Program-made: the position numbers and the translations under genes | Part shown: in pieces, positions 1-64,000 of the stretch | Layout of the letters: each line of letters starts with the position of its first letter | Position numbering within the stretch: position 1 is the stretch's first letter | NCBI RefSeq assembly: GCF_019649055.1 | Contig: NW_026570272.1 | Coordinates: 310,001 to 374,000, forward strand | Direction: 5' to 3' | Source of the DNA: Paramacrobiotus metropolitanus | Taxonomy: Eukaryota > Tardigrada > Eutardigrada > Parachela > Macrobiotidae | Length of the DNA: 64,000 nt | Notes under the pieces: model-generated | The model's database searches: none | What the model was told of the DNA's origin: nothing | Seen by the model: only the letters and a program-made list of their open reading frames with translations

Positions 1-592
1 GCTCGCTCAGTTCCAAGTAAAAACAGTCTTCGCTATTTGTTTCTGAATAAATTATTTAGGAAGAATTATTCTGGATTTTTTGTCATTTTTTTACGACTTT
101 TGCTTTGTTTTTAATACAGTACTCCGCTTGCTTGTTTTCTGTGATTTATTCAACTTGATTTTCTGAGAATTTACCTGGACATTATTTCCTTGTTGTTCAG
201 TTTATTTTCTATATTCTTCTAATTATTTTCTTATTAAATTGCTTTTTTAAATTTATTTTCGACCAGGTTTTTTTATTATTTTAGCTGGATAATAACTATT
301 TTCTCTTATTTTCTCTTATTTTTTTTCTCATTATTTTCTCTTATCTTTTTTAAGAATTTATCTTTCAATTTTCTGGACACTTGTTTAAATATCCCCCGTG
401 ATTTAATGGCTTTCATTAATTTATTCGGCCAGATTTTTTAGTATTCATCCGGACAATATTTTCTGTAAATTTCCGGTTTGCTTTTAAATAATTGCTTTTC
501 TGGTAATTTATTCGAAAATAATTCCGAGTTCCGTATTTAACTGGATCTTATTTTCTGTGTATTTTTTTACATTTTTCCCATTTGTTTTGCAG
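1..592 (+). other. AT-rich intron of the methionyl-tRNA synthetase gene
   Basis: This T-rich stretch has no coding signal and ends in a TTTTGCAG acceptor immediately before the first visible exon. It reads as an intron of the downstream gene; nothing else is seen in it. Confidence 0.6.
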
Positions 593-2246
593 GATGATCT
601 GAAGAAGTGGATCGCGACGGGACCCATCACGCCGCCGCTGTTCAACGGCATCGTCGAGCAGTGGCTGCAGGAGCGGCAGTTGCCGGAATTGTCCGTGTCG
701 CGGTCGTCGGCGCGATTAAAATGGGGCATCGATGTGCCGGATGATCCGCAGCAGAAGATCTACGTGTGGCTGGACGCGCTGCTCAATTATTTGACCGTAA
801 TAGGTTATCCCGGTGATCAACAGCGGTGGCGGGCGTTCTGGCCGGCGGACGTACAGGTCATTGGCAAAGATATTCTCAAGTAATCACGCCCTGATTAAAT
901 TCTGGAATATTAGTAATTATTTGCCGCATTTGTTATTTTTTATTGATTTATATTTTATTTATAACCTTTTCGGTTTTTTTTTGTGGATCATTATAATTTA
1001 TTTTCATGCTGTACTATTTTTATTTATTTCTTAGGTTTTATTACGGCATTTTTCTGCTTTTTATTTTAATTAATTTTATTGCCTTAATTTTTAATTTTTT
1101 TTTAATTTTTTTTCCGTATGAATTGCAGATTCCACGCGATATACTGGCCGGCATTCTTGCTGGCGCTGGGCCTGCAGCCGCCGCGGCGGATCCTGTGCCA
1201 CTCGCACTGGCTGGTGGACCACCAGAAGATGTCCAAGAGCCTCGGGAATGTTGTCGACCCAAACGACTGTCTGCGGCGCTTTACCGTCGACGGCTTCCGC
1301 TACTTTCTCCTCCGCGAAGGCGTCCCCCATTCCGATAACAGTAAGCCCGGCGAAATCATCCCAGCATTCGAAAATAAATTGAAAAATAAATTCACCGAAA
1401 GGTGGCGAAAACAAATAATAAATCCCTAAATAAATTCGTAGCGTGGCAGTCGAAATTAATTGATAAATTCGTCGAGACCTGACAGTTAAAAATAAATTCA
1501 TACATAAATTAACCAAAACTCGGCAGGCAAAAATCAATCCATAAAAAAAAATTTAAAAATTCAAAAAATAATTAATTAAATTAAAAAATTAATCGTGGCG
1601 TGGCAGTCCAGAATAAATTCAAAAATAAATTCAGTAATGCATCGCAGTGTTACGGATGTTTGTTTTCCATAGATTATTCGGAAGAGAAGGTGATCAGCTA
1701 CCTGAACACTGAGCTGGCCAACACCCTGGGCAACCTGTTAAACCGCTGCACCTCCACCTCCGTCAACCGGAAACAGACCTTCCCCGCGCCGCCGCCGGAC
1801 GCGGCCCTCACCGACGCCGACCGGACGCTCCTCACCGACATCCACGCGCTGCCCCAGACCGTCGCCGAGCACTTTGAGGCCTTCCACATCTACAAGGCCA
1901 TCGACGCCGTCATGCACACACTGCGGGAGGTCAACGCCTACGTCCAGGACACAGCGCCCTGGACATTAGCCAAGAGCGGTGTGGAGGGTGATCAGGACCG
2001 GCTGGAGGTGATGCTGTTCGTGGCGTTGGAGGCGCTGCGGGTGGCCGGGGTGCTGCTGGGCCCCGTGACCCCGGGGTTGGGGGAAACCGTGTTGGGGAAG
2101 TTGGGGTGTGGAGGGACGCGACTGGAGGTGGACGGGGGAGGGTGCGGGTTAGTGGGCGGGAGGGGGAGGTGAAATTGGGCGCGGAGAAGGTGGTCTTGTT
2201 TAATCGGATTGAGGCGCCGCGCGAACGCCTTAAGAAGGCGGTGTGA
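593..2246 (+). CDS. MARS2: Methionyl-tRNA synthetase, mitochondrial type, 3' exons (partial)
   Basis: The enzyme charges tRNA-Met with methionine, in mitochondria for this type. Three exons are seen: 593-879, 1129-1340 and 1673 onward, with GT-AG junctions in matching phases; upstream exons lie outside the window. The first carries the catalytic-core segment ending in a G-K-D-I-L-K-F-H motif split over the junction. The second carries the KMSKS ATP-binding loop ([12 protein letters not shown]). The third carries the helical anticodon-binding region (L-N[15 protein letters not shown]). The order and wording fit the mitochondrial enzyme better than the cytosolic one. Near the end the frame used from 1673 stops at 2172, but a family-like ending ([12 protein letters not shown]) continues in another frame to TGA at 2244-2246. 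The switch falls at about 2095-2165, in a G-rich tract. This may be a sequence error or a real lesion. Confidence 0.88.
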
Positions 2247-2329
2247 TGATTTTTTTACTTTGTTTTGTTGTCGAGTCACCGTACACATAAAAACCGAGAT
2301 CAGGATGACCGATTTTTCACGTCTTATTT

Positions 2330-2720
2330 ATATTAAAAACGATGCTCTTAAAGGATCTCAAGTGGAGTTGCTTATACAGCGTGTGAGCGGAGAAGCGGCT
2401 AAAGTCTTTCAAAGGATTTCAACGTATTGCGCCGTGGTGCAGGGGTACTGCCTACGCGGATCTAACGACGTAGCCGGGGGTCGGTTCCCCCATCGGCGCC
2501 TTTTTCAGCCGTATCTCGGTTTCCAGTGGACAGCGGCCTGGTTTTAAGCGCTTCCAGGGAGCAAATCGACTGTTCCGGTTGGAAAAGGGATGCGAGGTCA
2601 CGAAGCAGCTAAGATTACGATTACCAGAAGCGAGAAACACCAGTTCACTGTGCGGCCAGATCGCAGGCCTAATTTATTAGACGGCGTCCCGTACGAACGG
2701 CAGAAGAACCATAACTAAAA
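2330..2720 (+). repeat. Dispersed repeat with internal tRNA-like head (copy 1)
   Basis: The 5' part (GATGCTCTTAAAGGATCTCA and following) and the 3' part (from CGCTTCCAGGGAGCAAA to about 2720) recur, diverged, at 5885-6160. The middle, from about 2400 to 2540, recurs at 54940-55080 and holds the tRNA-like sequence. No protein is encoded. This is a non-autonomous repeat family, probably SINE-like or a composite of two repeats. Confidence 0.6.
2429..2500 (+). ncRNA. tRNA-Gly-like sequence (SINE head or tRNA pseudogene)
   Basis: The sequence folds as a four-arm cloverleaf. It has a 6-bp acceptor stem (GCGCCG/CGGCGC), a D-arm within an A-box-like TGGTGCAGGGGTA, a perfect 5-bp anticodon stem (CTACG/CGTAG) and a 5-bp T-stem (GGGGG/CCCCC). 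TTTTT, a pol III terminator, follows directly. The acceptor and A box resemble animal tRNA-Gly. The anticodon loop has 12 nt instead of 7 and the T-loop 6 instead of 7, so it is unlikely to be a working tRNA. A diverged copy lies at 54971-55041. Confidence 0.55.
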
Positions 2721-3118
2721 TCAGTTCAGAAACAGAAATAAAAGCGCCAGCCGATAATGCGAACTACACAATAAGATACACCAAACAAAAATAAAATTGT
2801 CATTTATAATAGCACAGAATCTGATGTTTTTACTGTGTTTAAGCAGAGAGAATCAGTGTTGCTTTAATGCGAGGCAGTGCTGCCTGTGTACAGGAAACGT
2901 TCTGTATCGGTAAGAGGTTGGACGAAGTGTATTACGTACTGAACTGATTTACTGCGTGATTTTCGGTTTCACCAATGTATACTTATGTTAAAAATGGATT
3001 TAAAGGTACCTTTGTTATTTAATTGATGGATTTGACCTGAATAACAGACGGACTCAGTACCAGGCGGGATGAATCCATATGGAGCCTCCGGCCCGCTTCA
3101 TGTCGAGTCCCGGGCGGG

Positions 3119-3185
3119 ATAGATAGGCCAACGAGCGGAGTCGGAGACTATCCTAGTCTCCGACTCCGCTCGTTGGCCTATCTAT
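3119..3185. repeat. Perfect 32-bp palindrome with 3-bp spacer
   Basis: Arms 3119-3150 and 3154-3185 are exact reverse complements around TCC. This is the core of a fold-back repeat, probably MITE-derived. Flanks on both sides also share short inverted segments (ATGAAGCG). Confidence 0.85.
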
Positions 3186-3454
3186 GAAGCGTGTGAGGAG
3201 CCGGGACTTTTAAAACGAGCCAAACTATCCCGAAAGTCGGGTTTCTTCCGATAACGGCTGTTCACGTCACGGATACCATGACGAAGAAAGGGTACTGGTC
3301 TTTTTGAACATATCCACAAGTAGGCCGAGATGTACGCAGAAACAAGCTACCCTTTTCGACTTGTCGAAAACATTCTGCTCATGACCAACACAGGCGCAGA
3401 AGAACGGTTGTTGTCGCCAGGGGAAGACGGACTACAACACCTGAAATCGTTAAG

Positions 3455-3571
3455 AATTCCTCGGAATAAACGCAGATATTGGCCGTCATAGGCTATAACG
3501 GCCAATATCTGCATTCATTCCGAGGAATTTTTAATTGCAATTGTTTTTAGCTATAACTTATAGCTAAAAAC
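3455..3571. repeat. Two consecutive hairpins
   Basis: Arms 3455-3486 and 3498-3529 are inverted with two or three mismatches. Arms 3543-3556 and 3558-3571 are exact around a single C. They lie just upstream of a TA-flanked transposon and look like palindromic MITE debris. Confidence 0.75.
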
Positions 3572-3584
3572 GGCGATGTATATA

Positions 3585-4202
3585 CAGTAAAACCTCTCTA
3601 TAAAATACAGGTACGGTTCCATCAGTTTCGTATGTTATACCGGGGTGTATTTTATAAAGGAAAACTGCCCCCAGGGGCGCTGCTATAATTTGGGGTGGGT
3701 GGCGTCGAAATACACGTATTTTATAAATGCAACATAAGGCAGTAGCAAGAATCTGTAGTACATTACGAATTTGTATTACATACGAGTATATTAAAAATAC
3801 AAACTTCGTTTTGACTTTATCATAAAATCTCATTAGTACTTGAAGACTGGTAAAATAAAACTATTCTGTTGAGATGTACTTCTGCAAATAGTAATTACCA
3901 TTTACACATACAACGTTAATGTTGCTCCATATTAGTTCAGGATGTTGAGATAACATCGCATTGCATCCGGCTACCTGTATGCAGCTGTATTTATCCGGAG
4001 CTGAATGTTGTTCATAGGTTCTTTGCACTAGTTAAACTGCATTCGGTTCCGCGGAAAGTGTATGTAAGGCTTATAAAGAGGTGAATGTTATAAAGAGAAT
4101 CTCCCCTATTTATAACATGCGAGCCAATTCGGTTCCTTACAGGTTGTATGCTATAGAGAAGTGTATTTAATAAAGAAGTGTATGTAACGAGAGGTTTTAC
4201 TG
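3585..4202. mobile_element. Non-autonomous TA-target DNA transposon (Tc1/mariner-pogo type ends)
   Basis: Both ends carry the exact 14-bp inverted repeat CAGTAAAACCTCTC, and each is flanked by the dinucleotide TA (3583-3584 and 4203-4204), the target duplication of the Tc1/mariner superfamily. The 618-bp interior has no transposase frame. It must have been moved by an enzyme encoded elsewhere. Confidence 0.75.
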
Positions 4203-4729
4203 TAAGCAAAAATAGTCTATGTGTATTGTGTGCGCAAAAACGAATGTTTTCGTGCATGAATGTACTTACACTTGTACACCAAGTTGGCATCGACGTGCAA
4301 TTACCTATACAATGTACCGAGTCAGCGGGATCGCTTACTTACTTCCCTGAAAACGAGCGTTGGCTAGCTGTGTCGCTTGTCTGCGCAGTTTTGTAGTTGA
4401 CAGTTGCGTTTGTCAATTGTCTTGCTTAGTGAACCGGCGCCGAAGCCACTCCAAAGATGCAAAGTTAGGCCTTCTTCTGAGAATGTTGGCAATATATCGT
4501 ACCCGACACTCGACAGGCTTTTTTTGCTTTTTGCATACTTGCTGTATATAAATCGTAGTTTGTTTTAAGAAATTGTCAACATCCATGGTTAGTTGATGTC
4601 ATTTTCCAAGCTTTCCACACGCATTAAGCCATCTTCCCCCTGTTTCGGTAATTCTCCTTTTGTGTTGAACAAATCAACAGAATGCGTTCCAAAGGATTAA
4701 TTATCTGCACCTTTAATAAGTATCAAGTC

Positions 4730-5215
4730 ACAAGTACAAACTTAGTACTGAAAAACACTTCCTCAATGCTATCCTGATCGGGAATTGTACCCATTACACA
4801 AATCGCATTCCCCGTTGTACCTGGATAGAGAGTCGCTGTCTAAAAAGGTCTTTCGCACGTTTCTGGCCTGTGGCGGTGGCGATGCCGCTTCCAACCTTCT
4901 CCACAAGCCTTTTTGTTCCATCTCCCCACGGTCCGTAAATTTCGAGTGCTGCCGCCATGAAATTGTACCGTGGCTGCAGTCAGCTGTGTTTCGTCAGTTT
5001 CGCTCTTTCGGCGTGTTCAGCTGCGGCCCCGGCATTCACTGAGGTGCGATCGATATACGAGGCAGCAAGTGTGTCCACGCAAGTCACGTCGACAGCCAGC
5101 GGCTTTCTGCGTTCCCATGGTACGAGTGTGATAACATCCGGCCTTTTGCGATCCTTCACTGAAAGACCTTTCGGCTCCATTCTGGCTGGGAAACCGGATG
5201 TCTTTAGTCCTCGGG
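4730..5215 (-). pseudogene. RLE-LINE relic: endonuclease domain and 3' end
   Basis: Read on the minus strand, this holds the C-terminal restriction-like endonuclease of a non-LTR retrotransposon. The catalytic R-P-D-V motif is followed 14-15 residues later by V-D-V-T-C-V-D-T, then a Y-N-F-M-A-A-A-L-E segment and the family ending (R-Q-R-L-S-I-Q-V-Q-R-G-N-A). A stop and frame changes make it non-functional. It is truncated at the 5' side, as usual for LINEs. The terminal part matches the relic at 37795-37980, so those two form one subfamily. Confidence 0.7.
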
Positions 5216-5599
5216 TGAGCTCAAAGATGAATTATTTTGTTTGTTATAAAGTCGGCCTATGTATCCTTGCGAACCAGAGCATGGATGTTCACAAGGACAT
5301 ATAAATAAGCAGACTATATAATAACCGTTTTCATAAAAGACCCAATCATCTACATTACTACATAATATATACTCGTACAAGAGTATGCAGTTACATAATA
5401 TGTACCTGGGATACACACCTCTGGGACTTATTTGTGGAACTCGGCCGGAAAACGATACGAGTATGGATGGATATCGATCGCTCTCCCGGCTCCTCACAAA
5501 TCCCAGGTACGCCGCGCGCGGCAGGATGCCCGTATGCATGTTACGGCTGGGTAGGGCCTCTGCGAGATACACCGCCGTAACTGGACATTCCGCCGCCTT

Positions 5600-5700
5600 C
5601 CGTTTACACCCAAATTCGCTTCAACACCGTGGATTATCGTCCTACAGCCATAACTCCGAAACCGGATGCTGCGCGCGTAAATGTATTTACGAACGTGAAT
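5600..5700 (+). repeat. Dispersed repeat shared with 12985-13090
   Basis: The stretch from CCCAAATTCG to AAATGTATTT aligns in the same orientation, with substitutions, to 12985-13090, including the A-C-C-G-G-A-T-rich centre and a GCGCGC block. There is no coding content. Confidence 0.5.
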
Positions 5701-5738
5701 TAGGCAAATTCATGGCCGCATATGACATTACTACTCTA

Positions 5739-5827
5739 CAGTGGACTTCATAAATGTGGTTACACTTAAAGCCGATAGCGCTATGCATACGGGTGGCTAT
5801 GTGTAACCACATTTATGAAGTCCACTG
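5739..5827. mobile_element. 89-bp TA-flanked palindromic MITE
   Basis: It has exact 27-bp inverted repeats (5739-5765 and 5801-5827, beginning CAGTGGACTTCATAAATG) around a 35-bp spacer, and TA dinucleotides directly outside both ends. This is a miniature, transposase-free Tc1/mariner-type element. Confidence 0.8.
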
Positions 5828-5884
5828 TACTGTACATCATGCCACATCGCACAAGGAATGTGACTGTATATCTGGCATCTTTGT

Positions 5885-6160
5885 AAACGATATTAAAACG
5901 ATGGCTCTTAAAGCATCTCAATTGCAATTGCTTATACAGATCTGTACAGCGCTTCCAGGGAGCAAACGACTGTTTCAGGTTGGATGAGGATGCGAGGTCA
6001 CGAGAAACTGTAAGCGTTTCCACGATCTGGCCGCATACTGAACCGATGTTTCTCCAGAATTTCGAGAAACACCGGTTCACTATGCGGCCAGATCGCAGGC
6101 TTAGTTTATTAGAACAACGTCGCGTACGAACGGAATATATAAGAAACAAAACTAAAATCA
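5885..6160 (+). repeat. Dispersed repeat (second copy), with internal hairpin
   Basis: It matches 2335-2720 at both its 5' part (GGCTCTTAAAGCATCTCA) and its 3' part (CTTCCAGGGAGCAAA and ATGCGGCCAGATCGCAGGC). The central tRNA-like segment is missing. About 6030-6095 folds into an imperfect hairpin with roughly 32-bp arms containing CGATCTGGCCGCATA. Confidence 0.6.
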
Positions 6161-6224
6161 TGCAGGTTGAGGAACAGAATGGCCAGTGGCTTATGATGAA
6201 GTGGGTCGGCATGGCACGACGACA

Positions 6225-6355
6225 TTAGTGGCGAGTTTAGTCGGGGATTAAAGACAGCCGGCTTCCCAGTCAGAATGCAAGCGAAAGGCCTGCCGGTTAC
6301 AGCTGTCAAAAGACCGGATGTAATCACGCTAGTACGCTATCCTGGACACGCGGTA
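6225..6355 (+). pseudogene. RLE-LINE fragment (endonuclease motif)
   Basis: One + frame gives a short run from the endonuclease domain: an A-G-F-P-V-R-M-Q-A-K-G stretch followed by K-R-P-D-V-I-T-L-V, equivalent to the A-G-I-P-A-R-T-E-P-R-G...R-P-D-G of fuller copies. It is cut off on both sides. Confidence 0.55.
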
Positions 6356-6769
6356 AACCTTCGGCCGCGTGGATGTTACCGGCGCATTATGTAGTATCTT
6401 TAGCGTACTGTTGTGTGTTCGACCGGAAGTCACTTGATTACCTACAGACTGTCTGTACGTCGTACATATACATACAGCGCCAATAGCCGGATTGTATAAA
6501 TGAAATTGAAGTCGAAATGGCTCCAGTGTAGCACCATTAGCCAAATTATGTAGCGCGCTCTTTTAATCAGCGCTGTGGTTTCTGCAGTGTTTCATGGTTT
6601 TGTACTTTGTACAGTCTGTAGTGCGGTGTAATGGCATTAGCCGAAGCGTAAAACGTTTTCTGGAAATGAAATTGCAGGTCAGACAGACGACCAGTTTCTG
6701 TTGTTTCATGCCGCGTTAAAACAATCGTAGCAGTACAGATATAGTTATGAGGCTTGGGTATTAATAGTT

Positions 6770-6905
6770 CTCAATATGTACAAGGCGAGCTTCGCTCAAC
6801 AAATATCATCAAATGAAGAATTTGTCCCAATCAACGTGGGAAGGGACATGTGCACAAAACACTCATAGCATTACCACGCATAAATCTCCAAACTTAAACG
6901 TTAAA
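6770..6905 (+). repeat. Dispersed repeat, family seen four times
   Basis: The block beginning TTCTCAATATGTACAA and running through CATAGCATTACCACGCATAA recurs at 34560-34705 (+), 37630-37745 (-) and, as the first part only, 55170-55210 (-). There is no coding content. The class is unknown. Confidence 0.6.
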
Positions 6906-8655
<1,750 letters not shown>

Positions 8656-8696
8656 CGGTATATGCAATAATTACGCGTTTAATTATCACCAGGTAT

Positions 8697-9128
8697 ATGC
8701 TGCTGCCGTTGATTACGCGCCGCGGCGATGTACTGGCCCCGCTGGACACCTATTACCTGACCGTCAGCGAGGGCGATTACGTGGCGGTCCCGTGCCACAT
8801 CCGGCTGCCGCTCCCGGAAGGCATCATCCTCAATCTGCGCAACCACGTGATGTGGGTCCACAACGGGTGGATCGTCCGCTGTCCCGCGCAGGTGCCCTAC
8901 GGGGCACTGATGCCGTCCACCATCAGATCGTCGCGGGACGTCAGAGCCGACTACGAATGGGCCACGAACCGCCCCGGACAGCTCGTCTACGCTCGATTAC
9001 GCTTGCGGGCCGTCACCCGGGACGATGAGGGGTACGTCCAGTGCCTGTTCCGGCCGCACCAGGGGATACATGAGTGGATTGTGCAGACGACGGTGCTGCA
9101 GGTGTTGCCCAAGAATAGCACGCAGTAG
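8697..9128 (+). CDS. Ig-like domain protein, 3' exon
   Basis: The exon follows a CACCAG acceptor and encodes one immunoglobulin-like V-type domain of about 115 residues. The first cysteine is in V-A-V-P-C-H, a tryptophan follows in V-M-W-V-H, and a D-E-G-Y-V-Q-C segment corresponds to the D-x-G-x-Y-x-C signature of the second cysteine strand, with Val where Tyr is usual. A final strand (V-L-Q-V-L-P) precedes TAG at 9126-9128. Such domains are normally extracellular. I see no signal peptide or membrane segment in this exon, so earlier exons probably exist, but none is recognised upstream. The ATG at 8697 may be internal. A fragment of the methionyl-tRNA synthetase gene starts about 40 bp downstream. 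Confidence 0.6.
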   Translation: MLLPLITRRGDVLAPLDTYYLTVSEGDYVAVPCHIRLPLPEGIILNLRNHVMWVHNGWIVRCPAQVPYGALMPSTIRSSRDVRADYEWATNRPGQLVYARLRLRAVTRDDEGYVQCLFRPHQGIHEWIVQTTVLQVLPKNSTQ

Positions 9129-9167
9129 CGTCAGGGTACGCAGACGTTGACTAATTGTTATATATAT

Positions 9168-9465
9168 GGGCCGATGCTGTTTGTGGCGCTGGAGGCAGTG
9201 CGGGGGGCGGGGGTGCTGCTGAGCTCGGTGACGCCCGGACTGGGTTGGGTGATGTTGGATTGGGGTGCGGAGGGACGCGGCTGGAGGTGGGCGACGGGGG
9301 GAGGCACAATTGGGCGCGGAGAAGGTGCTGCTGTTTAATCGGATCAACGCGCCACGGGAACGCCTCAAGAAGGCGGTGGGATGATTTTTCTACTTTGTTG
9401 TTTCGTGATGGAACAGTTTGAGGTCACTTGCATAAATAAAAACTACAGATCAAGATCACCGGGTT
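9168..9465 (+). pseudogene. Duplicated 3' end of the methionyl-tRNA synthetase gene
   Basis: This aligns to 2010-2310, from the M-L-F-V-A-L-E-A coding run through the stop and into the 3' untranslated region (A-T-C-A-A-G-A-T-C-A-C-C versus A-T-C-A-G-G-A-T-G-A-C-C). The same C-terminal words (L-G-A-E-K-V-L-L-F-N-R-I) are present, again in a different frame from the upstream part. All catalytic parts are missing, so it cannot make an enzyme. The copy keeps an AATAAA at about 9433 where the parent has CATAAA. Confidence 0.85.
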
Positions 9466-9883
9466 TTTTCGATGTTTTCTTGTTGTTGGTCTGGATCAAC
9501 TCCATAAATACCAAATAAAAGAAACCACATAAAAATACAAATGACGTTCAAATACAATAATACAAAAAAATAAGAAAGCAAAAGCAGATTAAATGGAAGG
9601 GAAAACATGATGATGACCGGCGCGCGAGTTGGCTGCTTTGTGATTTATACATGGGTTCAGCGCATTCCGCACGTACATTCAGCCCGTTTGGCAGGATTCG
9701 ATTCCGCCGATTTACGATTGTATTGGTTACAGTGACAGGTGTCATTGTTTATTGTACAGCAGGCAGGAAACCCATTAAAAGCTACCTGGCTAAATAACAG
9801 GCATCATAATGAAATCAGAGCAATTAGAGCAAAACCCATTAACATACACACGATTGACACGAAGAACTAAGAAATGAAGGCAA
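9466..9883. other. Spacer, nothing recognised
   Basis: AT-rich spacer between the synthetase fragment and the LINE fragment; no open frame with a recognisable domain. Confidence 0.5.
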
Positions 9884-10420
9884 TCAAGGAATGGTAGCAT
9901 GCTTCAGTGCACTACGAAAAACAGCAAGCAAACTGCTACTGAGAATGTCGTTTCCGGCCTGGGTTAACTGGTTCCTAACTTTGTTCAGCCTCCACGCCAA
10001 CGTGGACTTCCCTGTCCTTCGATGAAGGTCCTGTTTCCGCTTCGAAGGCTGTACGGTTTGGAATCGTGCTTTACGACGATCATTTCGATGAGATAACGGG
10101 GCACTCGGAACTCCTCCGGGTGACAGAATTTTGTAAAGCCAAGTTACTTCCTGATGTTTCCATCGTTCAAACAGTGGCGTAATCCCGTACTGTTGCATCA
10201 ATTGCGTAGCGGATGTGTCGGCATAATTGGCAATAGCTCGAACGGCTTTTCTTATCTTTCACACTGTTCATGAGGGTGATTCCATGATAAGCACTTTTTT
10301 GAACCTTTTTAATTTTGGTCGGCCCATTTCAAATGCTCGTCAATTATCACCCCCAAGTGCTGCACTGATTTTTCCGGTTCAACTTTATGCCCATTCAATT
10401 CCACCGACACAATAATACTA
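9884..10420 (-). pseudogene. LINE reverse transcriptase 3' fragment (jockey/CR1-like)
   Basis: On the minus strand a V-E-L-N-G-H-K segment followed by V-Q-H-L-G-V-I-I-D-E-H-L-K-W matches the conserved region after the palm of APE-type non-LTR reverse transcriptases. After a frame change come L-F-E-R-W-K-H-Q-E-V-T-W-L-Y-K-I-L and the usual R-R-T...W-R-L-N-K-V-R-N-Q tail. The polymerase core is absent. It is a 5'-truncated, frame-broken copy, of a type different from the RLE-LINE copies. Confidence 0.7.
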
Positions 10421-10479
10421 ACATTACTCAAATGTGGTAATTTTTATTTCAAACCGAACGCGTACACGGTTTAGAACAG

Positions 10480-11840
10480 CTAAATAAACAAGAGCTCATT
10501 AAACATTTCCGCTCTCTCTGCGGTGCCCAAAACAGAGGCGGCGTTGCCGCGTTGTATCTCAAGAGACAGTCGCTGCCGAAGAAATTCGTGGGAGCGGACT
10601 TCTCCTGAATGGGTCCGTAAACGCTTTCCAAGTTCTTTGATGATAGCGATGGCTGACGGTCCCCACGGGCCCATTGTTTCAAAAGCGATGGGCGCGAAAA
10701 TGTAACGAGCAACCAAATAAGCATATAGATTGGTCTTCTTTTCCTCTGCCTGGACGGCGGCGGATCCCGCGTTTGCGGATGTAAACTTGATGTGACTGTA
10801 TCAACACACGTGACATCCCATGCCAGACACATGCCCCTCTGCCACGCAAATGTTGTGCATCCATCTGGGCGTCTGCCACTTGTATTAGAAGTGCCGCGAG
10901 GCTCTAGTTTTGCTGGGATTCCGGCTGATACGAATGCGCGGCAAACGAGACTGTTAAGTGCACCATGCCCATGCCGTGGATGCCGGCCTGCGGAAAAGGA
11001 ACAGGAGAGACCGTGATGGGCATAGCAGTCGACAGGCTTGTAACACTTCGCGCAGTTGTGCGGTTCGCAGATCTTGGCGCCAAGTCTAAGTCCGACGGAG
11101 ATTTTTAGCGCGTCATCGTCGAGCAGGTTACCGATATGGGCCGACGGCAAAGCTTAAGCCAAATACCGGCTTCCGGTCTCGACTGAGCGAGTAGACGCGC
11201 CTTGTTAACCTCATCGTGGCGGAATACTTCTAACAAGGTAGCAAGAGACACGTTGCACAACGGGAGGTCCCACGCTTTCTGTGACTTTCAAAAATCTGGT
11301 GAAGGCAGTTCTGTCAACCGGGCATTGGTCTTCCAAATTTTTAGCGCTGCAGAGACATCGACGGACGACGGCCGGTCGGTTCGGAAGCAGTAATGACACC
11401 AGGTCGGCAACGGAGTGAATCGAAGCCAGAAAGGCTGTGAGTGCTAATTCCTCCGAGCGACGTAAGCCAATACAACCTCTGCTAACCGGAAGGCTTGCCT
11501 GCCGCCAGCTGGGATAGTCATCGTGATTGGTTCGCACATTGCACAACTGTTGGAAACAGGCACGCAGGACTTCGTCGATTTTATACAATTGCTCCGGGTA
11601 TTTCCAGGCGTTGCTACATCTCAGCATATAGACGATCTTTGGTGCCCCAAGGCAGTGCCGTAGAAGAAAAAGCGCGTGGTGGCGCGGGACCAGCTGCATC
11701 CGTTCACACACCGCAGTTAATGATTGCGCTTTCTCAGCATACAAGGGGGCGATCGCGGCGTCCAAAACGGGAGCTCCAAGCAAAGTCAGACTGGAGCTGG
11801 ACATGACACGGACTCCGGACATGACACAGACTCCGAGCAA
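10480..11840 (-). pseudogene. RLE-LINE, 5'-truncated copy (thumb plus endonuclease)
   Basis: The minus strand begins with the post-polymerase region (L-L-G-A-P-V-L-D-A-A-I, L-F-L-L-R-H-C-L-G-A-P-K). A C-x2-C...H-H-G-L-S-C zinc knuckle, R-R-P-D-G and W-D-V-T-C-V-D-T of the restriction-like endonuclease follow, then the family ending L-R-Q-R-L-S-L-E-I-Q-R-G-N-A-A-S-V-L-G. There are at least three frame changes, at about 11150-11210, 10850 and 10700. The polymerase core is missing. Confidence 0.75.
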
Positions 11841-11872
11841 GCGAGGTAAACATTGCTTACCTCGCTTGCTCG
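11834..11872. repeat. Palindrome with 16-bp arms at the LINE 5' boundary
   Basis: Arms 11834-11849 and 11857-11872 (CGAGCAAGCGAGGTAA and its complement) around 7 bp. It sits exactly where the truncated LINE copy begins. Confidence 0.8.
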
Positions 11873-11879
11873 ATGTCCT

Positions 11880-13285
11880 TCAGTTGAAGGCGTTACACAC
11901 TGTTGATTGCGTTGGGAAGCGGAGAACATCCCGGCTTTCCTAGTGCGATCCAACTAGGGTCGCCGGGAGATCCGCCGGTTCCGCTCGGGGGCGTCCTATG
12001 CCGGGCATTTGGGAGGAGGTTTAACACCAAAGAAAGCTAGCTGCACCGGTACCATGCCTTTTCCAGGCTTATCAGTCACTTTTCCCCTACTCTACCGAGT
12101 AGTGGACGACTGGCTGATACGCCTGGAAAAATTTGACCGTAGACTAAATGCAGGTATTGACAGTTACCCAAACAGACGACGATTTAAGTATATATGCAGA
12201 ACGGCCGTCGATTGCGGTTATATATACTGTATGCCAGCATTCTAAGAAGAATGCCCCTGCATGTTAATTTGGAGTGGCTTGATCTGTGGAGACAGCATAT
12301 TTCTGTACCAATATACGTTTTCCTAGCTTTCCGGTGTCGGGTCACTTCGCAAGGCAGTTAAAAAACAGACGTAAACGACTAAACTGCGCACACAAGCGAT
12401 TTGGCCGTAGATGATGCCAAATTATTCGTGTACATTTTCTTTTATTCGGGCAATAGCCTATTAACAGAACAGCAAGCCTGCGCTGGTAGATACTAATTAA
12501 AGATTCCAAATTTACACATTGAAGAAACAACCAAAATCATTGCACAAAGTGTACATTGCACAAAGTACATGCACAAAAACTTTCGCTCTCGCGCACACCA
12601 AAACCGGATTTGCATTATTTTATGGCACTGCAAAAGCAAATGAGTTGTATACATGGATTTTAAAACAGTTTATGCGCGCAACATCCGGCGACTGGGAATT
12701 ATGGCCATACATGAGGCTATTCCAAAACGTTAAATGCACCAAAAGGCTCATTGTTAACCGACCTTACTTAAATTTTGCAGTACATACGTACATAATGTAT
12801 AAGCATGAAGATTATTGATCCAGTGCTGACTGGTCCAGCACTTTTTGCAAATTTGATCCTCGAAAATTTTTGAAGTTTGCAAACAGGTCAGGGCGCTAAA
12901 GCAGTGGATCACCGGCACGAACGACCTTCACGCTTATGTGCATTTCCTTTAAAAATTTCATGAAGAACGACCCATAATCAATGAGACCTTTGGTATACCC
13001 AAATTCGTTTAAACGCTTGGGAATTTGTCTTACAGTCGATACTCCGCAACCGGATATTGCGCGCGCAAAATAAATGTATTTCAAGCAATGTAAAAAAGCA
13101 TTGACTACATGATGCCGGAACACAATGCAAAATGGTGTGCCGGAGTGTGCGAAAGCGGAAGTTTAGCGTGTATGTACCGAAATTTGGTGCCATGTACCGG
13201 GTCACTTCGAGAAGTAACAACTTCGGTAAGCGTTACCGGCAGCATCTTTAGGAAACCTGCTGACAAATTCTGCCCTGAGAATCGC
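11880..13285. other. Intergenic, one dispersed repeat, no gene recognised
   Basis: It holds the second copy of the 5600-5700 repeat at 12985-13090. Short frames at 12009-12245 and 12519-12818 show no domain or splice support. Confidence 0.5.
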
Positions 13286-13289
13286 TGTT

Positions 13290-13785
13290 GGGCTACGCCT
13301 TAATTGGAGCAGCTATCGTCACTCCGCACCGTTGCATCTGCGGGGACTGGGTGGACGCCCGAGGCTACAATGGCCTCAGCTGCAAGAAAAGTCGATGAAG
13401 GAAGCCCAGACACATCAGCTTGAATGCTGTCTGTAAACGGGCATTCGCATCAGCCGGAATTGAAACAAAGCTTGAACCAGTGGGCTTAGGTCGAACGAAT
13501 GGCCAACGCCCGGATGGCGTTACGTTAGCACCACGCAGGAAAGATGAAGAATGCTGACGTGGGATGTCACCTGCGTCTGTACGGTGGCATTATCGCATAT
13601 CGTGGCAACATCCGTGCGAGCTGGAGCAGCGGCGGCAAAGGCTGAACAGGATATGGTAACCAAGCACTGCAGAACATCACCCCGGACTACCTGTTCAGCG
13701 CTTTGGGCTTTGAAACGCTAGGACCAAACGGAACCGGAAGCTTCCCGTCTGCTGACGGAAGTGGTAGAATGGTACGGCCAGAAAC
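13290..13785 (+). pseudogene. RLE-LINE endonuclease, left part, interrupted by transposon
   Basis: The + strand carries a C-x-C...N-G-L-S-C knuckle, A-F-A-S-A-G-I-E-T-K-L-E-P-V-G, R-P-D-G-V-T, W-D-V-T-C and finally F-S-A-L-G-F-E-T-L-G, with frame breaks. The sequence stops being LINE-like at 13785, the edge of the large inserted element. The missing end resumes at 21107. The last 9 bp (13777-13785) are the target duplication. Confidence 0.8.
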
Positions 13786-14065
13786 GGCCAGGGTCAAAAA
13801 GAGGGAGGGAAAAATAAAGGGAGGGATTTTGAGCGGTCGAAAAGAGGGAGGGAAAACTGAAGGAAGGGATTTTGAGCGGTCAGAAAAGGAAGGGAATTTG
13901 AGCGATCCTAAAATTTGAAGCTGTTTAGAGCGAGCAAAACAGAATTTCCAAGCACTACCTCCGGAAGCTGTTGTAAGATCTAGATACAAAGTACAATGGT
14001 GATTTCCCACTTCACACCAAATCATGTCATATTTTCTCAGCATGCTTGAGATTGGATGCTATATG
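13786..14065. repeat. Left terminal inverted repeat of the 7.3-kb element
   Basis: It aligns as reverse complement to 20820-21097 through the shared CTCAGCATGCTTGAGATTGG inner landmark. Confidence 0.88.
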
Positions 14066-15590
14066 GAATCGTTGGAACGTTTTTATGTTCAAAGTTCAAA
14101 CTTCTTCTTACCTAAAACTAAAAATGAAATTTTGCCGTTGTGATTAATATAGCGTGTTCCTTTCTTTATTACCATAACTGTGCGATGATTATTAATAAAA
14201 GCGAAAAAGTCACTGCAAACTAAAATTCCTAAACATTCGTTGTAGTTACATGCTTAATTACTGAAGTTCCTCTAGATATTAGAAGCAATTTGTGTCCTTT
14301 AAATTTTTTAAAATGAAAGATTGTACTTTCTAAAAAGGTCTAAAAAGAAATCTACTCACTTCGATAGTTAAGCATTCAATTAATTTTTAAATCAGAATCT
14401 GGTTTTTATATTTTTTTTCGAATAAATTTTGTATCTAAGTCATATATGTAGTTTCCATGTTTTATACGTAAAATTAATTTCGTAATTTGCACCCTAATTC
14501 TCGATATATTGTCTTAGTTTGGCGATCAGATTCCAAATTTACGCCGGATTTTCACGCGTTAAGATTTGGACCGGTTTGGCCATTGAACAAGTATTTCAAT
14601 TTTTTCTATTGCAGTCAGTAAAACAGAAGACGACTCAGGAAAGAAAACGTGAATGAAAGCAGCTAAAACGCATATCCTAAAACACAGCTAGCCGTGCTGT
14701 GTGTTTCCGCATAGGTACATCCAGATTCATTACATTTTGGCAACTCTTAACTCTGCAGTGTGCACATTAAAACTTGTACTTATGCAATAAACTTGACTGC
14801 AACGTTCTTGGATTTAATTAAATATATATCAACCTTTATTGAGTTCCGTTTGCTGTTATGCGGCAAAAAACCCCTATTACAAATTAGGGGAAAAGGCACG
14901 CATAACCTATTCTTTTTTAAAGGTTTTGTAAACAAAACTCGCGCAACGGAAGCATCAATAAGGTAAAGACCGCTTGCTCTCCTCTACATTACACATGAAT
15001 CTTTTTTTTGGTAGTTTTAGAGAAGGAGCTATAGAATACAGAGATTATAAGAGTATATTATGTGGAAAGGACGATCACAATACAATTATGCGGGGTGTAT
15101 GGCAAGCAACAATGCAACACACACCAACCACATATAAAATGAGCAAAATTAATAAACACACATCCATGCACCGTTCTTCGATGGAGACCGGGAGCGTCTT
15201 TGGGTGGTTTGCGCTTGGTGGTTACGTCGGCTGCACACTGTTACCGAGAAGCGAGTAGGGATAAAACGAGTCAGTGTGAAAGCGAGAGAGACGTAGAACA
15301 GAGAGAGTCAGTCAAAGATTCGACGGCAGTGGAATTACGGTGAGTGTAAACGCACTAGCTGATTACGACAAACATAAGGTTCGATTTAACTTTCGCACAC
15401 TCTCCAATGTAGCAACGAAACCGATTTTTCCAACATTACATCGAAGTTTCTTCATAAACTTATGAAAACGTGAAAGTTTTTCAGATTTCACTATAAGACT
15501 ATTTGTCAGACACCAAAATATGACTTCAGTTAAGTTTTGAAAAAAACTGAAATTTCAAAAAAATATGGAATATTAATTATTAAAATTATT
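14066..15590. other. Interior of the 7.3-kb element, non-coding
   Basis: AT-rich, with short unsupported frames at 14760-14966 and 14974-15258. No transposase motif is seen. Confidence 0.5.
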
Positions 15591-15602
15591 TTGCACTACT
15601 AC

Positions 15603-18600
15603 TTATACAGTGAAAAGCTTAGTCGGGCCAGGTGGGAGCCACAGTTTATCGGATCGTTTATTAAATAACGCATAACTACAACAAACAGCAATTTTAGCCA
15701 TTTTCTTACAGATTAAAGATGAAGTACTAGTGTTACAGCCAGATATTTGTTTTAATAAACAGGTTAAATTATGGCTCGTCCTTTTGGGAATCATTCCCAA
15801 TGATCCCACGGCAATGTGATGTTGTTTAACAGTCCACCCTAATGCCGCGAGATCGTTTTCAAGGGAAGCGTATCGTGTATTTTTCCTTAAATCAGCATTG
15901 CGAAAACTTTTAACAGTTTCAAAAGGTATTGTTACTTCGACAAGATCAATACGTTTCAAAGATCTATTAATTACAGTGAGATCAGGGAAGACCTTAGTTA
16001 CAAGAATATCTGAAGGAATAGTATCAACATGCGAGGAATAACAGTCAGGCGCTAGATCGCAAAAGACTTCGGTGTTTTTGTCGGTGTCCTTGATTGCAGC
16101 GGTTAGACCATCAACCAGCGCTTTAACAACACTATTATGTCTCCATGTGAAACGGGCAGACTGTAATGAAACTTGACAGCCATTAAGAATATGTCCAAGT
16201 GTGCCCGCTGCCTGATCACATAAGGAACACAAAGGAGACACCAATTTGCCCCATTTATGGAGATTAGTAAAAGAAGGGGCAACATTCAGCCGGGCTTGGG
16301 AAAGAAATGAGCATGTGCTGCGAGGGAGATCGAATTTCAAGGAAGACCAATAATTATCAGCGTCTTCCTCATTAGCAACACGCAGCCAGGCACCTTGTTG
16401 TACAAGACTGGCCACGTGTTGCTCTCGCTTCAAAGTAATGATGGAATAAACATGGGAGGTTACACTGTCTTTGGCGGCGGCACGGGCATTGTTTATTGCG
16501 GTGTTACTGCCATCACTGGCCACAACAGCGGCACGGGCGTTCTGAGCTTCGGACTGGATTACTGGGGCAAATTGGTGCATAAGATTAGAAGGCGATTGTA
16601 ACACTTCATCGGCAGCACACTGTACTACTGGGTCAGCACTGGAGATTAAACAGTCAACAATCAGCCCACTTCTGGCTTGATAAGCAATATTTTTAATTGA
16701 TTTGAAATTAGCGCCTTGTGGCAAAAAAAGCGAATCAGTATTCGCACACTGAGGAAGACGAAGCCATTTTTTCAAAAATTTATTAGTTAAACTTTGCAAT
16801 TTATCGATCGCTGCAGTATTTAGGTCATGCACAGTCAGAAGGAAACGCACTGATTGAACAATATAGTTATTGTAAATCCATAGCTTATATTCATCGCGCA
16901 AAGAAAGCTGGTCAGTTTTTAAAAGCAGATCCATTAAACAATTGTTAATGCTTTTTTGCGCGTTTCGACGTTGGTTATTAGAGAAGACATATGAGCCGAG
17001 AAATTTCATTGGCTCCGATTTAATATTGCGCATAGCAGTTCCGTTAATGAAAAATTCATAGTCAGAGGCAACACCGCCCGTCAGAGAAAAAGATCTGCAT
17101 TTCGAAACTTTCAAGAAAAGGCCCATATTAACCATTCGCACATTTACATCACGCAAAAGTTTATCCATAGACCGCTTATTATTTGTTATTAAAGTCAAAT
17201 CGTCAGCAAAAGCGAGCGCAACAACTTTTTCATCATCGATCTCAATGCCGCAATTGTTATTTTGTTTCAGATATTCGAGCACAGGGTTAAAACAAAGCAA
17301 GAACAGAATGCAGCTCATTGAATCTCCCTGAAATAGGATCAGTAATAAAATCGTTGTTTTGAACTTTCACAGATAAGCCATCATAATAAGCCAGAATATA
17401 CTTTATGTAAGATGCACTGATTCCATAACGAGAGAGAACATCCTTTAATAGCTCGTGCCTTACTGAACCATAGGCATTCGCGATGTCCAGCCATGCTACA
17501 TGTAAAGCGCGTTTCAGTTTACGTTGCTTCTCAATAATGTGTTGTAATTTTAAAGAGTGTTGCCCACAGCCGTTCATGCACTCGATAAAGCCTTTTTGCA
17601 CTGAAACATCAATAATGTTATTCTTTTGAACAAACGAAAGGATCCGGTTGGAAATGACTGTATGCAAAATTTTAGCACAACAACTAGTCAGAGTATTTGG
17701 CCGGTAGTTAGAACAATCAGCGGCGTCGCCAGTTTTATACAAAAGAACGGTGCGACCGACTTTCCACGAAGTTGGTGGATTAGCAGACGATACGATTTTA
17801 TTGTACATACTAGCTAAAAAATTATGTAACACTGGAAAGTTTTTAAAAATACCATAGCCGAGTCCATCGAGACCGGAGCCAGTGCGCCCTGATTTTTTAA
17901 GCAGTGCCCTGCTCACTTCCCTGCCCAGAATTGGAGATTCGTTAAAAGGAACACACACCTCTGGCATTTTAATTTCATTCAGCCAAGACAGATCGAGCGC
18001 TTCGAGATTATCCGGATTGTACGTCTGCCTGAAATGCGATTCGATCTCGGTTTTATTTAGGCAATTTGAATTAATACCTGAGGATTTCGAAAACTTTTCT
18101 TTTATAAAGTCAAACCGATTTTTAAGAAAAAACTTTTCATTAGACTGAATTTCAGAAGCTTTCTTTAGTTCAGCAATCTGATTACATAACCTTTTATTGA
18201 GGACGCGGAGATGCTGTAGAGCGAACAAATCCTCTTCAGGTAACTGAAAACCACGTGCCTGCAGTCGCCTACGTTTGCGAACAATTTTGGTGATACGGCC
18301 AGTTATTTTAAATTTTTCGTCAAGTAACTCACGAGGAACAGATCGCTTCAAAATTTTATCAAAAAAATTTGTTTTCGAAACAGTCTTACAGTTAAGAATT
18401 TTAATAAGATAACTGGCAAGAGACCAGGTTAACAATTCAATATTATCCGATGCAGAAATATGACCCAGTAGTTCAGCATTCTTAAGCCGAGAAGTAATAT
18501 CGCCCAGAAAGTTTTCAAACCTGACGGAAACTTCAGGAGAGAGCGATTCCCAATCAGGCATAAGGATTTTAGGACGGGAACAATTTTCCTGGCAAATCTG

Positions 18601-18711
18601 GGCAATACTTGGTGCACGATCGTCATTAGAAATGATTCCGGACAATAAATGATACAAATTATCTACATTTTCAACGGTATAGTTAACAGTGCGGCTATTT
18701 GTGGAAGTCAT
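15603..18711 (-). mobile_element. RLE-type non-LTR retrotransposon, nearly complete, one frame break
   Basis: Two overlapping minus-strand frames (18711-17287, 474 codons; 17318-15603, 571 codons) together make one polyprotein of about 1040 residues. The first holds an N-terminal region without evident zinc finger and reverse transcriptase blocks (G-L-D-G-L-G-Y, Y-R-P-N-T-L-T-S, W-L-D-I-A-N-A-Y-G-S-V). The second holds F-Q-G-D-S-M-S, the A-F-A-D-D-L catalytic aspartates and the thumb. Its C-terminus has a C-x2-C-x8-H-x4-C knuckle (C-S-L-C...G-H-I-L-N-G-C) followed by P-D-L-T-V and D-L-V-E-V-T, the PD-(D/E)xK layout of R2/NeSL-type elements. The frame break lies immediately before the Q-G-D motif, near 17310-17330. 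No other stop interrupts it, so it is young. No poly(A) tail or target duplication was found. Confidence 0.85.
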
Positions 18712-18970
18712 TTTTTTTAAAAATAATAATTCGCTAATACAAATAATAATAATAATATGATCGGATGGTCACGAACGGGAGAGCAAGGGTGATTGGGTGG
18801 AATATTGGCAAATTTCCGTCGGAAACGCCGAATATTGGGCAATCACACGTTGAACGATGAAGTTAAGCAGTCTAACCGAAAGCGAGCAGCACGGTGCGAG
18901 CGATGGTCAAGATTGAGTCTAGCTTGGCTTCGGTCTTCTAGTGCTAGTCTACAGCGGTGCACTTTCCTAG

Positions 18971-19062
18971 AATAATATTTGGAAATATTTGGAAATATTT
19001 CGAAATATTTGGAAATATCTGGAAATATTTGGAAATATCTGGAAATATTTAGAAATATTTAG
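18971..19062. repeat. Tandem array of GGAAATATTT
   Basis: About nine imperfect 10-bp units, with occasional C or A substitutions. Confidence 0.85.
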
Positions 19063-19320
19063 GCATGTTACCATGGTAGCGGAAGCTCTGGCGGCGATCT
19101 GGGGGATCCATGTTTAATGTCACCGGGTATTTCAGTTCGACTCACCATGTTGTGTCGCATAGGAATCACAAAGAAAATCGTCGGCGACCCTAAAGTTATG
19201 GGCACTCTCCGTTACAGAAACTCAAATGTCAGCAAGAAGAAACGTGGGTTCGCTTCGCCCGTCCTCTTGATAGAAGAAAAGCCTCGCTTTGCTTGCGTAC
19301 TTGATTACAAAATGAACTAA

Positions 19321-20689
19321 GGGGCGCGTGCGCTAAGCATCTTCGGTAGCGATTACGAATCCGATTAAGACATTTTCTCCAGAAAAGTTCTTAATCGCTC
19401 GGGTTTTTAATCGGTTTATTAATCGATTTAACACCACAGGTGCGCCAAACCGATTAACAAATCAAGCGATACGAAAATTTCAAGGAGTCAAATAGAAAAT
19501 TCGGCAATATGGACCCCCAAAAAGCACCCCGGATCAGTATCCCTAGTTAGGCTGTCAGACATCGTAACTGCTAGCGAAACAACCTCAGACTAACCGCTAA
19601 CCGATTAAGGCGAGGTAATTGTTTTGCCTTCATTTTCAGAGGAGATACAATAGCTACAGTTTCCCAGGTAGAACAAAATGCTCTTTAAAATGAATGTTTT
19701 TTCGAAAGTCGAAGATCCAAATAAAAGCACAACTGTGTAAAAGATCAAAAGGTACCGTGGGTCTAAAACGACGCTCGGGTCCAGTAGTACGTTCGATTCA
19801 CTTAACTGCCATCTCCTCTCAAACCGAACCGCAAACAACCGCACGCGGGCTGCGTGTCTGCGTTGCGCTGCTACCGCGCGCAGACTGCGATTTGATGAAC
19901 GCTTTATGCAACCTGCAGGTCTGCGCCGATGCAGAGGACCATTTTCGAAAAACAAAAACCCATATTTACTAGAATTAAAGTTTGGACAGTTCTACGCGCC
20001 TTATAATCCATTGCCGCAATGGAATTGGCTGTTCTTGGTACCGTTGGAAAGACAAAATTATTTTACATACTGGGTTTTTTTGGTTTTGGAATTGAGCCAT
20101 TCGAATTCCAACGATCAGTGGTTTTCTCAGTTAGGGGAATTAGTTTAATGTTTAAAAATTTATATCTTTACTGTTTTTTACACAAGATTTTTTCAAAATA
20201 AATCCAATATGTAAAATAATTATACGTTATATTTAGAAACAGCAAACTTGAAGTTGCCCCATTGGGTGCTTCAGCGCAGCTTTTTTTGGGGCACATACAA
20301 CATAATATTCTATATCCCGTTTGCACTTTTAGGCTTCATTTTAAAAACTTATATGTTAAAAAGTGCAATTTATAAGGTTTATAATGAATCTTTGCACTTC
20401 GAGAACAGACCAACCAAAGGCGCACAACAAATTTTCAAAGTTGTCAGTAAAATTGGCATTTTGCAAACAATTACATCCCGTTAATACTTTTACCGATTAA
20501 GAAAATTCCGAAAATTTCTTAATCGCTTTTGCTCAACCGGTTGCGATTAAGATTTTGTGCAACCGGAAGTGTTTCGGATTGTCCAATAGACGCATTCGGG
20601 AGGTGCGGTCGCTTGAGTCAGGATGAAAAAGCATTAATCGGATCGGTTTCTTAATCGGTTTTGGAGCTTACAATTAGCGCACACTGCCC
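19321..20689. mobile_element. Non-autonomous PIF/Harbinger-like element
   Basis: The left end GGGGCGCGTGCGCTAA and the complement of the right end (GGGCAGTGTGCGCTAA) match at 13 of 16 positions. Both ends are flanked by TAA (19318-19320 and 20690-20692), the TWA target duplication of PIF/Harbinger transposons. Subterminal regions repeat CCGATTAAG in both orientations. Frames at 19906-20148 and 20248-20484 are short and not transposase-like. Confidence 0.65.
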
Positions 20690-20815
20690 TAAATGTAGTT
20701 TAAACAGTTAAAAAACTAAATGTAGTTAAAAATGTAGTTAAAAAACGTAGTTAAAAATGTTGTAGTAGTTAAAAAACATTAAACCTAAATGTAGTTAAAA
20801 AACATTTCACGGTAA
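20690..20815. repeat. Tandem AAATGTAGTTAAAAAAC-type array
   Basis: At least six imperfect copies of a unit based on TGTAGTTAAAAA lie between the Harbinger-like element and the right terminal repeat. Confidence 0.75.
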
Positions 20816-20819
20816 CATA

Positions 20820-21097
20820 TAGCATCCAATCTCAAGCATGCTGAGAGAATGTGACATGATTTTGTGTGTAAAGTGGAAGATTACCAGTATATCTAGATCT
20901 TACATCTTACAACCGCTTCCGGAGGTAGTGCTTGGAAATTCTGTTTTGCTCGCTCTGAACAACTTCAAATTTTAGGGTCGCTCAAAATCCCTTCCTTTTC
21001 TGACCACACAAAATCCCTTCCTTTAGTTTTCCCTCCCTCTTTTCGACTGCTCAAAATCCCTCCCTTTATTTTTCCCTCCCTTTTTTTGACCCTGGCC
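20820..21097. repeat. Right terminal inverted repeat of the 7.3-kb element
   Basis: Reverse complement of 13786-14065. It ends GACCCTGGCC at 21097, followed by the target copy 21098-21106. Confidence 0.88.
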
Positions 21098-21106
21098 GCA
21101 AGAAAC

Positions 21107-21260
21107 TGGCGAGGCACGAGCACCGGAATACCTACGCCAGCGTATCACCATAGAAATCCAGCGCGGGAACGCGGCCTCCGTTCAGGGACCAGCTCCACCG
21201 GGAGCAAGTTTAGATCAGTTGTTCTCTGTTCTTAGACCTCGCGAGGCTGTTTTCTGCTGA
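21107..21260 (+). pseudogene. RLE-LINE endonuclease, right part after the insert
   Basis: The frame opens with T-G-E-A-R-A-P-E-Y-L-R-Q-R and continues I-E-I-Q-R-G-N-A-A-S-V, matching R-S-H-E-F-L-R-Q and following in the copies at 53995 and 10480. It ends at TGA about 21258. It is the continuation of 13290-13785. Confidence 0.8.
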
Positions 21261-21411
21261 TTGAGTGTACTGCGTTGTGATGTTAATTGTTTTCTTCTGT
21301 AAGCTAAAGCGCAACACATCGAAACTAAACGTTCTCCTGCATAAAAGTCTGTTTACAACTTCGATATAATGAAATTCTGTTGTGCCAATACTGTTTCGTC
21401 ATATTCTGCAG

Positions 21412-22619
21412 TAGAGCCCTGCAACGGACTGGGAAATCCGATCCACTCGAACCCACTCCGATTTTCGGACCGGATTGGACGGATTTCAATCTGGAAAATT
21501 CGGAGTCGGAGTGGTTTCGGAGTTTTTGTGCACCTGATCGGATCGGGTTCGGATGCAAACGAGACTCCGAATAATCCGTAATTAAATAAATATTATTAAT
21601 TAATTTTGATTGAATTTCACCGGCCTTCAAAACAAAAATTTTCGCCAGCGTCGCGCTTCGCGCGATGCTTCCATTTGCGCTTAATTTATTTGCACCGAAG
21701 TATCTGCTTTTGTTTAGTAGACTGTTGTTAATTCTCTTTCATTTCCTTTTATTAATTCTCCTGACACTTTTGAATATTTAGAGTGTTTTGCGATTGTTAT
21801 GATGTCGTTATTTGTTATCGCCTTATCAAATAATTTTAGTATAACTACTACAGTACGTTAAATGGACCACATGTGTTGTGCAGCTCAGTCAGTTTCACTA
21901 GGCACCGGCTTCCCATTTTTATTTGCAGCGTTTGTAATTGGATTAATCCTGGAGATTAAGATATAATTTATAAATATTAATATTATATACGTTTAACTAT
22001 TATATAATTATATACGTTTAACAGTAATATTATATACGTTTAACTAAACTTACTCTAAGGTCCTAAAGAATACATGAAACTACCAATTATTTTAGTTCCG
22101 GAGTCCGGACGTGTAGAAACATCCCTTCCTTTAATTTTCTCTCCCTTTTTTTGACCCAGGCTAATATGTGGGTAATCCGTGGGATGAACCGTATACAACA
22201 AAAAGATCTGATACAGATTCCCGACAGTGAGGATAGATAACTAACCTCCCCAGATGCTTCGACACTGTAGTGCTGAAAAACTAAATTTATCTAAAACATT
22301 CTTGTATATGCTAATCCTCCAGCGTACCCTTTATTATGCCCAAGAAAATTGTACTTCTGAATTCTGAAGTCTTTTTGCTACCGAAAACATGGCATTAAAA
22401 ATTTTTTAATGTAGGGATGTGTAATAAAATCAAGTAATACGTGTTCTTTTCGAAAATTTTTCGGATCGGATCGGAGTGGGTTCGGATTGGCCAAAAATAT
22501 TTTCGGATCGGATTGGTCGGAGTACGATTTTTAGAATTCGGAGTCGGACTGGGTTCGGATAAAATTTTTTAAGTTCGGATCGGACTGGACGCAGTTTCGT
22601 ACTCCGTTGCAGGGCACTA
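21412..22619. mobile_element. Non-autonomous hAT-like transposon
   Basis: The ends TAGAGCCCTGCAACGGA and, inverted, TAGTGCCCTGCAACGGA are flanked by a perfect 8-bp duplication TTCTGCAG (21404-21411 and 22620-22627), the hallmark of hAT elements. Subterminal regions are packed with TCGGA-type motifs. There is no transposase. The interior carries a solo fragment (about 22115-22165) of the 7.3-kb element's terminal repeat. Confidence 0.85.
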
Positions 22620-22627
22620 TTCTGCAG

Positions 22628-23314
22628 TTCACAGATTCTGTGAATGTACTGTACTGTAATGAAAAATGGGAATGGCAACGCCCACCAGCACATTAAGTAC
22701 CGTACGGTAAAAATTGCAAAGCCAACCAACAAAATTTGAAGAATCAACGCAGCACCGCCCCACTGTCGATGGATTGGACAAAGCAGCTTAGTCAGCCAAT
22801 CAGCGCGCCTGACCGCGATTAATTGCGGCGACAGCCAGACGAGCGATGTGCATCGTGTCATCTGTTTCACAGAATAGATTTTTCTTCGATTCTGTCACAA
22901 TTTCATCATCTCGGGATTCTGAAGAGGTTTTTCCGTATTTTGTACAGATAGAATTTATTGTAGCGAGTTTTTTTCATGATCCCTGCGGATTACGGTGACA
23001 TAACGTGAGACGGAACGCGTGTCGTGCGTCAAGGAAACAAGCTAGACTGCTACGTAGAGTACGGCGTTTGTGCATGTTCTGACACGTTTAACTGACTGCA
23101 GCGGAGACCCGATATCCTCTCTCTTTTTATCCCGAGTGATAGCCAAATCTTTTAGCAGTTTTGAATAGAAGATTTTATTGATAATATATTCTGTCAGTGT
23201 GCGCTGGGGTGTCTGCGGATCGCGGAGACCGCTGGAGGAAGAAAGAGGTCCTTGGTTGGGTTCGCTGCGCGTCTGCGCTGTGGATTTGATATTATTTGAT
23301 TGAAAAGAGGAATT
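22628..23314. other. Upstream region of eRF1
   Basis: No coding signal is seen. The last few hundred bases should hold the eRF1 promoter and 5' leader; no TATA box or other element could be assigned with confidence. Confidence 0.45.
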
Positions 23315-26300
23315 ATGGCGACGGCGGGCGCGGGCGACGACAGCTCGGACCGGAACGTAGAGATGTGGAAGATCCGGCGGCTGATCAAGAGTCTGGAGGC
23401 GGCGCGCGGCAACGGCACGAGCATGATCTCCCTGATCATCCCGCCCAAGGACCAGATCTCGCGCGTGGGCAAAATGCTGGCCGACGAGTTCGGCACGGCC
23501 TCCAACATCAAGAGCCGCGTCAACCGCTTGTCCGTCCTCGGCGCCATCACCAGTGTGCAGCAGCGACTCAAGCTCTACAACAAAGGTAGTCTGTTGGAAT
23601 GCTAGTCACGCGTTCCGCAGAAAATTCAATTTAATTGACTTGTGGATCGTTTTAAATTGATATAGAATTATGTAATAGATGAAGCTATTATTATCATTAA
23701 TTTATGGCCATTGAAATTTGAAATATCTTAATTTTGATTTTTAAAATTGACAAATTATAATAAATTGTAGGTTGATTGTGAGTGTAAACTGGTTTAATTG
23801 ATTAAAATTATGGAAATTGGTTTATATTATTAACTTGATCTATGTGTCATGTGGCGATTAATTTTAAATTGTTAAATGAAAATTGATAGAAATATTGTGA
23901 AAATAATTCAGTAGGAAAATTGGTTTAAGCTGTGATTTTTGAATTATGATGTCATAATTATGTGTAAATTTCAGTGTTTATGGAAATAATTCCATGCGTA
24001 TTTTTGTACAGGGAGGATGGATACAGTCTATAATATAGACTCTATATTATTATTTAAAATAATCATGCTGTAATAAAGGAAGCATTAGCTGAAAAAATGG
24101 CGACGGAATCAGCTTGCGAAATCATCGATTTTGAATTTTGTTGTTTTGATGTGCATTTTTGATGGTGTGTAAGTGTGTGTTGGGTGCAGTGCCGACGAAC
24201 GGGTTGGTGATATACTGCGGGACGATCGTGACGGACGAGGGCAAGGAGAAGAAGGTCAACATTGACTTCGAGCCCTTCAAGGCCATCAACACCTCGCTCT
24301 ACCTCTGCGACAACAAATTCCACACCGAAGTATGCACAGTTCTTCAACTATTGATTTATTTTTGCTGTATTATTTTTTAATATTATTTTATTTTATTGTT
24401 GATGAGAATATTAATGCGGATAATATTTTATTTGGTTATTAATGCGAATATAAATGCGGATAATATTTATTTTATTATTAATTCGAAAAAGACCCGTGTA
24501 ATAATTTATTTGGCTGCGAAATACGAATATTAATGCATAATTGTTGTTGGATAGGCACTCCAGGCGTTGCTGGCGGACGACACGAAATTCGGGTTCATCG
24601 TGATGGACGGGAACGGGGCGCTGTTCGGGACGCTGCAGGGCAACACGCGCGACATCCTCGCGCAGTTCACCGTCGACCTGCCCAAGAAGCACGGTGCGTC
24701 CGCTTAATGTGCATCGCGTGCGACACAGTTAAATGAATGCTGGTCCCGGTTGCAGGGCGCGGCGGGCAGTCGGCGCTGCGGTTCGCGCGGCTGCGCGTGG
24801 AGAAGCGGCACAACTACGTGCGCAAGGTGGCCGAGACCGCCGTCACCTGCTTCATCGCCAACGACCGCGTCAACGTCGCCGGCCTGGTGCTGGCGGGGAG
24901 CGCCGACTTCAAGACCGAGCTGGCGCAGTCCGACATGTTCGACCAGGTTAGCGCCGTCTCTGATTATTTAAATTATTATCAAAATTATTTTAAGGGTTTT
25001 TGAATTATTCCCAAATTTTTTAGTGATTTTTCTAACTATTTTTTTGCATTATTATTAATTATTATTTTTATTATTAATTTTAGGAGGCGAAAATGATTCA
25101 GTTAAATGCGGATTTATTATTATACGATGGAAATTAATTGTTAAAATAAAAAGAACAAATAGTGGTAAGGGTTATTATTTCTCCAGGTTGTTTGTATATA
25201 ACCTAAGAATTATTGGGAAAATAAAATTTAAAAAGATTCGTTTGGTAAATGCACGTTTAATGTGAAAAATGGCCGGAAATTGTGGGAATTGTCAATTTTG
25301 TGTGAGTGAAACCGGTTGGTTGTTTTTATGTGTGCAGCGACTGCAAGCGAAGATCGTGAAGACGGTGGACATTTCGTACGGCGGCGAGCAGGGCTTCAAC
25401 CAGGCCATCGAGCTGTCGGCCGACTGCCTGGCCAGCGTCAAGTTCGTCCAGGAGAAGAAGCTCATCGGTGCGTATAACTGTTAACTGTATCTGCCAACGG
25501 CTGTTGCTCTTCCGCTTCGCTTCGGCATAAATTGATTTTGCGTTGACACGTTGTCATGATGTCAGCGCCGCTTCTGGCTGATATCATTCTCGATGACATC
25601 TGACATCATAACATTCTGATGTCATTGAGGTCCTATCCAAGCCAGAAACAAAGCACAAAGAAAACGGCAAATTATTTATCGACAATTCCTGTTGATGAAT
25701 AATCAGAAAATCAATTAATTTTAGTAATTAAATCGATAATTAATTCAGTAGTTAAATCAGTTAATTCAGTAATCAGTTAACTGATAATTAATTTACTGTG
25801 GATTTCGGTTAACGTTGAAACAAATAAAATGTAGAATAATGAATGAGTTGTTAATGTCGGTTGCACATGTGCAGGGAAGTTCTTCGACGAGGTGTCGCAG
25901 GACACGGGTAAGGTGTGCTTCGGCGTGGACGACACGGTCAAGTGTCTGGAGTCGGGCGCGGTGGAGACGCTCATCTGCTGGGAGAATCTGGACATCATGC
26001 GCTACGTCCTGCGCAACACCAACACCGGCGAGAAGAAGATCGTCTACCTCCGGCCCAACCAGACCCAGGACAAGAGCAACCTCACCGACAAAGACGTAAG
26101 TCAGGCGGCGAAATTCCTCCTCAATTCACCGTTTTCAATCAGGCATTTCCAGTGGTTTAAAAAAAGTTTTCTTGCAATTTTTATTTAATTAATTTTTGTA
26201 CAGAAAAATTGACCAGATTGAATAAAGTTAGTATTAATTTTGTTTCTGTTTCTTCGTTTATAACACAAACATATTCGGAAAATATTCGGAAAATATTTCG

Positions 26301-26991
26301 GAAAAATATTTGGAAAATACCAGTTTAAATTTTGTTTTTAAATTTCCAGTATCATGCAAATTACTCGTATGAATCGCGCTTGGTGAGCAGTGGAAACGGG
26401 TCGTAAGGCAATTGCTGTTTTTTTTAAAAAAATTATTTAAATAATTTAAATGCAGGACTTGATCAATTAAATGTCCAGTGGATGGAATATATATTGGAAT
26501 AATTAATTAATGTTGAAAATAAAGATTGCGGTAAGTATTCATGTAGTTTTGATTTTCTAGCACAAATCATAAACGAGAATAATTTTTTAAAATTCATTTA
26601 CAATTGCATTTTTTCCGAAATAAATTTTCTAGCTACATACGAGTCGTTTATTTGGAAAAAAGCTTAACGCTGTGTGAAGTGGACTGGCTCATGGTGGCGG
26701 TTGTTAACTGGTTGGGGATGCTGGCGTGATGTGCGGTGCGTGTTGCAGACGGGTACGGAGCTGGAGGAGGAGGAGAAGATGGCGCTGCTGGAGTGGCTGG
26801 CCAACGAGTACAAGAACTTTGGCGCGACGCTGGAGATCGTCACCGACAAGTCGCCGGAGGGCTCGCAGTTCGTGCGCGGCTTCGGCGGCATCGGCGGCAT
26901 GCTGCGCTACCAGGTGGAGCTGCAGCACTTCGACACCAGCCTCCTCGACGACTACGCCGCCGAGCACGACTTCGATCTGGACGACTACTAA
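23315..26991 (+). CDS. ETF1: Eukaryotic peptide chain release factor subunit 1 (eRF1)
   Basis: eRF1 recognises all three stop codons in the ribosomal A site and triggers release of the finished protein, working with the GTPase eRF3 in the cytosol. Seven exons, all with GT-AG junctions and consistent phases: 23315-23585, 24190-24329, 24555-24693, 24756-24946, 25338-25467, 25875-26095 and 26749-26991. They add up to 444 residues, close to the usual length near 440. Domain 1 carries the stop-codon motifs N-I-K-S (exon 1) and Y-L-C-D-N-K-F (exon 2). Domain 2 carries the catalytic G-G-Q, in R-G-G-Q-S, at the start of exon 4. The eRF3-binding domain 3 ends in the acidic D-F-D-L-D-D-Y. The ATG at 23315 gives the conserved N-terminus; an in-frame ATG at 23300 is less likely. 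It is the best preserved gene in the window. Confidence 0.97.
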
Positions 26992-28285
26992 ATTAATTAA
27001 CAATTTCGACGGAAGCGCTGCATGGGCTCGGGCCGCCGTACCGTTCTTTTCTTCCCGCGTTCGTTGCGTTAGTGTTTTTCTACATTTCTTTTTGAAGCTA
27101 ATTATTGAAGGAATTTTACGCGAGACCGCACATGTGTCCGTTCATTGACTGATTGCAACGACTAACAACAGACTGGATTTCTGATGATTTATGACAAATT
27201 ATTTATCGTAGAATTTATTTGTATATTTTTATTGTTTATTTATCATTCTCGCGGGTATTTTATTTGCTACTAATCTGGATGATTTATTGTCAGTTGTTTA
27301 CTTATTATTTAACCGCAGTTTTTTTAAAATTATTTTATCTAAACTCTTTTTAAATTGCCACTTATTTCTGGATGATTGATTGATTTCATTTTGATGACTG
27401 ATTTATTTTTTTTATATAATTTTCTACATATTCCGCAGTTGACGCTTTACATATTATTTTCGTACAGGCAGACTCCATTTTTGCAGTACGTTCAAAATAT
27501 TTTCACGCAACAGAGCAGTCCAAACTAGGGAAAAAATCCCAGTGCTGCATTCTCAAAAAAAAACAGCACGTATTGTACGCTAAATTAGTAAAAAATAGTA
27601 GGCAAAAATTGCACTGGAAACAATTTTATCTGGCGTTCCTCCGCGAGATGTACGAACATTGTCCAGGGCTTCCCATGGCCGTGTGGCGCTTCACAGCGCT
27701 AATCCCGCAGCCGAAAGCATCCAGGAGGGGAAAACATCCGCAACAACACGGCCCGCGCGTTGAATCTCGCGGGCGGCCACATTTTGGCCTTCCCCAGGGG
27801 AATTTATTTCTCCATCGCCACATTATCAAGGACCTATCGAACAAATGACAGGCTTGATATTTCCAGCTCCAAATCAAATCATTTCCAAATCAAACCGGGC
27901 TTCCACAAACTGAAACGCTTTGAAATTAAGACAAACTAAATTATTCAAATAATTCTACATGGAGAAACACCTGACAAAATTAAATTCCGATATTTCCAGT
28001 AAAAATTACAACGGGAATTCTAACTGTTGAAAAATACGACGGATCAATAATTATAATTGTTAATTCCTTGTTGATATCACAGAAAAACTATTCGAAAAAA
28101 TAAACGGATAAAACCTGAAAAATTCATTTTCTAAAAAATTGGCGATTTATTTTCGGTTTTCCAGCCAGTTTCTTTCCGAAACAGAAATATTTCAAAAACA
28201 GCCCAAGCTGCCGACATTGGAACTGTTAAAAAAATATTCTCGCAATCAACTATATCGGTATATCCATCGCAACGTGATTGCTTAC
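26992..28285. other. Intergenic between eRF1 and the HTH gene
   Basis: This holds the eRF1 3' untranslated region and AT-rich spacer. An open stretch at 27573-27877 on either strand has no recognisable domain. Nothing else is seen. Confidence 0.5.
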
Positions 28286-28289
28286 CTAA

Positions 28290-28679
28290 TCAAGACGCGG
28301 TGGAAGACTTCTTTGGAGCTGGTTTGTTGGCAGCAGCTTTGACTTTTCGCTGCTGCTTGCTGCGCTTGCGTCGCCAGCCGCCCAGCGTCCCGCGCTTCAC
28401 CCCCACCACCACCTCCGCCTTCCGATTGCTGATGTCGGGGTTCTCCTGGAAAAAGGCCTCCAGCTCCCGCTCCTTCTCCGGCGTGATGATGGTGGCGCGG
28501 CCGCGCGGGTGCGCCGTCTTCTGCAGACCCGTTGACTGATCGTAATGCTGCATCACGCGTCCCACCCACGATTTGTGCTTCCCGCACAGTTCCCCCACCT
28601 TCGAATAACTCTTGAACTGCGCATACAGCCGATAAACCGTCTTCACGAGATCGGGATCAATTGCTTTACCGCGGGGCAT
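28290..28679 (-). CDS. Small helix-turn-helix protein, transposase-derived type
   Basis: The 129-residue protein starts M-P-R-G-K at 28679. Two helix-turn-helix-like segments are visible. The first, about residues 8-50, is D-L-V-K-T-V-Y-R-L-Y...V-G-E-L-C-G-K-H-K-S-W-V-G-R-V. The second, about 65-105, is T-P-E-K-E-R-E-L-E-A-F-F...V-K-R-G-T-L-G-G-W-R. They are laid out like the paired-type DNA-binding half of Tc1/pogo transposases. The tail is rich in lysine and arginine. No DDE catalytic domain follows, so it may be a domesticated DNA-binding protein or a transposase fragment. A CAG acceptor lies 5 bp upstream of the ATG, suggesting an intron in the 5' leader. A longer start at 28706 is possible but not shared with the paralogue. 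Confidence 0.6.
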   Translation of the reverse strand: MPRGKAIDPDLVKTVYRLYAQFKSYSKVGELCGKHKSWVGRVMQHYDQSTGLQKTAHPRGRATIITPEKERELEAFFQENPDISNRKAEVVVGVKRGTLGGWRRKRSKQQRKVKAAANKPAPKKSSTAS

Positions 28680-28971
28680 CTTAACTGCGACAAACGTTTT
28701 GAACAAATAAAAATCCTGCAGTAAAAATTACATCTGTTTGCAAAATTTGGCAGACGAGTTTGCTCACGTTTGAAGTGTACAGGGAGCGGGCCACTTGCGT
28801 ACAGACAGTAGTGCACGTCCAACGCGGCGGATACTTGAAATTGTGGGAGCCTGCCCGGATCCCTGTACTTCTCTTGCAGTGCAAACGTTAACTCAACGGA
28901 TGCACATTTTCATTTCTATTTTTTATGTGAATGCTTTTCAAATATCTTTTGTGGTCTGTCTTAGACGAAAG
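28680..28971. promoter_or_regulatory. Divergent intergenic region between the two HTH genes
   Basis: About 290 bp separates the oppositely oriented ATGs, so it may serve both directions as a promoter or as leader introns. No specific motif is assigned. Confidence 0.3.
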
Positions 28972-29100
28972 ATGCCACGAGGCAAACAGATTGATTCTGA
29001 TCTTGTGAGAAGTGTGTTCCGGATGTACGCGCAGTTTCGAAGTTGCGCGCAGGTGGCTGAGCTGTGTGGAAACTGGAAAATCGGGGATTGCTCACGGTAA
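28972..29100 (+). pseudogene. Truncated paralogue of the HTH gene
   Basis: Its 42 residues (M-P-R-G-K-Q-I-D-S-D-L-V...E-L-C-G) repeat the first helix-turn-helix of the 28290-28679 gene and then diverge into a stop at 29098. Like its partner, it has an AG acceptor (TCTTAG) a few bases before the ATG. A GTAAAT donor overlaps the stop, so an exon of a longer gene is an alternative. It lies 143 bp upstream of the serpin start. Confidence 0.5.
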
Positions 29101-29242
29101 ATCAATGCCCTGGAATCCTGCAAAGTCTCGTCATCGGACTGCTGATGCGAAGGACAGAGAGGAAACTTGTTGTGGCTGTTTTCCAATCTTCGCTTCTTTC
29201 CGCCTTCAAAACAGCGCGGGAGACGAGAAACCAAGGGAAAAC

Positions 29243-30894
29243 ATGGACAAGCATCCCGATGTGGCTGTAAAGATTTTCCAAGCCGTGGCGCAAGCGCAAC
29301 CGCCCAGCGCCAGCAGCAACCTGATCGTCTGCCCCTACTCCATTCAGCACGTGTTATTCGCCCTGCTGCTCGGCGCCCGCGATCAACTGCGCCAGGATCT
29401 TCTAGCCCTGCTGTGTCCCGACGGGCGCAGCATTGAAGACGTCAGCGCGGCGTTATCCTGCGTCGCGGGTGACGCGGCGTTCAGCCAAGTCAACGCGGTC
29501 TTGTACAGCCAGCGCCTCACGCTGAAACAGTCGTTCAAAGACGCGATGCTCAACAAATCCGATGTGGTGTTTTTACCCGTGGATTTTGAGAACGCAACCG
29601 CCGCCCGGGCGGCGTATGCGGAGTTTCTGAATAAATACGCCAGTAGCGAAATGGCCGACCGCCTGCCGGTGGACAGTATGAGCAGCGTTCTTGATAATTG
29701 GCAAACCAGTCTGGTTATAATCAATCTGCTGACGTTCTCCGCGCCGTGGGCGCTGCAGTTTGAAGAGAAGGACACCCGCGACGGCGTGTTTACCTGCCTG
29801 GACGGCAGTCAGAAGACAGTCCCGTTTTTGATATCCGGGAATACGACGTGGACGTCGTTTAACGTGATGAAGAAGACCGCGGCGACGGATCCGCAGATGG
29901 TGATTATGGAGGCCGGTGAAAAGCGGTACAGCGTCATGTGTATTCTACCGGCGGCCGCGGGCGGGAAGGCACTGCGGCAGCTGGAGGAGAGTCTTAGTGT
30001 GGAGATGCTGCGCGGGTGGCGGCGGCAGAGTATACGCTATGGCATGGCGCTGTCCTTGCCGAAATTCCGGATTACGTGCGAGGTGGAACTGCGACGCGGT
30101 ATGGAGGCGTTGGGGCTGGGTGAACTGAACAACACCGCCACCGGGTTTTCGGACATGTTCGAGGAGTGCCCGCTGCAGGGCGTCACCGAGTTCCGCCACA
30201 ATATCGTGTTCGGTGAGTAGTTGTACCGGGTTTTTTCAAATTGATTTTCGATTTCATATTTTGGATTACCTATAATTTTTGAACAAAATTTTTAAATTAT
30301 TTTTAGAATTATGTTCGGTGAGTGGCTCAGTTAACAAGGGTTTTTTTTTAAACTGATTGTTAATTTTTTCGTACTTATTTGTTTGATTTTGATTTGATTT
30401 TATTATTTTCGATTTTGTTTTTTAGCTTTTTGAATGATCTTAAGAACTTGTACATATTTTTGTGCGGTGATCGTTTTTTGTGAATAAATTTCGCCTCGTA
30501 CTTACTACATACTTTTGGGGTGGATTTAATGCGTTTTTTGAATAATTTGAATTTTTTGGGGGTTGATTTTCCTTGAGCAAGATTCTTTTCAGACTATTTT
30601 TGTGAGAAATAAGTTGAATTAGGATGATTTTGTGAGGTTGAGAATTTTTTTAATATTTTGGGAATTGCTGTCGTACTGGGTAGGATTTAACGGGATTTAA
30701 CGTTATACGTTATGGTAGAGGTGGACGAGCTGGGCGTGCGGTCGAGCGTGGCCACCATGTTTTCGGCCGAGTTCCTGTGCGTGCCGAGCCCGGCGTTCGA
30801 GGCCAACCGGCCCTTCCTGCTGCTGGTCTGGCACAACCAGCTCGACGTGCCGCTCTTCATCGGCCGCATCGCCGATCCCGCGCTGACCACCTGA
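29243..30894 (+). CDS. Serpin (serine protease inhibitor superfamily), intracellular type
   Basis: Serpins trap proteases through a cleavable reactive-centre loop. Two exons, 29243-30212 and 30719-30894, join in phase 1 to give 381 residues, normal for the fold. Recognisable blocks are N-L-I-V-C-P-Y-S-I near the start, N-L-L-T-F-S-A-P-W around residue 160, L-P-K-F-R-I, and the hinge F-E-V-D-E-L-G split across the junction. The carboxy end is P-F-L-L-L-V-W...F-I-G-R-I. There is no signal peptide, so the product is probably cytosolic. The hinge reads G-V-R-S-S-V-A-T: small residues at P12-P9 suit loop insertion, but Arg at P13 and Val at P14 are unusual. Counting from the hinge puts P1 near Leu in A-E-F-L-C, suggesting a chymotrypsin- or elastase-like target if inhibitory. 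A more upstream in-frame start at 29012 overlaps the HTH fragment and is not serpin-like. Confidence 0.88.
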
Positions 30895-31538
30895 AGAAAT
30901 GCCGGCTGTCGGAGCGTGACGTTTGTGTTCATACAGATATATGTGCAATGATCGTCTGTGTATGAGTTCTATTTGTTGAAATGTTGTTAGATTGTTGTAA
31001 AGTGGTGTTCTGACTGTTTTCTTAGGCGCGATTATTCATCCGACTCATGAATTTGTATTGCGGTCTTGATAGACGCTTTTTTACGCTTTTACAAGTAAAG
31101 TCAGTACGATACTTATATAAATACGTTATACGAGGTACACGTATCTGTATAATGTATTTACGAAAGACGGACGATGAATTCAATGGCATTAAAATTACTT
31201 TCCATTTTATTTACAAAGCACAAACCGGAAGACTGAACTAGAACATTAGCAGAAGGCTGTTACAAGGAAGTCTCAGTGAATCAACGTCATTTCTGCCGGC
31301 TAAATTAAAAAAGTAATTAAGTTGATCCTCATGTCGTTGTAATATCAAATTATGCCATCTATTCGTAACAAGCGTATTATTATAAATCAATTATTAAAAC
31401 ACTTCAAGTAACTGTGCACGTATTAATATTTTCGATTTCAGACCACTTACTGACAATAAAATGGAATTAACAAAAATATAACCGGAAAAATACATTGGCC
31501 ACTATTGGTCATCGAGCGGGTTCATCGGCGAGTGTCTC
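30895..31538. other. Convergent 3' spacer
   Basis: The spacer lies between the serpin stop and the stop of the minus-strand gene. AT-rich; nothing recognised. Confidence 0.5.
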
Positions 31539-32216
31539 CTAACCGCCGCCCCACATGTGCACGCGACCGGCCAGTCCCATCTCCTCCGGGACGCCGACGT
31601 CGTCCAGCGGGCTGTGGGTGTCGATGCGCGTCACTAAATACACAAGAAAGCATAAGAAAACATAAGAAAAACTGAAGTTGACCCAGCGAATGTCCTTACC
31701 GACTTCCGTGGGGTGGTCGGCCACGAGGGATATCTCCGGCTGCCGCACACACCGCACCTCCACGACGTACAGTCCGGCGCGCTTAATACACACCCCCTCG
31801 AAGCTGGCCACCGACGGCTTCAGCGCCCCCTGCGAGCGCAACGAGACGACGCGCGGCCCGCCCACCTGCGCGGTGCCCTCGCCGTTGGTGTGCACCACCA
31901 GCTCCAGCTCGTCCGTGGCGTCCGCGTCGGCGAAGACGGAGATGGCGGGCAGCGGCGCGTTCTCCTCCACCAGCGCCACCGGGCACGTCAGCCAGCCGAG
32001 GGCTTTGACGCCGACACCTGCCGAATAGTCCGTGTACTCGCACTCGTAGGCGGGGTTAATGTGGCTGCTGGCGCCGGCGGTGCTGGCGCGGTGGGCGTGG
32101 CCCGGGGCGTTCAGCTCCAGCTGCACCTGCCCCGTGGAGTCCACCGAGCGGATGACCTTTAGATCGATCTCGCTCGGCCGCTCCACCGCCGCCACGCTGC
32201 CCTCCGTTATACTCAT
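31539..32216 (-). CDS. Unrecognised 203-residue protein with an in-frame 66-bp intron
   Basis: I do not recognise the family. Exon 1 is 32216-31700 and exon 2 is 31633-31539; the intron 31699-31634 has GTAAGG and TTTAG ends. The protein looks like a beta-rich domain (repeated V-x-L-x-L strands, a G-L-Y-V-V-E-V-R-C segment) with four cysteines, three of them spaced in the second half. It has no signal peptide or membrane segment when spliced. The intron is exactly divisible by three and open, so its retention would insert 22 residues, including a hydrophobic F-S-Y-V-F-L-C-F-L-V-Y-L-V run. Codon use is strongly GC-rich up to the stop, which supports a real gene. Confidence 0.6.
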   Translation of the reverse strand: MSITEGSVAAVERPSEIDLKVIRSVDSTGQVQLELNAPGHAHRASTAGASSHINPAYECEYTDYSAGVGVKALGWLTCPVALVEENAPLPAISVFADADATDELELVVHTNGEGTAQVGGPRVVSLRSQGALKPSVASFEGVCIKRAGLYVVEVRCVRQPEISLVADHPTEVGKDIRWVNFSFSYVFLCFLVYLVTRIDTHSPLDDVGVPEEMGLAGRVHMWGGG

Positions 32217-32889
32217 TTTTTATATATTTAATCGATATTAAATAATCCGCAACTTAATTGGAAAAATCAATCAGCCGGATAATAATCGGGTCAGAAAAAA
32301 ATTAATACCGTATATATAAAGAAAAGTAGTAGAAAAAATTCCGCGATAGACGGGGAATTAGGAGCTACAAATGGGAAGTGAATAAAGAGGAAACTGGGTT
32401 GGGTACGTTGCTTGTTATGATGACAAGTGATGGTCGTAGTAATAATTAATCGCTGGTGTGCGAATGAAAATGCAGTTGTCTGTGTGCATGATGCGGCTTA
32501 ATTGCGTTATCTACTGAGCGGCCGATAATTGCACTATCGCTGCAAACATATATTGACGCTGACCTATTGTCAAGGGAAAACGAGCGCGGCCGATAAGGCC
32601 CGGGACCGGAGCAAATTCGCCTAATCGAGCGTTATTTAACTAGCGTAATAACATGGCAGTACTGAACGGTATCTCGTTGTACGTGCTGGTAGCATGTTGA
32701 TCAACAGTGCAGTGTTAATGTTATTTATAATTATCGTCAGACGTGTGATATATGCACTTATTTGAGCGTAGTCGGGAAACGGATGGGACACTGAGTAATT
32801 TTCCGTGTTTTCTTATGTTTTCTTATGCCGCTGTTCGGCAGTTGGTATGCGTGCCAACGTCAAGTGAGGACGAAGACAGGAGCACGTAC
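32217..32889. other. Spacer upstream of the 203-residue gene
   Basis: It contains the probable promoter of the 31.5-32.2 kb gene and perhaps the 3' exon of the next gene. No exon could be assigned. Confidence 0.4.
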
Positions 32890-33590
32890 CTCGGGGATGC
32901 GGTTGCGCCGGAAGTGGGCCCATCTCGATGCAGACGGCTTCGGTGTGGAGAGACGAGGGTCCGCTGGCGGTGGTGGACACCTTGGCGCAGGCGTAGTTGA
33001 AGTACTGCGAGGGATCCTCCGGGGACAGGCCCCCGGCGTCCGCCAGGACGGAGTGCTCCACCGTGTCGATGTGGTCGCTGGAGGGGTGCAGCAGCAACGC
33101 CTGCAGGGACACATATATAATACAGGTGCACATATTATGCTAATGCTGCGTAAAAAATATCTATACATGCAGTTAGTTATATGTAATGTAAAATACGTAT
33201 ATATAGCTGTCATTCTTAAAATGTATATACTGTATATGATATAATTTTATATAGCTGTCATTCGTAAAATATATGTACAGTACTGTATACGATATATATA
33301 GCTGTCATTCTTAAAATATATATATGTGCAGCGGGTGGACGTCCAACGCATATATGTACCTCGCTGGCGTCCACATGATCGGCGGCCCGGTCATGATGAA
33401 TGTGCCCGGACAGGCTGTCCAGCGGCCGTCGGGCCACCACCACCGGGACGGCGTCCATCTCCGAATCCGATGATTGCAGTGGTGTACGCAAGTTCCGTTG
33501 GTATCGGGAGTACAACAAACCGGTTAATACCAGGATAAACGATGTAACTTCTGCTAACTGAATGGAAGATTGGCACGCTCTCCTTCCTCC
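32890..33590 (-). CDS. Partial membrane protein: membrane segment plus cytoplasmic-type exons
   Basis: Two exons read on the minus strand join in phase 0: about 33580-33360 and 33100-32890, each with GT donors and, for the second, a CTGCAG acceptor. The first encodes a hydrophobic stretch (S-F-I-L-V-L-T-G-L-L-Y) followed by basic residues (S-R-Y-Q-R), the signature of a single membrane span with an inner basic anchor. It then has a polar acidic segment with D-H-V-D-A-S-E. The second has a parallel S-D-H-I-D-T-V-E-H motif and the region L-S-P-E-D-P-S-Q-Y-F-N-Y. Upstream ectodomain exons and the terminal exon were not found. The family is not recognised. Confidence 0.45.
33198..33330. repeat. 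Tandem repeat in an intron, about three units
   Basis: The unit TATATAGCTGTCATTC...AAAAT...ATATAC occurs three times at about 50-60 bp spacing, inside the intron of the membrane-protein gene. Confidence 0.7.
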
Positions 33591-33599
33591 AAATCAAAA

Positions 33600-34187
33600 T
33601 ATGGGAGCTGCAAAGAACAGGTACGCTATATTGCCTATATTGTACCGATATTTTTGTCAACTACGCACATGCTAAAACCCTAGGCACGCAGACGAACACG
33701 AAAATTAATACCATCCCCGCTTCGGAACGTTTCTTGCGCAAAGCTGTGAGAAGGAGGAGAGCCGCATATATAAACAGATACCGTACCTTAATATACCAGC
33801 GTCTTTATCCAGCGTGTTGGGGAGTATTGAATGTCCCGTTAAAAGAAAATATTGTTATTTGCGCAACGTTGTGCCGTTGCGCTGTCTTACGCTTAGAGTT
33901 TCGCACGTTTTAAAATGCAAGTACCGTGTGCTGCGCTGTACATGGTGCTACGTATACCGTGTATGCCTTGATGATGCTGATTGCTGTGTTTTCCATCCGA
34001 TCATGTGCTGCGCCAACCAGTGTAAACACGTCTGTCGTGCCGCAGCGGTCTTGTTGAGCACTACAACGATAGCTGATATGAATCGCTGTGTTGAACGGAA
34101 CGGGTTCCGCCGGTTATTAGCTTGCCATTTTCCCTCGTAGCGCGACACACCACTGCATTTCAAAAGATGGATTGTATTGCTTGTGAT
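33600..34187. other. Intergenic, nothing recognised
   Basis: Open frames at 33814-34140 show no domain, signal or splice support. Confidence 0.4.
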
Positions 34188-34448
34188 ATGTATAGCGTCA
34201 GCTTCTTGTTATTCACGGCCGGAAGCTTATTAAACGCCACAGCCGGCATTCATAATGCAGGCAAATTATTCCAGTTAGAATGCCCTAACATTAAGGCCGT
34301 TCAGTCAGGCGCTTGTTTTGATAATTGTCTGGTATATAGTCAACGACAAGAAGCAACCCAAATAAATAATTACTCGCAATATTTACAGCATATAATCAGA
34401 CAGTCGGTCAAGATATATCTGTATATCGTATATGTATATATATATTAA
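34188..34448 (+). CDS. Possible small secreted peptide
   Basis: The frame from the ATG at 34188 opens with a hydrophobic stretch (V-S-F-L-L-F-T-A-G-S-L-L) ending A-T-A-G, which looks like a signal peptide. A short polar part with three cysteines (E-C-P-N-I, A-C-F-D-N-C) follows. The rest is repetitive and low complexity. There is no homologue or splice evidence in the window, so chance is a real alternative. Confidence 0.2.
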   Translation: MYSVSFLLFTAGSLLNATAGIHNAGKLFQLECPNIKAVQSGACFDNCLVYSQRQEATQINNYSQYLQHIIRQSVKIYLYIVYVYIY

Positions 34449-34559
34449 TTGTACATAACTGATAACCTTGTAATGCTGTATATAAAAATTTTGCAGTCAT
34501 ATAATATGAAGGTCAATAACGTAAGCACTGTATGTAGTTTATAATGATGTAATTTATTT

Positions 34560-34705
34560 TTCAATATGTACATCAATGAGCGCCACTCAGTAGCCAGTAT
34601 ATACATACAATCAAATAAAGAATTTGTCCTAATTAACACGAGAAGGGACTGTGCACAATACGCTCATAGCATTACCACGCATAATCTCCAAACTTTAAGC
34701 TTATA
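34560..34705 (+). repeat. Dispersed repeat (family of 6770-6905)
   Basis: It matches 6775-6905 in the same orientation through AAAGAATTTGTCC and CATAGCATTACCACGCATAA. Confidence 0.6.
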
Positions 34706-35384
34706 TATAGTAGTTATATATATTACATTTATATATCTATATTCTATATCAGTGTTTGAATTCAAAATCATTTTGAGTAGTGCATACCAGCGCAAGGTTT
34801 TTGCGTTATGGATGGGCCACTGCCAAGTAAAAAATATACAGTTTTATGTATGTAAAGGTCTTTATGCTTTTTATATCGTTGATGAAATCGGTTATATATA
34901 GAGTTCACTGACATAGATAATTACATGTCTCGATTATAAAATTATCTATGTACACAAAGGTCACTAAGAAAACGTGTAATAGTATCGGTTATAAAATGGG
35001 TTTAATTATATAGTTGCCATCAACATACTAACTGTACATAAAGCTTTTTTAGCAGCCAGTATTCTTCTACGTAACATTAACTGCAAGCGCAACCACAATA
35101 CGTACGGCATGTTATGTACACGTGCAGTATATAAAATTTAAACAATGAAAAACAACCAAATTCTCTAATAATTTTCTCTCGGGGTTAAAAGTTAACGTAG
35201 TCAACAGACTCAACACAGCCGTAGCATTCCCGCCTTGACAGCGAGATAAATCGCTGCTGGAGAATAAAGCCGTGGAACGCGCTTCTCTGGCCAAATCCGA
35301 ACTGGTACGATCCATGAAAAGTACCAGTGGAAAAACACAAGCCACTAATGGATGAAAGAGATATCCAGTTTCCAGAAATAAGCA
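34706..35384. other. Spacer before the F-box array
   Basis: AT-rich with no coding signal. Confidence 0.45.
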
Positions 35385-35844
35385 TTTCCGGCGATTGAAT
35401 TTGCCGGCTGGGCTTCCAGATTTCCCGGAACTTGCGGTTACATGGGAGTGCCGCGGTACATGTGCAACATATCGCCCCAAACCATACTCTATTTGTTATA
35501 TCGGTTTACCTGCCGTCAGGCCTTTTAGTGTCGTTACTTGATACAAGCTATGTACAGCTGTGATTGCTCCTGTAAATTATCGATTCCTTCGACGCATATA
35601 TATTCAATTACACGGGTTATCTGTGTTCTGTACGTTCCCATGAAGTATAACTGCTCTTAATCGTCACGCGTTTATGCTCCGTGCGAGAAAATCAGATTAG
35701 GACCTGGCACGCTCAGTCAACCGTCACAAGAAACCCGAGTATATGTCGATTAACCCCCGGAGATTGGCGTCATTCTATCGCCCGCGGTGTTGTAGAAAAT
35801 ATTAACGGTCAGTTTATATTAAAGTGCCGGTTGTGCTCGACGAA
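35385..35844 (+). promoter_or_regulatory. Conserved upstream block of F-box gene A
   Basis: About 430 bp aligns, with patches of near identity, to the regions before genes B (40285-40802) and D (47684-48103). Shared landmarks are ATCGGTTTACC, GCCGTCAGGC, a TTGATTGCTCCTGTAAATTATCGATTC-like segment, a CGCATATATA box and AATCGTCACGCG. The last 75 bp before the ATG are almost identical in A and B. This looks like a promoter and leader duplicated with the gene. Confidence 0.65.
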
Positions 35845-38272
35845 ATGACCACGGAAAACCAGCCCCGACGGTTAGTCTATGCGGAACGCTGGTTTCTCAG
35901 CGCCCGTGACGCCCCGATCGCTCCGCCCCCGCCCAGCCCGGGTTCCGGGGCTGTCGACTGCCGGCAGATCCTGGCCAAACACCTGGACCCGGTGATCGTG
36001 GAGGTGGACGGCGGGAAGCACGCCCTGGGCTTCCTGTGCGATGTGGACCGGCCGGTGGGTCGCGTCCTAGTGGATTGGGGCTCTAACCGCCCGCCGCGGT
36101 GGTTGCCCTGCGACAAAGTCTACCAGCATGAGCCGCTCTCCCGGAGCGCCACCACCGCCGGGATGCCGGTCATGGCCGCGGTGCGCCGGGACTCCGCCGG
36201 CCCGTTCCTGTTTCGGCCGGGGCGCGTAGTCTGCACCGGTTCCCGGTGTCCTTCCGGTCTTGTTTATGTCGAGGCCGAAGCGGATCGGGAAGCGGGAGAC
36301 CCCTCGACCCTTCGGCGGCACTTCGTCCAACCGGTGCAGCTCCGCCGGATGTGGCCGAAATCACGTGGTGAACCGCACTTACACGCCCTGTCCCCGGTGA
36401 GCGATTACGGCCTCCTCGGCATCGACCCGCAGGTGGTGCGTCTGGACCCCGACCTGCGTCCTGGACAACTGGATTTAGCGCGGTTGATGCGGGCCTGCAA
36501 CGATTACAAGCCGGAGGTAAGTATACGCTTCGCAGAAAGTGTACAATTCAGGGCATGGTGCAGGTACGCTCTGCAGTGGGCCAGCGCGCTGCGCATCGCG
36601 GTGGAGGATCGGGACGTTCGGGTGGTCTTCGAGTACCACGCTACGCACGTCCGGTTCGCGCGGTTCCCGGATGGCGTTCTCCGGGAACTGGTCCGGGCGT
36701 CCTGCACGACCGCGGCGACGGCCACCGCCCGCGGAGGCCTGGACTTTTGGCTGCGGCGGCTGCCGTACGAGCTGCAGGTGACGGTCCTGCGCAGCATCCA
36801 GGACATCCACAGCGTGGTTAACGCTCGAAGGTGCGTTGCATATGTCAGACCTTCAATGATGTCGAAAAAGCCAGTTTCAAGAGATTTTACCGTGTAGTTA
36901 TCGAGATCCGAAAACCATGTCAAAAAGGGGACGTTTTTTTAAAGTCACGCGCTGTCCGTTTGTTGCAAAGGTCACGTGCTATCTGTTCGTTGCAGGGTGT
37001 GTAGCGCGTGGCATGACACGCTGACCGGCCACCGTCGGCACGTGACCATCGATCTGCAAAGGATTGCAGGTGGTCCGGAGCCGGCGCCCCGGTGGGCGCA
37101 CTTGATCCACGTTCTGGAACATTCCGTCGACCAGTCAACGCTGTCCTTGACACTGATGGACGGCGACCTCAGTCCGGCGCTGGAGGCGGTCGTCCACCGC
37201 TTTCTGTCGCTAAAGAGCGTCTGCCTTCCGGCGATCGTTCTGCGGAAGGTCACTTGTCAACATCCGCTGACCGCCATTTATCGGCAGCAGAGGTTGCACT
37301 GGGGCCGACTGGGCAATTTCAGCGTATTATGCCGGACACTGCATCTGCAAAAGGTCACGATGACGTCCCTCTTCGAGCCCATCGCTGGGTTGTGGTGCTC
37401 GCAGGAGCAGGTCCGCGCCGATCTGGATGTCTACTTAAGGAGGGTGTGCATCGATTGCATGCGGCCGGTCGACGATCAAGTGCGGGAGTTCCTCGGCGCG
37501 GTCAACCGCAGCTGCCGCGCCCTGACGCCCGCCGAATGGGAGGACATCAGTCTGGCTTGTGACGAGCTGGCTGTCGGCGCCGGCCATTCGTTCCGGGTGC
37601 CGTTGATGCTGAAATTGTAAGTACGCGCGAGGAGTTTGGTGCTTAGCGTATAAAGTTTGGAGATTATGCGGGGTAATGCTATGAGTGTGTTGTGTACTGT
37701 CCCGTCTCACGTTAATTCGGACAGATTTTTTAGTTGATTATATACAAAAAGTATTAATCAAATTTGCATTTATTTCCGGCGTACTGCAGGTGCGAGAAAC
37801 CTTTAATATGTATCATGGTACGAGTACAAACTATGCACCAGAACAAAACGGCGTTTACAAAAGAAACACTTCCTCTATGCTATTCTGATCGGGGATCGTA
37901 CCCATTACACAAATCGCGTTTCCCCGTTGTATTTGGATAGATATTCGCTGTTTAAAACTCTTTCGCCCGCTTTTGGCCTGCAGGTTGAACGAGCGACCAC
38001 AGCCGCCGCTGTCCCGGTTGGCCGCGCACGCCTTCCTCTACTCGTACCCGCTAATTCACACCGCCCCCGGCCCACCGCGGAGATCCCCGGCCGGCGGCTC
38101 GATGGAAGCCGGCGTCGTCAACACACAGACCCACCCTCACAGCCACGCCCACTCCCGCCCCACGCGGGCCAAAGGGCGCCGGCACCTCAGCCAGCACGAG
38201 GGCGTCTGGAGCACACCTTCTCCCGGCTTCACCGCTAAACATCCCTCCCTCCCGTTCTTTCCCTTGCTGTGA
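35845..38272 (+). CDS. F-box protein A with N-terminal Tudor/Agenet-like region
   Basis: Four exons (35845-36516, 36577-36830, 36996-37616, 37984-38272) give 611 residues. The start M-T-T-E-N-Q-P is the one kept in B and D. Residues about 30-110 (D-P-V-I-V-E-V-D-G-G-K...G-F-L-C-D-V-D...V-L-V-D-W-G...R-W-L-P) have the spacing of a small Tudor/Agenet-type barrel. The F-box sits across the exon 2/3 junction, about residues 283-325: L-P-Y-E-L-Q-V-T-V-L-R-S-I...R-V-C-S-A-W-H-D. F-boxes bind Skp1 in SCF ubiquitin ligases. The following 200 residues have an L-x-L-x-x-L flavour but no clear LRR count. Exon 4 is proline- and histidine-rich and ends H-P-S-L-P-F-F-P-L-L. Intron 3 holds a dispersed repeat and a LINE relic. 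The substrate is unknown. Confidence 0.82.
37630..37745 (-). repeat. Dispersed repeat in intron 3 of F-box gene A
   Basis: It is the reverse complement of the 34590-34705 copy, sharing GTTTGGAGATTATGCGGGGT. Confidence 0.65.
37795..37980 (-). pseudogene. RLE-LINE 3' relic in intron 3 of F-box gene A
   Basis: Read on the minus strand it gives K-Q-R-I-S-I-Q-I-Q-R-G-N-A and I-C-V-M-G-T-I-P-D-Q, the terminal block of the RLE-LINE copy at 4730-5215, whose nucleotide sequence it closely follows. It ends a few bases before the exon 4 acceptor. Confidence 0.7.
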
Positions 38273-39680
38273 AAGGGGCCGCTGCTTTTTATATGCGCAT
38301 ACGTTGACGATATGTTAATGCTATTAACAGTATACAGTAGCGTTTTACTATATATTATTAGCATCACATACCACCGGCATCATTTTAATTCCTTGTAAAG
38401 TTCTGCTCCACTAAAACTGCTGAAAACTGTTGCAATTAGCGCTAGAGTTTCACCGAGCATGTAGTCCGCTTATCCCTATTATTTTACTAGACCGGAAATG
38501 ATAGTACATAGCTGATGCTGACTACTGCATGCCTTTTATTTGCGCCTTATATGAATTTGATTGCTGTACCCCTGCCGGAAATAAAATCTTCCGTCAAAAC
38601 GAAGAAGTTCCGCTAGTGAGTTACAAGAACATCGTTATGCACGGTTCGTTAGGGTCACACTAAGGGAATAATTCGTACAGCGCCTGCTCGTACAAGTTCG
38701 GGCCACTGCACTCACTCGCACTAAGTGACGTGCAGCGCAGCGCTGAGCTCACACGGAGTAATGAGTATAACACGTAAAGGCACGTCGCAGTTCCAACGTC
38801 TGCACCAGTACAGCTGATGTTCAGAGTAGGAGCGATAAAACTTACTCATCTCATGCAAACATTCCACAAGTGAAGAACCTTCGCCTGGAATTCAACGTAG
38901 GAGCTCCTTTTATTCATGATGATTTCCATTATTATGAAAGGTAGATTTCAAGCTTTACATAGTAAGAACTGTGCGATAGCGTCTTCTAAATGTCTGAATG
39001 GACAGATAACTGGGACCACAACGACTCAACATACAGGAGCTCCTTGTTGCTGCCTTTCTTCAAACAGCGATTCACAAAGGTACGTTTACTGCGTTTATCG
39101 CTGCAATTTTGCATTTTTCTTTTAGAGACAACCACAGTGTAGACTGTTTATGAGTCGATGCTGGTTTTAGGTGCTATTCCGTCAGCGGAGCTCCGCACTA
39201 ACTTGTCCCATCTGCACCGTATTCCTTTACGGATAAAAAATGAAAAAACAGTCTAAATAAACCACCAACACCAAATGGACAATTAAGTTATAAAGAAAAC
39301 TAGGTCGCAACAAAAACTCCAACAAATTTTAATTGTTTTTACTATTAAACAATTTTGCAAGAACTGTTTGGCATTTGCTGCTTTTAAAATGCTGTGCTGT
39401 TTGGCTATTTATTTCCCAATTGGATAATATTGTGCCAGTTAGCGTTAGTGTTTCAATCCCGCCTAGTGGTTTTGCGCAAATACGGTTGGGTGAAACCTGG
39501 CCACTCACAGAGCGGATAAATGCTCGACAGGCCAATGCGAGAGCGGACATACTAACGTGCTCCGTTGATATGTGGAGTCATATCAACGCAACACGCTACG
39601 ATCTCACTTTTTCCGGGAGGGTACAGCCGTTGTCGTTGTAATGTTAAATTAATATCATTATTAATACATACATACCATAT
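38273..39680. other. Spacer with conserved downstream block of gene A
   Basis: About 38400-38590 (CCGGAAATGATAGTACATAG, TGCATGCCTTTTATTTGCGC) is shared with regions after B (43220-43390), the C relic (44720-44780) and D (50430-50540). The rest has no recognised feature. Confidence 0.5.
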
Positions 39681-39820
39681 TTGCCTCATAAAGGTCACCG
39701 CTCCGTCGACTACTTTAACCGCTGTTAACTGAATCGTGCAAGAAACCCTACCTCGCTCGCAACCGGAACTCACGCCACTGAAGAAGTTATAGAAAACGCT
39801 GAGGTGGTACAAGAACTTCA
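39680..39820 (+). repeat. Array-specific duplicated block
   Basis: It aligns with 43610-43770 and partly 50940-50990, beginning at TAAAGGTCACC and including GTGCAAGAAACC and CCACTGAAGAAGT. In the first two cases it precedes F-box exon 3 debris. Confidence 0.6.
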
Positions 39821-40087
39821 GTGGTAGAGTAAAGCCCGCTGAAAGGCTATTGTGGCTATGGAAACGCTCCAGCCGAATCCCGGGTCCCAATGCTGGGAAC
39901 CTCGGAGCCACGACCCTCGCTCCGTTGGCTCTCGTACAGCCTGTAGGTAGGTTCCCTGCGCAGTACCTGGAAAGTCCATTCACAGAGCGCTGCGCCGCCC
40001 GGAAACGGTTACGGGACTACGCACCGACTGCCGGACTTGACGGCGATCCGGGAGCACCACGCCAGCCCGTGGAGGCTGCCTGACAGT

Positions 40088-40232
40088 TCTGGACGGCGTT
40101 ATCAATCCGGGACAAGAGGAGACCGGAGGCGGAGACCAAACCGGGAGCCCTGTCTTTCCGGGGAGAGGCTCCCTCTGCCAGTGATGGTGCGATACAGCTG
40201 CGAAAGGTCACCTGTCAGCGCCACCCTATAGA
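40088..40232 (+). pseudogene. F-box family exon 3 fragment
   Basis: The stretch GGACGGCGTTATCAATCCGG through CTGCGAAAGGTCACCTGTCA follows the L-M-D-G...L-R-K-V-T-C-Q part of exon 3, with indels that destroy the frame. It abuts the upstream block of gene B. Confidence 0.6.
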
Positions 40233-40284
40233 AATATTTGGCAATTGTTTTATTCATAAACGACTCATGAAGGAAACAGAACAG

Positions 40285-40802
40285 ATATCTCTTTCCCAGA
40301 AAGAAGTGCTTCCGGCGACTGAAATGTTTGGCAACGCTGTCAAATTTCTTGCAACTTCCGGTTACATGGGATGATGGGAATGCCGCCGTACATGTACGAT
40401 ACACCCGAGCGTTACGGGCCAGACTATCGGTTTACCAGCCGTCAGGCTTTTTACCGTGATTACGCGATGCAACCGTATGTACAGTTTTGATTGCTCCTGT
40501 AAATTATCGATTCCCTTACCGCATATATACATTTTATGCGACACGGATTATCCGGGCTTTGTACGTACAGTAAAAGCACAGTAAAGTCGGCGAATTCCCA
40601 TGACACGAATGCGCTTAATCGTCACGCGCGTTGCTTCGTGCGAGAAAAGCAGATTAGATCCGGGCACGCTCAGTAAACGGTTAACAAGAAACCCGAGTAT
40701 ATGGCGAATAAACCCTGTAGACCGTCGTGATTCTATCGCCCGCGGTGTTGTAGAAAATATTAACGGTCAGTTTATATTAAAGTGCCGGTTGTGCTCGACG
40801 AA
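40285..40802 (+). promoter_or_regulatory. Conserved upstream block of F-box gene B
   Basis: This aligns with the blocks before A and D, and is closest to D over GATACACCCGAGCGTTACGG and the CACAGTAAAG region. Confidence 0.65.
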
Positions 40803-43103
40803 ATGACCACGGAAAACCAGCCCCGACGGTTGGTCTATGCGGAACGTTGGTTTCTCTGCCGGGACGCCCCGATCCCTCCGCCCCCGCCCAGCCCGGGTGC
40901 CGGGGCTGCCGACTGCCGGCAGATCCTGGCCAAACACCTGGACCCGGTGATCGTGGAGGTGGACGGCGGGAAGCACGCCCTGGGCTTCCTGTGCGACGTG
41001 GACTGGCCGGGTAATCGCGTTCTGGTGAATTTGGGATGCTTCAACCGCCCCTCGCGGTGGTTTCCCTGCGACAAGGTCTTTAAGCATGCGCCGCTCCCCC
41101 GGAGCGAAATCACCACCGCGATGCATATGGAGGTCATGGTGGCGTTGCGCCGGGACTCCGCCGGTTCCTTCCTGTTTCAGGCGGGACGCGTGGTCAGCAG
41201 CGGTGCCCGGTGTCCTTCCGGCCTGGTTTGTGTCGAGGCCGACGCGGATGGGGATCCCGGAAGCGCTCGGGGTTGTTTTGTGCAGCCGGTACAACTCCGC
41301 TGGGGGTGTTCGAAATCGTCCCGGGAACCGCTCTTATACGGCTTGTCGCTCGTGAGCCCGAGCAGCCACCCCGACATCCACCCGCAGGTGGTGCGTCTGG
41401 ATCCCGGCCGGCATCCGGACCAACTGGATTTACCCCGGCTGCTGCGGGCTTGCAGCGATTACAAGCCGGAGGTGAGTAAGCGCGCCGTAAAAACAGCGGG
41501 AAGTTGAATAAGTCGTTGTTTTGCAGTGGGCCAGCGCCCTACGCGTCGCGATGGAGGACCGGGTCGTCCGCGTGGTCTTCGAGTACCACGCCTGCCACGT
41601 CAGGTTTCCGCGGTTCCCGGAAGTCCTCCTCCAGGAGCTGGTCGAGCGGTCCTGCATACTCCCGGTGGGCGGTCGACCGCGCGTGAGCATCCCGAGTGAC
41701 TTCTGGATGCGTCGGCTGCCGTACGAGCTGCAAGTGGCGGTCGTGCGGAGTATCCAGGGCATCCACACTTGGGCCAACGCTCGCAGGTCCGTAGTGGCGT
41801 TTACTTGGGACGTCCCAAAAAAGGTCACTCGCTGCCTATCCGTTGCAGGGTATGTACAGCGTGGTATGACGCGCTGGCCGGCGAGCGCCGGCACGTGGCC
41901 ATCGACGTGTGGCACTTCCAGGGAACGGAGGTGGATGAACCGGAGCCGAGTCAGCCGACACCCAAGTGGGCCCAACTAATGCACATCCTGCAGCACACCG
42001 TCGACCAGCGGACACTGTCCTTGACGTTGACGAACGGCAGCGTCGGTGCGGCACTGGAGGCGGTCGTCTACCGCTTCCTGTCGCTTAACAGCTTCCGGCT
42101 GCCGGAGATTATTCTGCGAAAGGTCATTTGTCAGCACCCGCTGACTGCCAATCACCGGGAGCAGCGCCTGGACTGGGGCCGACTGGGGTGTTTGGCAAAG
42201 GCGTGCCGGACACTGCATCTGCAAAAGGTCACGATTCTCTCCATCCTCCAACCGATCTCCGGGCTGTGGTGCTCGCGGGAGCACGTCCGCGATGACCTGG
42301 ATGTCTGTGTCGGGAAAGCCGCCATCGATTGTATGCAGCCGGAAGCCGGTCAACTGCGGCAGTTTCTCAGCGCGGTTAACCGCAGTTGCCGCGCGGTGAC
42401 GCCCGCGGAATGGGAGGACATTAGTCTAGCCTGCGACGAACTGGCCGTCGGCGCCGAACATGCGTTCCGTATGCCGTTAATGCTGAAATTGTACGGGTAA
42501 AGAGAGTGCCTGTTATTATTGTTATTATTATTATCGCACTACAGTAGCCAACCCCTTTTAATGGCGATATCTTACCAGGCTACTGGAAAATTTTATACTT
42601 TTTTTGGTTTGATTTTATGGGATAAAAGTTACCCAACCTAGAATACGAATCGAACCCGGGACATACAATCCTTAAAGCCAGACTTACTACCACCAGACCA
42701 TATAATATTATATGGGCCATTAACACAGTAAATGTATGATTATTACTTCGCATCCGCTGGTTGCTTCCGGTGTATATATAACTGCAGGTTGAACGAGCGG
42801 CCGCAGCCGCCGCTCTCCCGACTGGCCGCGCACGCCTTCCTCTACTCCTACCCGCTAATTCAGTCGGCCCCCGTCGCGCCTCAGAGGTCCCCGCCCCCGG
42901 CCGGCAGTTCAGAGGAAGTCTGCTACTACGGCCACAGCCACGCCGTTATCGCCGCCAGACAGCCCCATCGCGGCCACGCCCAGTCCCGCCGCCGGCGGGC
43001 CCACGGGCGCCGGCCGCCCGACCATCCCGAAGGCGTGTGGAACGTTAACACACCCGGCTTCACCGCTAGACATCCCTCCCTCCCCTTCTTCCCCTTAATG
43101 TGA
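40803..43103 (+). CDS. F-box protein B (paralogue of A)
   Basis: Exons 40803-41471, 41527-41786, 41849-42490 and 42788-43103 give 628 residues with the same phases as A. The N-terminal barrel-like region, the F-box (R-L-P-Y-E-L-Q-V-A-V-V-R-S-I...R-V-C-T-A-W-Y-D) and the C-terminal region are all intact. The first 70 codons and leader are nearly identical to A, suggesting recent duplication or conversion. The intron 3 donor is GTACGG instead of A's GTAAGT. If that intron is kept, the frame ends two codons later, which would give a short form without the proline- and histidine-rich tail. Intron 3 contains a tRNA-derived SINE on the other strand. Confidence 0.8.
42505..42722 (-). mobile_element. 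tRNA-derived SINE in intron 3 of F-box gene B
   Basis: On the minus strand the head has a pol III A box (TGGTCTGGTGGTAGTAAG) and B box (GGGTTCGATTCG) at tRNA spacing. An unrelated body of about 120 bp follows, ending in a simple (ATA/ATT) tail, the standard SINE layout. It is distinct from the Gly-like repeat at 2429. Confidence 0.7.
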
Positions 43104-43795
43104 AATGGGCCGCTGTTCTGCTCATCCGTATACCGTTAGACGTAGGATACATCATACAAACCGGTATACTCGTAATTCTCCTTGTATTTCGCTATGAGCT
43201 TGTGCTGTAACGGACCTAGTTTTAGTTCTCTTGTAGTTAAAACTGTTAGCATATATCGCTTTAGTAATTAAGCGGACATGTACTGCGCACTGCATTCCTC
43301 ATTTTTTTACTGTACCGGCCGGAAATGATAACACGTATGACGTATCTAATACTGATTGCTGCATGCCTTTGATTTGCGCGCCTGAAAACGAGAAGCCTTA
43401 CTTACATTTATTAATTTTCTGCTGATAGTTGTTAATGTTCTGTAAAGAATTTGTCGTGCTGAATGTCGCCCAAGATGAACAACGATAAACGCTTTGGGTT
43501 GCCGGACTAAATAACGATAAACAAGACCAGCCAAAAATAATGAGTCTTATTATCAGCATCGTACATACTATATAGTAAAATTGCTACATTTTATTCAGAC
43601 ACGGCATAGTTGCTTTGTAAAGGTCACCCACGGCAGCCACTTACTTGTTCGCTCTTACTTGTTTTAATCGCTGCTGCTGGACTGAATGGTGCAAAAAACC
43701 TCACGCTCGCACCAGAAGACACACCACTGAAAAAGTGATAGAAAAGCGTTGGTACCAGTACAGCTACGAAAAGTAATACTTCGAAGTATAGATAT
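43104..43795. other. Spacer between B and the C relics
   Basis: It holds the conserved downstream block of B (43220-43390) and the array-specific block at 43610-43770 that also precedes 40088. No gene. Confidence 0.5.
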
Positions 43796-44680
43796 TCAGG
43801 TGTAATTGTTCCAGCTGTCAATTATCGATCCCTCGCCGCATATATAAACATGTGTTGTGCTGTATATGGCACACCTGCATTTTGTACGTGCAGAAACAAT
43901 TTCCTTGCTGTTCGGTATGGGTGCGCGCGTTGCTCCCGCTCCCAGCGAAAAATTGCTCTTGACCTCCGGACCCGGAATCGGCCGCCGGAAGCCCCCTGCC
44001 GCTCGGTGTCACCGCGTCCAACCGCTACAACCGCCGTCCCAGCAACGCAGCTACGTGATCTATTTCCGGTAAGCTGTATCATTTATCAGCATATATGGAT
44101 GCCATGCGTCGGCCGGCTTCCCCACCATTTTGATCGTTGCGAGCCTCGAGGCCGGTGGACGCTGTCCTTGACACTGATGGACGGCGTCATACATCCGGGA
44201 CTGGAGGAGACCGTCCACCGCTGCCTTTCCGCAAAGGAGCCTCAGGTTGCCGCTGATCGTGCTGCGAAAGGTCACTTATCTACGCCCGCTGACCGCCAAT
44301 TACCCTCAGCAGCGTCGGAACTGGACCAAAGTGGGATACTTTGTCAAAAGCGTGCCGGACGCTGCTCCTGCCAAAGATCACGATCATGTCCCTCTTCGAA
44401 CCCATCGCCAGGTTGTTGTGCTCGCAGCCGCGCGTCGCCAGCGACCTGCACGTCTTCTTGAAGGACGCCTCCATCGACTGTACATTGCGGACGGAAGTCG
44501 GACAGCTGCGGCAGTTACTCAGCGTCGTCAACCGCATTTGCCGTCCGCTGACCGCCGACGAATGGGAAAAGGTCAATCGAGCTTGCGAGGAACTAGCCCG
44601 TGAGGAAATAACCGTCGGCACCGGCGGCCACTGGCTGTACGGGCGCCATAATCCTGAAACAGTACGATGTCATACAATTG
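43796..44680 (+). pseudogene. F-box family relic C (promoter scrap plus exon 3)
   Basis: Positions 43796-43890 resemble the tail of the conserved upstream block (AATTATCGATCCCTCGCCGCATATATA). From about 44155 to 44640 exon 3 can be followed through three frames: L-S-L-T-L-M-D-G, then V-L-R-K-V-T-Y, then L-F-E-P-I-A-R-L-L-C-S...V-N-R-I-C-R. Exons 1 and 2 and the F-box are missing. Not functional. Confidence 0.75.
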
Positions 44681-44839
44681 GAATTTCGATCACAACGGCG
44701 GCCGGAACTGATGACGACTAGCTGACTCTTACAGCATACTGCACGCCTTTAATTTGCACTTCTAAACGGGAAGCCTGAGGAATTTCTGTGAAAGCGTTGC
44801 GGCGGTGGAGTAACCAGCATATTAACAGCATCATCTGCT

Positions 44840-45100
44840 TCCAAGGGCAAGCTACCGATGCTGACGCTGCGAAAGGTCACCGGGCAGCACCCGTTGACTA
44901 CCCATCTACCCACAGCAATGCCTGGATGGGGGCAGACTGGATTATTCGACTCCGACGTGCCGGACACTGCACCGGCAAACATCATGATGGCAGGCATCTA
45001 CGCCGGGCTGTAGTGCACGCAGGAGAGGGCCTTCGGCAACCTCTCTGCCCCAGGAAAGTCTCCATCGACTGCATGCAGCCGGAAGGAAGCTAACTTCCCG
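44840..45100 (+). pseudogene. Second exon 3 relic of the F-box family
   Basis: CTGCGAAAGGTCACC (L-R-K-V-T) and the following Q-H-P-L-T-T match exon 3, and the later CCATCGACTGCATGCAGCCG block matches its end. Stops and indels break it. Confidence 0.65.
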
Positions 45101-46640
45101 CAACAGTGCATTAACGGCCGCGCCGCCGTGGAATAAGAGCAAAACCAGTCAGTCCAGCCTGTGTCGAATTGGCCAGAAATGGCAGGCGTGTGTTGCGGTA
45201 TCGTGTAGAGGGGAAGGTTGTATGATGAACGTAAGGACGGGCGACCTTTCCTGCTGACACATACGGTAAGTAAGGTTCTGCGACACTGATCTGTTTACAT
45301 CGTTACCGACCACGACAACATCGGTAGAGCGGCTCTTATCCCAATCAGTTGCAGTAAAACCCGGAGTGGAATTCTATATTTTGGAATCCCTGTTTGGAAC
45401 CCTGAAGAACCCGGTGTGGTTATCCAGTCGACGTAGAAAAGACGAATCATACATCCGTGGCGTGTCTCCAGATGGTAGCCGAGAAGTAACACAACGGCAG
45501 GCTCAGATGGAAGCAGAGGGCGATCAATAAGACTTGTGTGCGACCTAAGCTCTAGCAAGAAGTGACCTTTGATCTCGAATAATGAGAGTGAACTGCAGAT
45601 ACCTGTGTACCACTTAGTGTAGTCCGAGAACAACTACGAGTAACAGCTAGTGATGTACAGGAAACTCTGTGAGAAATCCGAATAAAAAAGCCGGAGACGT
45701 CCACAGGTCCAGGAAGGCAAAAAGTAGAAAAGAAAAGTACGATATTAATTCTAAGTGGAGAATTTTTAAGTAATTTCATACTTCTATGGCTCGAAGAGAT
45801 CTGCATTTGTCATGTTTGGAGCCAATGCACTACGAAATGCTACAAAAATATAAAGACTAACAGCTAATGCTGACGCTGATCGTCATTTTAACAGAGTATA
45901 AGCTATACGCCAGTTGATTATGCCATATGAAGCTATACGCCATATGAAGCTGTACGCCATATGAAGAAGGCACTGTACTACGATCAGTCGACGTTTTTTG
46001 CTGAGTCGTATCAAACACGTGTTTAAGCCAGTTGAGTGTATATCAAGTATAAAAGTATCGTACAGTAAATGTGTGCGGCTGTTTCCATACATGTACTGAT
46101 GTACGTACATGGAAGTGCTAGTGCTGTCTCAACGCTCAATTTAATTCGTAAACTTCCGGCAAAAATTTACACCAAACACACCCTATTCGAGTGTCAAATC
46201 TTCGCGAAACTACATTTGCATGTGCCGAACGCGGAGGGATCAGTGCACATTGTCAGTAAACAGGCAGGTCAACACTCTTGCTTAAACCTGGGTATTCTCA
46301 AGGAATACAGTCCGTGAACCCGGATACTTTTTCTTGTAACGGGAGCTGATAGATCGGTAACAGCGGAAGCGTATACAAATACTGCTATTTGTTTTTATTA
46401 AGCCCACGCATCATGAATGGCATTAATCATGAATGGCATTAACGTTACATCATGAATGTCATTAACGAATTTGGGTGCGTGTTCCTTCTGTTAAAAATCT
46501 AGGGTTATATTTGCGCAAGAATATTTACTGCAATGTGGACGGACTGTTGCCGAATAAACTTTTTCTTAGGCAATTTATGCAAGGCCATTAATACAGGAAA
46601 AGGCGCATTCGCGTGGTACTACTTCGAACGATTCAGAGTC
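45101..46640. other. Intergenic, small tandem repeats
   Basis: It holds three copies of GCCATATGAAGCTATAC at 45920-45967 and three of ATCATGAATGGCATTA at 46408-46465. No supported gene. Confidence 0.5.
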
Positions 46641-46649
46641 GACGGAGGA

Positions 46650-46775
46650 ATGTTAGAAGGAAATGCTGCTGCTGTTTTAGAAACACTGGATGTGCGACCT
46701 AAGATTTGATAACACCAACGATTTTGGCTGTTTTTGCAGTCTTTAAATATGTATCATATTAAGTAGCGTCTACCA
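46650..46775 (+). pseudogene. RLE-LINE 3'-terminal fragment
   Basis: AGAAGGAAATGCTGCTGCTG through the CGATTTTGGCTGTTTTT block matches 57880-57990, the 3' end of the longest copy. Confidence 0.6.
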
Positions 46776-46933
46776 ACTCAGGATTTTTTCGTTATCCACA
46801 AAAGGCACCATACGAAAACAAAAAAGCAGCGCCGTTATAAATTAAAGGTCATAAATGCTGATGATGCCATTGCTTTCGGACGAGCGCGGATCCGTGGTCG
46901 GCTGTATGTCATCTCACACCCATTGCGCAGCGG

Positions 46934-47399
46934 TTAATTCAAGCTCATAGTCAGGGTGAGGCCCACCATGTGGAACTTGTCCAGATGGATCCCGGGATGC
47001 TCCCCTCCCACGTACTTAATTATGTCCGTCAGGACAAAATAGTCCGTCGTCTGGATGCGGCGGACGCGGTCATGGAGGATGAGGCGTTTGGTGGCGGGGC
47101 GCAGGCAGTGGAAGACGGGCGCGGTGAGGGTGTAGTGCAGGTGGGGCTCCTGGGCACTGGCTGCGCTGGTCTGCAGGACGAGGTTGGTCGTCAGCGCCGG
47201 CGCGACCAGGATGTCGTCCCACGCGGAGCAGACGGCGCGCAGCCGGGTGCGCGTTAGTGTGTCCAGCTGGCTGAATACCTCCTGCCACTCGTCCACGCCT
47301 AACGCCCGCAATTCATCCGTCGTCGCGTATTCCACCGGCGCCGGCAGCATGTCCGGAATGCGGAGTACCAGCGCGGCGTGCAGCGGTTCAAGCAGTTTC
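46934..47399 (-). CDS. F-box protein G, 3' exon
   Basis: The exon reads from a likely TTGTGGTAG acceptor at about 47400 to the stop at 46934. The segment from 47350 alone gives 138 residues. An F-box is visible: L-G-V-D-E-W-Q-E-V-F-S-Q-L...R-A-V-C-S-A-W-D-D. It is followed by a short region (V-F-H-C-L-R-P-A-T-K-R-L-I-L) that parallels the post-F-box part of the larger family. No N-terminal barrel region was found upstream, so earlier exons are missing or unrecognised. The opposite strand to A-D suggests an inverted or older member. Confidence 0.55.
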
Positions 47400-47683
47400 T
47401 ACCACAATCACAATAGCACAACGTAAGAAACCTGAGAAACATAAGAAAACCGGCGACGACAAACCATTGGCCTGTAGCCGCGGCCGACGGCTCCAACTGC
47501 CATATTATTTGCTTACTAGATTTTAAATTAACCTATCACTAAACTGCGTGTTTCTTTGTAACTCTTTCAATTAAAAATGGTGGAACAATAAAGTTTTGGT
47601 GTCTTTTAAAAGGGCAGTGTTAGGCATTCGTGCTTAGGTTTTTTGTACGCTTAGTATTCATGCTAAGGTGATCGGATATTTGC

Positions 47684-48103
47684 CGACGTACATGCACGAT
47701 ACACCCGAGCGTTACGGGCCAGACTATCGGTTTACCTGCCGTCAGGCTTTTTACCGTGATTTCGCGTGATACAACCGTATGTACACTTTTGAATGCTCCT
47801 GTATTTTAAATTATCGATTCCCCTACCGCATATATACACCTTATGTGATACGGATTATCCGGGCTTTGTACGTACAGTAAAAGCACAGTAAAGCCGGCGA
47901 ATTCCCATGACACGAATGCGCTTAATCGTCACGCGCGTTGCTCCGTGCGAGAAAAGCAGATTAGTACCGTGCACGCTCAGTAAGCAGTTAGCAGAAACCG
48001 GAGTAAATGTTGAAAAAACCCCCGGAAACTGTCGCCATTGCTGTCGGAGGTGCTGTGGAAATTAAACATTCCTTGCGTGTTAAGCAATGTTATGCTGGGA
48101 AGA
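47684..48103 (+). promoter_or_regulatory. Conserved upstream block of F-box gene D
   Basis: It is almost identical to the block before B over 47690-47980, then diverges before the ATG. Confidence 0.65.
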
Positions 48104-50280
48104 ATGACAACTGAAAATCAGCCCTATCGCGAGCGCGGGTTTCTCACCGCCCGGGACGCGCCAATCCTCCCACGGCCGCGCAGTCCGGATTTCGGGGTTG
48201 CCGATTGCCGGCAGATCCTGGCCCGACACCTGGACCCGGTGATCGTGAAGGTGGCTGACGCGAATTATGCCCTGGGCTTCCTGTGCGACGTGGACTGGCC
48301 GGGCGGTCGCGTCCTGGTGGATTGGGCCTGCTCTAACAACCCCCCGCGGTGGATTCCCTGGGCCAAAGTCTACCAACATGAGCCGCTCCCCCGGAGCGAA
48401 ATCACCGCCGGGATGCCGGTCATGGCCGCGGTGCGCCGGGACTCCGCCGGTCCGTTCTTGTTTCGACCGGAGTGGGTGGTCTGTGCCGGAGCCCGGTGTC
48501 CCTCCGGTCTGGTTTATGTCGAGGCCGAAGCGGATCGGGAAGCAGGAGACACCTTCACCCTTCGGCGGCAGTTTGTCCAGCCGGTGCAACTCCGCCGTAT
48601 ATGTCCGAGATCACGTGGTAGACCACACTTATATGACCTGTCCCCGGTGAACCTCCCCGACGTCGTCCCGCAGGTGGTGCGTCTGGATCCCTATCTGCGT
48701 CCGGACAAGCTGGATATGCCGCGGCTGATGCGGGAATGCAACGGTTACAACCCCGAGGTAAGTACACGCTGTGCTAAAGCTGTGCAGTGCGGGATATTGT
48801 CCAGCTTTGTTCCGTAGTTGGCCAGCGCGCTGCGCATCGCGGTGGAGGATCGGAACGTCCGGGTGGTCTTCGAGTACCACGCTACGCATGCCCGGTTCGC
48901 GCGCTTCCCGGAAGGCGTTCTCCGGGAACTGGTCCGGGCGTCCTGTGTGTCCGCGGTGAAGGCCACCGCCCCGGGCGGATGTTGCTCTTGGCTGCGTCGG
49001 CTGCCGTACGAGCTGCAGGTGGCGGTCCTGCGCAGCATCCGGGACATCCACAGCGTGGTTAACGCTCGAAGGTGCGTTGCATATGTTAAGGTTAGGTCAG
49101 CGCTTACAGTAATGTCTAAAAAGCCAGTTAAAGCGATTTAGGCATGTAGTTATCGACATCCAAAAACCACGTCAAAAAGGGACATTTCTGTGAGGTCCCG
49201 CGCTGTCTGTTCGTTGCAAAGGTCACGCGCTATCTGTTCGTTGCAGGGTGTGTACCGCGTGGTATGACGCGCTGACAGACCATCGTCGGCACGTGGCCAT
49301 CGACCTGCAGAAGATTCGAAATGCGGAAGAAGATGGTCCGGAGCCGACGCCAAAATGGGCGCGCTTGATCCACGTCCTGGAGCATACCGTCGACCAGCGG
49401 ACATTGTCTCTGACGCTGATGGACGGCGAACTCAGTCCGGCACTGGAGGCGGTCGTCTACCGCTTTCTGTCGCTAAAACACCTCCGCCTACCGGAAATCG
49501 GGCTGCGAAAGATCACTTGTCAACACCCGCTGACCGCCAATCACCGGCAACAGCGCCTGGACTGGGCCAAACTGGGATATTTGATGAAGACGTGTTGGAC
49601 GCTGCGTTTGCACAAGGTCATGATAACGTCCATCTTCGACCCCATCGCCGGGCTGTGGTGCTCGCAGGAGAACGTCCGCGACGACCTGAATGTGTACTTG
49701 TGGGAGGCCTCCATCGACTGTATGCAACCGGAAGCCGGCCAAGTGCGGCAGTTTCTCAACGCGGTCAACCGTGGCTGCCGGGCGTTGACGCCCGCGGAAT
49801 GGGAGGACATCGGTCTGGCCTGCGAAGAGCTGGCCGTCGGCGCCGGCGGACCTTCGTTCCGCGTGCCGTTAATGCTGAAATTGTACGCGTAACGGGACCG
49901 GTAACTAAATGAGCGAAATCTTTACTGCCGGTGCATGTAATTGCAGGTTGAACGAACGACCGCAGCGGCCGCTTTCCCGACTAGCCGCGCACGCCTTCCT
50001 CTACTCCTACCCTTTAATCCAGACCGTCCCTGCCCCGCCGCGGAGGTCCCCGGTCGACAGTCCGCTGGAGGCGTGTCCGCACGGCAGCCACAGTCACGCC
50101 GCTGCCCTCAGCAAGCAGCCCCGCCCGCACAACCACGTCCATTCGCGTCCAGGCAACCACGTCCATTCGCGGCGGACCAAAGGGCGCCGACCTCCCGATC
50201 ATCCTGAAGGCGTGTGGAGCACACCTCCGCCCGGCTTCACCGCTAAGCATTTCTCCCTTCCCTTCTTTCCCTTGCTGTGA
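48104..50280 (+). CDS. F-box protein D (paralogue of A and B)
   Basis: Exons 48104-48757, 48818-49071, 49247-49882 and 49947-50280 give 625 residues. All parts of A are present, including the barrel-like region, the F-box (R-L-P-Y-E-L-Q-V-A-V-L-R-S-I-R-D...R-V-C-T-A-W-Y-D) and the histidine-rich tail ending F-S-L-P-F-F-P-L-L. The intron 3 donor is GTACGC, and intron retention would stop after two codons, as in B. The exon 2 acceptor is TAG rather than CAG. Exon 4 has a short repeated N-H-V-H-S-R pair. Confidence 0.8.
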
Positions 50281-51146
50281 AATGGACGTCAACGCTGCTT
50301 TATATGTGCGTGCGTGTATATTTGCAGATAATAAAGTTCTGCAATGTACAGAGTAGTGTTCTATCCTTTTAATATTATTACACACAACCGGAATGATTCG
50401 ATTCTGCTGAGAGGTTGCGCTCCGACAAAGCAGCTTATTTATTGTTGTTTTTACTGTGCCGGAAACGATAGCATCTACCCAGTAGTTGATACAGTGATGC
50501 TGCTTGCTGCATGCCTTTAGTTTGCGCCTATAAAGTAAATCGGAAGTCTTAGATTTGTTTGTCTCTGTAAAGCCGTTGACGTGATGCGAGCCCATGACAA
50601 ACGCTTATAAAAGCTGTAAATTGCCAGAAATTAACAGGAAATTAATTTTGCTTAGATGGTTGATTAATATTGTGCATAAGCAATGCGAGCCTGCGATCAA
50701 TTAGCAGATAAGCAGAACAGCCCATTAAAAGCATTCTTTCTTCGCCAGTAAATCTGGCGCACGTGCTAATGTATTTCTTTTGTCTCAGTCACCAGTGTTA
50801 TTGGCCAAATCTCATTAAAACAAAAAGAACGACTGGTCAGGAGATCTTACTGACCAATGGGATGCTTCGGGTGACTTCCACCAAGAAAGTCAGCCTCGTT
50901 GCTCAAAACGGCTAGTCAACGAAGTGTTAATACACAGTACAGTTGTTGCGTTATAAAGGTCACCAGCGGTCGCTACTTGTTGGGCTGCTGTCAGTTTAGG
51001 GTTTAGGGTTTATTGCTTAATGTCTACAGACACAAGGAATCACTCCTTATCAAGACCTATAGACAAACATAACATGAAACCAAAACAAGAATTTAAAAAC
51101 AAAGCAACAACAGTGCTACAACAGCTACAACAACAACTGGAATATT
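50281..51146. other. Spacer after gene D
   Basis: It contains the conserved downstream block (50430-50540) and a short piece of the array-specific block (50940-50990). Nothing else is recognised. Confidence 0.5.
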
Positions 51147-51714
51147 TTAAAGGCTAAAATCAATCGAGAAATGATCGGTGATCCATGCAATATTATCCCA
51201 TTGGACTTCATCAAGGGCTTTCTGGAAGGTCCGTACAGAGCGATAAGATGTTGCGTCTAGGTCCAATTCATTCCACAATTTGGCTATCCAACTTGCGAAC
51301 GATTCATCACTAGCCGGAACAGTTATCCCAGAGAAGGTCGTATCTGCCGCTTGAATCGGATACGGATGTCGGGCCATTCGATTTCCGTGGCGCGTATTGC
51401 CTGCAATAGAATCAACGGCAGTAACGGGTTCATAACGCACGAAAACACATTCACCACACGGTGCAGCGCCAAACCACAATTTGTACGTAAGAACCAGGGA
51501 ATGCTTTAAACGCCGCAACTCTACGGCGTCCCAACCCGCATTCTCGTAAACGACCGTAATGGTCATCGCGTGCACTTCCCAGCCGTAGACGTTTCACGAA
51601 TTTTGACACGCACTTCTCAAGGGCGCTTCTGTTAATTTTTAAACTGGGTCGAACTACTGGGCTACAATAGTCAAACAAGGGAAAGACAAGAGCCTTGAAC
51701 AGGCAACCGCTCAT
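51147..51714 (-). pseudogene. LINE reverse transcriptase 3' fragment (jockey/CR1-like)
   Basis: The minus strand gives A-L-V-F-P-L-F-D-Y-C-S-P-V-V, typical of the thumb of APE-type LINEs. R-L-R-E-C-G-L-G-R-R-R follows, and then, in another frame, R-H-G-N-R-M-A-R and W-N-E-L-D-L, the usual end. It is 5'-truncated and frame-broken. Confidence 0.7.
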
Positions 51715-52955
51715 TCCATCTACATTTACAATACGACAACGCTCTCTGTTCGGGCTCGTAATTCTTGAAAATATTCACTCATGATAACATTCTAATTTCA
51801 AGACCAAGACGACCGCTAGGATAATGATCATGTTCTGCCGTAACTGTTTAGTCGAACACGGCCCATTCAACAGGATGAAGAATTACGGATGGCCGAATGG
51901 TACAACTTACAGCGGCCGTTTTCTCTCTCAGTTAACATCACAATAATTCATAATCCGGCACACCGTGACCCGGTTCAGCCGATCAACAGAATTGCAGCAA
52001 CAGTCACAACTGCCCCTTCTCCCTTTGCCCTTTGACAAGATGAAGCTGTTCTGTCAGCCGTTGTGCTTCTGTCTGACGCGAATCACTACGAAGGTGGCTA
52101 TTGGAAAGCGGCAATGCCTGCCTGGGCTCGTGTGCAGATCAACTGCAAGAAGCAAGTACTTACTTGGTCTTGCACAACCGACTTGATACAAGTGTTCGTT
52201 CTAGCCTGTTATGATTGGACGAATTCAAGTTTATTTACAGAGTACTTCATCTAGATGGACCATCGGTTGAAATGAGATGTGTGCATAGTTTTCCATACAG
52301 GCGGCAAGGTAAATCTTTCCCGTAGTAAAGGGAGGTGGAGTGGTTGATACTGGAGCGATAGAAGTTGTACAACCATAAGACCCCCCCAGTTATGTATGAT
52401 TCATCATTTCGTTATGAATTTCTGTCCATTTTACCGGCTAGTTGTTCTTCTTCACAAGTTCTAGAATTCAGCCTTGCATTTGCTTGTTACAGCTTGCATC
52501 AGCTTGTTCCGCTTGTTGAACTCTTGCCTAAACCTTGCTCTTTGTCTTGCATTGTTCTTGTCATTAACATGCCTTGAACTTCCGTTGTTACGCTTGTTAC
52601 GTCGTTAAGTCAGTAAGAGCGTCCACGACCGCACCGTTGCCGGTCGTGCCAACCTTTCATCCCAACAGCCCAGTGAGCCCACACAACATCGTGGTACGGT
52701 CAACACGCCAACCCACTAGAACAGCAGCCAGATCGGCTACTGTTACAATACCCATAGTGTCGACTGTCGACAACTTGGCACTGTGTTCAGTGTGCGCACG
52801 CACATATACTGCTTTTGCAGGGTGTTTTGTGTACATTTCAGGTGACCAAGGATTAATAACCTTGGTGGCTATCAGCTGGAAATCAGTTGGATAGCACACC
52901 GGACACGTGCCATTGGCCGAGGCGCAGCCCGCAGAGCGGTTGTACAGTGGGCACA
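51715..52955. other. Intergenic, nothing recognised
   Basis: Frames at 51965-52254 and 52574-52894 have no domain or splice support. The last part may hold the promoter of the next F-box gene. Confidence 0.45.
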
Positions 52956-53994
52956 ATGCATGTATTCTGCGGCGGTGTGATGACGTGGAACGCCGTGGAA
53001 GTCCTCGTCGACGGCCGACTGCAGCACGGCCACGTGGTCAACGTCGTGGACGGCGGCATGCTGATTGACTGGCAGTGTGTCCTGGGCCCACAGCGCGTAC
53101 ATGTGCAGCTGGTGTAGTACGGACGTATCTTCCAGACCCGCCAGCCAGCCGAGGGACGCCCCCCACTCCCAGTCCCACAGGACCCCCACGACGACGAGAG
53201 TGCAGCGCGGATAACGCCGAGCATGAGGGCCTGCCGGTGGAGGTACTGCTGCGCCGCCATCCCAACGCCGCCTGGACCTGGTACCCTGGAACGGCGGTCC
53301 CCATCGCATCCTACCACTACGAGGAGTTTGTGTGGGTGCAGGTGCCAGTGCCGCACGGGCACGGCACCGTGGAAGAACTGCTGCCCTGGATGCAGGTGCG
53401 CGCGGGTGCCGACTGCCGTCCGCCATGTGTAGCGCCGGGCGCCTACGTCATCCGCTCGTGTCATCTGCCGGCGTCCAGCCTGACCGGCGGCGTCTCGGCC
53501 CAGCTGCTCAAGCAGGTTCTTGGTGGTGGATGGGGCAGAGTCTTGTTCGTTTCCCTCTTCAACCAGACACTCCTCTACCTGCAGCGCGCGATGGACACGG
53601 CGCTGACCGCTGAGCAAGTGGTAAGCCGTCTGTTCGACTTGACTAATTGCACTGGTAATTCTCTAGCTGTATATACTGTCCTGTAGCGGTATGGATAATC
53701 CTGTACTGTAATCGAAATTATGGAATTGTTCCAACGAATAACATACAGTAGGCTGTTAGGTGCGCACACGGTAGGTTTTCCGGTGACGATACCGGTAGGC
53801 TATCGTGATGGTTTCCGTCATCGTTAGAAGTTAGAAGCTAAGCACAACGATAACCTCGATACAAAGTTCGGCTCGGGCTCGGTCCGGTCCCACTAAATTA
53901 AAAATTAGTGTGAAGTGAATTTGCAAGAGCGTGACCAACCGCTACACTATAATTTTAGTTCACAATAGCATGATAACAATATCAAGAGTTAGTT

Positions 53995-54640
53995 TCACTT
54001 AAACAAAACAACATTTTCTACAGTACCCATGACAGAAGCGGCATTATCCCTTTGAATTGCTAAAGAAATATTCTGCCTCAAAAACTCGTGGCTGCGAATC
54101 TCGCCTGTTTGTAACTCGATCCTATTTCCGACCTCTTTAAGCAATTTCTTGGCTGATGTACCAAAACTTCCGAAAGTTTCGAATCCGACGGCAGCAAACT
54201 CATACCGTCCTGACAGGAAGTTGTATTTTCGCTCTTTTTCGACTTCGGCTTGGTCGGCTGCCGCTCCGGCTTTTACGCTGGTGTGATCCAAGTAAGACCG
54301 GGCAACGGTGTCGACAACGGTTACATCCCACGCCAAACACAGCCCTCTGGCCCAGGGAAAAGTGGTGATACCATCTGGACGTGTGTCGTTATCGTGGTGC
54401 ATTCCTCTAGGCTCCGTTCGCGCCGGAATGCCTGCTGAAACCAGAGCCCGTCGCAGAATATCATTAATGCAGTCATGTCTGGGCAGTCTTCCAGCAGAAA
54501 ATTTGCAACTCAATCCATGGTGGCCGTCAGCGGCGACTTCGGCACCACACCTGCACTGGTGCTCGGAAGATGCAGGTGCGCTTAGTCGAATAGCAACGGC
54601 AATGCGGAAGGTTTCGTCGTCCAATAAGTTGCCGATTGAC
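53995..54640 (-). pseudogene. RLE-LINE endonuclease fragment in intron 1 of gene E
   Basis: An open 209-codon minus-strand frame covers the whole restriction-like endonuclease. The knuckle is C-R-C-G-A-E-V-A-A-D-G-H-H-G-L-S-C, followed by R-P-D-G-I-T, W-D-V-T-V-V-D-T, V-G-F-E-T-F-G and the end S-L-A-I-Q-R-D-N-A-A-S-V. Everything upstream is missing, so it is a short 5'-truncated insertion. Confidence 0.8.
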
Positions 54641-54970
54641 CAACCGCTTGTGGGGAGGCAGTCTGAGTGAACCGACGACTTCCGGTTTGTTAGTCCCTCA
54701 CAAAATAAATTGTTTCTAAATGTTATTTCTCTTTTACTGCTCGAGTGCTCGACAAAATATTTTATTATATAGAGCGATGTTTCAAATGCTTATTTCTTTT
54801 GACAAAACGGTAATTCAATAATTCCACGGCTCACAAGATTCTACCGGAGATGCCCAACGATACCAATGCTTTCTATCGTTATCTACGATACGGTACAGGC
54901 ATGTGAGGAGAGAAGTCTTTCAAACGGCTCACGTACAGCGATAAAGTCTTTCGAATGATTTCAACGTATT

Positions 54971-55041
54971 GCGCCGTGGTGCAGTGGTACTGCTTACGGG
55001 GATCTAACGATGTAGCCGGAGTTCGATTCCCCATCGGCGCC
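54971..55041 (+). ncRNA. tRNA-Gly-like sequence, second copy
   Basis: Same head as 2429-2500 with the acceptor stem intact, an A box TGGTGCAGTGGTA close to the consensus and a B box AGTTCGATTCC. The T-stem and anticodon stem are weakened by mismatches. Flanks from about 54940 to 55080 also match the first copy, so it moved as part of a repeat. Confidence 0.55.
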
Positions 55042-55169
55042 TTTTTCAGCCGGTTTCGGTTTCCCTCGGATTGCGCCCTGCTTAGAGGCAGAAAACGGTA
55101 AATTTGTGGTGAGTCATACCGTTATCGTTACCGGAAAACCTACCGTGTGTGCCCCGAACAGAGACTAAT

Positions 55170-55210
55170 ATTGTTGAGCGAAGCTCACTTTGTACATATT
55201 GAGAAATAAA
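55170..55210 (-). repeat. Fragment of the 6770 repeat family
   Basis: TTGAGCGAAGCTCACTTTGT and the following TACATATTGAGAA are the reverse complement of 6773-6810. Confidence 0.55.
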
Positions 55211-56654
55211 TTTTGGATACCGGTACATAGGCTACAGCTTACAAGGCTAATTTCTGCTGCATGCTGACGATTAATACCGGATTACTTCGAACTACAGTCA
55301 GCCAACAAATCGTTGTACTTACACCAGTTGCATAGATATGGGAGGATGTCTTGTAGCTGCTGCCACGGATAATCCTTGTAAGGCGTTGCTTTCACTTCGC
55401 TGCAGGAAGGGTTCTGTGCTAAAGAGGATGAACGAAGAAGGTCCTCTGCGTCTGCAGGACTCTCGATTTGGCTGTGGCAGCAGCTGGAGCTGCAGGGGGT
55501 GTCGGTCATTAGGCCACGCAGTCGCAAAGTCGCGATATCAGCGTCCCATGGCAGCGATGCAGTGCCTTCCTTACGCCTGCCACTGCCGACGGAACTGCTG
55601 CTAGAAGTCTTCCGCTGCCTGGACTCCGTCGGGCGCGTGCGCTGCTGGCGGGTGTGTCCCGCATGGTACCGCCTCCTCCGCACGGTCGCCTTCTTCCCCG
55701 ATGTGCGCGTCTCCGCCACGGAGGGCGAGTACGGCCCGACGCCGTGGTTCTGGGAAGCCGTACCCAATGCCGGCGTGCCGGGCCAGTACTGGGTGGTGGC
55801 CTGCCTGCTCAAGTGCCTCACCGCCCGCACCCAGATGGCGGTCTTCGTTAACCTGCAGGTGGACCACGCCCGCCACCTGGTCGCACCCCTCCAGCACGTT
55901 CTCCAGCCCAGCCGGCGCCGACTTCCGACGCTGGTGTTCTACGACTGCGATTTCGGCGGTTGGACGGGTCTCGGCGGGCTAATCGGCCGGGCGGCTGACC
56001 TGGCCGTGCGGTGTAACTGCGAGCGGATGGTATGGAAAGAGTGCCGCATGGTGTCGGCGGCGGCGGACCAGATGCAGGAGGTCCTTGTCCCGCTGCACGC
56101 CTTCAGCACGCCATCACAGCCGGAGATGGAGCGGCAGTTGTGGGATGTCGCGGAGAAGAATATCGTCCTCCAGCAGCCGGTCAACCGCCCGCTGTTGTCC
56201 GCCTGGATTGCTGACGCCGTCGCCCAGCAGCGGGACAGGGAGACGAACGCCATTGTGCGGGTAGGCAATTTCTTCCCGGACGCACCGACATGAAACTAAA
56301 AGCAATGCATGCCGGTACTAACTAAGGCTTCCATGTACAGATTCTCAACGGCTGCCAGAGCGTGGATCCCCGTTCGACCACGCATTACCGCGATGTGCAG
56401 TGGACGGCGGCGACTCTCGGCAATGTGGACGTCAGTCAGCTGACGGGAATTGCGGCGGCGCGTCTGCACGACGCCATGGTCAGACTGCAGACTGACCCTT
56501 AGTTAGACCCTGCTGCTTTTAACCATCGTCGTGGTCATCCTGTCCGGACGGCATTCGGCAGTCGCAACAACACCGGCGTAGCAACAAGCATTTGCTCATA
56601 AATATAGGAAAAGCTGACTGTTGATTCCTTTTGCGTCTTTTTTCCTTTTCATAT

Positions 56655-57973
56655 AATTCAGTATCCTTGGTGCGCCATTGACAGCAAAAGCATGTGACGT
56701 TTTCCTGCGCAATAAATGTGAGCAACTGGAATTCTTCATATCCCGTCTTAAAATCATTCCAGCACATTACAGTCTATATCTCCTGAAAAACTGCTTGCTG
56801 ATACCGAAGTTACTCTACGGGTTCCGCACAGGCAGATGTTATCAACATGTGGAATTGACCGAAACTATAGATAAGATCGTTCGTGGCGGTTTGCAATCCA
56901 TTCTGAACATCCGCGTGAACGATGCACAGTGGAGCCAGATGACGCTTCCTATCAGGGACGGAGGAATGGGACTACGGAGTGCCAAGTCGCTAGTGTTTCC
57001 TGCCTTTTTGGCATCGGCGTACTCGGTGATCTCTTTGGTTTCAACAATCTATCGCCCTGCAACGGAAGAATCGCTCGATCCGATTGTGCAGCGCTGGATG
57101 GAAGAGACAGGCTGTGAACCCCCTGTTACAGAGCAAAGGAAATTCCAGTTTGCATGGGATCGGCCATGGATCGATAAAGAAGTGGTCTCAATGAGGCTGG
57201 CCATTACCGACCAAACAGATCGAGCGGTATTGTTAGCTGCGCAACACCGTGACTCAGGCGCATGGCTGAATGCGTTGCCTGCACCAAATTTGCGTGCGTT
57301 TTTGCGGGATGAAGAAGTTCGAATCGGTGTGGCACTTCGTTTCGGACTTCCAGTAGTAGAAGAACACGATTGCGTAAACTGCGGAAGCCATGTGGAGACG
57401 AATGGTCACCACGGTCTTTCTTGTACCAGCAGCAGAGGCAGATGGTCCAGACATACGGAACTAAATGCCGAAATAAAGCGGGCTTTGGAACATGCGGGGT
57501 ATCCATGTCAAAGCGAGCCACTCGGACTGTCAGGCATAAACAACACGCGGCCAGACGGCATGACTCTCGTCCCGGTACGGGATGGTAAGGCGCTGGTATG
57601 GGACGCTACATGCTGGGACACGGTAGCCGCATCGCATGTCCGGGCAAGTGCGAGTGCATCCGGTAGTGTTGCGCATATGGCCGAAGACGTTAAACGCCGT
57701 AAATACGCTTACGTGGAAAGGATGGGTTACCTGTTTTACGCTCTGGCAGTCGAAACTTTTGGCACTTTTGGTTCTGATTTTATGGAGCTCATTCGTTTCG
57801 CTGGCAGAAAGATTCGCGACGTGACAGGGGAACCTCGTTCTACTGCGTTTTTGAAGCAGAGATTAAGTCTAGCTGTAGTGAAAGGAAATGCTGCTGCTGT
57901 TTTGGGCACCTTGAATATGCGTCCTAGGGTTTTTGATAGCAATAACGATTTTGGCTGTTTTTTTAACGTTTAA
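56655..57973 (+). mobile_element. RLE-LINE, longest open copy (5'-truncated)
   Basis: A 431-codon frame starts within the post-polymerase region (L-G-A-P-L-T-A-K-A). It runs through L-L-K-N-C-L-L-I-P-K-L-L-Y-G-F, the knuckle C-V-N-C-x8-H-x4-C, R-P-D-G-M-T-L, W-D-A-T-C-W-D-T and the end S-L-A-V-V-K-G-N-A-A-A-V-L-G. There is no internal stop. The catalytic motifs P-D and D-x-T are kept. The reverse transcriptase core is absent, so it cannot move by itself. It lies 150 bp downstream of F-box gene E. Confidence 0.8.
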
Positions 57974-58639
57974 ATTTGAATCATTTTAAGTAGTATTACG
58001 CGAATGCACTTTTTGTAACACTGATGGCCTTTGCCCAATAAACTCGACATTCAGTATCCTTAGCAAATTAACCATAAAACCTTCGAACCAGTTGTCAGAT
58101 AGCGTAAAGCTACTGATGGTTTATGGTGGTGAGTGACCTTTACTGACTGTCAACTACAGACACGACGCTAACCCAATCGTTCTGGTAACGTTGACCTTTA
58201 TGTAAACTGATTGAAGCTAGCACTGCAACAACATCAAGGCTAAGAAGACATTCTAGAGAACACTTTCCAAGACCAGATATTCCAGAGCTGCTAGCCGTGC
58301 AAGATGACATTAATTCATTCACAAGGAGTTCTTCTCCCTCAAGCACTCAGAAGCGATTTCTGATCCAAAATATGAAAGATGACAGAACACGCCTTCAACT
58401 TAAAAGCACTCATAGACAAACCATGAGACAACATTTTATTGATTGTTTTATGAGAGATCAAAGTACACTTAACACTTTACTAATTGGCTGATACTTTCTG
58501 GCCACTTCCTTCCGTTGCAAACCACATCACAGTATGACTGTCCATACAAAATGTACTTCTACCAGTCGTACTCGTGACACAGTTAAAAGAGTGTGTTAAT
58601 AATCGGGCCCGGTTATCTTCGGGCCGTTTTGGTGGAAGT
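57974..58639. other. Spacer, nothing recognised
   Basis: LINE 3' sequence to about 58000, then no feature. Confidence 0.45.
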
Positions 58640-58795
58640 CACCGGCTGGCGGTCCCATGGAAGAACAGCCGGTTCTGCCGGTATCCCCCATCACACAGCC
58701 CTCGTCGTCCTAGCTACGTCCAGTCGGTGCAGATCGAAGGCGTATGGAGCACGTCCGCTCCTTCCCTTCCTCTCTTGCCCTTGCTTGTACAATTA
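58640..58795 (+). pseudogene. Relic of F-box family exon 4
   Basis: The run E-G-V-W-S-T-S-A-P-S-L-P-L-L-P-L-L at about 58735-58790 copies the distinctive C-terminal end of A, B and D. No other exon is nearby. It marks a lost member or transposed exon 8 kb beyond gene D. Confidence 0.6.
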
Positions 58796-58799
58796 ACCG

Positions 58800-59278
58800 G
58801 CCGGCGTTTGCACCAACTGGATGCACAGCAGCTGTCTAGATCTCTGGGGTCAAATGCCGATATCTTATGCCAGTAGCGCCACTGGAATGTGCAAATCACC
58901 AAATTAATCAGCTTGCGTACCAAGTTGAACGGTTATCTGTAACTTCCGCCGGAATGCCAACAACATCACACTAGTAACTTTATGGCCCTCTACGTGCCTT
59001 AAAACAGTCAAAATCGCCGACCTGCTTGTACAAAAGTATCTGACCACTAATCAGTGAACAGCGTAATCAGTAAATGTACAAAATAAAAACTGTAGACAAT
59101 CACAGCAAAAACTGCTAGGAAGATGCAAAATCGCCAAAAGAATGCAACCCATCTCAGTTAGCTCAGTCAACATGGCGGCGTACCACAAAAAAGGCAAAAA
59201 TAATTGTATTTACTCAGGAAGAACCCACGGTGTCACGGTCAAGACAGCGACTTGCAGAGTACAGCGTTACTCGGTCTG
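58800..59278. other. Spacer, 3' side of the Kelch gene
   Basis: Nothing recognised. Confidence 0.45.
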
Positions 59279-61663
59279 TTAACGCGAGGTAAACGCTGCC
59301 CAAGTGATCCCTTTTCGCAGCGGCAAGATGTGCTTCCAGGCCAGGAGTTTTTGGATGGCGACGCAGGGAAAAGCGCCGGGAGGGACATCATCCGGTGCGG
59401 CCAGCGGACCGGGGGTCCACTTGTCGGTTGCGGGATCATAGCTCTCCATCCAAAGCCCGCCCTCGTCGCCGTCAAGTCCCCCCACCGCCGTCAGTCGGCC
59501 GTCGATCAGCAGGAGCCCGGACTCGGCACGTGGTGTGCCCATGTCGGCTATATCAGTCGACGCACATATATATAGTCACACACCATCCCACAACATCAAC
59601 ACACGCAGCAGCAGTGACTGTGTGCACGCAGACTCACCTCGTTGCTCCCACTGGCCCGTCTCCACATTGTAGGCCTCCACACAGCTCAGCGGCACTGCGT
59701 TGCCGGGGCCGGCGTAGCCACCTGCGAATTAATATTACTGCGGTTAACGTCCATTACATGCGTAATAAACGCGTAAATGCTTAACGTCAGCCTCGTCCCT
59801 ATACAGATCAGTATACCCGCGCTGATGGACATTAACTGCGTAATCCTGCAAAGTATTCATGGCAAATATCGCTACTGACGAGGTACCAGCATGACCACTG
59901 TACAGTGTGGTACAGCGGCCACCACTCACCGACAACGTAAATCCACCCGTCTGGCCCGACACAAGCGGCTGGCCGGCAGCGGGCTGTCGGCAGGGGCGCC
60001 AAAGTCTGCCAGGCGTTCTCGTTGGGGACATATCGGAGGACATCATCACTTGTCACTCCACACTGCTGACCACTCCGCTAAACAAATACAGAAATCCGCC
60101 GTGCGCCACGATCCCACTCTCCCAGACAGTCGTCGGCTTGCCGGCCTTCAGCTGCCACTCCTGTAGCTCGTCGTAATAGCAGTACAGCTGCTGTCCGCCG
60201 ACGGCGTACTGATGTCCCCCGACAACAGCCAGAGATGCCTGGTTGACGTCCAGACCACAGGTGCCCATTCCGGACCACCGGTCCACGCTGGCGTCGTACG
60301 TCATGACAACCATCCCGCCCCCTTCAGCTGGCAGCATCGTCGCAATGGCGATCTGATGACCACGTGGAATGTACAACGGTGGGAATGCGCAGTTCGGTGG
60401 TGGTGGAGCGAAAGGGACGCTCTCGCATTTCCCGGTCTTCGAGTCCACGCAATCAATCATGCCCGACAGGTGATGGACGGCCACAATTACGGTTTCTGCA
60501 AGGTTATCATTACAGTACAGTGCTTGCAACAACAGTGTTACACTTGTTCACAGTGTGCAGTGAATCGAAATGTACCGTACCATACGAAACGCGCAGCGAT
60601 GGACGGCTGTTCGCAGCGGCATCGATATCCGCGAGAGCAGCCTCGGTAGCATCCTCGGCCGCTTTTGCCAAACGTTGCGCCAGGGGATGTTCAGGAAGAC
60701 GAGCTAGGAAACCGTTAGACAGCAAAGTCAGTCGCAGGTGCTGGAACAGTTCATCCGCCAGCGGGTGCCGCTGCTCAGCACAATCCGGAACTGTCAGCCA
60801 CCGCCAAACAGCATCAGCCACCTGGTCCTCGCAAGCTACGTACAGCTGGTCGGAGCGGATCAAGTGGATCATCTGTCAAATTCAATACGAGTACAGGACA
60901 GTGCATGACAAGAAACAAAGCAATGGCTGTTGACAAACGGCGGAAGGTGTTCGGGACACTGCGTAACACGCACCGCGTCGCTTGTCAGAGATGCCAAATC
61001 GCCACGTAAGGTCATCACAATGAAATGCTCCCCAATTAAGGCGCGACACTCGTCCGCCAGATCCACCAAGGCCAGGCGCACCGCTTCATTGTATATCTCC
61101 AGGCGCGGGTTGTCCACTTCCAGGCGCGTCCGCAGCAGCGTCGTGCATGCTCGCACAATCTGCGGAATCTCCAGATAGTCCGCAGCTTGTGCCAGAGCGA
61201 ATGCACCGCTGTCCTCGAGGCCCTCCAGGCTGATGGGGTGTCCGTACATTGCGCCGATGATCCTGCAAGTCGCCAAGAACCGATGGCCATGTTTAACTGG
61301 CCGTACAGATGCATGGTTGCCACTGCGATTCTGCTGCATGTGCACTTACTGCTCTAGAATGCTGTGGGGGATATTCGGCAGCGGGAGGTCCTTCTTCTGC
61401 GATTCCATCATCTCAGAACGGAACATTGCACGGAAAAACTGGCTGCGGGCCATGAGGACGATGCGGTGGCAGGGAATCCATGATGGCTCTGCTGGAGCAT
61501 CGGAAGGTGGGGCACCTCGCAGTTCCACATCGCACAATTCGGATCGGACGTCATTCAGGCCCTGCACCAATCCGTAGGCATCCAGGGAGACGGTCGCTCC
61601 GTCCTCGGGCAGGCGCAGTCGCTTTCGAGATGGTAAGGGGTTCGACGGACCAGCTTCTGCCAT
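59279..61663 (-). CDS. BTB-BACK-Kelch protein (KLHL type)
   Basis: Proteins of this layout bring substrates to cullin-3 ubiquitin ligases: BTB and BACK bind CUL3 and the Kelch propeller binds the target. Seven exons on the minus strand: 61663-61350 (BTB: E-L-C-D-V-E-L...I-P-C-H-R-I-V-L-M-A-R-S-Q-F-F-R-A-M-F), 61262-60974 (end of BTB and BACK), 60872-60581 (BACK), 60495 to about 60070, about 60060-59930, 59721-59638 and 59547-59279 (Kelch blades, with G-G doublets and W-x-x-L or W-x-x-R strands). All checked junctions are GT-AG and in phase, except between the fourth and fifth parts. There the frame must shift near 60050-60080 and no normal intron fits. A GGAGTG repeat 17 bp apart lies exactly there. 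So the gene may be damaged, or the sequence may hold an error. Confidence 0.82.
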
Positions 61664-61799
61664 AATGTGATGCTCGCCGTGTACAACCTGAACAGCGCCT
61701 CGCGACGATTGGGCGCCAAAAGACGAATGATGGGAGAACGGGCGCAGATTGTAATACACTAAATACAGTATGAAAGCAACATTTCGCACGATCTAACAG

Positions 61800-62555
61800 A
61801 TTTTGATCCACAGAATCACAAAAAGAGTTTTTTTCCGTAGACCGTATTCACCATCTGCCTGTTTGTTTGGGTTTCTCGCATCCTCATGACGTCACGGTGG
61901 CTGGCCAGCCGGTCCAAATGTTCTGAATGGCTTGCCACCGCCCGCTGTGGTCAACTGCTTGGTCTGGTGCGTGGAGTGGCGAGGTATACGTAAGTGACTT
62001 CCGCTGTTCCTCGCGTGCTGTGATACAGTCCAGGCGCTACTGTACTACTACCGTAGATTTAGAGTGTAATACAGTCAGTAATAAATACTCTGACTCGGTA
62101 CTCGATACTCGATAGTTCCCGCAAGCAGGTGAAAATCTGGAAGTTGTAGAACAGCGGTTCAGAAGTTCTGAATCAGAACTTCAGAGTTGATTTTGCTGCT
62201 GTTCATAATTGTATCAATCCTGACTTCTGAATTATGAAGACAATTATTATTTATTCGGTTAGTGTTTAATTTTATCTAGAGCTTGCAAGGATGTCACGAC
62301 GTGCAGGAGGGTTCTGCTCTTTAATATAGCGCAAACTAGACCGACTCAACAGCGACAAACAAATTTAATACGACAAAGAATTTTATCTCGTTATATGTTT
62401 CCATGCATCCTGAGTCCTGACTCAGGGGATCTGGATTAATCTTGCAGACGGCAGTGCGTAATATTATCTTTCCGGCACTGGCCAGTTGCCAGTGATCTGA
62501 TCAGTGATCTAACACGGGCAGACAGACGCAGTAAATAATAATCACGAACGGCGCA
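61800..62555. other. Divergent spacer between the Kelch gene and F-box gene F
   Basis: This is the head-to-head upstream region of both genes. No motif assigned. Confidence 0.4.
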
Positions 62556-64000
62556 ATGCTGATTTACGGCGATCGGGTGTACGCGTGGAACGCTGTGGAC
62601 GTTCTCGTCGACGGTCGACTGCAGCACGGCCGCGTCATCAGCGTGGTGGACGGCGGCCTGATGATTGATTTCCAGTGGGGCACTCACAGTCAGCTGACAC
62701 AGCGCGCGCAGCGGGTGGAATACGGACGCATCTTCCTCTGCAGCCAGCCGCCTCCGGGGCTCTGCCAACTAAACAACGACGTTCGTGTACAGTGGGTGCA
62801 GGTGTTGTTGCGGTATGAACCGGCGGCGGCCTGGATCTGGTACCGGGGACAGGTTCGCTCCGTCGCCTCCTACCGCTACGAGGAGTTTGTCAGCGTCGTA
62901 GCGGAACTGCCGCTGGCTCTGGTTCGCGCTGGCTGGCCCAGGAGACTGCTGCCCTGCTTTGTCCAAGAACTGGTGCCTTGCCAGCAGGTGCGCGAAGTGC
63001 AGCCATCCGCGGGCGTCGATGGCGGTCGGCCACGCGTGGAGCAGGGGGCCTTCGTGATCCGCTGCTGCCCGCTGCCGGCCACCGCGGTGGCCAAGCGGCT
63101 TGGACAGATCTTCGATGGTCGACGGCACAACGTCTTGTTCGTTTCCCGCTTCAATCAGACCCTCCTGTATCTGCAACGGGAGACGGGCACGGCGCTGACC
63201 GCCGAGCAAGTGGTAAGGGCGCTGCTGGTAGCCATTCATTTGCATCGAGCGCGAGGTGCTGCAGTTAAGCCTTCGTCAAGAGCATAAAACTTGTCTGACG
63301 CCACGAAGAGCGTACGTTACGCTTTTCCAATTCCACGACCCCTATACCATTTCCCAGGGGTATTGGCGCTCGCGCTCGTGCAATAATGTTGTTCGCGACG
63401 ACCGCTAGCATTATCCAGTTCAATTGTCCGTAATCAGCTAGAACGTTGCTGGTTCGTTGCAGGAACGTCTCTGTGCAGACCGCCGCCTACCCGAAGTAGG
63501 CTTCCGAACCGCGCCGCTCCTGATGCCGCGTCCGGTGCCGCTGTTGATAGCCAGTCCGCCCGCTCCACCGGCCTGGAAGCCGACCAGCTACCCGACCACC
63601 GGCCGTGCGGCGGCCGTCCCTCCCGTCAGCCTGCCGCTGCCCGTGGAGTTGTGGCTGGAAGTGCTGCGCTCGCTGGACTCCATCGGGCGCGTCCGCTGCC
63701 GCCGGGTGTGTCCCCTGTGGAACCGCCTACTGGCCCGCCACGCCTACTTCCCCGATGTGCGCGTCGCCGGCACAGAGGGGGAGTATGCGGCCGACCCGGT
63801 GGGGCCGTTGGAGCTCGAGGGCCTCAGCGTGTACTGGGTGGTGGCCTGCCTGCTCAAGTGCCTGACGCCGCGCACCACACGGGCGGTCTTCGTCAACCTG
63901 GCGCTGGACGACGCCCGCCAGCTGTCCGCACCGCTGCGGCACATGCTGCAGGAGCGCCGCCTACCGCTGCTGCTCTTCTACAAGTGCCGGTTCGGTGCCG
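62556..64000 (+). CDS. F-box protein F, second type (runs off the window)
   Basis: Exon 1 (62556-63212, 219 codons) and exon 2 (63463 to beyond the end) join in phase 0. Exon 1 has the barrel-like start (V-D-V-L-V-D-G-R-L-Q-H-G-R-V...M-I-D-F...V-E-Y-G-R-I-F) and a second beta-rich part ending A-L-T-A-E-Q-V. Exon 2 begins with a proline-rich linker. The F-box follows (L-P-L-P-V-E-L-W-L-E-V-L-R-S-L-D-S-I...R-V-C-P-L-W-N-R), then Y-W-V-V-A-C-L-L-K-C-L-T and V-F-V-N-L, aligning with gene E. It is open throughout and is the intact reference for E. It is likely an SCF ubiquitin ligase adaptor with unknown substrate. Confidence 0.8.

Follow-up and report, generated by a model that had tools for sequence, protein, structure and literature searches.

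Which kind of protein is encoded by the repeated F-box genes found at this locus of the tardigrade Paramacrobiotus metropolitanus, and what is the barrel-like region that precedes their F-box? The window analysed in this work is a stretch of 64,000 nucleotides of contig NW_026570272.1, whose part from position 35,385 onwards had been described in an initial annotation as a locally expanding F-box family with a Tudor- or Agenet-like N-terminus. The overall observation was confirmed and turned out to be larger than first thought: the order of N-terminal region, F-box and tail is real, and the family occurs in hundreds of copies. We consider it likely that these are F-box proteins whose N-terminus derives from the Tudor1-Tudor2-KH0 module of FMR1/FXR and that they have been amplified to this number within the genome.

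Genes A, B and D, all on the plus strand, are intact paralogues, as had been proposed. Each has three exons which splice into an open frame, giving proteins of 516, 526 and 517 aa, respectively, and the common exon phases also hold, since the introns are of phases 0 and 2 with GT-AG borders in all three. In gene A (35845-37620), exon 1 (35845..36516) encodes Tudor1, Tudor2 and the start of a KH0-like part, in a form which we call type 1, exon 2 (36577..36830) encodes the KH0-like remainder and the first half of the F-box (LPYELQ...NARR; PF12937 E 1e-4, below the cut-off), and exon 3 (36996..37620) the second half (VCSAWHD) and the conserved tail. Genes B (40803-42500) and D (48104-49892) carry the type-1 module in exon 1 (40803..41471 and 48104..48757) and, following exon 2 (41527..41786 and 48818..49071), the end of the F-box and then the tail in exon 3 (41849..42500 and 49247..49892). 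The proposal of two members of a second type holds in that E and F both have a type 2 module, although E is decayed and F runs off the window. Exon 1 of F (62556..63212, plus strand) contains a complete Tudor1-Tudor2-KH0-like module of 219 aa; exon 2 (63463..64000) contains the F-box (63631-63741) and tail and extends beyond the window to about 64308, and a further exon was matched at 64795-65010 in the next stretch of the contig. The module of E (52956..53620, plus strand) is interrupted by an in-frame TAG (53115-53117), after which the reading frame changes ahead of position 53228. Between it and the F-box exon and tail pieces of E on the same strand (55577..56490, with pieces at 55577-56275 and 56344-56490), a retroelement-like fragment was seen by eye on the minus strand (53995-54789).

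The F-box claim is supported, at differing strength in the two types. A, B and D stay below the curated Pfam cut-offs, with 22.4, 17.7 and 23.1 bits for PF12937 (cut-off 24.3) and 17.7, 12.5 and 18.3 bits for PF00646 (cut-off 20.5), and their assignment therefore rests on PF12937 E-values of 6e-5 to 0.003 together with homology. The PF00646 cut-off is passed by F (26.3 bits) and by the F-box exon of E (28.9 bits), and Pfam F-boxes above the cut-off are also found in locus L037 and in the next, second exons of loci L077 and L078. When A, B, D and F were scanned with Pfam at E<=10, the families listed were all F-boxes, and none of the known F-box substrate domains (LRR, WD40, Kelch, FBA, FTH) was among them. 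We predict that these proteins would serve as SCF ligase adaptors through Skp1; four matches to the Skp1 family above the cut-off are present in the genome.

The Tudor/Agenet assignment can be sharpened to the amino-terminal module of FMRP/FXR, including its KH0-like part. Locus L077, located elsewhere in the genome (C49), gave six significant PDB matches, all of them FMRP, FXR1 or FXR2 (E 3.5e-10 to 2.8e-5; next match E 0.61), in alignments which span Tudor1-Tudor2-KH0 in the same register as FMRP, and in hhalign it matched FMR1 with P 8.7e-14 and type 2 with P 2.6e-12. Pfam is nearly blank on single type-2 members, so we turned to profile-profile comparison: by the E-values shown, none of 24 type-2 and 18 type-3 members reached the cut-off for Tudor_FRX1, KH_9 or Agenet, and it is only in type 4, whose exons exceed the Tudor_FRX1 cut-off, that Tudor1 is recognised by this standard. 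Against FMR1, the type-3 profile (17 of 18 rows, L059 being missed by the pattern) gave P 5.8e-11 and the type-2 profile (all 29 modules, that is the 30 best loci minus L041, likewise missed) gave P 1.4e-6; none of 200 column-shuffled decoys matched either score, and neither did the reversed profiles. The same type-2 profile matched type 3 at P 3e-29 and type 1 at P 8e-8, and type 1 matched type 3 at P 3.2e-6 across 184 columns, whereas type 1 alone is weak against FMR1 (P 0.0013 and 0.0029). Homology to the FMR1/FXR module is thus direct for types 2 and 3 and for L077, and reaches type 1, to which A, B and D belong, through them.

How much of the FMRP module is retained? In comparison with the amino-terminal modules of FMRP, FXR1 and FXR2 (for example PDB 4QVZ, 3KUF, 3H8Z), the order of Tudor1, Tudor2 and a KH0-like part, the register and several pocket residues are alike. 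KH0 is aligned directly in L077, and in type 3 only its start is. We compared the pocket positions V, W, Y96 and E of Tudor2 and F32 of Tudor1 (FXR1/FMRP; the published FXR1 'W97' was read as W79) in an alignment, A1, of 24 type-2 modules, from which L018, L028, L034, L036 and L038 were excluded as truncated or close to others. The F32 equivalent is F in 23 of 24, and V, W and E are kept in 23, 24 and 23, but the position of Y96 is V in 21 of the 24 copies; the pocket for methyl groups is therefore preserved only in part, which makes classic methyl-lysine reading doubtful. AlphaFold2 models from thin alignments of three rows were unusable (mean pLDDT 36.9 for exon 1 of F and 33.7 for exon 1 of A). 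As whole proteins these are not members of the FMR1 family: the genome's own FMR1 has KH1, KH2 and RGG after the module and no F-box, whereas the modules described here lead into an F-box and a new tail. Pfam listed no KH family for A, B, D or F, nor for exon 2 of L077 and L078, and KH_9 was not listed for any family member scanned.

Could the resemblance to FMRP have arisen by convergence in an unrelated pair of SH3-like barrels, for example of the plant Agenet or the KOW type? Agenet does appear, at a best E of 0.0016, in two of the 24 type-2 members, and the PDB search with the type-3 profile gave four matches (best E 0.05), all of them uL24m ribosomal chains and none an FXR protein, while uL24m held ranks three and four for the type-2 profile and FMRP itself was sixth. 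However, the only significant matches of L077 are FMRP/FXR chains, aligned in register and reaching into KH0, the hhalign P values and shuffled decoys point the same way, and Pfam places the type-3 reference member closest to Tudor_FRX1 (E 0.00098). We regard convergence as very improbable.

The family is not confined to this locus. The module was found at no fewer than 417 places, 88 of them weak, besides one recognisable FMR1, and the description 'locally expanding' was too narrow for a family which is genome-wide. For type 1 this count includes 117 of 150 rows (we omitted the 31 rows exceeding E 1e-3 as well as another two fragments, at C213), and for type 3, 150 of 151 matches were listed. 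Are the module and the F-box parts of one gene? An intron-sized gap lies between them in F and in many other copies, as would be expected of separate neighbouring genes, but L037 is a single 370-aa open frame that encodes both, and its F-box exceeds the cut-off. Moreover, the two follow each other on the same strand and in the same order. An F-box match lies downstream in 24 of 30 type-2 loci, which are the best matches to F and not a random sample; the F-box profile used here derives from the eight top-scoring F-boxes, some of them possibly members of this family. Among 150 listed F-boxes, a listed module lies upstream in 37, downstream in six and on the opposite strand in none. With the N-terminus of the genome's own FMR1 as the query we obtained, besides FMR1 itself, 86 matches at E<=10, of which 48 have E<1 and 43 are outside the module lists. 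For 17 of the 86, one of the 150 listed F-boxes follows on the same strand at a distance of up to 3 kb, and for none does one lie on the opposite strand. Loci L070-L074 were picked for a nearby listed F-box and are no independent test of this association. Of the type-1 places counted, 117 in all and with A, B and D among them, not one is near a listed F-box; in A, B and D the F-box is split by an intron. In a crude scan for the intron acceptor preceding the F-box, L013, L016, L017, L025 and L034 each showed one of phase 0 with a Glu codon directly after it, with which F agrees by eye; in the remaining loci, including L055-L078, either the F-box pattern or such an acceptor was lacking, and an intron common to the copies is therefore only suggested. 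That module and F-box are separate genes seems to us scarcely credible.

We propose that the amino-terminal module of FMR1/FXR was duplicated, diverged and became fused ahead of an F-box, and that this combination was then multiplied. The F-box would dock on Skp1-Cul1, the FMRP-like module, the variable tail or both would hold a substrate, and the held substrate would be ubiquitinated. The FMRP module is reported to bind methylated and RGG-containing RNP proteins, and by analogy components of RNA-protein complexes are the likeliest predicted targets. A different division of labour, less probable in our view, would make the tail the substrate receptor and leave to the module a role in localisation, in dimerisation or in attaching the protein to RNPs or FMR1 itself. 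In most known F-box proteins the substrate domain follows the F-box on its C-terminal side, and the tail of A, B and D is more constrained (dN/dS 0.34-0.38) than exon 1 (0.43-0.55). On the other hand, it is for the module that a protein-binding relative can be recognised, and Pfam yields nothing beyond the F-box in A, B, D and F.

Fast birth and death of copies had been taken to suggest selection on substrate recognition. Positive selection is not seen in the average dN/dS among A, B and D, which is 0.42-0.46 overall; these genes are, on average, under purifying constraint. This constraint also bears on whether the family size reflects neutral birth and death (genomic drift), with many copies of little function. 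Decayed copies are indeed present: E, a type-1 relic on the plus strand (44096..45082) in which tblastn of A matched only the tail, in pieces in different frames (44096-44347, 44235-44342, 44338-44625 and 44852-45082), and internal stops in five of 150 listed type-2 and 11 of 150 listed type-3 matches. Transposon-like fragments, seen by eye, are interspersed in the window. Yet the other 145 and 139 listed matches are free of internal stops, and together with the constraint on A, B and D this makes drift rather unlikely.

Perhaps the several hundred copies of the proposed FMRP-F-box fusion are a diversified set of SCF adaptors which recognise RNPs of the host, of transposons or of viruses; they would then be in protein degradation what a receptor repertoire is in immunity, and all would descend from a single fusion between a duplicated FMR1 and a gene with an F-box. 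This is speculative and we think it improbable. We know of no other occurrence of the FMRP amino-terminal module outside the small FMR1/FXR family. If our reading is correct, the family would be a natural mutational library of this module, showing which positions matter outside its usual setting in FMRP, would link RNP biology and ubiquitin ligases in one polypeptide, and would offer a clear, testable example in an animal of domain capture followed by massive amplification.

The recognised SCF F-box classes include FBXL, FBXW and FBXO, the nematode F-box/FTH proteins and the plant F-box/FBA and Kelch proteins. The family described here shares with them the F-box, a variable putative recognition region and a large lineage-specific copy number, but its recognisable additional domain, of the FMRP type, precedes the F-box. 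Such copy numbers are described for Caenorhabditis F-box proteins (PMC8665587). In a nematode family treated in PMC12062965 (496 of 497 in nematodes, according to that paper), a fusion likewise supplied a new domain and many copies followed, but the fused domain is a Tc1-mariner HTH of transposase origin and not an FMRP module; the terms Tudor, Agenet, FMR1 and tardigrad do not occur in the main text of that paper. An F-box ligase is also tied to an FMR1-family protein in the case of SCF-Fbxo4, which acts on FXR1 (PMC5688124); there FXR1 is the substrate, whereas here the FMR1-like module is inside the F-box protein. Literature searches found no report of an F-box class with an FMRP-type N-terminal module, and with no known substrate domain in A, B, D and F by Pfam, the view that this arrangement lies outside the standard classes stands.

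One further F-box exon, of a type-3-like kind and missing from the initial annotation, is located on the minus strand (46934..47398; F-box-like E 5.3e-4, below the Pfam cut-off), and a search with the module profiles revealed no module ahead of it. Apart from this family, a genome search for lipocalins and FABPs gave two matches; the stronger is an ordinary FABP, closest in the PDB to ReP1-NCXSQ and other FABPs. By eye, the interval also contains retroelement-like fragments and a BTB-kelch-like gene.

The genes considered here combine an N-terminal module with an F-box and a conserved tail, and we hold it highly probable, from the sequence comparisons below, that the module is homologous to the Tudor1-Tudor2-KH0 region of FMRP/FXR proteins and that its union with the F-box is the architecture of a true family. 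The window covers bases 310001-374000 of contig C52 in an assembly of 169.8 Mb and 533 contigs, and its genes were rebuilt from the raw sequence. The three type-1 genes, A (35845-37620, 516 residues), B (40803-42500, 526 residues) and D (48104-49892, 517 residues), each have three open exons with zero internal stops, and their GT-AG introns lie at two common positions, in phases 0 and 2, as the initial annotation had proposed in calling them intact and alike in exon phase. Intron 1 of A is possibly retained, since it is 60 bases long and open in frame. The type-2 gene F is open within the window and extends beyond its end; its relative E is decayed, with a TAG at 53115-53117 inside the module and continuation in another frame, and this broken module and a tail-only relic at 44096-45082 bear out the suggestion of decayed copies. 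An F-box exon of a third type lies between B and D on the minus strand (46934-47398), with no module found ahead of it.

By eye, exon 1 of type 2 contains two barrel-like repeats and an alpha/beta part in the same order as FMRP residues 1-210. When 24 type-2 copies served as a profile to search the PDB, there were six matches, headed by FXR1 (E 0.038) and FXR2 (0.13) with both Tudors in register, followed by two uL24m chains and Fn14 at ranks 3-5 and FMRP in sixth place (1.3). The type-3 PDB profile search returned only uL24m chains (best 0.05) and no FXR proteins, and by E-values none of 24 type-2 or 18 type-3 members reached the Pfam cut-off for the module. In profile-profile comparison (hhalign) with a four-row FMR1/FXR profile, type 3 (17 rows) aligned through the Tudor pair into the first part of KH0 with P 5.8e-11, type 2 (29 rows) over both Tudors with P 1.4e-6 (4.1e-6 for the 24-row set), and the two types joined with P 4.7e-12. 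The observed scores were 74.3 (type 3) and 46.7 (type 2), against 25.1 and 22.1 for the best decoys from 200 column-shuffled FMR1 alignments and 16.4 and 15.7 for the respective reversed-alignment controls. Type 3 matched type 2 with P 3e-29 across 187 columns; type 1 (5 rows) matched type 2 with P 8e-8 and type 3 with P 3.2e-6 across 184 columns, and FMR1 weakly (P 0.0029, or 0.0013 with 3 rows). On its database matches, the clearest single case for an FMRP-type module is L077, a locus on contig C49, whose six significant PDB matches are all to FMRP, FXR1 or FXR2 (3.5e-10 to 2.8e-5) and span Tudor1-Tudor2-KH0, the next match being at 0.61. By hhalign it gave P 8.7e-14 against FMR1 and 2.6e-12 against type 2, and its following exon bears an F-box (7.3e-8). 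The Tudor/Agenet assignment made at the outset is thus supported, and made more specific, by a Tudor pair of FMRP/FXR type. The Pfam Agenet model reached a best E of 0.0016 and was seen in 2 of 24 type-2 copies.

The genome has one recognisable FMR1 (L056), the sole strong match to both the Tudor_FRX1 model and the FMR1 query. Its N-terminal part matches FMRP in the PDB with E 3e-36 and its KH1-KH2 with 1.9e-46; Tudor_FRX1 and KH_9 are above cut-off, and RGG is visible by eye. The Tudor_FRX1 model matched the genome 27 times at E up to 10, with FMR1 and three places above cut-off and 23 under it. The three places are among the short first exons of type 4 (L043, L044, L045, L047 and L054, on contigs C106, C209 and C54); in L054 a KH0-like stretch can be recognised by eye, with no KH_9 match, and an F-box remnant lies downstream, under cut-off. 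A query with FMR1 residues 1-212 found 86 non-FMR1 matches at E up to 10, of which 48 were below 1, compared with about one expected, and 5 below 0.001. Half of them (43/86) overlapped modules listed in our genome-wide searches, and 17/86 were followed within 3 kb by a listed F-box, none of them on the opposite strand.

How firmly is the F-box tied to this module? Pfam, at E up to 10, found no families other than F-box in A, B, D and F. F is above the PF00646 cut-off, as is the second exon of E; the F-boxes of A, B and D score under the Pfam curated cut-offs. Genome-wide there are at least 150 F-box matches (150 scored out of 1080 first-look candidates), and for at least 37 of the 150 listed, a listed module precedes the F-box on its own strand by no more than 3 kb (type 2 in 15 cases, type 3 in 22, none from the type-1 list). 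Among the matches listed, no F-box had an opposite-strand module nearby (0/150) and six had a same-strand module downstream, for which tandem arrays could be the source. When the 30 best type-2 loci were taken with 1.5 kb of downstream DNA each, 24 had an F-box match downstream on the module's strand and 6 had none, and two weak F-box matches (E 0.027, 0.038) were located elsewhere. F-box-like sequence is also visible by eye in locus L055 and in L070-L074, the latter picked for proximity of a listed F-box. In F and many other copies a gap of intron size separates module from F-box, whereas at L037 (C93:237751-238317, +) one uninterrupted 370-residue frame holds both, with the F-box at residues 234-267 above the Pfam cut-off. 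Among the open-licence papers listed in literature searches, none was seen to describe F-box proteins with an FMRP-type or Tudor/Agenet module; the nearest cases are the fusion of an F-box with a transposase HTH in nematodes (PMC12062965) and the targeting of FXR1 as substrate by SCF-Fbxo4 (PMC5688124).

The family had been described as locally expanding, a view that the counts show to be too narrow: we found at least 417 distinct module places after merging 117, 150 and 150 rows for types 1, 2 and 3, so the family spans the whole genome. This figure is a minimum for places and not a gene count, as it includes fragments and decayed copies, E among them, and 88 of the places are type-1 matches of low significance (E between 2e-8 and 1e-3). 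Exon 1 of A gave 150 matches from 306 candidates, 30 with E below 1e-9 and then a long weak tail. Exon 1 of F gave at least 150, scored from 710 candidates and none with an E above 1.9e-13. The third type, discovered via a Tudor_FRX1 match, gave at least 151 from 865 candidates; 150 of these were scored and listed, with E no higher than 5.5e-20. About 119 weak type-1 rows, on contigs C129, C105, C81, C41, C46, C141 and others, align mainly to residues 48-130 of A, and many of them sit in open frames about 300 aa long. The 88 counted weak places had no listed F-box nearby, and such rows may be module-only relatives or owners of split F-boxes.

One paper places the FXR1 methyl-lysine pocket at Y95, 'W97', V66 and E104 (PMC2970552), and a second uses F32 and Y96 as putative pocket residues of FMRP (PMC5430443). 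Type 2 has F (23/24) or W (1/24) at the F32 position and keeps V in 23, W in 24 and E in 23 of 24 copies; at the Y96 position 21 of 24 carry V, and by alignment the tardigrade's own FMR1 has I. These counts suggest that the module retains its fold core and most of the pocket, and that classic methyl-lysine reading is uncertain. Selection on A, B and D is purifying on average, with a few positively selected sites possible: the overall dN/dS of 0.42-0.46 does not support the selection on substrate recognition suggested earlier. By region, dN/dS is lowest in the tail (0.34-0.38), followed by 0.43-0.55 for exon 1, 0.40-0.60 for the F-box and 0.50-0.72 for the short stretch of KH0-like part and linker. 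Four Skp1-family matches are above cut-off in the genome. An SCF role for the family is reasonably likely, in which the F-box would dock on Skp1-Cul1 and a substrate held by the module and/or the tail would be ubiquitinated. PMC5430443 describes binding of FUS by FMRP 1-200, potentially via RGG motifs, and regards a role at histones as doubtful; RNP proteins are on that basis our first guess for targets, though a tentative and rather doubtful one.

On their 3' sides, A, B and D are flanked by sequence (from 37889, 42732 and 49909 on) that looks alike by eye, so the duplicated unit seems bigger than the gene. Also by eye, minus-strand BTB-kelch-like open frames (60053-61792), a CUL3-type adaptor architecture, lie next to F. 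Reverse-transcriptase-like open frames of non-LTR type, likewise labelled by eye, lie at 15603-18768 (minus), with related-looking fragments at 9884-11879 (minus), at 53995-54789 (minus) within the gap of gene E, and at 56657-57973 (plus), and exons resembling methionyl-tRNA synthetase, eRF1 and serpin were seen by eye at 488-2172, 23300-26991 and 29009-30220.
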